NCBI GenBank assembly: GCA_016284515.1
Contig: JAEEOY010000274.1
Location: forward strand, 78,738-112,693
Reading direction: 5' to 3'
Length of the DNA stretch: 33,956 nt
From: Kiritimatiellia bacterium
Lineage (GTDB): Bacteria > Verrucomicrobiota > Kiritimatiellia > RFP12 > UBA1067
Shown piece after piece: positions 1 through 33,956 of this stretch. Position 1 is the first letter of the stretch. Each line of letters opens with the position of its first letter. The notes beneath the pieces were generated by a model. That model saw nothing but the letters and a program-made list of their open reading frames with translations. It made no database searches and was not told where the DNA came from. A program made the position numbers and the translations under genes.

Positions 1-2647
1 AGTCCGAGTACGAAGAACGGGCTCTCACTGCCGTGCCGTTATCTGGGGCGACCTTGTCAATGATTGGGAGACCGCCGCCATGGCAGCTGTCCATAACGAT
101 GAATGCCGTTTTCACATTCTGCTTGACCGTCTCGGAATTGTTACCATTCCACTGGTCATGGTTCGTCTTGAGTCGCAGGTTGTTGCCCTTTCTCGTTTTG
201 TCAGGGGGATCGGCATAGAGATCCATCCACCCGCGTTCAGGACCGAATCCCCTTGCTCCACGCGAGTAGGTCGGACGGCGGTCGTTGTCTACGCCGTTGT
301 AGTAAGCTTGGAGATATGGCGTACCAGCAACATCCTTGTTTCCGTGCCCGAACAGTGCGTGAACCATGTTGCTGTTGGTGTTGAAGCCGACGTCATCCGT
401 GCAGTCCGGGTCGAAGCGCGCAATCCTGCCCTCGACGGCATCAACCTGTTCTTCCGTGTAGGGATCCTTCCCGGGAAACGTCAGCGACGCACCATCAGCA
501 ATGGAGACGCTTCCGACAACAACGCCGCTCGCCTCAAGCGCACCGCCGACCGAGAGCGATCCGCCGCTGTGCGGGATGTCGATTACGGAATCCACAGTCT
601 CGAACGAACCTCCGTCTGCGACTTCAAGGGACCGCGGACGTCCGCCTGCGCAAAAGCCCTCTGTCAGTCCCCACTTCTTTGCAAGATAGAACTCGACAGC
701 CTTGCGCTGCACGGTAGTCAGTTCGTTGGTGAAAATGAGTATTTCACCATAGCGCTGTCCACCCGCGTTATTTGCCTGGTCTGCCATGCCGATAGAGCGC
801 ACGCTCGGTGAATCGCCAGGCGCGACGCCGAGGGATATAATCTGATATCCGCCGTTGAGCGCCGCCGTCACGTTGGGCACGATCGCATTGCCGTCAACCC
901 AGCACGGCACGTTCGGGCGACCTGCCGCAAGCACTGTCGAGGCAGTTGTAACGTCGCTTCGGTTATAGTACGTGTCTGTGTTTGAACTGACGTTTTCAAA
1001 CACTTCACCGTCAATAGGATACTTGTTGTCCGCGGAAGAAGTCTGCCATCCGCCAACAAGTCCCTTGCCACCGCCCTCCTGCGAGCCGTAGACCATTATT
1101 ATCGACTTAGACTGGATCGGCCTGCTGAACATCATGCGCCGCTGCTCGTGTCGGTTGTCTTCGGCTATTCCATTCCCGTTTGAATCAATTGCATTCCTGT
1201 ATCCAGTGACCAATGCTTCGTCTGTCTCGCAGTAGGCGCCGAAGGAAAGGACTGAAAGCCCATTAAGCGCATTCGGGATCGAGAACGGCATTGTACGTAT
1301 ATAGCCGCCTTTTGTAGTATCGGGTTCGCTCGACGGATAATAAGTCGCGGAACGAGCGCTGACGGCGAAAGCACGGCCTTCCCCTTCGCGACAGTCATTC
1401 CAGCGACGGACGACAATTCCAGGAAAAGTCCCGTCGGGAACAGTGTGCCCATTGTACGAATACTCCTGCAATGTCGTCTCGTCCGAAGCGTCGAGCCAGA
1501 GCGCGGGAACGTCTCCAAGCGCCGACGCGAGCGCATCGTCAAGGATGTTCGACATAGAAGCGTTCGCCTCAATCTTGACGTCAATGCCTTCAGAAATCGT
1601 GCCGTACCCGACATCGCCCCGCACGACAAGTCTGCCTGTACCCTCGAACGAACCGACCGAACCGGACTCGAGATAGACGGTAAGTCCATCCTCAATCGTC
1701 AGGGAATCAATCATCTGCCCAGCGGGCAGCGATAGGGTTACGGGAGTGTCGGACATATGATTCTTGCGCACGACGATGTTTACGCCGCTGCCGACGGAAC
1801 CAATCGCGGCGGTCTTCAGGTTGTTTACTACGTAGACAAGCGAACCTGCTGCAAGAGCCTGCACCTCTACTTCGGACGTCGCGGCATCCGCGCCGCGCAG
1901 CTCAATCGTGCCCGACGCATTAGGAACCGTCAGTTTCTCGTTCGCTGCGGCTCTGTAGATGACACCGCCTGTAAAGTCAGCCTTGGTACCATTGTTGCCG
2001 TAGAACACGCCTTCGACTGTATCCCAGAGCCCGTATGCCCCGTCGGGGTCGATGCAGGGGATGAAATTGCGCTTCGGCACATTACCTTCGCTGATCGTCA
2101 TAGAATAGAGGCGCATTGGCTGATGGCGGTTCGCCGACGACGTTCCAGATGACGATGCATAGTTGTTTTGGCAGAAAATGTAGATTGGCGCGGCAGCCGG
2201 ACTGTTGACAGTGGTTATCGTCTTCGTTGTCGCCGCACTGCCGGTGACCGTCAGAGAGCCGCTTTTTAGCTCTACATCATACTCCAGGTTCGCCGTAGAG
2301 GGGATTCCGGCTTCCGCATAGTTGGAGTTGCAGAAGATGCCGTTGAAATTAGAGTTGTTGAAATAGCGGAAGACTACCGAATAGTTCGGTTTGTCGTCGT
2401 TCATGATGCCGAAGAACGCCGCCCAGTCGACTCTTCTCGCCCTTGCGAGGATCGAGGCGCGAACGACAGTCGTCGCCTGCGGCTGGTACCCCGAATCAAT
2501 CCACTGAAGACCAGCCGCGTCCGACTCGATCCAGTCGAGCCGCGTGTAGTTCGCCGGCATGTCAACGGCAAACGCCGACACAGCGGCGAACGACAACACA
2601 AACCACAGCGACTTAGCAGCCATGCGATGCAACGACTTCATGACCAT
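1..2647 (-). CDS. Large exported LamG-like protein, copy 1 (3' end outside window)
   Basis: The reading frame opens with ATG at 2647 (a second Met two codons on) behind an AGGAGG ribosome site and stays open to the left edge. I checked the frame near 2050, 1150, 600 and 1-60. At least 882 residues are visible. Alignment with its neighbour at 2790-6005 suggests about 240 more lie outside. A signal peptide (MKSLHRMAAKSLWF then a hydrophobic run ending near SAFA) precedes a concanavalin-like/LamG-type region (PANYTRLDWIES, QWIDSGY). Further on is an 'ALWLDASDETT' module with 'GIVVRRWND', seen in secreted Verrucomicrobia/Lentisphaerae proteins. The fold suggests glycan binding or a surface role; that is inference. 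It has about 40 residues near position 230 that the other copy lacks. No anchor or beta-barrel is visible, but the C-terminus is missing. It has its own promoter. Confidence 0.85.
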   Translation of the reverse strand, partial: MVMKSLHRMAAKSLWFVLSFAAVSAFAVDMPANYTRLDWIESDAAGLQWIDSGYQPQATTVVRASILARARRVDWAAFFGIMNDDKPNYSVVFRYFNNSNFNGIFCNSNYAEAGIPSTANLEYDVELKSGSLTVTGSAATTKTITTVNSPAAAPIYIFCQNNYASSSGTSSANRHQPMRLYSMTISEGNVPKRNFIPCIDPDGAYGLWDTVEGVFYGNNGTKADFTGGVIYRAAANEKLTVPNASGTIELRGADAATSEVEVQALAAGSLVYVVNNLKTAAIGSVGSGVNIVVRKNHMSDTPVTLSLPAGQMIDSLTIEDGLTVYLESGSVGSFEGTGRLVVRGDVGYGTISEGIDVKIEANASMSNILDDALASALGDVPALWLDASDETTLQEYSYNGHTVPDGTFPGIVVRRWNDCREGEGRAFAVSARSATYYPSSEPDTTKGGYIRTMPFSIPNALNGLSVLSFGAYCETDEALVTGYRNAIDSNGNGIAEDNRHEQRRMMFSRPIQSKSIIMVYGSQEGGGKGLVGGWQTSSADNKYPIDGEVFENVSSNTDTYYNRSDVTTASTVLAAGRPNVPCWVDGNAIVPNVTAALNGGYQIISLGVAPGDSPSVRSIGMADQANNAGGQRYGEILIFTNELTTVQRKAVEFYLAKKWGLTEGFCAGGRPRSLEVADGGSFETVDSVIDIPHSGGSLSVGGALEASGVVVGSVSIADGASLTFPGKDPYTEEQVDAVEGRIARFDPDCTDDVGFNTNSNMVHALFGHGNKDVAGTPYLQAYYNGVDNDRRPTYSRGARGFGPERGWMDLYADPPDKTRKGNNLRLKTNHDQWNGNNSETVKQNVKTAFIVMDSCHGGGLPIIDKVAPDNGTAVRARSSYSD

Positions 2648-2733
2648 AGTACCTCCTTTGTTTGCCGCTATTATATCATATTTTACCGTTGTAACAAGTG
2701 AAGTCAGCGCAAAAATTTTCGTGAAAATCGCGC
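2527..2733 (-). repeat. Duplicated promoter + signal-peptide cassette, copy 1 (partner 5880-6091)
   Basis: About 206 bp, from the 26-bp motif through the promoter, ribosome site and first ~40 codons, matches 5880-6091 with about nine differences by hand count. Outside the block the similarity falls: upstream it ends at the motif edge, and downstream the two proteins diverge to ordinary paralogue level. Confidence 0.8.
2670..2733 (-). promoter_or_regulatory. Promoter A of LamG copy 1, with conserved 26-bp upstream motif
   Basis: The -10 is TATAAT (2670-2675) with TTGTTA 16 bp upstream as a -35. The 26-bp motif occupies 2708-2733, exactly 32 bp upstream of the -10. Read in the transcribed direction it has GCGCG at its positions 1-5, TTTCACG at 8-14 and TTTTGCG at 20-26. 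The same motif and spacing recur at three other promoters in the window. Confidence 0.75.
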
Positions 2734-2789
2734 AATGCCGCGCTGCACGCCAACTCACCCGGGAATCAGCGACAGGTTTATCCCATGCC

Positions 2790-5700
2790 TCACCGCACAA
2801 TGAACAGCATGCCGAAGGGCATGACTTTCGCGACGAGTTCGGCATCCGTAGTGGCAACGACCTTTATCCTGTACCTGTCATCTGCCGTATACTCCGGCGT
2901 CACTGCCCAGCCAGACACCCCGGCTCCGTCAACCGTTCCGAACGAGCCAAGTATGTATGTCCCCGGCTGAACAATGCCGTCCTTGAAGGAAAGATTGAAA
3001 ACACCTTCATCCGCAAGTTTCAGCGTCGCACTGCCGATGTCGAACGCCTCGGCGACAGTTCCGTTGACGCAGTCGATCGTGAAATCAAGGGACTCCTGCG
3101 AAAACTCGAGCGTTCCAGTGAAGTTGTCAAACTGCGGCACCCCCTTCGGTTCTGCGGCAGTCACTGTTCCTGCGCCGCTTACAGTCGCGCCCGTCCAGTC
3201 AACATATCCTGACGGAAGCGTGTCAAGCCACTTTTTCATAAGATACGCCTCAACTCCGCCGCGCGTGTCAGCATCTAGCACTTCGTTGAAAAGCACTATT
3301 TCACCAAGAACCTCAAACGCCTTGTCGGAACCTGCGTCCCAGAATCCGAATACTCCTGCGTTGAAGTCGTTTCCATCAGTAGTGAACGAGAAGAGCTCCG
3401 GCGCGCCGGTGAAACCGGTTTTCGTTCCATCGACCGCGATGCCGTTGATCCTCGTTTCGCCGTTCGTCAGAACTTCCGACGTTCCGCTGCCCCAAATCGG
3501 CGAGGCATAATTCGTATACGAGGCACGCGCCCTGACCGCTGTCGTGTTGTCCGGTTTGCCGGCGTCTATGACGGGAAGTCCGCCGCCGTAGCAGCTGTCC
3601 ATCATTATAAACACCGTCCTCACCTTCTGTTTTATAATGTCGCCATTGTCGGATATCGCCTTGGTATGGTCGGTCTTGATGCGCAGATTGTTTCCCTTCT
3701 GCGTCTTGCCTGCCGGATCTGCATTAAGATCCATCCATCCACGGACAGGCTGTCCAAAGCTTCTGGAGGAACGAACATAGGTGGGGCGTCGGTCGTTGTT
3801 GTCGTCACGATAATACCCGTGGAGATATGGCGTGCCAGCGACTGACTTGTTTCCGTGATCGAAAAGCGCATGGACCATGTTGTCTGTACTGCCGAATTCA
3901 ATGTCTTCCTCACAGTCAGGGTCAAAGCGTGCGACTTTGCTCGTCATGGCGTCGACCTCGGATTCTGTAAGAATATTCTTGCTTGCGGGGATTGCAAGAG
4001 TCGCCCCCGCCGCGACAGTGACGTCTCCTGCGAAAACGCCGTCAGCTTCCACCGATCCTTCCACTGACAGCCTACCTGCCCCGTGCGGCGCGAGAGAAGA
4101 CGAATCAAGCGTCTCGAAAACGCCGCCTTCAGCAACCACAAGCGATTTCGGTCGGGAACAAACCACGCTTTCATAGTTGCTGTAATTAGATTCAAGCCCC
4201 CACTTGCGCGCCAGATTCACTTCAGCGACTGTGCGCTGCACCGCCGTAAGCTCGTTCGTGAAGATTAGTATTTCGCCATAGCGCTGCCCGCCGGCACCTC
4301 CTTCGTTGTGATTGTATAAGATAGACATTCCAAGCGAGCGAAGGGAAGGATCGTCATCACCAGGTTTAACCCCTAACGAGATGACCTGATACCCGCCGCT
4401 CAGTTTAGCAACCGTGGGGTTCACGCTCGCTCCGTCCATCCAGACAGGTATTCCCGCATTTCTCAATACACTGTCATCGATTGTCGTTCCTCGGTAGTAG
4501 TACCTTGATTGCTGACTCCGCTCCATCATACCATCATATTTCATGTCGTCGTAGTTGTTTCCCAATCCGCCTATCAGCGCCGAGCCTCCGCCATCTTGCG
4601 AACCATATACCATGACAACAGATTTCGCGGTGATCGGTTTGTTGAAAACAAGACGGCGCCGCTCGTCATGTCCATTTCCAGATGCCTGGCCGTTCTTGTT
4701 AATTGCGTCCTGTGCACCAGTCACATTCCCCCCGCACGTGCCAAACGACATCACTGTCAATCCGTTCAGCTGGTTTGTCATGGTATAGGGCATTACCCTG
4801 ATAAAGCCACCATCATCGTCGTTGCCAGTCGACGCACGGGCATTAGCGGCATAGTAACGGTCCGAACCTCCGCGAACGTCATTCCAACGGCGGACCACGA
4901 TTCCGGGGAATGTGCCCTCGGGAACCGTGTGGCCGTTGTACGTGTACTCCTGAAAGGTCGTCTCGTCCGAAGCATCGAGCCAGAGCGCCGGAAGATTGCC
5001 GAATACCGACTTGAGGTCTCCGTTGAACACGCTCGTCAGCCTTCCTGTGCTCTCGACCCGAACATCTATCCCGGAAGAAATCGTGGCGTACTGCACAGAA
5101 CCCGATACAACGATCGTTCCCGCTCCTTCAATGACACCTACAATACCAGACTCAAGACAGACAGTTACTCCACCCTCAATCGTAAGCGAATCGATCATAT
5201 GTACTATAGGCAACGCGAACGTCGCCGATACGTCTGACTCGGCAATCTTGCGGACAATTACATTCACGCCGCCTGCATTGGACGCATTGGAGACCTCCAG
5301 TTCCACCGCAGAATCCTTGGCACCTCCCGTGAATCCTGCACCCGAACCCTTGTTCGTATAAAACTTCCCTTCTACATTATCCCACAGACCGCAGATACCT
5401 TTGTCGTCCATGCAAGGGATGAAGTTGCGCTTCGGCGTGTCACCTTCTCTTATCGCCATTGAATAAAGACGCATTGGCTGATGGAGGTCCGGCGAGGACG
5501 TTCCAGACGTATATTTGTTTTGGCAGAATATATATATAGGCGCATTTACTATGGTCGTGCCGGAAGATAGTGTCTTCTTTACTGGATTCTCTCCGGCACG
5601 GGTAATAGTAAAAGAACCCGACTTTAATTCGACCTGATAATCGCCGACTTGAACGGAGTCAACCTGTCCTTCAGATGCAGTATTGTTGCCAAACAGTCCC

Positions 5701-6005
5701 TGAAGACTTGAATTTCTTTCATAGCGAAATCTCACCGATTTGTCAGAAGCCGAATCCCCGATCACACCAAAAAACACAGCCCAGTCTACCCGACGACTTC
5801 GCACAAGTAATGAAGCGTTGATTATTGTGTCCGCATTTGGACTGTACCCCGAGTCGATCCATTGCTGGTTCACTGCGTCCGACTCGATCCAGTCGAGACG
5901 CGTGTAGTTCGCCGGCAGGTCAACGGCAAACGCCGACACAGCGGCGAACGACAACACAAACCACAGCGACTTGGCAGCCATGCGATGCAACGACTTCATG
6001 ACCAT
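2790..6005 (-). CDS. Large exported LamG-like protein, copy 2
   Basis: This 1071-residue protein is the tandem paralogue of the gene at 1-2647. The first ~27 residues (signal peptide) are almost identical in both, and the rest is clearly related but diverged. In order it shows a signal peptide, an N-terminal LamG-like module (~30-230, with TRLDWIES and QWIDSGY), a linker of beta-rich segments (~235-330), an 'LWLDASDETT' module with a second sandwich-like region (~340-600), and a repeat-like C-terminal part (~640-1071) with another 'MDSCYGGG' and 'LGEIVLFNEVL' segment. The 'EILIFTNELT' and 'EIVLFNEVL' strands look like the closing strands of two LamG repeats. No catalytic motif, transmembrane anchor, PEP-CTERM or autotransporter barrel is visible. 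It is probably secreted or surface-associated. The start is set by AGGAGG seven bases before the ATG. Confidence 0.9.
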   Translation of the reverse strand: MVMKSLHRMAAKSLWFVLSFAAVSAFAVDLPANYTRLDWIESDAVNQQWIDSGYSPNADTIINASLLVRSRRVDWAVFFGVIGDSASDKSVRFRYERNSSLQGLFGNNTASEGQVDSVQVGDYQVELKSGSFTITRAGENPVKKTLSSGTTIVNAPIYIFCQNKYTSGTSSPDLHQPMRLYSMAIREGDTPKRNFIPCMDDKGICGLWDNVEGKFYTNKGSGAGFTGGAKDSAVELEVSNASNAGGVNVIVRKIAESDVSATFALPIVHMIDSLTIEGGVTVCLESGIVGVIEGAGTIVVSGSVQYATISSGIDVRVESTGRLTSVFNGDLKSVFGNLPALWLDASDETTFQEYTYNGHTVPEGTFPGIVVRRWNDVRGGSDRYYAANARASTGNDDDGGFIRVMPYTMTNQLNGLTVMSFGTCGGNVTGAQDAINKNGQASGNGHDERRRLVFNKPITAKSVVMVYGSQDGGGSALIGGLGNNYDDMKYDGMMERSQQSRYYYRGTTIDDSVLRNAGIPVWMDGASVNPTVAKLSGGYQVISLGVKPGDDDPSLRSLGMSILYNHNEGGAGGQRYGEILIFTNELTAVQRTVAEVNLARKWGLESNYSNYESVVCSRPKSLVVAEGGVFETLDSSSLAPHGAGRLSVEGSVEADGVFAGDVTVAAGATLAIPASKNILTESEVDAMTSKVARFDPDCEEDIEFGSTDNMVHALFDHGNKSVAGTPYLHGYYRDDNNDRRPTYVRSSRSFGQPVRGWMDLNADPAGKTQKGNNLRIKTDHTKAISDNGDIIKQKVRTVFIMMDSCYGGGLPVIDAGKPDNTTAVRARASYTNYASPIWGSGTSEVLTNGETRINGIAVDGTKTGFTGAPELFSFTTDGNDFNAGVFGFWDAGSDKAFEVLGEIVLFNEVLDADTRGGVEAYLMKKWLDTLPSGYVDWTGATVSGAGTVTAAEPKGVPQFDNFTGTLEFSQESLDFTIDCVNGTVAEAFDIGSATLKLADEGVFNLSFKDGIVQPGTYILGSFGTVDGAGVSGWAVTPEYTADDRYRIKVVATTDAELVAKVMPFGMLFIVR

Positions 6006-6091
6006 AGAACCTCCTTTGTTTGTTGCAATTATATCATATTTTACCGTTGCAACAAGTGAAGTCAGCGCAAAATTTTTCGTGAAAATCGCGC
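5880..6091 (-). repeat. Duplicated promoter + signal-peptide cassette, copy 2 (partner 2527-2733)
   Basis: This is the second copy of the cassette described at 2527-2733. On its upstream side it directly abuts remnants of the GH63 coding sequence. Confidence 0.8.
6028..6091 (-). promoter_or_regulatory. Promoter B of LamG copy 2, with conserved 26-bp upstream motif
   Basis: TATAAT at 6028-6033 is preceded by TTGTTG 16 bp upstream. The 26-bp motif is at 6066-6091, again 32 bp from the -10. The region is almost identical to promoter A. The far edge of the motif coincides with the point where the broken GH63 gene loses its coding sequence. Confidence 0.75.
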
Positions 6092-7005
6092 TATCGGCGT
6101 CCTGTAGTCCTTCATGCCGAGGTAGACAAGGAAGTTCAGCGGTGCCCAGATGCGTCCGCGCCAGTAGTTGTTGTCCTTGAAGCCCCTCGCATTGCGCGCG
6201 CTCGCAGGCATAACGAACTCGCCGTAGAACTCCTCCGGATTGAAATAGTGCTCGTTTATCATGCGGTCGGCCTGCTCATTCGTCGCCGTTCCGGATAGGA
6301 GCGCGTAGAAGTTGCACGGAGAGAGGACGTCGAGAAACTGCCTTGACCCGACCCTGAAGTTGCGATAGATGCCGGTCTTCTCGTCCCACATCGTCTTAAG
6401 TCTCTCGTCGTACTCCTTCGCCCGTGCGAGAAGCTCCAGCCGGACGGCATGTATGGCATCTTAACAGGAGCCGCCGTCGTCGAGACGGTGAACCTGCGTC
6501 CGCCGCGCATTCCGAAGAGCTGATCGCCCGCGCGCCCGACGGTTCCGTCGCGCTCCCACGGATAGAATACGTCCGCTATGACAAGATGTCCGCATTTGTT
6601 CGACGGCGTCACAAGTGCAACGAGGTCTTCTCCGTCAGCCGCAGTCTCGAGGGTTAGGGCGAACTGGTTCTGCACTATCTCGACGCTCGTGTAGCGCCCG
6701 TCATCGGACCTCAGCCCCGGAATGACGCCTGTCCTTGACCTGCCGTTCTTGAGAAACTCGCGGCGGTATTCCTTTCCGTTGTGCAGCGAGACGCCGAAGT
6801 TCACCGTGAAGCCGTCCGGGAGAAAAGTGTGCGCCGTCATGCTGTTGTTGTACCACGTGTTCCATCCGCGGCAGATGCGCGTCTGGAGATCGCGGTACTG
6901 ACGCGTGCGCGTTTCGCCGAGACGCGTCGCTTCAGCCGTTCCGGCGAGCGTCAGCGCGGTGGCAAGCGCGAGAACAAATGCCGGTTTTCCGGTGCAGATG
7001 CACAT
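6062..7005 (-). pseudogene. Broken GH63-type alpha-glycosidase (internal deletion, frameshift, 3' truncation)
   Basis: The gene starts at ATG 7005 behind AAGGAGA. It encodes a signal peptide (MCICTGKPAFVLALATALTL..AEA) and the N-terminal beta-sandwich of a GH63/MGH1-like glycosidase (about residues 40-185, with GWNTWYNNSM, HTFLPDGF and REFLKNG). At about 6435-6460 the frame breaks. The next frame down encodes only the last part of the (alpha/alpha)6 barrel: LLARAKEYDERLKTMWDEKTG, then 'YWRGRIWAPLNFLVYLG'. The central barrel, perhaps 250 residues and expected to hold part of the active site, is missing. The last ~11 codons before the stop at 6062 are the conserved promoter motif of the next gene rather than GH63 sequence. 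It lies 17 bp after the beta-helix gene, as last gene of the operon. A functional enzyme is very unlikely. An assembly error is the main alternative. Confidence 0.8.
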
Positions 7006-7022
7006 GCCTTTATCTCCTTGGT

Positions 7023-9752
7023 TTATTTTTCTGCGGTTGCCTGTTTCATGATTCCGTTGATGCCGATTTTGACGTCGGCCGACGGATCGGATTCTATCGT
7101 GAGCATCTTGCGGCACTCGACGTTTGCGGCGGCGGCGCCTTTCGAGCCCGGTCCGAAGCGCATGCACGGGAGCTTGTTGTCGAGACGGATGTGGTCGCCG
7201 ACGAACGCACTCGCAAAAACGGAAAGATCGCCGCCCTTCTCCGCGGACGCCTCGTAGCAGCACCACGATATGAGCTGGTTGAACGCTACCGATCCGCCGC
7301 GGACTTCGGCGATCTTCGACGCCGGAGACCACACGTCCGCCACATCGAACACTATGCGCCCGCGAAAGCCCGGCTCCGTCACCGCATAATGTCCTCCGCC
7401 CTGGCGGAAGAATACGCCCATCGACGCGACGAGCCCTATTACCGCGTCGCTTCCCGCGCGCCCGATCACGCCGTCGCGCGCCGCGTCGAACGCGACGCCC
7501 CACATCTTGCCGCGGAACGATCCGCCCGTATACCGGTCGCGTTCCAGGACGAGCTGCTCGGCGACGTTGATGTTGAAGCAGGAGAAGAAGTCGCACTTCT
7601 TCACGTCGCCAAGGACTATTCCGCGCGTGACGCGCGACGAGAAGTCGCAGAGCCGCTCACCCTCGGTCTTGTTGCCGGGGTGGTTGGGGAATCCGCCCTG
7701 GTGCCCCCAGCCGGAGAAGTTGAAGTGCAGGTCGCGGACCGTTCCGCCCGTCGTGCCGTGTCCGATCTCGAGCGTCGTTCCGAGCGCCGCGCCCGTCACG
7801 TCCGCGATTTCGATTCCATCGCATTTCACCGTCATCGCGTCGATTGCAGTCCATGAGCCGATGAACGTGCAGTCGCGGATCCACGACTGCGCGGCGGCGC
7901 GGACGGTCGGCGGATACTTCTTGACGCGGATGCGGTCCTCGACTTCGGGGAGGTCGCTCCATCCCTGGTGCGGATAGTACACGGTGATTCCCCTCACGCC
8001 CGAGCCGCGCGATAGCGTCACGAGCGGAGCGTCGTCCGGCTTGTCCTTCCCGCCTATCGCCCAGAGCATCGTTCCGCGCATCGTCGCGTTTCCGTAGTGC
8101 GCGCCTTCGAAGGATCCGCGCAGCTCCACGCCGGGCGGAACCTTCACGCCGCCGAAGAGCTTGTACGATCCGGCCGGAACATACACCGTGCCGCCCTTCG
8201 CCGCGCCCGCCGCGTCGAGCGCCTTCTGGAACGCCGCGGTGGAGTCCTCCTTCGGAAGCTCCCTGAAAGTTCCGCGCGCCGCGCCGAAATCGGTGACGTC
8301 CCATATCTTCGACGAAGCGGGCTTCCCGTGCGGCACATGATCAAAAGCGTACTTGACCGCGGCGGGGACTGCCTTCGTCTTCTCGTCGCGGATGATGCGC
8401 GGATCATTCGACTCCCATCCACTCACGGCCGACGGTCCCTTGTACTCGTTCCCCGAAAGGACGAGCTGATCAACCTTTTCGCCCATCTCGTATGCCGCAG
8501 CCTTCGGTTCGTCGAAGCGGCAGCGCGCGACGACGATGTTTCCGGCCGCGGACCTCACTGCCGCATTCGCGTAACCAGTGAAAGTGCAGTCCTTCAGGCT
8601 GATTGCGTATGGTCCGATCTTCGCGGAGCCGACGGAGTACTTCCCGCCCCGGAGAATCGTATCCGAGACGACAAGCGATGTGTTGGACTGATACCACGGC
8701 TTCACGCCGCGCGCAATCGCCTCTGAATAGTCGGGCTTCGCCCCGAAGTATATCGGACACACCCGCGCCGAAATATCGCTTCCAGTTAGCATGAAGCACG
8801 GATATCCGGGATTCTCGAGAAACACTCCGACAGCGGCGTTGCGCATTCTCACGTTTCCCGCCGCGACGTTGCCGGTGTTGAGGAGCTTTCCGTCGTCGGA
8901 CGGGACTGCGGTTATGAGCAGGCCCTTCTGGCACCAGTCTATGTCGATATCCCACCAGTAACCCCAGTCCTGCTCACCGCACATGATTCCGACAAGGTTC
9001 TTCTGCAGGTACGTCTTTAGATTTACGAGGGACTTGCCCTTTGGAGCGCCCGGGAGTCCGCTTTCGGCCCAGTACTTCGGCGAGAGCGAGACGTGTTCGA
9101 TGCGCGGGACGTCGTATGCGTACGCGCCGTGCACGCCGAGCTTGAGCGCCGTTCCGTAGAGCCGCCTGACGAGCATGGAAGAGCAGTTGTTGTTCCAGAA
9201 GCCCGTCCAGGAGTTGTAGAGCGTGACATTGTAGACCGTGGAGTGTCCGCGTCCGCGGATCGTCGCGGGATACGGAACCGGCGCGTCGGCCTTCTGCTCG
9301 GGATACCATATCGACAGGTCGCGCAGCGTCGTCGCTCCGCGCACCGTTATGAAAGCGCCTTCGTCCGGCTTCTCCGTGCCACGCCCGGCGTACGCCATGA
9401 GGATCGTGCCCTTCCCCGCGCCGCCCTTGTCGGGGCGCATCCACTCGCCGCGGAGCGTCACGCCGTCGGGAAGCTCCAGCGTCCCTTCAACGCGGTAGCG
9501 TCCCGCGGGAAGAAACACAGTGCCGCCCTGCGCCTCGTGGCATGCCTTTATTGCGGAACTTATCGCCTCGGTCGAATCCTTCTCGCCCGTTCTGTCCGCG
9601 CCGAATTCACATGCGTCGGCCGTGTAGACGATCAGGTCGTCGGACACCATTCCCGCCGACGGCGCGGCCACGCGGGCCTGTATCTGAGGCTCGGCGAAGG
9701 CGGTTGCTGCAGAGACCGCCAGTATGCACAAAATTAATCCATCCTTACTCAT
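7023..9752 (-). CDS. Exported protein with two pectate-lyase-superfamily beta-helix modules (copy 2)
   Basis: This 909-residue protein has a clear signal peptide (LILCILAVSAATAFA) and two tandem modules of the Pectate_lyase_3 type. Module one (~40-430) starts with 'CEFGADRTGEKDSTEAISSAI' and 'GGTVFLPAGRYRVEG'. Module two (~480-870) starts with 'VTDFGAARGT..EDSTAAFQKAL' and 'GGTVYVPAGSYK'. Both continue into right-handed beta-helix-like strands. Such proteins act as polysaccharide lyases, epimerases or hydrolases on the outside of the cell. I cannot place catalytic residues, so the reaction is unknown. The start is ATG 9752, inside the end of the GH31 gene (8-bp overlap), which suggests translational coupling. 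It is a full-length paralogue of the protein at 17835-20516. Confidence 0.88.
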   Translation of the reverse strand: MSKDGLILCILAVSAATAFAEPQIQARVAAPSAGMVSDDLIVYTADACEFGADRTGEKDSTEAISSAIKACHEAQGGTVFLPAGRYRVEGTLELPDGVTLRGEWMRPDKGGAGKGTILMAYAGRGTEKPDEGAFITVRGATTLRDLSIWYPEQKADAPVPYPATIRGRGHSTVYNVTLYNSWTGFWNNNCSSMLVRRLYGTALKLGVHGAYAYDVPRIEHVSLSPKYWAESGLPGAPKGKSLVNLKTYLQKNLVGIMCGEQDWGYWWDIDIDWCQKGLLITAVPSDDGKLLNTGNVAAGNVRMRNAAVGVFLENPGYPCFMLTGSDISARVCPIYFGAKPDYSEAIARGVKPWYQSNTSLVVSDTILRGGKYSVGSAKIGPYAISLKDCTFTGYANAAVRSAAGNIVVARCRFDEPKAAAYEMGEKVDQLVLSGNEYKGPSAVSGWESNDPRIIRDEKTKAVPAAVKYAFDHVPHGKPASSKIWDVTDFGAARGTFRELPKEDSTAAFQKALDAAGAAKGGTVYVPAGSYKLFGGVKVPPGVELRGSFEGAHYGNATMRGTMLWAIGGKDKPDDAPLVTLSRGSGVRGITVYYPHQGWSDLPEVEDRIRVKKYPPTVRAAAQSWIRDCTFIGSWTAIDAMTVKCDGIEIADVTGAALGTTLEIGHGTTGGTVRDLHFNFSGWGHQGGFPNHPGNKTEGERLCDFSSRVTRGIVLGDVKKCDFFSCFNINVAEQLVLERDRYTGGSFRGKMWGVAFDAARDGVIGRAGSDAVIGLVASMGVFFRQGGGHYAVTEPGFRGRIVFDVADVWSPASKIAEVRGGSVAFNQLISWCCYEASAEKGGDLSVFASAFVGDHIRLDNKLPCMRFGPGSKGAAAANVECRKMLTIESDPSADVKIGINGIMKQATAEK

Positions 9753-11985
9753 CAAGTGAAACCCTGACGGCCCTCCCGCTGTACTTCACTGTCTTCTCGG
9801 CACCGCCGAGCGTCTTCACGCGGAAAGTCCTGTCCTTGAGCATGCCTGGATAGGCGCCCTTGCGCGCGCCGACAGTGAGCATCCTTGACTTGTCGTCCCA
9901 GGCGAAGCGGATCGTCGTGAACTCGCCCTTCTCGTAGTCGTATCCGTCACCCGAATCCTCATAGAGCTCGAAAGCGCCGCCCGCGCCCGGATAGACAGTC
10001 ACCGCGAGATCATTCCACGGCTTTTCGCCGACATGCTGCACGTCGGGTCCGTCGACGAGAATCGCGCCGGCGCGGACATACAACGGGAAGTTCGAGAGGT
10101 CGGTCTTCATCTCGTGCTCCGCACCGCCCTTCACGCGCTCGCTGGTGAAGTAGTTGTACCAGTCCGCGCCCTGCGGGAGATACGTAGCGACCGTAGTGAC
10201 GTTCGAGGACGTAACCGGCGAGACGAGAATGTCGCGCCCGAAGAGGAACGAGCCCTTCTCGTCCCATATGCGGCGGTCATCAGGGAACTCTGCGACTAGC
10301 GGACGCATGAACGACATGTTCGACGCATACGCCTCGTGCGCGATCGAGTAGATGCGCGGGAGGAAGCGGTAGCGGAGCTTGACGGACGCAAGAAGCGAAT
10401 CGTAAAGCGGCTCGCCCGGCTTGCCGAAGAGATAGAGTTCGCGCCATATTCCGGTGCCGTGGCTACGCATCATCGGCTGGAACACTCCGTACTGCATCCA
10501 CCGCGCGTAGAGCTCGCTGAACGTCTCGCGCTTCGCGCTCTTGAATCCGCCGAGGTCGTTGCTCCAGTTGGGATTCCCCGAAAGCGAGAAGTTGAGTCCG
10601 CACGGAATCTGCTTCCTGAGAAACTCCCACGTGCAGTCAGTGTCGCCGCTCCACGTGTGCGCGCCCGTGCGCTGGAGTCCGGCCGAAGCGGAACGCGTAA
10701 GGATGAACACGCGGCGGTCGGGGCGCGTCGCCTTTGTGTGGTCATGGACGTTCCTGATCGCGTAGAACGGATATGCGAGTCTCACGTCGCGGAATCGTCC
10801 GAGAGCGGTTACAACCTCGTCGTTGTTCTCCTCCTTCTGCCCCCACGGCTCCGGTTCCGTCGAGTCCATCCACCAGCCGTCGAGTCCGTAGCCGAAAAGA
10901 CTGGAGACATGCTTCCAGTATCTTTCGCGAGCTTCGGCGCTGTAGCAGTCGTAGGGCTTGGAAACAGTCGGATAGGTCGGAAGCGCAAGGAGTTCGCCGT
11001 GCTCCTCGAAGTCTGCGTATGGTTTCGTCTTAGGACCGAAGCTGCACCATATGGAGATTATGAAGTGGCAGTTCGACGCATGTATCTCGTCAATCATCTC
11101 CTTCGCACCCGCAAAGCCGGGATTGAGGAACTCCATCGCGTTCCAGTGGTCGTTGTCGCCCCAGTACTGCCAGTCCTGGATGATTCCGTCTATCGGCACT
11201 CCGTCCTTCCGATAGCGGCGCAGGACCTCTAGGAGCTTTCCGCAGTCGGTGTAGCGCTCGCGGCTCTGCCAGAAGCCGTAGCTCCAGAGCGCGTTCATCG
11301 GAACCTTCCCCGTGAGGTGGCGCATCGCACCGACGACTCCGTCAAGCGACCCGCCCGCGATGAAGTAGTAGTCCTCCGCTTCGCCGACGTCGCTCTCAAA
11401 TCCGACTGTTTTGTCATCGGTCTTGTACCACGTTACAGACACGTTGTCCCAGTAGAGCCCCCATCCGCCTACGCCGCAGAGGAAAGGAATGCCGTCATTG
11501 CAGTTTTCCGGCTGAAGCCTCAGCTGTCCTACATTGCGCTGGTCGAGGCGTCCGTTCTGCACGCTGCCGAGTCCGTACACAGGCGCGTCCTTCGCGATCT
11601 TCCACTTCTGAGTGACCTTCGTCGCCGTGTAGCCGCCCTTGTATGTCGTCTGCGCGAATTTCGCGGGACCAGCTTCTTCGAGCATGACCGAGCCGTCCGC
11701 GCCAAGGAAAGAGAGCGCTCCCGTCTTCTTGTCGAGCCGCACGGAAAGCGTAGCGCTCTTCCAGGTCTTGGCGTCGTCGTTCTCCAGCACGGACATCTTC
11801 ACCTTCTGCGGCTTTGCCGTGACGATGTCGGCCTTCTTGACGACATCGCCGCCCGGCGCGCGTACGATTCGCGCGATCGACGGCGTGTAGAAAGTCACTT
11901 CAACATCCGCCGCTGTTGCGGCAGAGACAAAGCACAGCGCGCCAAAAAGAAACACGCACCCCGGCAACGAATGTCTGCCACGCAT
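9745..11985 (-). CDS. GH31 alpha-glycosidase (alpha-xylosidase or alpha-glucosidase), exported
   Basis: This 746-residue protein has a signal peptide (PGCVFLFGALCFVSAATAA), an N-terminal galactose-mutarotase-like sandwich (~28-225, with 'VYGLGS'), a (beta/alpha)8 barrel (~230-600) and C-terminal beta domains. The GH31 nucleophile is seen as D374 in 'GWWMDSTEP', and the acid/base as D448 in 'WSGDTDCTW'. The 'DWQYWGDNDHWNAMEF' segment before the nucleophile resembles alpha-xylosidase-type members, but alpha-glucosidase activity cannot be excluded. It should remove alpha-linked xylose or glucose from oligosaccharides in the periplasm or outside. It lies 25 bp after GH92 and overlaps the next gene, so it belongs to the GH3-GH92-GH31 operon. 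GGAG precedes the ATG by eight bases. Confidence 0.93.
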   Translation of the reverse strand: MRGRHSLPGCVFLFGALCFVSAATAADVEVTFYTPSIARIVRAPGGDVVKKADIVTAKPQKVKMSVLENDDAKTWKSATLSVRLDKKTGALSFLGADGSVMLEEAGPAKFAQTTYKGGYTATKVTQKWKIAKDAPVYGLGSVQNGRLDQRNVGQLRLQPENCNDGIPFLCGVGGWGLYWDNVSVTWYKTDDKTVGFESDVGEAEDYYFIAGGSLDGVVGAMRHLTGKVPMNALWSYGFWQSRERYTDCGKLLEVLRRYRKDGVPIDGIIQDWQYWGDNDHWNAMEFLNPGFAGAKEMIDEIHASNCHFIISIWCSFGPKTKPYADFEEHGELLALPTYPTVSKPYDCYSAEARERYWKHVSSLFGYGLDGWWMDSTEPEPWGQKEENNDEVVTALGRFRDVRLAYPFYAIRNVHDHTKATRPDRRVFILTRSASAGLQRTGAHTWSGDTDCTWEFLRKQIPCGLNFSLSGNPNWSNDLGGFKSAKRETFSELYARWMQYGVFQPMMRSHGTGIWRELYLFGKPGEPLYDSLLASVKLRYRFLPRIYSIAHEAYASNMSFMRPLVAEFPDDRRIWDEKGSFLFGRDILVSPVTSSNVTTVATYLPQGADWYNYFTSERVKGGAEHEMKTDLSNFPLYVRAGAILVDGPDVQHVGEKPWNDLAVTVYPGAGGAFELYEDSGDGYDYEKGEFTTIRFAWDDKSRMLTVGARKGAYPGMLKDRTFRVKTLGGAEKTVKYSGRAVRVSLDE

Positions 11986-12010
11986 TGTAGTTCTCCGTTA
12001 ATTTGAATAA

Positions 12011-14164
12011 TCACTCAGCCGTCATCTCGAGACGGAGCGTCTCGCCCGCGAAAAGCGCCGCATGCGGAATCGCCGTGCCCGCGAGCGGCCTGCCTCCGAT
12101 CGTCGCGGAGGCGACGTACTTCGCGTCGCGGCTCGCCTTGGGCGCGTCGACGACGAACGACTTGCCGTTCTCCTGGCGGATCGTCACCTTCGAGAACACC
12201 GGAGAGCCGAGCTGGTACTCGGGGAGGCCTGGCGTCACAGGATAGAAGCCCATCATCGAGAACACCGCGTAGGCGCACATTCCGCCGCCGTCTTCGTCTC
12301 CGCACATGCCCATCCTGTCGTTGCGGAACCACGCGTCGAGCGTCTTCCTCACGAACTTCTGCGTCTTGCGCGGCTGGCCGGCGTAGTTGTAGAGGTAAGG
12401 GATGTGGAACGAAGGCTCGTTCGCCATCGTGAACATGCCCATCATGCCCGTCGCACCGTCAGGCATCTCCGCGACGTAGTGGAAGCGGTTGCCGCAGGAA
12501 GTGTTGAGCATCTCGTCAAGTCTGCGCGCCATGCCTGCAGGCCCGCCGAGGTACTCCACAAGCTGCGGGATGTCGTGCTGCACGTCCCAGATGTACGTCC
12601 ACGCATTGTTCTCGGTGTAGTAGCTGCGCGCGCCCTTCCCGCCGCAGATTATCGGATCGAACGGCTCCACGAACGCGCCAGCGGCGTTCTTCGGACGGAA
12701 GAACTTCGTCTTCGGATCCCACAAGTTGCGGTAGAACTTCGAGCGACGTTCGTACTCCTTGACGCCGTCCGCGTCGCCTACGATCGCGGCGATCTTGGAC
12801 ATCGCCCATGCGTCATAGCTAGAGCCCTGCGTCACGGAGACCGTCTGGCGGTTCTCCCAGTTCTGGTCAACTGCCGGGCACGTCTCCTTGTCGCCCGGAT
12901 TGAGCGCCGGCATGTATCCCTTCTCGACGTAGAACCGGTCGAGCTCCGTGAGCGGGCCGCGGTACCACGGCACGAGCGACTCGGTCTTCTCCGTGTAGTC
13001 GAGGGCCTTGAACGCGGCCGCAAGGTCGAAGCCCCTCACGCCCTTCACCCAGGCGTCGTAGAACGAGATCGCCGCGTGGTGGTTGATCATGCAGTGCTGG
13101 TCGCAGTTGATCCCGGGGAACGTGGGCATCCACTTCTCCTTGTTCTCGGAGGCCATGCGGATGTAGCTCGCGAGCTTCGCCGCCTCGGCCTTCGGCTCGA
13201 GGAGCACCATGAGCGGATGGTGCGCGCGGTACGTGTCCCAGATCCAGTCGTCGGTATACTGGTCCACTCCATCGGTCTCGTGCACCTTCCCGTCCCATCC
13301 GCGGTAGCGTCCGTCTTCCGTGACGTTGACCATGCGCTCGTAGCAGCGCCAGAGAGACGAGTAGAACACCGCCTTCTCTGAATCCGTGCCGCCCTCGACT
13401 TCTATCTTCGAGAGCTTCTCGTTCCACGCCCTGCGGCCCGCGGCGGCAAGCGACTCCATGTCCCATCCCGCGATCTCACGCGCGCAGTTGCGCGCCGCCT
13501 GCTCCGCGTCGATGTAGGAGACACCGTACTTCAGCATCACGGACTTCACATCCGGCGCGAAGACAAGCGCAAAGCCGTCGTTGACGCGGCGGAGCTCCAC
13601 CGGCGCCGGACTAAACTCGCCCGCGAGCCATACGTCGCTCGCGGCGTATTTGCCGCGCCTCACGTCCTTTGCGACCACTCGCGCGCCGTCGAGCGTTACG
13701 TGCGCGTCGCGTCCCGTGAACACCACGGCGTGCAGCGCGTCCGCGCGGCGGAACTCGAACGACGCTAGCGCGCTCTGCCGCGCGGGGACGATCGAGAACT
13801 TCACGCACTCGGAGTCGAACGTCACGTCGTAGGAATACGGCGTCGAGTGGGGAGAGTCCCACGTGCCGCTCCAGCGCGCGCCGAGCCGCTCCGCGTCGCC
13901 GGAGAACGGATGCACCGCGAAGACCTGCTGCCCGCGGTGGTCGGGGGTCTGAAGGAAGATCGCGGAGACGCGGTCGTCCGTGTAGTCGCGGTACGGCGGC
14001 AGGACGCGCAGCATGGCGTTCGGCAACTGCGTCGTCTGGAAGCACGGCACAAGCATGTGGCTGATCGTGCCGATTTCGGTGTTCACCCAGTCGACGGGAT
14101 CCTTCGCCAGCGCGCCGAGCGCGACAAATACCATCGAGGACAGCGTGATGATCAACTTGTTCAT
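12011..14164 (-). CDS. GH92 exo-alpha-mannosidase, exported
   Basis: This 717-residue protein starts at ATG 14164, chosen because AGGAGAAAACC lies directly before it and a signal peptide follows (MNKLIITLSSMVFVALGALA). GH92 features appear in order. 'DWVNTEIGT' opens the mature protein. 'DDWIWDTYRAHHPL' and 'INCDQHCMINHHAA' lie near 305-370, 'MANEPSFHIPYLYNYAG' near 580, and 'GDEDGGGMCAYAVFSMMGFYPV' near 620. GH92 enzymes are calcium-dependent alpha-mannosidases that trim alpha-1,2/1,3/1,6 mannose from N-glycans or mannans. The 'DEDGG' loop differs from the more usual 'DEDNG' or 'NDDCG' by one residue, so linkage specificity is open. It follows the GH3 gene by 34 bp and precedes GH31 by 25 bp. 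Length is normal for the family. Confidence 0.93.
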   Translation of the reverse strand: MNKLIITLSSMVFVALGALAKDPVDWVNTEIGTISHMLVPCFQTTQLPNAMLRVLPPYRDYTDDRVSAIFLQTPDHRGQQVFAVHPFSGDAERLGARWSGTWDSPHSTPYSYDVTFDSECVKFSIVPARQSALASFEFRRADALHAVVFTGRDAHVTLDGARVVAKDVRRGKYAASDVWLAGEFSPAPVELRRVNDGFALVFAPDVKSVMLKYGVSYIDAEQAARNCAREIAGWDMESLAAAGRRAWNEKLSKIEVEGGTDSEKAVFYSSLWRCYERMVNVTEDGRYRGWDGKVHETDGVDQYTDDWIWDTYRAHHPLMVLLEPKAEAAKLASYIRMASENKEKWMPTFPGINCDQHCMINHHAAISFYDAWVKGVRGFDLAAAFKALDYTEKTESLVPWYRGPLTELDRFYVEKGYMPALNPGDKETCPAVDQNWENRQTVSVTQGSSYDAWAMSKIAAIVGDADGVKEYERRSKFYRNLWDPKTKFFRPKNAAGAFVEPFDPIICGGKGARSYYTENNAWTYIWDVQHDIPQLVEYLGGPAGMARRLDEMLNTSCGNRFHYVAEMPDGATGMMGMFTMANEPSFHIPYLYNYAGQPRKTQKFVRKTLDAWFRNDRMGMCGDEDGGGMCAYAVFSMMGFYPVTPGLPEYQLGSPVFSKVTIRQENGKSFVVDAPKASRDAKYVASATIGGRPLAGTAIPHAALFAGETLRLEMTAE
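13640..13657. repeat. 18-bp palindrome family, copy inside the GH92 gene
   Basis: CGCGGCGTATTTGCCGCG encodes part of 'RRGKYAASDV' in the GH92 N-terminal domain. It is the only copy inside the carbohydrate locus. Confidence 0.5.
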
Positions 14165-14198
14165 GGTTTTCTCCTGTCTTATTTGAAATGACATGACA

Positions 14199-16262
14199 TC
14201 AATAGGCAACACGCGTGGAAACCACGCCATCGTCGAAGCCCGGCTGTCCGCCGCCGGCGAAGATTTCGTATTCACCCTTCGCGAGCGACTGCTTTCCGTC
14301 CATTCCGAACTGCATAAGCTGCTCCTTCTTGAGCTTGAAGGTGACCGTCTTCGACTCGCCTGCCTTAAGCGTCACGCGCTTGAAGCCCTCGAGGTGGTGC
14401 ACCCTGCGATCACCGGAATCCTTCGGGGAGCGAACATAGAGCTGGACGACTTCATCTCCGGCGAGCGTGCCGGTATTGGTGACCTTGACCGTCGCCGTCA
14501 CGCCGTCCTTTGCCTTTACGACCTTGAGAGCCGAGTAGTCGAACGTCGTGTAGGAAAGTCCGTAGCCGAACGGAAATAGCGGCTTCTTCGTAGCATAGCG
14601 GTAGGTGCGTCCCTCCAGCGTGTAGTCCTTGATGTCCTTGAGGCCTTCGTACGATTCGGGATAGGTGATCGGGAGTCTTCCGCCTGGGTTGTTCTTGCCG
14701 AAGATCGTGCGCGCGATGGCGCGTCCGCCCTGTTCGCCCGGATACCACACGACGAGAACCGCGTCACAGATTTCATTGACTTCCTTGAGGTCGATCGGAC
14801 TTCCGCCGAAGACGACGCCGATCATGCGGCGGTCCTGTTTCTTGCGGAGGTTGCGGAGCATGCCCAGCTGCCAGTCGTTGAGGCGGCAGTCCTTCTTGTC
14901 TCGCTCCTCGCCTTCGTCTCCTGGCGTGAGGCCGATGCAGCAGATGACGGTATCGCTCGACCCCTCCTCGCCGGGGCCGCAGAGCTTGATGCCGGGCCCG
15001 AGCTCTTCTGCGACGCCGGTCATGACCGAAATCGGCTCCGAGGCGATCCCCTCGTAGTTGCCCATGAGCACAGCCTCCTCCATGCAGCGTCCCCAAATCG
15101 AGACGTCCTTGAGCTTCGACTTGTCAAGCGGAAGCACGCCGTTGTTCTTGACGAGAACGATCGACTCCTCGGCGACCTTGAGCGCGAGCGCCTTGTTCTC
15201 GCGCGTCGCGATGTCCTTTACGCCAAGGCCGTCCCACGGCGTCTTCGCGCCCCCGACGTTGCCGAGGAGAATGCGAGTGGTCAGCAGATGCACAAGCGGC
15301 TCGACGAGCTGCTCCTTCTTCACCTCGCCCTTGTCGACGGCGGGGAATAGCGCATGGTACGTTCCCTCGCTGCAGAGGTCGAGTCCGGCGTCTATCGCCG
15401 CAAGGCACGTCTTGACGCCGTCATCCGTATAATGGTGCCAGTTCTTTATATCGCCTACAGCGCCGACATCGCTTACGACGTGCCCATTGAATCCCCATTC
15501 TCCGCGGAGGATGTCCGTCAGAAGGAACTTGCTGGCGCAGCACGGCTTTCCGTTCACGGCCGAATAAGCGCCCATGACGCTTTCGACCTGACCTTCGGTG
15601 ACGAGCATCTTGAACGCGGGCAGGTAGTATTCGTACAGGTCGCGGTTGTCGAGATTGACGTTGAAACCGTGGCGCAGCTTCTCCGGCCCCGAGTGGACGG
15701 CATAGTGCTTTGCGCACGCGGCGACCTTTAGGAACTTCGGGTCGTCGCCCTGCATACCCTTAACGAACGCCGTCCCCATCACGCCGGAAAGATACGGATC
15801 CTCGCCGAACGTCTCGTGTCCGCGCCCCCACAGCGGATCGCGGAACATGTTGACGTTGGGGCTCCAGAACGTAAGCCCCTGGTAGATGTTGCGCTGCCCC
15901 TTGGCGGAGAAGACGTTGTACTTGGCGCGCCCCTCGGTTGAGATGACCTCGGCCATCCTGCGCTCAAGGTCCGCGTCGAACGTCGCCGCAGCGCCGATGG
16001 CCTGCGGAAACACCGTCGCTACGCCGCAGCGCGCCACGCCGTGAAGCGCCTCGTTCCACCAGTGGTAGTGCGGGAGCCCCACCTTGTCATTGGCCGGGGC
16101 GTCCATCATCAGCTGCCACACGCAGTCGCGTGCGGACATCTTCTCGACGATCGCCCTTGCTTCGGTCTCCGCCTCAGCGCGCCTGGCCGCTCCAGGCATC
16201 GCCATGACCTGTGCCGCTGCAAACGCCGCCACGCCCGTCATTATCATCTTTGAGGTATTCAT
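14199..16262 (-). CDS. GH3 beta-glycosidase (beta-xylosidase/beta-glucosidase type), exported
   Basis: This 687-residue protein has an N-terminal signal region (MNTSKMIMTGVAAFAAAQVMA), a GH3 TIM-barrel domain (~35-330), the GH3 C-terminal sandwich (~365-570) and a fibronectin-III-like domain (~590-680). 'HYHWWNEALHGVAR' near 66-78 is typical of the bacterial beta-xylosidase group. The nucleophile is D265 in 'GHVVSDVGAV'. 'PFGYGLSYTTF' marks the end of the second domain. It should cleave terminal beta-linked xylose or glucose from oligosaccharides. It is the first gene of the long operon and starts about 80 bp downstream of promoter C. The region just before the ATG has no strong ribosome site. 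Confidence 0.93.
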   Translation of the reverse strand: MNTSKMIMTGVAAFAAAQVMAMPGAARRAEAETEARAIVEKMSARDCVWQLMMDAPANDKVGLPHYHWWNEALHGVARCGVATVFPQAIGAAATFDADLERRMAEVISTEGRAKYNVFSAKGQRNIYQGLTFWSPNVNMFRDPLWGRGHETFGEDPYLSGVMGTAFVKGMQGDDPKFLKVAACAKHYAVHSGPEKLRHGFNVNLDNRDLYEYYLPAFKMLVTEGQVESVMGAYSAVNGKPCCASKFLLTDILRGEWGFNGHVVSDVGAVGDIKNWHHYTDDGVKTCLAAIDAGLDLCSEGTYHALFPAVDKGEVKKEQLVEPLVHLLTTRILLGNVGGAKTPWDGLGVKDIATRENKALALKVAEESIVLVKNNGVLPLDKSKLKDVSIWGRCMEEAVLMGNYEGIASEPISVMTGVAEELGPGIKLCGPGEEGSSDTVICCIGLTPGDEGEERDKKDCRLNDWQLGMLRNLRKKQDRRMIGVVFGGSPIDLKEVNEICDAVLVVWYPGEQGGRAIARTIFGKNNPGGRLPITYPESYEGLKDIKDYTLEGRTYRYATKKPLFPFGYGLSYTTFDYSALKVVKAKDGVTATVKVTNTGTLAGDEVVQLYVRSPKDSGDRRVHHLEGFKRVTLKAGESKTVTFKLKKEQLMQFGMDGKQSLAKGEYEIFAGGGQPGFDDGVVSTRVAY

Positions 16263-16343
16263 GTTACTTCAGATTCCGATTTGTGGGTTGTAAACTGTCG
16301 TTGTGATGGAACAATGATGGTATCCTTTGCCGTAACCATCTAT

Positions 16344-16407
16344 ATTATCTCATTTTCCACGCCGTCAAAGCGGGAATGTCACGCAAAAATTACCGTGAAA
16401 TTCGCGC
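16344..16407 (-). promoter_or_regulatory. Promoter C of the GH3-GH92-GH31 operon, with conserved 26-bp motif
   Basis: The -10 is GATAAT (16344-16349) and the 26-bp motif lies at 16382-16407, again with exactly 32 bp between. TTGACG is present, but only 13 bp before the -10, so the -35 is poor. An activator is plausible. The 5' leader to the GH3 start is about 75-80 nt. Confidence 0.7.
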
Positions 16408-16440
16408 AGGTGATGTCGTCCATACGCCTCGGCTTCCGCC

Positions 16441-17820
16441 TCACTCTCCGAACACGGTGAACTCGGTGATTCCCGGCACAACGCCTTCGGGCACCGCGAG
16501 GACGACGATGCGCAGCTCCTTCGCGAGTACGCGCGGCGTCTCGCGGTAGTCGACGAAGAGATCGACGGCGTTCTGTGATGCATCGACAAGCGGACGCCAC
16601 GTCTCGCCGTCCTTCCAGTCGATGCGGTAGCTGTAGGCGCCTACGTTGAAGCCCCTGCGCCCCTTCATGTCGCAGTCGCGCCAGATGAGGCGGAACGCGC
16701 GCACCATCGCGGGGAACGGAGACTTGAACTCCAGCGTCTGCGGCAGGGCGCCTTCGAGTTTGGCGTATGTCTTGAGTTTCGCGTCTGTCGTCTCGGGACG
16801 CGCGGAAGCGAACGGAAGCGTCGTCCACGGAACCGCCCCGGAACCGTCGGCGTACTGCGGCGTTTCGGTCGCCTCCTGCACGGCGATCTCTCCGTTCCTG
16901 TCGAGGACGAGCCGGTCGAATCCAATCAGGCGCTCGAATCCCCCGAGGACGCCCGAGTAGATGCAGTAGCTTACGAGATAGTCCTTGCCGTACTTCACGA
17001 CGCTGCCGTGTCCGATTCCCGTCACAAGTCCCGTGGTCTTGCGGAAAAAGGGATTGTGCTTCTGCTTGACGAACGGTCCGAGCGGACGCTTCCCCCACGC
17101 CGCACCCATCGCGTAGCGCTCGTGCTCCGTTCCGGACGAGGAGTAGGTCAGGCAGTAGCGTCCGTTGATCTTGACCATCCACGCACCCTCGATCCACGAC
17201 ATCGAGCGGTCGTGCGGCTTGCATTCCCACGACTGGGTCTCGGGCTCGAATGGAATGAGCTGGACGGGCTTTCCGATCATCTTGCAGGGATTGGACGACT
17301 CGAGCTCGACTCCCCAGATTCCGTCCTTGGGCGAGCATCCGTAGTAGAGATAGAGCCTGTCGCCGTCGGAGAAGAGGTTCATGTCCGCCGGACCCGGCAC
17401 GCCCCCCGGCCAGGGGATGTAGCCGATCTTCTTGAACGGACCTTCGGGCGACGCGGAGTCGTAGATGTCGATTCCCGCGCAGAGGAGGTAGCGTCCCTTG
17501 TGCTTTGCGATCGTCGGCGCATAGCCAATGTCTCTGACACCAATGTCTATCTTTGTCCACGTCGCGCCGCCGTCAGTCGATTTCCAGGCCATATCGTTCG
17601 ATGGATAGCAGTAGATTGTCTTTCCCTCGACGAGCAGCGACGGATCGGCAAGCTCGCGGTGCTGCCGCTTTTCCGCGAAGTCCGCGACGCCTTCTCGCGT
17701 ATTGCGGCTGATCGGGATGCCGGGCAGGGACATCGGGTTGCAGTACGTCGTCGGCCGCGCGCCCTGCGCGGCGATAGCGCCTATCATGCAGAGCGCAGAC
17801 ATCATCATCGTTTTCATCAT
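16441..17820 (-). CDS. GH43-type glycosidase with C-terminal discoidin-like domain, exported
   Basis: This 459-residue protein has a signal peptide (MMSALCMIGAIAAQGA) and a five-bladed propeller of GH43/GH-F type. The three acidic residues expected are visible: D59 in 'ELADPSLL', D146 in 'GPADMNLF' and E211 in 'SWIEGAWMVK'. Residues ~340-459 look like an F5/8-type (discoidin) carbohydrate-binding domain, with 'YSYRIDWKDGETW' and 'ITEFTVFGE'. GH43 members remove arabinose, xylose or galactose; which one is not readable here. GGAGG lies three bases before the first ATG (17820) and six before the second (17817), so the second Met may be the real start. It is 14 bp after the beta-helix gene, in the same unit, and ends 178 bp before the GH3 gene with promoter C in between. 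Confidence 0.9.
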   Translation of the reverse strand: MMKTMMMSALCMIGAIAAQGARPTTYCNPMSLPGIPISRNTREGVADFAEKRQHRELADPSLLVEGKTIYCYPSNDMAWKSTDGGATWTKIDIGVRDIGYAPTIAKHKGRYLLCAGIDIYDSASPEGPFKKIGYIPWPGGVPGPADMNLFSDGDRLYLYYGCSPKDGIWGVELESSNPCKMIGKPVQLIPFEPETQSWECKPHDRSMSWIEGAWMVKINGRYCLTYSSSGTEHERYAMGAAWGKRPLGPFVKQKHNPFFRKTTGLVTGIGHGSVVKYGKDYLVSYCIYSGVLGGFERLIGFDRLVLDRNGEIAVQEATETPQYADGSGAVPWTTLPFASARPETTDAKLKTYAKLEGALPQTLEFKSPFPAMVRAFRLIWRDCDMKGRRGFNVGAYSYRIDWKDGETWRPLVDASQNAVDLFVDYRETPRVLAKELRIVVLAVPEGVVPGITEFTVFGE

Positions 17821-17834
17821 GTTCCTCCGTCCTA

Positions 17835-20516
17835 TTAGTTCCGCTCCGGGATGGCAAAGCCGTTCACGCCAATTTTCGCCGAAGCGCCGGGATCGACGGT
17901 CATTAGAAGTCTGCTGCGGCAGTCTAGGTTGCCGACGGCCATTCCCTTCGACCCGGCCTCGAACCTAATGCAGTCGCGCTTATCGTTGTGCCCGACATGG
18001 TCGCCGACGTATGTGCTGGCGAGCATGTTCAGCTCGCCGCCCTTGCAGCACACGGCCTCGAGGTTGCACCACGAAAGCAGCTGCGAGAACGTGACGGACC
18101 CTCCGTTGACCTCGGAGATTTTTGAACTGCCGCCCCATAGGTCGGCGTTGGAGAAGACGATCCGCCCGCGGAACGCGGGGTCGGTCACGGCGTAGTGTCC
18201 GCCGCCGCGCTGGTTGAAGACGCCCATGGACGCGACTAGCCCGATCACCGCGCTGCATCCCGCGCGCCCCACGACGCCGTTGTGCGCGGCATCGAATGCG
18301 ACGCCCCACATCTTGCCGCGGAAGGACCCACCCGTGAATCTGTCACGCTCGAGGACGATCTGGTCGGAGACGAGGATGTTGAAGCACGAGAAGAAATCGA
18401 CCTTCGACACATCGCCGAGAACGAGTCCGTTGACCTCGCGGTTGGTGTACTCTACGAGTCCGTCCTTCCCGTCCACCGCCTTTGGCCTGTTCGGAAAGCG
18501 CCCCTGGTGCGTCCAGTTGGAATAGTTGAAGTGGAGGTCGCGAACGACTCCGCCCGTTGTGCCGTGACCTATTTCGAGCGTCGTCTTCATCGCAGCGCCC
18601 GTGACGTCCACGATCTCTATGTTGTCGCTCTTCTGAGTCATCGCGTCGATGGCAGTCCAGCAGCACACGATGGTGCAGTTCTGCACCCAGCAGTTCTGGG
18701 AGGTCCTAACGGTCGGCGGATACTTCTTGACGCGCGTCGCCTCGCTTGCGCCTGGACCGTCGATCCATCCCTGCTCCGGATAAAAGACCGTGAAGCCCTT
18801 GAACCCCGACCCCTTCGAGAGCGTCACGAGCGGCTGCCCGGACGGATGGTCCTTCTCTCCGTACACCCACAGCTGAGTTCCTGCGGAGGTCGAATTGCCG
18901 TAGTGCGCGCCTTCGAAGGAGCCGCGAAGCTCGACGCCTGTCGGAACCTTCAGCGCACCTTCGAGGCGGTATATCCCGGCAGGAACATACACCGTGCCGC
19001 CCTTTTCCCTCGCCGCCGCGTCAAGCGCCTTCTGAAATGCTGCGGTGGAGTCTTCACCCGGAATCGCCTCAAGCGTTCCGCGCGTCGCGCCGAAGTCGCA
19101 GACATCCCATATGCTCTTCCCCTGCGGACGACGCCTCGGCACATGATTGAAGCTGTAGGAAATGGACGGAATCGCCTTCGCCATCTTGTCCTCGCGGATG
19201 ATGCGCCTGTCGTCCTTTTCCCAGCCATTAATTTCGAGCGGACTTGAAAACGAGTTCCCCACGAGCACGAGCTGCTCCACCTTGTCCGTCAACTCGAACG
19301 CCGGCAGCTTCTTCTGCATGAAGCTGCACTTCGAGGCCGTGACGTTCCCCGTTGCGGACCGAAGCGCCGCGCGCTCGTATCCGGCAAAGGTGCAGTCCGC
19401 GACGTTAATTCCGTATGGTCCGACCTTGGCGGAAGCAATCGAATACTTTCCACCCCGGAAGGTGACTCCGGTGAAGAGCAGCGAGGATGTCCTTTGATAT
19501 GACGGCTTTATGCCCATTTCCTCGTACTTCGAGTAGTCCGGCTTGTCCGCAAAGTATACGGGGCACGTCTTCGCGGATATGTCGCCGTACGTAAGCATGA
19601 ACCCGGGATATCCTGCGTTCTCGATGAAGATGCCAACCCCCGCGTTGCGCACCTTTACATTCCCGGCGCAGATATTCCCGGGCACGACCTTCTTTACGGC
19701 ATTGTCGGGAATCGCCGTCAGGAACAACCCCTTCTGGCAGTACTCCAGGTCGAGGTCCCACCAGTAGCCCCAGTCCTGCTCGCCGCCCTGGATGCACGTA
19801 AGGTTCTTAACGAGAAACGACTTGAGCGCCGCAAGCGCCGCGCCCTTCGGCGCGCCGGGAAGTCCGCTCTCGGCCCAGTACTTCGGCGAAAACGCGACGT
19901 GTTCGATGCGGGGAATGTCGTAGGCGTATGCGCCGTGAATGCCGAGCTTGAGCGGCGTGCCGTACATCCTGCGTATCAGCATCGAGGAGCAGTCGTTGTT
20001 CCAGAAGCCCGTCCACGCATTGTAGAGCGTGACATTGAAGACGGTGCTGTGTCCGTGTCCGCGTATTGCCGCCGGATAAGGCACCGGGGCGTCGGCCTTT
20101 TGCTCCGGATACCATATGCCGACATCCCTCAGGCACGCACCGGACGAAACATCGAGAAACGCGCCCGAATCGGGCTTCTCCTCGCCGCGCCCCGAGTATG
20201 CCATGAGTATCGTCCCTCGTCCGAGTCCGCCATTGTCGGGAGAGAGCCATTCGCCGCGGAGCGTGACGCCTCCTGAAACCTTGAGACGTCCGTCGACCCT
20301 GTAGCGTCCGGCGGGAAGATACACCGTCCCGCCCTTCTCCTTAGCCGCGGCGTCGAGGGCGGACTGGATGGCGGAAGTCGAGTCCCTGCTTCCCTGCCTG
20401 TCCGCGCCGAACTCGGTCACGTCGTGGGTATACACTATAAGGTCGTCCACCGCGAGACCGGGCGAGGGCTGCGCGATGCGGACAGCCGCAAGGACGATGA
20501 ATGTTGCGCAAGTCAT
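17835..20516 (-). CDS. Exported protein with two pectate-lyase-superfamily beta-helix modules (copy 1)
   Basis: This 893-residue protein is the paralogue of the one at 7023-9752, with conserved order and many identical stretches. Module one (~25-420) contains 'VTEFGADRQGSRDSTSAI' and 'GGTVYLPAGRYRVDG'. Module two (~465-860) contains 'VCDFGATRGT..EDSTAAFQKAL' and 'GGTVYVPAGIYRLEG'. The N-terminus is hydrophobic (MTCATFIVLAAVRIA) but a weaker signal peptide than that of its paralogue. The beta-helix modules suggest action on or binding to acidic or complex polysaccharides. No specific lyase motif could be identified. AGAGGAA lies eight bases before the ATG. It heads a two-gene unit with GH43 under promoter D. 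Confidence 0.88.
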   Translation of the reverse strand: MTCATFIVLAAVRIAQPSPGLAVDDLIVYTHDVTEFGADRQGSRDSTSAIQSALDAAAKEKGGTVYLPAGRYRVDGRLKVSGGVTLRGEWLSPDNGGLGRGTILMAYSGRGEEKPDSGAFLDVSSGACLRDVGIWYPEQKADAPVPYPAAIRGHGHSTVFNVTLYNAWTGFWNNDCSSMLIRRMYGTPLKLGIHGAYAYDIPRIEHVAFSPKYWAESGLPGAPKGAALAALKSFLVKNLTCIQGGEQDWGYWWDLDLEYCQKGLFLTAIPDNAVKKVVPGNICAGNVKVRNAGVGIFIENAGYPGFMLTYGDISAKTCPVYFADKPDYSKYEEMGIKPSYQRTSSLLFTGVTFRGGKYSIASAKVGPYGINVADCTFAGYERAALRSATGNVTASKCSFMQKKLPAFELTDKVEQLVLVGNSFSSPLEINGWEKDDRRIIREDKMAKAIPSISYSFNHVPRRRPQGKSIWDVCDFGATRGTLEAIPGEDSTAAFQKALDAAAREKGGTVYVPAGIYRLEGALKVPTGVELRGSFEGAHYGNSTSAGTQLWVYGEKDHPSGQPLVTLSKGSGFKGFTVFYPEQGWIDGPGASEATRVKKYPPTVRTSQNCWVQNCTIVCCWTAIDAMTQKSDNIEIVDVTGAAMKTTLEIGHGTTGGVVRDLHFNYSNWTHQGRFPNRPKAVDGKDGLVEYTNREVNGLVLGDVSKVDFFSCFNILVSDQIVLERDRFTGGSFRGKMWGVAFDAAHNGVVGRAGCSAVIGLVASMGVFNQRGGGHYAVTDPAFRGRIVFSNADLWGGSSKISEVNGGSVTFSQLLSWCNLEAVCCKGGELNMLASTYVGDHVGHNDKRDCIRFEAGSKGMAVGNLDCRSRLLMTVDPGASAKIGVNGFAIPERN

Positions 20517-20542
20517 AGTATATTCCTCTGATTGCCGAAGAT

Positions 20543-20606
20543 ATTATACTAAATCACCGCGAACAACACGGTGAATCCAGCGCAAAATATTCCGTGAAAA
20601 ACGCGC
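20543..20606 (-). promoter_or_regulatory. Promoter D of the beta-helix/GH43 unit, with conserved 26-bp motif
   Basis: TATAAT is at 20543-20548 and the 26-bp motif at 20581-20606, with 32 bp between. No good -35 hexamer is present. The motif sits between divergent genes, about 55 bp upstream of the oxidoreductase start on the other strand, so it could affect both. Confidence 0.7.
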
Positions 20607-20649
20607 AGGGCGGTTTCCGCGCCACCAAGCGCGGTTCGCCAAGATTTGG

Positions 20650-20663
20650 TATAATTTCACACA
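20650..20663 (+). promoter_or_regulatory. Extended -10 promoter giving a leaderless start
   Basis: TGGTATAAT (the TATAAT is 20650-20655) ends seven bases before the ATG at 20663. Transcription should therefore begin at or next to the start codon. There is no ribosome-binding sequence. Confidence 0.6.
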
Positions 20664-21745
20664 TGAAGAACAAAGACGCGGAAAGACGGCTCAGGTACGC
20701 CATGGTTGGCGGAGGCAAAGGCTCGTTCATCGGCCCCATCCACCGCATGGCGATAAGGATGGACGACCTAGCGGACCTTGTCGACGGATGCTACTCGCAC
20801 ACCGACGACTGGCGCGCGATGCTGGAGCGCTGCCGCGGGAAGGCGGACTTCATCTCCGTCTGCACCCCGAACGACTCCCACTACGAGATCGCCAAGGCCG
20901 CGCTCGAGGCAGGCTTCGACGTCATGTGCGAGAAGCCCCTCTCGATGTCCCTCGACGAGGCCACGGAGCTCGATCGCCTCGCGCGGCGCAAACGCCGCGT
21001 CCTCGGAATCCCCTTCACGTACTCCGGCTACCCGATGGTGAAGCTCGCGCGCGACCTCATTGCGCGCGGCGAACTCGGGAGGATCGACAAGGTCGTGCTC
21101 GAATACCAGCAGGGGTCCTTCCGCAAAATCGACTTCTCCAAGCCCCTCGACAAGCGCAACGCATGGAAGATGAACCCGAAGAAGTCCGGGCCCAGCTGCG
21201 TCGTCGCGGACATAGGCGTGCATGGCTTCCACTTGATTGAGCACGTCACCGGGCTCCAGGTGAAGGAGCTAATCGCCGACCTCTCGTCGTTCGCCCCCGG
21301 CAACAGGCTCGACGACGACGCGTCGATGCTCCTGCGCCTCTCGGGCGGCGCGAAGGCGTCGTTCGTGGTCTCCAAGGTGGCGACCGGAGAGGAAAACGGC
21401 GTGAGGCTGCGCATCTACGGAGACAAGGCGTCCCTCTTCTGGAACCAGGAGGAGAACAACTACCTCTCGATCAAGTACCCCTTCGAGCCCGAGCGCATAT
21501 ACAAGCGCAAGGCGCCGTACATCGGCGAAGTCTCCGAAGCGAGCGTCGCGCTCTCGCGCATCCCCGCCGGACACCACGAGGGATTCATCGAGGCGTTCGC
21601 CAACATCTACCGCGAGTTCTGCGCCGCAGTCCGCGACCGCCGCGCGCACGACTTCCCGGGTCCGCGCGAAGGCGTGCGCACCATGCGCTTCGTCGAGGCA
21701 GCGCTCAGATCCAACGCCAACGGCAACAGGTGGGAGAAGGTATGA
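20663..21745 (+). CDS. Gfo/Idh/MocA-family NAD(P)-dependent oxidoreductase
   Basis: This 360-residue cytoplasmic protein has a Rossmann fold with 'YAMVGGGKGSFIGPIHR' (12-28), the family signature 'CEKPLS' (89-94), and 'VADIGVHGFHLIEHVTG' (about 170-186) with the His typical of the catalytic region. The C-terminal dimerisation/substrate domain spans ~125-350. Members oxidise or reduce sugars and sugar derivatives such as inositol, glucose-fructose or N-acetyl sugars, so a role in handling sugars from the adjacent locus is plausible but inferred. The stretch between the second strand and the NAD-domain helix ('CYSHTDDWRAML') looks about 20 residues shorter than usual. A GTG at 20594 could extend the frame by 23 codons, but it lies in the regulatory motif upstream of the -10. 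The stop overlaps the next gene by ATGA. Confidence 0.88.
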   Translation: MKNKDAERRLRYAMVGGGKGSFIGPIHRMAIRMDDLADLVDGCYSHTDDWRAMLERCRGKADFISVCTPNDSHYEIAKAALEAGFDVMCEKPLSMSLDEATELDRLARRKRRVLGIPFTYSGYPMVKLARDLIARGELGRIDKVVLEYQQGSFRKIDFSKPLDKRNAWKMNPKKSGPSCVVADIGVHGFHLIEHVTGLQVKELIADLSSFAPGNRLDDDASMLLRLSGGAKASFVVSKVATGEENGVRLRIYGDKASLFWNQEENNYLSIKYPFEPERIYKRKAPYIGEVSEASVALSRIPAGHHEGFIEAFANIYREFCAAVRDRRAHDFPGPREGVRTMRFVEAALRSNANGNRWEKV

Positions 21746-22233
21746 AGAGGGAAGTCGCAAGGGCAGAATGGAGCGAAAGCGAGTCGTCCCCTAAACCAGA
21801 CGTCTCCTTCGTACCGCCCATGGAGCGCCGACGACTCACGCTCCTCGAGCGGGCCGCGCTCTCCGTAGCATGGAAGGTCTATCCGCACGGAGAGCAGATT
21901 CCCGTCGTGTTTGCAAGCCGCTGGGGCGAGATCGGCACGACGCTCAAGCTAATGCGCCAGATGCACGACGAGGGCGAGATGAGCCCGGCTGGATTCTCCA
22001 ACTCCGTCCACAACGCGGCCCCCGGGCATCTCTCGCTCCTCGCGAAGGACAAGGCACCGTACACGGCCATATCCGCCGGCGCGGATTCCTATGAAATGGG
22101 AATGCTCGAGGCGTCGACATATCCTGGGAAGGTCCTCTTCGTCTACGCCGAGGAGTCGACGCCCGAGATGTACCGTCCGCACTTCCCCGACGTAAAGCGC
22201 GCGCACTCAGTCGCCGTGCTGCTTGACGACTGA
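21742..22233 (+). CDS. Ketoacyl-synt_2-type (beta-ketoacyl synthase-like) protein
   Basis: The 163-residue protein resembles the Ketoacyl-synt_2 family, the chain-length-factor-like component of aryl-polyene clusters: 'FVPPMERRRLTLLERAAL' (23-40), 'VVFASRWGEIGTTLKLM' (55-71), 'SPAGFSNSVHNAAPGHLSLL' (81-100) and 'AISAGADSYEMGMLEA' (109-124). The position where ketosynthases carry the active-site Cys reads 'SAGADS', so it should not condense acyl chains itself. No acyl carrier protein, ketosynthase or other polyene gene is nearby. It is joined to the oxidoreductase by a 4-bp ATGA overlap, so the two are translationally coupled. At 163 residues it is shorter than many relatives. Its role is unknown. 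Confidence 0.75.
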   Translation: MKREVARAEWSESESSPKPDVSFVPPMERRRLTLLERAALSVAWKVYPHGEQIPVVFASRWGEIGTTLKLMRQMHDEGEMSPAGFSNSVHNAAPGHLSLLAKDKAPYTAISAGADSYEMGMLEASTYPGKVLFVYAEESTPEMYRPHFPDVKRAHSVAVLLDD

Positions 22234-22258
22234 CCGTGCTAAGCCTTTGCGCGCGCGC

Positions 22259-23326
22259 TCAAGCGAGGCGGCGCGAGGCGGACATCGAAAGCGACACCGC
22301 GAGGAACACGAGCAGCGCGCCGGCGAGAAGAAACGCCGCGAAATGCTCGTCCCAGCGGTCGTACGCGTCGGCGTCGAGCTTCGTCGTCTCCAGCTGGTCG
22401 ATTTCGGCAAGCGCCTTCTCTAGCGAATCGCGGTCGTTGACGGGAAAGTACATCGCGCCCGTCGAAGAGGCTATCCCCTTCAGCTGGCGCTCGTCGAACG
22501 TCATCCTGTCCGCGACGACTCCGTATCGCCCGTACCCGTCGCGCACCAGGCGCGGCGTGCGGCGCGCGGACGTGCCGATGCCGATGCAGTAGACTTTCAC
22601 CCCCATCTTCGCTGCGGACGCCGCTGCGTCCTTCGGCTCCACGGCGCCGGTGTTGGAGACGCCGTCGGAAAGCAGAATCACGATCTTCGACTTCGGCTTC
22701 GCGTCCTTGAGGCGAAGAAGCGCCATGGCGAGTCCGTCGCCTATCGCCGTGTTCGCCTCGTCCTCCCCTCCGATGGCATTGCCCTGCGCGTCGAAGACGG
22801 TCGACGGAATCTGCACACCCTTCAGCGCATGCAGAAGCATGTCGTGGTCCATCGTGAGCGGCGCGACGGTCGCGGCGTAAGTGCCGAAGGAGACGAGTCC
22901 GATGAGGTCGTCCGGACGCTTCTCCACGAACTCCGCGAAGAGGCGCTTCACGACCGAAAGGCGCGTCCACTCCTCGAGCTTCTTCGACGGACTCCGGAAG
23001 TCCGTCCCCGCGGGCGCGAGATCCAACGCGTCCATAGACCCCGAAACGTCGACCGTCATCGCGATTGCGATGGAGTCGATCGACTTCTTCTCGTGCGCGA
23101 GGGGCGTGCGCGGACGCGCTGCGGCGACGATGAGCGCAGCGAGCCCCGCGAGCAGGATGAACGGCGTCAGAGCCGCGAGTTTCGCGCGCCATCCAGCGGT
23201 CTTCGCGGGAAGGCGCATGGTGGCGGAAAAGCGGATGCCCGAGCGGCGTCCGCGCCTAAGGAGCCGCCACGCGGCGAACGCGAGCGGCACGAACAGGAGC
23301 AGCATCCATGGATTAGCGAATGTCAT
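22259..23326 (-). CDS. Von Willebrand factor A membrane protein (BatA/BatB-like)
   Basis: This 355-residue protein has transmembrane helices at ~6-23 (PWMLLLFVPLAFAAW) and ~52-70, a vWA domain (~85-300) with the metal-ion site 'DVSGSM' (D93, S95, S97) and 'LLSDGVSNTGAV', and a C-terminal helix (~327-348). This layout matches the Bat proteins of aerotolerance-type MoxR-linked operons. No MoxR ATPase, DUF58 or TPR partner lies beside it in this window. The ATG at 23326 follows a -10 by six bases, so it appears leaderless. It converges on the Ketoacyl-synt_2 gene with only 25 bp between stops and no clear terminator. Confidence 0.85.
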   Translation of the reverse strand: MTFANPWMLLLFVPLAFAAWRLLRRGRRSGIRFSATMRLPAKTAGWRAKLAALTPFILLAGLAALIVAAARPRTPLAHEKKSIDSIAIAMTVDVSGSMDALDLAPAGTDFRSPSKKLEEWTRLSVVKRLFAEFVEKRPDDLIGLVSFGTYAATVAPLTMDHDMLLHALKGVQIPSTVFDAQGNAIGGEDEANTAIGDGLAMALLRLKDAKPKSKIVILLSDGVSNTGAVEPKDAAASAAKMGVKVYCIGIGTSARRTPRLVRDGYGRYGVVADRMTFDERQLKGIASSTGAMYFPVNDRDSLEKALAEIDQLETTKLDADAYDRWDEHFAAFLLAGALLVFLAVSLSMSASRRLA

Positions 23327-23332
23327 AAGTAA

Positions 23333-23338
23333 ATTATA
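23333..23338 (-). promoter_or_regulatory. Extended -10 promoter of the vWA gene, leaderless start
   Basis: TGGTATAAT on the minus strand (TATAAT at 23333-23338) is followed after six bases by the ATG at 23326. There is no ribosome site between. It is the same arrangement as at 20650 on the other strand. Confidence 0.55.
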
Positions 23339-23345
23339 CCATTTT

Positions 23346-23363
23346 CGCGGCACATCTGCCGCG
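23346..23363. repeat. 18-bp palindrome CGCGGC(N6)GCCGCG, copy at the uvrC 3' end
   Basis: The sequence CGCGGCACATCTGCCGCG forms a 7-bp stem with a 4-base loop. It sits four bases after the uvrC stop and just upstream of the vWA promoter. No U-run follows on the minus strand, so it is not a standard terminator. Confidence 0.7.
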
Positions 23364-23367
23364 GAGT

Positions 23368-24684
23368 CTATGCCTTCTTCAGGCGGTCGCGCAGGTCTTT
23401 GTCGCGCAGGTGGCGGTGGTAGGTGATGGCGAAGCGGTGAGCCTCGTCGCGGAGGCGCGTGCATACGAACAGCGCCTCGGAGTCGCGCGGAAGGAGCAGG
23501 TTCTCGCGTCCGTCGTCGAACACGATCTCCTCCTGCCTCTCCGCAAGGCCGACAGTCGGAATGTCGTTAATGCCGAGCTCCGCGAGGGCCGCGCGCGTCG
23601 CCCTGAGCTGAGTTATCCCGCCGTCGCAGATGAAGAGGTCGGGCTTCTGCAGCCCGAGCGGCTTCGCGCCAGGCGCGTCGTCGTGCGTGAAGCGGCGGCG
23701 CACGACCTCAGCCATCGAACGCGGATCGTCCGCGCCCTCAATCGTCTTGATCCTGAAGTGCCTGTAGTACCTCTTGTCGGGCATTCCGTCGCGGGCGATG
23801 ACGAGCGACGCGACGGAGTGGGTTCCGAAGAGATTGGAGATGTCGCAGCACTCGATCCAGCGCGGCGGCGCGGGAAGCCCAATCGCCTCCGCAAGTTCCG
23901 CGAGCCCCTGCTCGACGTTGCGGCGGCGCATCTCGGGAGGCGTGCGGACGAAGTGCGCCTTCGTCATCTCCTTGAGCGCGAAGAGCGTGTCCCTAAGGCG
24001 CGCAGCCTCCTCGTAGCGCCCTTTCGCCGCCGCCTCGCGCATCTCTGCGTCCACTTCCTGAAGTACGGCCGGGCGGTGCCCCGAAAGGAACTCGCACGCC
24101 TCGTCGAAGCGCGCGCGGTACTCCTCCTGCGATATCCTGCCGAGGCACGGGGCGGAACAGGTGCGGATCACATCCGCGATGCAGTGGCGATGATCGTCCT
24201 CGCAGGGGCAGTCCGACTTGCACTCGCGGATTCCGTACCGCTTCTCGACGAAGTCCTTCGCGGCGCGCACGACGGGGCTCGAGGGGAATGGTCCGAAATA
24301 CCTCGCCCCGTCGTCCTTCACGGCGCGCACGCACGTAAAGCGCGGCCACGGCGCGGCACATTCGCCGCGGAGCGCGAGGTAGCGCTTGTCGTCGCGCATC
24401 AGGATGTTGAAGTGCGGCTTGTGGCGCTTTATGAGCGTCGCCTCGGTGAGCAGCGCCTCGGCGTCGTTCTTCACAGTCATCCACTCGAAGTCGTAGACGG
24501 TGTCCACCATCGAGCGGACCTTCGGCGCGTGGTTGGCGCTCGCGCGGAAGTAGGACGACACGCGGCGGCGCAGGTTCTTCGCCTTGCCGACGTAAATTAT
24601 CACGCCCCGGCGATCTCGCATGAGATAGCAGCCGGGGCGGTTCGGTACGTCTTTGAGACGTTGTCTGATAAGTTCAGAGACCAA
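23368..24684 (-). CDS. uvrC: UvrC-like excinuclease subunit, short form
   Basis: UvrC makes the two incisions beside a DNA lesion after UvrAB loading. The 438-residue protein has the GIY-YIG nuclease (~15-95, with 'GCYLMRDRRG' and 'IIYVGKAKNLRRRV'), the UVR UvrB-binding helix pair (~200-235, 'AAAKGRYEEAARLRD') and the RNase-H-like 5' nuclease ('CCDISNLFGTHSVAS', 'LFICDGG' and 'RLRDEAHRFAITYHR', which carry the expected Asp and His residues). It ends right after this domain. The tandem helix-hairpin-helix module found at the end of the usual ~600-residue proteins is absent. The start is TTG at 24684, immediately after the tatA stop with AGAAGG upstream, because the GIY-YIG domain begins only ~15 codons later. 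Confidence 0.92.
   Translation of the reverse strand: MVSELIRQRLKDVPNRPGCYLMRDRRGVIIYVGKAKNLRRRVSSYFRASANHAPKVRSMVDTVYDFEWMTVKNDAEALLTEATLIKRHKPHFNILMRDDKRYLALRGECAAPWPRFTCVRAVKDDGARYFGPFPSSPVVRAAKDFVEKRYGIRECKSDCPCEDDHRHCIADVIRTCSAPCLGRISQEEYRARFDEACEFLSGHRPAVLQEVDAEMREAAAKGRYEEAARLRDTLFALKEMTKAHFVRTPPEMRRRNVEQGLAELAEAIGLPAPPRWIECCDISNLFGTHSVASLVIARDGMPDKRYYRHFRIKTIEGADDPRSMAEVVRRRFTHDDAPGAKPLGLQKPDLFICDGGITQLRATRAALAELGINDIPTVGLAERQEEIVFDDGRENLLLPRDSEALFVCTRLRDEAHRFAITYHRHLRDKDLRDRLKKA
24352..24369. repeat. 18-bp palindrome family, copy inside uvrC
   Basis: CGCGGCACATTCGCCGCG matches the family consensus. It encodes part of 'LRGECAAPW' in uvrC, between conserved blocks, without changing the frame. 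Confidence 0.6.
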
Positions 24685-24891
24685 TTACGCCTTCTCGAGT
24701 TCCTTGGCCTTTTCCTCGGCCTCTTTCTCTTCCTTCTCGCCCTCGGCGAGACCCTTCTTGAACTCGCTCTTCGCCTTGCCGAGCGAACGCGCGAGCTCGG
24801 GGATCTTCTTCCCTCCGAAGAGCAGGCCGATCACGACGATGCAGATGATGAGCTGCCAGGGGCCCATGTTCTGAATGAATCCAAATGCCAT
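24685..24891 (-). CDS. tatA: Sec-independent translocase TatA/TatE-like subunit
   Basis: This 68-residue protein has an N-terminal transmembrane helix (WQLIICIVVIGLLFGG), the TatA hinge 'FGGKKIPELARSLGKAKSEFKKG' and a highly charged Glu/Lys tail. TatA polymers form the pore-like assembly that exports folded twin-arginine proteins. The start at 24891 is chosen because AAGGAA lies nearby and the helix begins 12 residues later; the frame upstream is non-homologous. Its stop directly abuts the uvrC TTG. No tatC or tatB is in the window. Confidence 0.92.
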   Translation of the reverse strand: MAFGFIQNMGPWQLIICIVVIGLLFGGKKIPELARSLGKAKSEFKKGLAEGEKEEKEAEEKAKELEKA

Positions 24892-24931
24892 TTTCTTGTT
24901 CCTTTTCCTTTTGAAACTCTTATGATTGTAT

Positions 24932-24960
24932 AGGATACCGAATTTTCCGTCCGAAATCAA
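24932..24960 (-). promoter_or_regulatory. Possible tatA promoter
   Basis: TTGATT (24955-24960) and TATCCT (24932-24937) are separated by 17 bp in the 86-bp gap between miaA and tatA. An alternative -10, TACAAT, lies at 24925-24930. Confidence 0.35.
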
Positions 24961-24977
24961 GTGCGAACGAGGATTTT

Positions 24978-25661
24978 TCAAAACGAGACGGACCACGGAC
25001 CCTTCTCGCGCCAGCAACTACGCACCGACTCAACCGTCGGCTCGACATAGAGCGGCGTCGCCTGATGGCGGAACCACGTGTCCTGGCGCTTCGCGAGCTG
25101 GCACGTGCGCGTGAGGATCTTCGCGCGGTCGTCGCCCTCGCGGTAGCCGATGGCCAGCGAGGCCGTTCGCGACCACACCGGATATTCCGCATGCAGCGCG
25201 CGCTTCTCCTCCTCGAGCCCTTCCATGAACATTCCGTCGAGCCTCGCGGCTATGCGCGCGCGCACGACGGCGCGGTCGATCTTGATCACTGGATATTCCG
25301 GCGGCGGCTTCTCCCACCTGCGGTCCAGTCCGCGAAGGAGCGCCGAAAAGTAGAGCCCCGTCCCTCCCACTATGACGATCGGTACCTCCCGCGGCACATG
25401 CGCCGCCCATTCCGCGGCGGACCTGAGCCACGCGCCGGACGAGAACTCCTCGGCTGGCGTCACGATGTCCACACCGCCCATATGGAACTCCTCGCGCTCC
25501 TCGCGCGGAGGCTTCGCAGTGCCGATGTCCATTCCGCGGTACACGAGCATGGAGTCCGCGCTCAGTATCCACGCACCCATCTCGCGCGCGAGTTCCGCGG
25601 CAATCGCGCTCTTGCCGCTCGCGGTGGGCCCGGCTAGGATGTACGCTTCCCGAACGAGCAT
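24978..25661 (-). CDS. miaA: tRNA dimethylallyltransferase MiaA, unusually short
   Basis: MiaA transfers dimethylallyl to A37 of tRNAs reading UNN codons. The 227-residue protein shows the P-loop 'GPTASGKS' (11-18), 'LSADSMLVYRGMDIGTAKP' (~34-52), 'GGVDIVTP', 'IVGGTGLYFSALLRGL' (~113-128) and the C-terminal 'AKRQDTWFRHQ'. The family is normally about 300 residues. After 'LLRGLDRRWEKP' it passes almost directly to the 'RARIAARLDGMFMEGLEEE' helix, so the roughly 60-70-residue insertion domain that contacts the anticodon stem is missing. ATG 25661 starts the conserved region and overlaps the end of lspA by 28 bp. Activity is likely, but the tRNA contact must differ. Confidence 0.9.
   Translation of the reverse strand: MLVREAYILAGPTASGKSAIAAELAREMGAWILSADSMLVYRGMDIGTAKPPREEREEFHMGGVDIVTPAEEFSSGAWLRSAAEWAAHVPREVPIVIVGGTGLYFSALLRGLDRRWEKPPPEYPVIKIDRAVVRARIAARLDGMFMEGLEEEKRALHAEYPVWSRTASLAIGYREGDDRAKILTRTCQLAKRQDTWFRHQATPLYVEPTVESVRSCWREKGPWSVSF
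25390..25407. repeat. 18-bp palindrome family, copy inside miaA
   Basis: CGCGGCACATGCGCCGCC differs from the consensus only at the last base and loop. It lies within the codons for 'WAAHVPREV'. Confidence 0.5.
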
Positions 25662-26098
25662 AGGATCAGGATTCCCGCCGCGACTGTTATGAACGTGTCG
25701 GCGAGGTTGAAGCACGGAAAATGATAAGCCGCCTTCCAGTGGAAGTCGAGAAAGTCGATGACGTATCCGCGGAACACCCTGTCAATCAGGTTGCCGACGA
25801 TCCCCGCGTAGAGAAGCGCCTCGCTGACCGCGGCGCATTTGCCGCGCCCGAACACGGACTCGCGCTTCCACACGAGAAGCGCGAGCGCGACGAGCGCGAA
25901 CGCCGCGAGGGGCCACACCTGGCCCTGGAACATCCCCCACGCGCAGCCCCTGTTCTCCACGTATGCGAGACTGAAGAAGCCCGGGATCACGGAAACCGGC
26001 CCGGACTCCCTCAGATAGCCGGAGGCAAGCTCTTTCGAGACCGCATCCGCGAGGACGAGGTGCACGACGGCCACGAAGCAGAGCAGAAGCCGCTTCAT
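25634..26098 (-). CDS. lspA: Lipoprotein signal peptidase (signal peptidase II)
   Basis: LspA removes signal peptides from diacylglyceryl-modified prolipoproteins in the inner membrane. The 154-residue protein has four predicted membrane segments (~5-18, 63-78, 93-106, 131-148). The family motifs 'VENRGCAWGMF' (48-57), 'GNLIDRVFRGYVIDFLDF' (102-119) and 'FNLADTFITVAAG' (130-142) are present, with the catalytic Asp pair D106 and D134. The ATG overlaps the stop of the preceding dksA-like gene by one base (TGATG), indicating coupling, and the 3' end overlaps miaA. Confidence 0.94.
   Translation of the reverse strand: MKRLLLCFVAVVHLVLADAVSKELASGYLRESGPVSVIPGFFSLAYVENRGCAWGMFQGQVWPLAAFALVALALLVWKRESVFGRGKCAAVSEALLYAGIVGNLIDRVFRGYVIDFLDFHWKAAYHFPCFNLADTFITVAAGILILCSFGKRTS
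25829..25846. repeat. 18-bp palindrome family, copy inside lspA
   Basis: CGCGGCGCATTTGCCGCG encodes part of 'GRGKCAAV' in the loop before the third membrane segment. Confidence 0.6.
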
Positions 26099-26880
26099 CA
26101 GCCGCGGCTGCGCTCCATCTCGCTCTGGCACTCCATGCACGTCATCACGAACGGCTGGTTCAGGAGACGGGGCTTGCGGATGAGCTGGCCGCACGCCGTG
26201 CAGACTCCGTACGTTCCGTCGTCGATGCGGTGGAGCGCCTCCTCGATCTGCTGAATGGTGCGGTTGATGTTGCCCATCTGGCCGAGCGCCTGTAGGCGGA
26301 GCGTCTGGTTCGTGCCGTCGCCGCCGTCGGCCTCGTGGTCGTCGGACTCGTTGAAGCCGGTGGCCTTCATCGCGTCGACGCCGCTGAGGGCCTCTTCGCG
26401 CGCCTCGAGAAGACGCTTGCGGAACTCCTCGAGATCGGCTGGCGGAAACTTCGCCGTCGCCTCGCCCTGCACGCGGGAGGTAGGCCTGCGCGAAAGCTTG
26501 ATCTCGCTCTCGACGCGCTCCTGCTCCGCCTCCGCGGCCGAACGCTTCATCTCCTCGGCGATCGACATCGCGAAGGCAACGGCCTTGGCGGTCTCCTCCT
26601 CGGAGACGACGTCTTCCTGCGGCTTCACCACGGCCACGGGCTTGCGGCTTACGTGCGGGGGAACGCGCTTGACCTCGGCCTTCTTCGCCGCCGGCTTTTC
26701 AGCCGGCTTCGCGGGCGCGGGCTTCTTCGCAGCCGGTTTCGCCGCAGGCTTCGCGGCGGGTTTCGCTGCGGGCTTCTTGGCGGCCGGCTTCGCGGGCGCG
26801 GGCTTCTTCGCCGGCGCCTTCTTGGGCGCGGGCTTCTTTGCGGACGTTTTCTTTGAAGGTTCTGCTATCGTGAATCCCAT
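26098..26880 (-). CDS. DksA/TraR-family zinc-finger protein with Lys/Ala/Pro-rich N-terminal tail
   Basis: This 260-residue protein has two parts. Residues ~8-70 are low-complexity AKKPA/KPAAK repeats like a histone-H1 tail. Residues ~145-260 form a DksA-type coiled coil and a four-Cys zinc finger (C227, C230, C248, C251). At the coiled-coil tip, D185 and D188 ('DGGDGT') sit where DksA has its DxxD acidic pair. DksA binds the secondary channel of RNA polymerase and works with ppGpp. The basic tail could bind DNA or RNA; that is inference. GAGGAGG lies seven bases before the ATG. The gene begins the closely packed dksA-lspA-miaA-tatA-uvrC series. Confidence 0.9.
   Translation of the reverse strand: MGFTIAEPSKKTSAKKPAPKKAPAKKPAPAKPAAKKPAAKPAAKPAAKPAAKKPAPAKPAEKPAAKKAEVKRVPPHVSRKPVAVVKPQEDVVSEEETAKAVAFAMSIAEEMKRSAAEAEQERVESEIKLSRRPTSRVQGEATAKFPPADLEEFRKRLLEAREEALSGVDAMKATGFNESDDHEADGGDGTNQTLRLQALGQMGNINRTIQQIEEALHRIDDGTYGVCTACGQLIRKPRLLNQPFVMTCMECQSEMERSRG
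26690..26860 (-). repeat. Degenerate coding repeat (KPAAK/KPAPAK units)
   Basis: Short imperfect tandem repeats built of lysine, proline and alanine codons encode the basic tail of the DksA-like protein. The unit is about 12-15 bp and varies in sequence and length, so slippage is a likely source of length change. Confidence 0.75.
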
Positions 26881-26930
26881 GACTTGCCTCCTCTCTTCTT
26901 GAGAACGGTGCCTCTTCGGCGTCTGAGGTA

Positions 26931-26936
26931 ATTATA
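26931..26936 (-). promoter_or_regulatory. -10 of the dksA-like promoter
   Basis: TATAAT directly follows the greA stop (TGA then TATAAT). A weak TTCCGC lies 17 bp upstream, inside the end of greA. It implies a ~45-nt leader carrying the GAGGAGG site. Confidence 0.5.
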
Positions 26937-29033
26937 TCATATCTGCATGCCGGGCGGAAGCTTCATCCACTCACGAATTTCATCGGAGAGCGGACGAATC
27001 TCCTTGACCGACGCGAACACGACCTCTCCGTCCTGGCCGGGAAGCTCGAACTGGTCGCCGACCTTCTTGCCGAGCATGTTCTCGGCGAGGCGCGTCTTCG
27101 AGGAGAGGATGCCGCGATCGATGTCGTTGTCCCACTCGCCAAGAACGGTGTAGGTCTTGTCGCCCTCGGCGGTCGCGATAACGACCGTCACGCCGGGCAT
27201 CACCTCGTCCGTCGTCGCGTCCGCGAAGTCGCCGGGCTTGACGGACTCCAGCTCCGCCTGCATGACGGTCTGCTTCTGCATGAGCGCGCGCTGCTCGTCC
27301 TTCGCGTACTGGTACTCCGCGTTTTCGCTGAGGTCGCCGTAGCTCTTCGCGAACTCGATGCGCTTGACGTTCGCGGGCATGTCTTCGTTGATGAGCTTGA
27401 GGTACTCCTGCTTCTTCATCGCGAAGCTGCGGAACGAAGTGACGCGCGCGTACTCCTTCTTCTTCTCGACGACGACGAGGTGCTTCGCCAGCTCGGGCAC
27501 GATGTGCGTCATCCTCATGACGGTCGCGTGGTGCGTCGACGGATCCCACGCGATGGACGCCTGGAAGCGCTCGAAGAAGAGCGTCTGGTCCGCCGGCGTG
27601 AGCAGCTTGAAGATCTTCTCCAGCCACGTCTTGTCGCCGAAGAGCCTGCGCACGATGTTCTGCATCTTGAGCGTCTCGCCACCGCGGCGTCCCTCGCCGA
27701 GGGCGATGGCGTGCGTGATGAGCGTCGACACGGGCGGAAGCTCGCCCCAAAGCTCGTACTTCTTGAGGACGCGAATCTTCTTTCCGTCGACCGGAACATC
27801 CGCGTACTCGAACTTGCCGAACTGCTCGATCTTGCCGATGACGAGCGTGACGAGCGTCGCCGGAGGCTGCGCGTCCTTCATGAAGTCGCCGACCGCCTTG
27901 CGGCAGGCCTCCTCCGCGCTGAAGCGCGAGACGATCTCGGTGACGGCCGCGAAGCACAGCTTCGGAATAGCCGCGTACAGCCTGGCCTTCGCCTCGTCGT
28001 TCTCCGCGAGGAAGCCGATCATCGCACCGACCTCGCGCGAGGGAAGCTCGGCGGCCGCCTTGACGAAGCGCGAACGCTCCCAGAGGTACTCGCGCATCTC
28101 CGCCGCAGGCGGATTCGCGAAGCCGAGCTCGCGCACAAGGCACGCGAGGCGCGCATAGAGCGCGTCGTCGACCTTGCGCGCCGCCGTGACGGCGAACGAG
28201 AGGCGCTCCGAAATCTTGGACTTGGTCGCGTCGTCCGCAACCTTGAACTTGCCCTGCGCGACATACTCGCGCACCGCCGCAAGAATCGTCTTGGGGTCGG
28301 TCTCGTGCGCGAACGCCGTGAGCCAGCCGTCGCCGTAGTCCTCCGCGGCGGCCCTCACGCGGATGGGCTCCGCGCGCTTGGCGGGAATCTCGACGAGCTT
28401 GTTGTGGCGAAGCTCCGCGCGCGCCGTGTCCCAGAACTTCTTCCAGTTGACCGCCTTGACGAAGCCGTTCTGCACGCAGACGTCCTCAAGACGGACGATC
28501 GGCATGTCGCCGAAGCTCTTGAGCACCGCGACGACGAAGTCGCCCGGCTTGTCCTTGAGAAGAGCCTCGAAGCCCGCGGGGTCGACCTCGCGCTTGACGA
28601 GTATGTGCCCGTCGGGAGCGGGCTCGAGCATGTCGCACGCCGCGGCGTACGCGAACTGGTGCCCCCTCTTCGTGCGGAAGTCAACCGTCACGCGCTTGTA
28701 GAAGTCGTCGACGCTCTTGACCTTGCCGAGGCCCCACGCCTTGCTGAGGACGAGCGCGCCCGCCTCGCCGGGCTTCTTCGAGACGAGGTACACGAGCTTC
28801 TCGAGCCTGACGAGCGACTCGTCGAGCGGACGCGCGCCGAATTCGGCGCCGTCCAGAAAAGAAAGAAGAAGGCGATCCTTGGTCGTCTTCTTCAATGCAT
28901 CGCGTATCCCCGCCGGCTGAAGCTTCTTGCCAAGCTCCTCCTTGTTCTCGCGAACGAGGCGGAAGGCACCCTCGAAGTCGCCCTTCTCCGCGCATTCGCT
29001 AAGCTGTATTACCAACGATTCCGTATCGGCCAT
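26937..29033 (-). CDS. greA: GreA-type transcription elongation factor with long N-terminal extension
   Basis: GreA rescues backtracked RNA polymerase by stimulating transcript cleavage. Of 698 residues only the last ~160 are GreA: the coiled-coil tip region 'YGDLSENAEYQYAKDEQ' with the acidic D-x-x-E type residues (~565-580), then the C-terminal FKBP-like domain ('SSKTRLAENMLGKKVGDQF', ~640-680). The first ~540 residues look like an all-helical repeat domain of unknown function. Chlamydial GreA proteins are known to carry a comparable long extension, so this is a lineage trait, not a new fusion. The start at 29033 is supported by AAGGAGA; an upstream ATG at 29111 precedes the promoter and is not used. 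Confidence 0.9.
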   Translation of the reverse strand: MADTESLVIQLSECAEKGDFEGAFRLVRENKEELGKKLQPAGIRDALKKTTKDRLLLSFLDGAEFGARPLDESLVRLEKLVYLVSKKPGEAGALVLSKAWGLGKVKSVDDFYKRVTVDFRTKRGHQFAYAAACDMLEPAPDGHILVKREVDPAGFEALLKDKPGDFVVAVLKSFGDMPIVRLEDVCVQNGFVKAVNWKKFWDTARAELRHNKLVEIPAKRAEPIRVRAAAEDYGDGWLTAFAHETDPKTILAAVREYVAQGKFKVADDATKSKISERLSFAVTAARKVDDALYARLACLVRELGFANPPAAEMREYLWERSRFVKAAAELPSREVGAMIGFLAENDEAKARLYAAIPKLCFAAVTEIVSRFSAEEACRKAVGDFMKDAQPPATLVTLVIGKIEQFGKFEYADVPVDGKKIRVLKKYELWGELPPVSTLITHAIALGEGRRGGETLKMQNIVRRLFGDKTWLEKIFKLLTPADQTLFFERFQASIAWDPSTHHATVMRMTHIVPELAKHLVVVEKKKEYARVTSFRSFAMKKQEYLKLINEDMPANVKRIEFAKSYGDLSENAEYQYAKDEQRALMQKQTVMQAELESVKPGDFADATTDEVMPGVTVVIATAEGDKTYTVLGEWDNDIDRGILSSKTRLAENMLGKKVGDQFELPGQDGEVVFASVKEIRPLSDEIREWMKLPPGMQI

Positions 29034-29061
29034 TTGCTCTCCTTGTTGAAATTGGGTTGAT

Positions 29062-29067
29062 ATTATA
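29062..29067 (-). promoter_or_regulatory. greA extended -10 promoter
   Basis: TGGTATAAT (TATAAT at 29062-29067) lies ~28 bases before the greA ATG. No convincing -35 is visible, so the extended TGn element probably compensates. Confidence 0.5.
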
Positions 29068-29107
29068 CCATAAATTCCCGCCGCGTGCGTTCGCCACCTA
29101 TTCATGC

Positions 29108-29938
29108 TCACGGACGCGTCGGCGCCGGTGGAAGCCCGGAGTCAAAACCCGCGATGGCAATTCCGTTCCTGTTGGCGAAATCCACGACTTTCTCGCGGTC
29201 GAGCAAAAGGAGCCTTCGCGCCTGGAACGCAAGTGCCGTGACGCCCGCCTTCTTCATCGTCTTGAGAGTCTTGAGTCCCACGACCGGAATGTCGAAGCGC
29301 CAGTCGTGCCCCTCTCGCGCGGCCTTGCAGAGAACCGACCCCTTCCCGAGCTTCCCCGCGCGCCGTATCGCGGCGTTCGTGCCCTCGAAGGCCTCCACCG
29401 CGAGCACCATCCCCGCCTTCACGAGCACCGTCTGCCCGACGTCGTGGCGCCCTACGTCCTCCGCAACCTGAAAGCCCCGCGCAGCGTCCGTCTTCTCCAC
29501 TTCCGTGAAACCACGTGCCGTGAGAACGCCCTCGCCCGGAATCGAATCCTCCATGAAGGAGCTCGCGGGAATCATTCGGACACCAGCCTTTTCGAACTCC
29601 GAGACGAGCTTGCCGAAGATTGTGTGCGCGTTCTTGACGGGCATCTCGGCGAGCCACTGGCGCACTACGGGGCCGAACTTGCCACGGAAGAGCGAGAGCG
29701 GGCTGACCTGCCCGGCCAGCACCGCGCCGTCGTAGCCGTGCTCGGCGGTCCAGCGGATCGCGACCTCGCTCTCACCTACGGCGAACGGGAAGACATGGTC
29801 CGCCGCGCGCGCCGTCGCGCGCTCGCAGGAGCCCTTCACCGCCATCACGTCGACGGTCTCGACTCCGGCGCGCTTCGCGCCTTGGACGAGGAGCCGCGGG
29901 TATTCGCCCGCACCTGCGATAACTATGAGCTTCTTCAT
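29108..29938 (-). CDS. lpxI: LpxI-like UDP-2,3-diacylglucosamine pyrophosphatase
   Basis: LpxI hydrolyses UDP-2,3-diacylglucosamine to lipid X in lipid A synthesis, replacing LpxH in many bacteria. The 276-residue cytoplasmic protein has the N-terminal 'KKLIVIAGAGEYPRLL' (2-17) and 'AVLAGQVSPLSLFRGK' (~77-92). Its C-terminal LpxI domain has 'DVGQTVLVKAGMVLAVEAFEGTNA' (~180-203) and 'FDIPVVGLKTLKTMKKAG' (~231-248). Its presence shows a Gram-negative outer membrane with lipid A. It starts 25 bp after the putP stop. No ribosome site is visible before the ATG; instead the gap is filled by the 18-bp palindrome, so initiation may depend on readthrough coupling. Confidence 0.88.
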   Translation of the reverse strand: MKKLIVIAGAGEYPRLLVQGAKRAGVETVDVMAVKGSCERATARAADHVFPFAVGESEVAIRWTAEHGYDGAVLAGQVSPLSLFRGKFGPVVRQWLAEMPVKNAHTIFGKLVSEFEKAGVRMIPASSFMEDSIPGEGVLTARGFTEVEKTDAARGFQVAEDVGRHDVGQTVLVKAGMVLAVEAFEGTNAAIRRAGKLGKGSVLCKAAREGHDWRFDIPVVGLKTLKTMKKAGVTALAFQARRLLLLDREKVVDFANRNGIAIAGFDSGLPPAPTRP

Positions 29939-29945
29939 TTCGCCG

Positions 29946-29963
29946 CGCGGCACATCTGCCGCG
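29946..29963. repeat. 18-bp palindrome family, copy between putP and lpxI
   Basis: CGCGGCACATCTGCCGCG is identical to the copy at 23346. It directly follows the putP stop and occupies the place where the lpxI ribosome site would be. Confidence 0.7.
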
Positions 29964-31544
29964 TCAGTCCTGGAACTGCGCCCTCACGGCGTCGAACTCG
30001 TCCGTGATCTCCTTCGACGGCTTGGCCGTGAGGAGAGAGACGACCACTGTGACGGCGAGCGAGAGGAGGAAGCCGGGCGCGAGCTCGTAGAGGCCGAAGA
30101 TCGGATACTGCGCCGCGTAGTCGGCGAGGACGAACTTCCACACGAAGCACGTCGTCGCGCCGACGACCATTCCGCTCACCGCGCCCGCAAGGTTCACCCT
30201 GCGCCAGAAGAGCGCGAGGAGGATGAGCGGACCGAACGACGCGCCGAATCCGCCCCAGGCGAACGACACCATCTTCATGACGACCTTGAAGAACTCGCTC
30301 TGCGTGTTCATCGCGAGGACGATCGCCACGAGCGCAACCGCGCCGACGGCGAAGCGCGAGACGACGAGGAGCTCGCGGTTCGAGGCGTTCTTCTTGAGGA
30401 CGATCTTGTAGAAGTCGTTCGTGAAGCTCGACGCGGAGACGAGGAGCTGCGAGTCTGCCGTGGACATGATCGCGGCCATGATGGCGGAGAGCAGGATGCC
30501 CGCGAAGACGCGCGCGATAAAGCCGGAGGAGAAGATGCCGTTGATCATGATCATGAAGCACTTCTCCGGATCGCCTCCGACGTCCGCAAGGGTGAGTCCG
30601 TGCTGCTTGAGGTAGATGTGGAAGACGAGTCCGATTACGACGGCCGCGCCGAGCGAGATCGTGACCCAGCTCATCGCGATGCGGCGCGAGCCCTTCACTT
30701 CGGCGGGATTGTCGATGGACATGAAGCGCACGAGGATGTGGGGCATGCCAAAGTAGCCGAGTCCCCACGCCATGCACGAGGCGAGCCCGATGAAGCCCGC
30801 GGCCTTCGCCGTGGAGGCGTTCGTGAAGAGCGACTGGAGGTAGGGGTTGATCTCGTTGAGCGCGTCGACGGTCGAGGCGAAGCCGCCCGCGTTGCAGACG
30901 ACGATTGCCGGAACGAGGACGATCGCAACGAACATCAGCGCGCCCTGGATGAAGTCAGTCCAGCACACCGCCATGTATCCGCCCATCAGCGTGTAGCTCA
31001 CGACTACGACAGCGCCGATCCAGAGGCAGAGGGTGTAGCCGGACATCCCGCCGAGGGCCGCGATGTGCTCCGGAACGCCGAACGTCGTGGTGAAGAGCTT
31101 TGCGCACGACACGAAGCCGGAGGCCGTGTAGAACGTGAAGAAGACGAGGATGATTAGCGCGGCGAGGATTCTGGAAATGCCGGTCTTGTCGCGGAACCGG
31201 TTGCAGATGAAGTCCGGGATCGTGATCGAGTCGCCGCACGCCTGCGAGTAGCGCCTGAGCCTGTGGGCGACGATCTTCCAGTTGAGGTACGTGCCGATGA
31301 GGAGTCCGATGCCAATCCACGCCTCGGAGAATCCGCCGACGTAGATCGCGCCCGGGAGCCCCATCAGCAGCCAGCCGGACATGTCGGACGCCTGGGCGGA
31401 GAGCGCGACGACCCACTTGTTCATCTTGCGCCCACCGAGGTAGTAGTCTCCGAGGCTTTCCTGCTTCCTCGAGAAGAAGAAGCCGATTCCAAGCATGAGC
31501 GCGAGATATCCCGCGAACGCACCAAGCACGATATAGTCCAGCAT
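29964..31544 (-). CDS. putP: Sodium/proline symporter of the SSS family
   Basis: This 526-residue inner-membrane protein has about 13 hydrophobic helices. It matches PutP in length and motifs: 'YYLGGRKMNKWVVALSAQASDMSGWLLMGLPGA' (~34-66), 'GYMAVCWTDFIQGALMF' (~189-205), 'GMPHILVRFMSI' (~260-271), and 'AIMAAIMSTADSQLLVSASS' (~353-372), which holds sodium-site Ser/Thr residues. It should import proline with sodium. Alternatives within the family, such as other amino acids or pantothenate, fit less well. TAGGAGC lies before the ATG. It is transcribed from its own promoter and followed by lpxI. Confidence 0.92.
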   Translation of the reverse strand: MLDYIVLGAFAGYLALMLGIGFFFSRKQESLGDYYLGGRKMNKWVVALSAQASDMSGWLLMGLPGAIYVGGFSEAWIGIGLLIGTYLNWKIVAHRLRRYSQACGDSITIPDFICNRFRDKTGISRILAALIILVFFTFYTASGFVSCAKLFTTTFGVPEHIAALGGMSGYTLCLWIGAVVVVSYTLMGGYMAVCWTDFIQGALMFVAIVLVPAIVVCNAGGFASTVDALNEINPYLQSLFTNASTAKAAGFIGLASCMAWGLGYFGMPHILVRFMSIDNPAEVKGSRRIAMSWVTISLGAAVVIGLVFHIYLKQHGLTLADVGGDPEKCFMIMINGIFSSGFIARVFAGILLSAIMAAIMSTADSQLLVSASSFTNDFYKIVLKKNASNRELLVVSRFAVGAVALVAIVLAMNTQSEFFKVVMKMVSFAWGGFGASFGPLILLALFWRRVNLAGAVSGMVVGATTCFVWKFVLADYAAQYPIFGLYELAPGFLLSLAVTVVVSLLTAKPSKEITDEFDAVRAQFQD

Positions 31545-31575
31545 TTTTGCTCCTATTTAATCCTATGTTCTTGAA

Positions 31576-31604
31576 ATTATACTATTTTCTGCCGAAAACC
31601 GCAA
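31576..31604 (-). promoter_or_regulatory. putP promoter
   Basis: TTGCGG (31599-31604) and TATAAT (31576-31581) are separated by 17 bp. The leader is ~24-30 nt and carries the AGGAG site. Confidence 0.6.
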
Positions 31605-31610
31605 TGCGCG

Positions 31611-31650
31611 ATGACTTGTATAAAAGCTCACGCATGCGGAAACAAGTCAT
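31611..31650 (-). other. Inverted repeat at the 3' end of the thiolation gene
   Basis: ATGACTTGT (31611-31619) and ACAAGTCAT (31642-31650) can pair in a 9-bp stem. The 22-base loop contains the palindrome CGCATGCG. One arm overlaps the stop codon of the gene at 31647-32576. No U-run follows, so its role as terminator is uncertain. Confidence 0.5.
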
Positions 31651-32576
31651 ACAATCTGATATGGCTTGAACTTTTCCCTGTCCGCCGGCGTCGTGCCGCG
31701 CACGTACGCGTTCACCAGCTCCTGCGCAAGGACGAGGTCGGAGTCCGACGCGAGGACCGGTATCGCCGCCGTCGGACCCACGATTCCGTTCGTCGGCTTG
31801 AGGACCGCCGCGAAGCTGCCCTTCCCGAGCAGCGCGTTCTCCCCCGCGTCGCGTCCGAGAATCACGGAGCTTCCGCCCGGCAGACGGAACCTGCGCCCTA
31901 CGGTGAGAAGGTCGAGGAGCGCGCGGGACTTGAGCCCCTCGTGATCCTTGAGGTCCTTCAGCTTGCGCCCGAACGCCTCCTCGGTGAGCTTGCACCCGCC
32001 TGCCGGAGACGGATAGTCCGTTATCCCGAACTCCGCCGCAAGCGCAATCTGCCTGTCGCGCGAGCGCCCGGAGATGTCGAGCAGCTTCTCGCGGTCGAGA
32101 ATGCCCTCGATCTCGGGGATCGTCGGCTCAAGCAGCTTCGCGGACATCGGGCGGACGAGGCGCCCCTTCATTCCGGACGCCTTTTCGACCGTGAGGAGCG
32201 ACTGCGCGTTCTGCGACATCGGACGCTGCCCGCGCACCTCGCCGGTCGCGACGAAGTCGTATCCGAGCTCACGCATCATCTCTCCCGCGCGGCGGATCAT
32301 CGCCGCGTGGCAGTCGATGCACGGATTCATCGCGCCGCCGAATCCGTGCGGCGGATTCTCTATAAGCGCAACCTCCTCGTCCGTGAAGTCCACAACGTGC
32401 AGCTTCACGCCCAGCGCCTGCGCAGCCCTCCGCGCCGTGTCCGCCTTGAAGAACGGAGTCTCGTACGCGACCGCCTCCACGTCCGCCCCGGCGCTCTGCA
32501 GCACTCTCACCGCCAGCTGGCTGTCGAGCCCTCCGCTCATCAGGGACAGTCCCCTCGCCCTGCGCTTCTCCGTCAT
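31647..32576 (-). CDS. PP-loop ATPase, ThiI/MnmA-like tRNA-thiolation family
   Basis: This 309-residue cytoplasmic protein has the adenylating PP-loop 'SGGLDS' (14-19), 'MNPCIDCHAAMIRRAG' with a CxxC pair (~82-97), 'ATGEVRGQRPMSQNAQSL' (~109-126) and a late Cys in 'PAGGCKLTEEAFGRKL' (~190-205). The last ~90 residues ('RRFRLPGGSSVILGRDAGENALL') resemble an NFACT-R/DUF814-like RNA-binding region. The set suggests sulfur transfer to tRNA, adenylating a uridine before thiolation, but the target position is not readable. It is not full-length ThiI, as THUMP and rhodanese domains are absent. GGAAGG precedes the ATG; it lies 51 bp after metH. Confidence 0.82.
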   Translation of the reverse strand: MTEKRRARGLSLMSGGLDSQLAVRVLQSAGADVEAVAYETPFFKADTARRAAQALGVKLHVVDFTDEEVALIENPPHGFGGAMNPCIDCHAAMIRRAGEMMRELGYDFVATGEVRGQRPMSQNAQSLLTVEKASGMKGRLVRPMSAKLLEPTIPEIEGILDREKLLDISGRSRDRQIALAAEFGITDYPSPAGGCKLTEEAFGRKLKDLKDHEGLKSRALLDLLTVGRRFRLPGGSSVILGRDAGENALLGKGSFAAVLKPTNGIVGPTAAIPVLASDSDLVLAQELVNAYVRGTTPADREKFKPYQIV

Positions 32577-32627
32577 CTTCCCTTCCTGCCTTTCATGTTC
32601 TGCATTTTCCCGCGCGCACGCCGTGCG

Positions 32628-33956
32628 TCACGCCCCCAAAACCCTCTCCGCGATTCTCACGGACTGCATCGCGTCCTTCGCGTAGAAGTCCGCGCCAATC
32701 GAGTCCGCATAGTCCTGCGTCACCACCGCCCCGCCGACGAACGTCTTCGCGTCGACGCCTGCGGCCTTCAGCTGGCGTATCGTCTCGGCCATAGCGCCGA
32801 CCGTCGTCGTCATAAGCGCCGAAAGGCCGACCATGCCGGCGCCGCACGCCTTCGCGCGTTCGACAATCGCCTCTGGCGCGACGTCCCTGCCGAGGTCTAT
32901 CACGTCGAAGCCGTAGTTCTCGAGCAGCGCCCTCACGATGTTCTTGCCGATGTCGTGGATGTCGCCTTTCACCGTGGCTATCACGATCGGACGCCGACCG
33001 GAGACGCGCGATGCGCCGTCCGCCGCCTTCATGCCCTCTTTCCTGACGACCGCAAAAGCGTCGCCCGCGGCATCCGCGGCCATGAGGAGCTGCGGAAGGA
33101 ATGCCGTCCCCTTCTCGAACGCGTCGCCGACGAGTTCGAGCGCCGGAACGATTCCCTTCTCGATCACATCCATCGCGCCAGCGCCCCCGGCGAGCATCGC
33201 CTTCGCCGCCGCCGCCGCGTCCTCCCTGAGTCCGCGCCGTATCGCCGCGCCCAGCGCCTGCGCGCCGCCTTCCGCGCCATTCGCGGACGCCGCTGGCGCG
33301 GCTGGCTGCGCAGCCGCGTTAAGCGCGATCCACTTCTCGCAGTTCCTGTCGCGCGCAAGAAGGACATCCTCCGCGGCCGGGTCGATGACGTCCCTTATAA
33401 GCGACGGATTCGCAATCGCCGAGGAAAGTCCGTTCCGCTTCGCGAGAGCGTACATCGCGTTGTTGAGCACGGGGCGGTTGGGGAGTCCGAACGAAACGTT
33501 GGAGACACCGAGCACCGTGTTGACGCCGAGTTCCTCGGTGAGGCGGCGCACCGTCTCGAGCGTGACGACTGCGGCCTGCGGATCGGCGCTCACGGCAAGC
33601 GTCAGCGCGTCGAAGACGAAGTCCGACTTCGCGAAGCCGTACTTCGCGCCCTCGTCAAGTATCCGCCGCGCGATCGCAATGCGTCCGTCGGCAGTCGCAG
33701 GGATCCCCGCCTCGTCGAGGCAGAGCCCGACAATAGCGCCGCCGTACTTCTTCACTATCGGGAACACCGCGTCCATCGACTCACGCTTCCCGTTCACAGA
33801 GTTCACGAGCGGCTTTCCGTTCACGCGCCTCAGCGCGCGCTCGAGCGCGACGGGATCCGCCGTGTCAACCTGTATCGGACACGCGGCGACGCTCTGCACC
33901 GTCTCGACGGTCCGCTCCAGCGTCGCGGCCTCGTCGATTCCCGGAACGCCGCAGTT
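32628..33956 (-). CDS. metH: Methionine synthase MetH, C-terminal part (5' end outside window)
   Basis: MetH makes methionine from homocysteine using methyltetrahydrofolate and cobalamin. The visible 442 residues start inside the pterin-binding domain ('NCGVPGIDEAATLE', 'CPIQVDTADP', 'LVNSVNGKRESM', to ~215). An Ala-rich linker follows (~218-240, QPAAPAASANGAEGG). Then come the cobalamin cap helices (~240-310) and the B12-binding Rossmann domain with the 'GDIHDIGKNI' cobalt-ligand His (~330-339). It stops right after this domain, so the AdoMet-dependent reactivation domain of the full E. coli enzyme is absent. Reactivation would need a separate protein, as in short MetH of some anaerobes. The upstream homocysteine-binding part should continue beyond the right edge; a corrinoid methyltransferase of the same fold is the alternative. 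Confidence 0.88.
   Translation of the reverse strand, partial: NCGVPGIDEAATLERTVETVQSVAACPIQVDTADPVALERALRRVNGKPLVNSVNGKRESMDAVFPIVKKYGGAIVGLCLDEAGIPATADGRIAIARRILDEGAKYGFAKSDFVFDALTLAVSADPQAAVVTLETVRRLTEELGVNTVLGVSNVSFGLPNRPVLNNAMYALAKRNGLSSAIANPSLIRDVIDPAAEDVLLARDRNCEKWIALNAAAQPAAPAASANGAEGGAQALGAAIRRGLREDAAAAAKAMLAGGAGAMDVIEKGIVPALELVGDAFEKGTAFLPQLLMAADAAGDAFAVVRKEGMKAADGASRVSGRRPIVIATVKGDIHDIGKNIVRALLENYGFDVIDLGRDVAPEAIVERAKACGAGMVGLSALMTTTVGAMAETIRQLKAAGVDAKTFVGGAVVTQDYADSIGADFYAKDAMQSVRIAERVLGA

What the first reader, a model, noticed from the sequence alone, without database searches (positions are those of the whole stretch)
2670..20606. Four-promoter regulon: a 26-bp motif always 32 bp upstream of the -10
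The motif at 2708-2733, 6066-6091, 16382-16407 and 20581-20606 has the same length and orientation every time, and 20 of its 26 positions are invariant (GCGCG at 1-5, TTTCACG at 8-14, A at 17, TTTTGCG at 20-26). The gap to the -10 is exactly 32 bp at all four promoters, including C and D, which have no good -35, and a TTC-C block is also kept inside this gap. The repeated TTTYRCG units 12 bp apart look like direct-repeat half-sites next to the polymerase, which fits an activator such as an AraC-type protein. All four units encode exported carbohydrate-related proteins. I know of no described regulator with this site.
Basis: partly seen in the sequence, partly recalled or inferred. Interest (0 to 1): 0.8.

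Follow-up and report, generated by a model that had tools for sequence, protein, structure and literature searches.

The report
Sugar-regulator operators at polysaccharide-degradation promoters
Four promoters in this uncultured bacterium carry the same two-part docking site for one AraC-family sugar-sensing activator, whose probable gene was found elsewhere in the genome and which appears to switch on a set of exported plant-fibre enzymes.

Summary
The 26-mer is at all four stated places (0.01 expected by chance), each exactly 32 bp before a -10. The own genome has 11 copies (<=3 mismatches; reversed control 2), and 11 of 11 keep that spacing. The AraC guess is supported, but the half-sites were mis-drawn. 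The 26-mer is part of a ~38-bp operator: two 15-bp units (TGCG-N7-CACG), 23 bp apart, at -71..-57 and -48..-34, then an extended -10 and no conserved -35. The likely regulator is P0006 (contig C208), AraC-type with the XylR domain layout, divergent from its own operator. Of 161 genomes of the order, 7 hold a close orthologue (65-100%) and 7 of 7 have the operator at that spot. Beside 26 of 71 related regulators a 23-bp tandem repeat ends 21 bp before an extended -10, its sequence differing between regulators. Of 21 first target genes scanned, 13 are glycoside hydrolases or pectate-lyase-like. New member of a known kind; binding and activation are inferred.

The parts
2720..2733 (-). Operator A, unit 1 (GCGCGATTTTCACG), predicted -70..-57
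2697..2710 (-).
2670..2678 (-). Extended -10 of promoter A (TGATATAAT); hexamer at 2670-2675
2..2647 (-). Target A: protein of 1120 aa with a signal-peptide-like start, running past the window's left end, paralogue of target B, no Pfam match for the part in the window
6078..6091 (-). Operator B, unit 1
6055..6068 (-). Operator B, unit 2
6028..6036 (-). Extended -10 of promoter B (TGATATAAT)
2790..6005 (-). Target B: 1071-aa protein with a signal-peptide-like start, no Pfam match
16394..16407 (-). Operator C, unit 1
16371..16384 (-). Operator C, unit 2 (GCGTGACATTCCCG)
16344..16352 (-). Extended -10 of promoter C (TGAGATAAT)
14199..16262 (-). Target C, first gene: GH3 protein with a signal-peptide-like start
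12011..14275 (-). GH92 gene, probably same operon as C
   Evidence: operon inferred from closeness and strand
9745..11985 (-). GH31 gene, probably same operon as C
   Evidence: operon inferred
7023..9755 (-). PF12708 pectate-lyase-like gene, probably same operon as C
   Evidence: operon inferred
20593..20606 (-). Operator D, unit 1
20570..20583 (-). Operator D, unit 2 (GCGCTGGATTCACC)
20543..20548 (-). -10 of promoter D (TATAAT); this one lacks the G of the extended -10 (ttagTATAAT)
17835..20516 (-). Target D: PF12708 pectate-lyase-like protein
16441..17820 (-). GH43 gene, probably same operon as D
   Evidence: operon inferred

Best explanation
The four sites are operators of one regulon. A dimer of an AraC-type activator with a LacI-like sugar-sensing domain (P0006, on contig C208 of this genome, outside the window) binds two 15-bp direct-repeat units 23 bp apart, at -71..-57 and -48..-34. 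Within each unit, HTH1 reads the 5' box (TGCG) and HTH2 the 3' box (TTCACG). The downstream unit covers the place of the missing -35, so the activator recruits sigma-70 polymerase to an extended -10 when a sugar released from plant polysaccharide is bound. This switches on exported glycoside hydrolases and related enzymes. Shown by sequence: the operator layout, its spacing, the divergent regulator beside its own operator in 7 of 7 orthologue-bearing genomes, and the target genes. Inferred: binding, activation rather than repression, which HTH reads which box, and an unknown sugar effector.
For: Spacing: 11 of 11 own-genome copies found without using the -10 have a >=5/6 hexamer exactly 32 bp on. 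Layout: 22 non-redundant sites show four boxes, then T(-15) 22/22, G(-14) 19/22, A(-11) 22/22, C(-1) 17/22 and A(+1) 13/22; no -35 hexamer is conserved. Regulator: P0006 has Peripla_BP_3 + HTH_18; its best solved matches, 4fe4 and 4fe7, are named 'Xylose operon regulatory protein' (that this is E. coli XylR is recalled). It is divergent from an operator in front of a GH2 gene. Co-occurrence: of 61 genomes of the genus, own included, the three motif-rich ones (11, 9 and 7 matches) are exactly the three with an orthologue of >=89%; the next is 65% (G082, which also has operators), the rest <=49%. Of 161 genomes of the order, 7 have a match at E <= 1e-125 and 7 of 7 carry the operator at the divergent position (G138 has the -10 one base further, G129's gene is cut by a contig end). 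Four of those 7 operators (G082, G129, G138, G139) were not in the training set. Related regulators: at a gap of 21 bp, 27 of 114 extended -10s flanking 71 regulators follow a tandem repeat (>=10/14) of period 23; periods 22 and 24 give 1 and 4, the other 18 periods from 15 to 35 give 0. Box/HTH association over 36 regulators: HTH1-box1 partial r 0.26 (P 0.005), HTH2-box2 0.22 (P 0.001), HTH2-box1 -0.03 (P 0.64).
Against: No binding or expression data. Two genomes carry a good operator without a close orthologue: G013 (one site at 45 bits; best match 49%) and G085 (one site at 44.5 bits; best match 38%); G013 is 82% complete, completeness of G085 is not told. One 26-mer match (G062) has no -10. 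In the Mantel tests HTH1-box2 (partial r 0.14, P 0.01) and N-terminal-domain-box2 (0.14, P 0.003) also remain, so shared ancestry is not fully removed. 45 of 71 regulators did not show a repeat at the strict threshold, and 1 of the 26 that did (L167) was read on the reverse strand. The regulon's units are also partly palindromic: 58% (unit 1) and 43% (unit 2) of positions paired against about 26% in shuffles, which would suit another kind of dimer.
Confidence: 0.83

Rival explanations
1. A CRP/FNR-like or LacI-like dimer binds an inverted repeat within each unit (CGCAAATTTCACG is a partial palindrome), with tandem dimers centred near -63 and -41.
For: In the 26 aligned sites the frame CGCAAATTTCACG pairs 58% of its positions in unit 1 and 43% in unit 2, against about 26% in shuffles (the sites are related, so the z-scores overstate). 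The centres would suit class I and class II activator positions (position classes recalled).
Against: In the same frame the units beside 32 related regulators pair only 31% and 29%, near the shuffled 23-26%, while their direct repeat stays (they were selected for the repeat), e.g. GCGCATAATCGGCG twice. The AraC-type gene lies beside the operator in 7 of 7 orthologue-bearing genomes. I did not search for CRP/FNR or LacI genes.
Confidence: 0.07
2. The operator belongs to a different AraC-type protein of the genome, and P0006 is only one of its targets or neighbours.
For: The genome has 27 HTH_18 matches, and 13 regions match P0006 at E <= 1e-40, itself included.
Against: The two other regulators of this genome among the 36 cases kept for sit beside different repeats (C89, C256); the others were not resolved. 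Motif abundance tracks the P0006 orthologue among 61 genomes. The operator beside it is kept at 65% protein identity and in a second genus.
Confidence: 0.07
3. The motif is a regulator-free promoter element (an UP-like AT-rich element) spread by duplication of promoter cassettes.
For: A and B are a recent duplication, and the AT-rich blocks lie where UP elements act (recalled).
Against: GC-rich invariant boxes; different flanks and different downstream genes at the other sites; no more than control-level matches in 56 of 61 genomes of the genus; co-occurrence with one regulator.
Confidence: 0.03

Closest known systems
MtlR / PmtlE of Pseudomonas fluorescens (PMC4514859; passages read)
   Same: AraC/XylS-type activator of a sugar gene; a binding site of at least 37 bp with two similar 15-bp blocks at -72..-58 and -50..-36, upstream of the -35. 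Here: about 38 bp, -71..-57 and -48..-34.
   Different: Period 22 there, 23 here; PmtlE has a -35 below the site, here none is conserved and the -10 is extended; one promoter was studied there, 13 operators are predicted here.
XylS / Pm of the TOL plasmid (PMC5481539; passages read)
   Same: Two homologous 15-bp direct repeats, each a 5' box A (TGCA) and a 3' box B (GGTA); recognition helices 3 and 6 contact this region. Here each unit is TGCG-N7-CACG.
   Different: Benzoate-type inducers, no LacI-like domain (domain contrast recalled), different box sequences and spacing within the unit.
E. coli XylR (PDB 4fe4, 4fe7; sequence match; the structure paper was not held, and is known to me from a citation in PMC4514859, and from memory)
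   Same: LacI-like sugar-binding domain fused to an AraC DNA-binding domain; P0006 matches over residues 102-375 (4e-28).
   Different: Distant; effector here not known; larger predicted target set (size of the E. coli set recalled).
AraC-type regulators of Caldicellulosiruptor bescii (PMC8579813; passages read)
   Same: AraC-type regulators of plant-polysaccharide genes with tandem-repeat sites upstream of mapped promoter elements, taken as activators.
   Different: Different phylum (recalled); the passages speak of local regulators of single loci and of two-component systems; XylR there is a ROK-family protein.

Membership tests
AraC/XylS family, XylR architecture (regulator P0006) | C-terminal double HTH of the AraC type | tested here: met
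   HTH_18, 55.6 bits against a cut-off of 33.6
AraC/XylS family, XylR architecture (regulator P0006) | N-terminal LacI-like periplasmic-binding-protein domain | tested here: met
   Peripla_BP_3, 92.3 bits against 26.5; best solved match 'Xylose operon regulatory protein'
AraC/XylS family, XylR architecture (regulator P0006) | Sugar effector switches DNA binding | not testable with these tools
   needs a binding assay
AraC/XylS-type activator operator | Two direct-repeat units of about 15 bp, 21-23 bp apart | tested here: met
   22 non-redundant sites; period 23 dominates beside 71 related regulators
AraC/XylS-type activator operator | Proximal unit next to or over the -35, at fixed distance from the -10 | tested here: met
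   unit 2 at -47..-34; 31 of 34 sites at exactly 32 bp from the 26-mer
AraC/XylS-type activator operator | The named regulator binds the site and activates | not testable with these tools
   only co-occurrence and position are shown
CRP/FNR- or LacI-type operator | Conserved inverted repeat | tested here: inconclusive
   partial palindrome in the regulon's units (58% and 43% paired against about 26% shuffled), near chance in units beside 32 related regulators (31% and 29%)

The most novel reading that the evidence does not exclude
This genus carries a large expanded family of XylR-like activators that dock on one rigid promoter scaffold (two units 23 bp apart, 21 bp, extended -10, no -35). Each regulator reads its own box sequences, so a genome can hold many parallel, mutually insulated sugar-sensing regulons. 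The set is a natural table for working out a DNA-recognition code for both HTHs of AraC-type proteins, e.g. RRxAE in the first recognition helix with CGCAA-like boxes against ERLAE with CGGTT, and GFENPNSLRKFF in the second with GGRAT against GYDSDSTLRY with TCACG.
Probability: 0.6. Interest if true: 0.7.

Novelty: new member of a known kind. Interest (0 to 1): 0.5.

Why it matters
It gives a candidate regulator, a precise operator and a target list for plant-polysaccharide degradation in an uncultured lineage whose public relatives are titled Verrucomicrobia, Lentisphaerae or Kiritimatiellae. Searches for a described regulon there found none (no paper held all the terms; 28 papers held two of three terms, the 15 listed had no such title; open papers only). 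The related regulators with their adjacent operators make the box-to-helix recognition of AraC-type proteins directly testable, and the rigid layout lets target genes be predicted from sequence alone.

Tried and rejected
Half-sites 12 bp apart: rejected, since with all sites aligned the repeat period is 23 and period 23 stands out beside related regulators. Motif as chance or as a general element of the genus: rejected, since outside G000, G078 and G081 the <=2-mismatch pattern gives 13 genomes with 1 match each, as many as its reversed control in total (13); real sites in G013 and G082 are among those 13. A wider species scan: 23 stretches matched exactly, holding 25 matches; 9 of the 25 have a >=5/6 hexamer with TG exactly at 32, all in the records of G078 (6) and G081 (3); four more (L214, L215, L223, L229) have a TACAAT one base earlier; one (L209) has only TAAACT; the other 11 show none. 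Records of the window's own genome may be left out of that scan. The model R1 includes the -10, so its hits are no independent test of spacing. Notebook entry 3 overstates strong R1 hits; a recount at 37 bits or more gives G000 13, G078 12, G081 6, G082 2, G013 1. Structure prediction was not run: the domain assignment was already clear. One search ranked papers without the lineage term and says nothing about it.

Left unresolved: single operators in G013 and G085 without a close orthologue.

Full report
Observation. The window holds the 26-mer GCGCGNNTTTCACGNNANNTTTTGCG at 2708-2733, 6066-6091, 16382-16407 and 20581-20606, all on the - strand, and nowhere else with up to 3 mismatches; shuffles expect 0.01. 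The -10 starts exactly 32 bp after each. In the whole genome (G000, 3.86 Mb) the same pattern with up to 3 mismatches has 11 places against 2 for the reversed control, and all 11 have a hexamer with at least 5 of 6 letters of TATAAT exactly 32 bp on. This test did not use the -10 in finding the sites. A and B stem from a recent duplication (163 of 180 bp downstream identical, 24 of 100 upstream).

What the motif is. A matrix of the 26-mer, run over 350,919 bases (stretches of G000, G081, G078, G013 and G062, and the window), gave 34 sites scoring 19.7 or more; 31 have the -10 at exactly 32, one at 31, one at 37 and one has none. None of the lower-scoring places listed (score 8 to 15.3) had more than 3 of 6 letters there. 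Leaving out the three oddly spaced sites, the other 31 reduce to 22 that are less than 80% alike. They show four boxes: TGCG at positions 0-3, TTCACG at 9-14, TTTTGCG at 20-26 and TTCaCg at 32-37. These form two units, TGCG-N7-CACG, 23 bp apart. Counted from the -10, they lie at -71..-57 and -48..-34. No -35 is conserved; instead T at -15 (22/22) and G at -14 (19/22) form an extended -10, and C at -1 and A at +1 suggest the start. In 8 of 38 sites the ATG sits exactly at the predicted +1, i.e. a predicted leaderless message (35 of these 38 have the gap of 32, and the 38 include five G082 sites found with a model that holds the -10).

The regulator. Among the HTH_18 proteins of G000, G078, G081 and G013 (27, 15, 20 and 65 matches), I found one in each of the first three directly beside a motif site: G000:C208:10128-11273 (P0006, 381 aa), G081:C14:4867-6006 (95% identical) and G078:C4:34913-36040 (89%). 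Each is divergent from an operator driving a GH2 gene (Pfam shown for the G000 copy). P0006 has Peripla_BP_3 and HTH_18 and matches the 'Xylose operon regulatory protein' best among solved structures. In 61 genomes of the genus, own included, only these three have >=89% identity; the next is G082 (65%), and all others listed are at 49% or less. The motif-rich genomes are the same three, and the operator model finds five sites below E 1e-5 in G082, one of them divergent from its orthologue. In 161 genomes of the order, 7 have a match at E <= 1e-125 (G000, G078, G081, G082 and G129, G138, G139 of another genus of the family). All 7 have the operator at the divergent position, in G138 with the -10 one base further. 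Exceptions: G013 and G085 have one good operator each but no close orthologue.

Generality. I fetched 71 regulators like P0006 with flanks (L128-L187 and L197-L207: G082's orthologue and 70 others, taken from the matches listed, mostly from the top of that list and from G000, G081 and G078; the list itself was cut). With a matrix of the 70-bp alignment, the best score in the flanks exceeded 10 in 18 of 71, against 0 of 71 for the reversed flanks (G082's orthologue is one of the 18). Asking only for an extended -10 (114 found) and any tandem repeat of 14-mers ending 21 bp before it (>=10/14), period 23 gives 27, periods 22 and 24 give 1 and 4, and the other 18 periods 0; 26 of 71 regulators have such a repeat, one of them (L167) read on the reverse strand. 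Several are close relatives with the same repeat, so the number of independent cases is smaller. Among 92 extended -10s of the large fetched loci, period 23 gives 13 (6 of 74 when strict motif sites are left out) and all other periods together 1; some of those 6 may be variant regulon sites or sites of other regulators, which I did not sort. The repeats differ between regulators while the first box stays mostly CG-rich. Of 74 regulators (the 71 and the three orthologues) 38 passed a looser score, and 36 were compared (L183 lacked its HTH, L167 was dropped): distances of HTH1 go with box 1 and of HTH2 with box 2 after the N-terminal part and the other HTH are allowed for; HTH2 does not go with box 1; but HTH1 and the N-terminal domain keep a weaker tie with box 2. 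This favours HTH1 on the 5' box and HTH2 on the 3' box. The XylS review names helices 3 and 6 and boxes A and B (PMC5481539, passages); which helix reads which box there is recalled.

Symmetry. The regulon's units are also partly palindromic (58% and 43% of positions paired against about 26% in shuffles), whereas the units beside 32 related regulators are near chance in the same frame (31% and 29%). This leaves some room for a non-AraC dimer.

Targets. Of the first genes after 38 operators (37 with a frame found), 21 were scanned with Pfam: 13 are glycoside hydrolases or pectate-lyase-like (GH2 four, GH3 three, GH43 three, PF12708 two, GH92 one), 2 carry GDSL-esterase domains, 1 is a CotH/LTD protein, and 5 have no match (A, B, L041:6097, L042:2-1897, L047:7127). 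The other 17 were not scanned; many begin like scanned ones. A GH95 gene lies further down from one site. Most first genes begin with signal-peptide-like stretches (read by eye; no predictor was run). Taken together this looks like hemicellulose and pectin breakdown; the exact polysaccharide is not established.

How it most likely works. A sugar from plant polysaccharide binds the LacI-like domain; the dimer occupies both units; the downstream protomer stands in for the -35 contact and recruits sigma-70 polymerase to the extended -10. Shown: layout, spacing, positional and phyletic linkage. Inferred: binding, activation, effector.

Known relatives. MtlR/PmtlE has 15-bp blocks at -72..-58 and -50..-36 (PMC4514859, passages), and XylS/Pm has two 15-bp repeats with boxes A and B. 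In C. bescii AraC-type regulators have tandem-repeat sites upstream of mapped promoter elements (PMC8579813, passages). So the kind is known. For the regulon, its motif and the lineage, searches of open papers showed nothing. Relatives named: MAG RUG14632 and SRR873601_bin.89 (contig lengths equal to those of G078 and G081 contigs), SRR12081301_bin.91 (genome G084, same places as G139) and RGIG4394 ('Kiritimatiellae', roe deer omasum; genome G086, same places as G129).

Noticed in passing
G000:C247 sites 56144 and 68881; G081:C14 9401, 34651; G078:C4 51445, C10 26389, C10 52101, C26 21588: At 8 of 38 operator promoters the ATG lies exactly at the predicted +1, which predicts leaderless messages.
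   Followed up: partly
window 2-2647 and 2790-6005: Two tandem paralogous proteins of over 1000 aa with signal-peptide-like starts and without any Pfam match, with duplicated promoter and N-terminus; related genes follow operators in G081 too.
   Followed up: partly
G000:C247 near 56074 (L037:15838-16074): The reading frame after this operator stops after 79 aa, while the G078 counterpart is 724 aa (GH43); a broken gene or an assembly error.
   Followed up: no
L055 (G013:C141) 1102 onwards: A good lone operator in front of a disrupted frame, in a genome without a close orthologue of the regulator.
   Followed up: partly
L172, L176, L185 (beside XylR-like genes of G000, G081, G076): A second operator family (GCGTGTTTTTTCCG / GCGCGAGTTTTCCT) directly downstream of another XylR-like gene shared by these genomes: possibly a parallel regulon.
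   Followed up: no
window 20594-23464: Beyond the regulon: a GFO/IDH/MocA oxidoreductase-like frame, a beta-ketoacyl synthase N-terminal domain and a VWA/BatA protein; no link to the motif was looked for.
   Followed up: no
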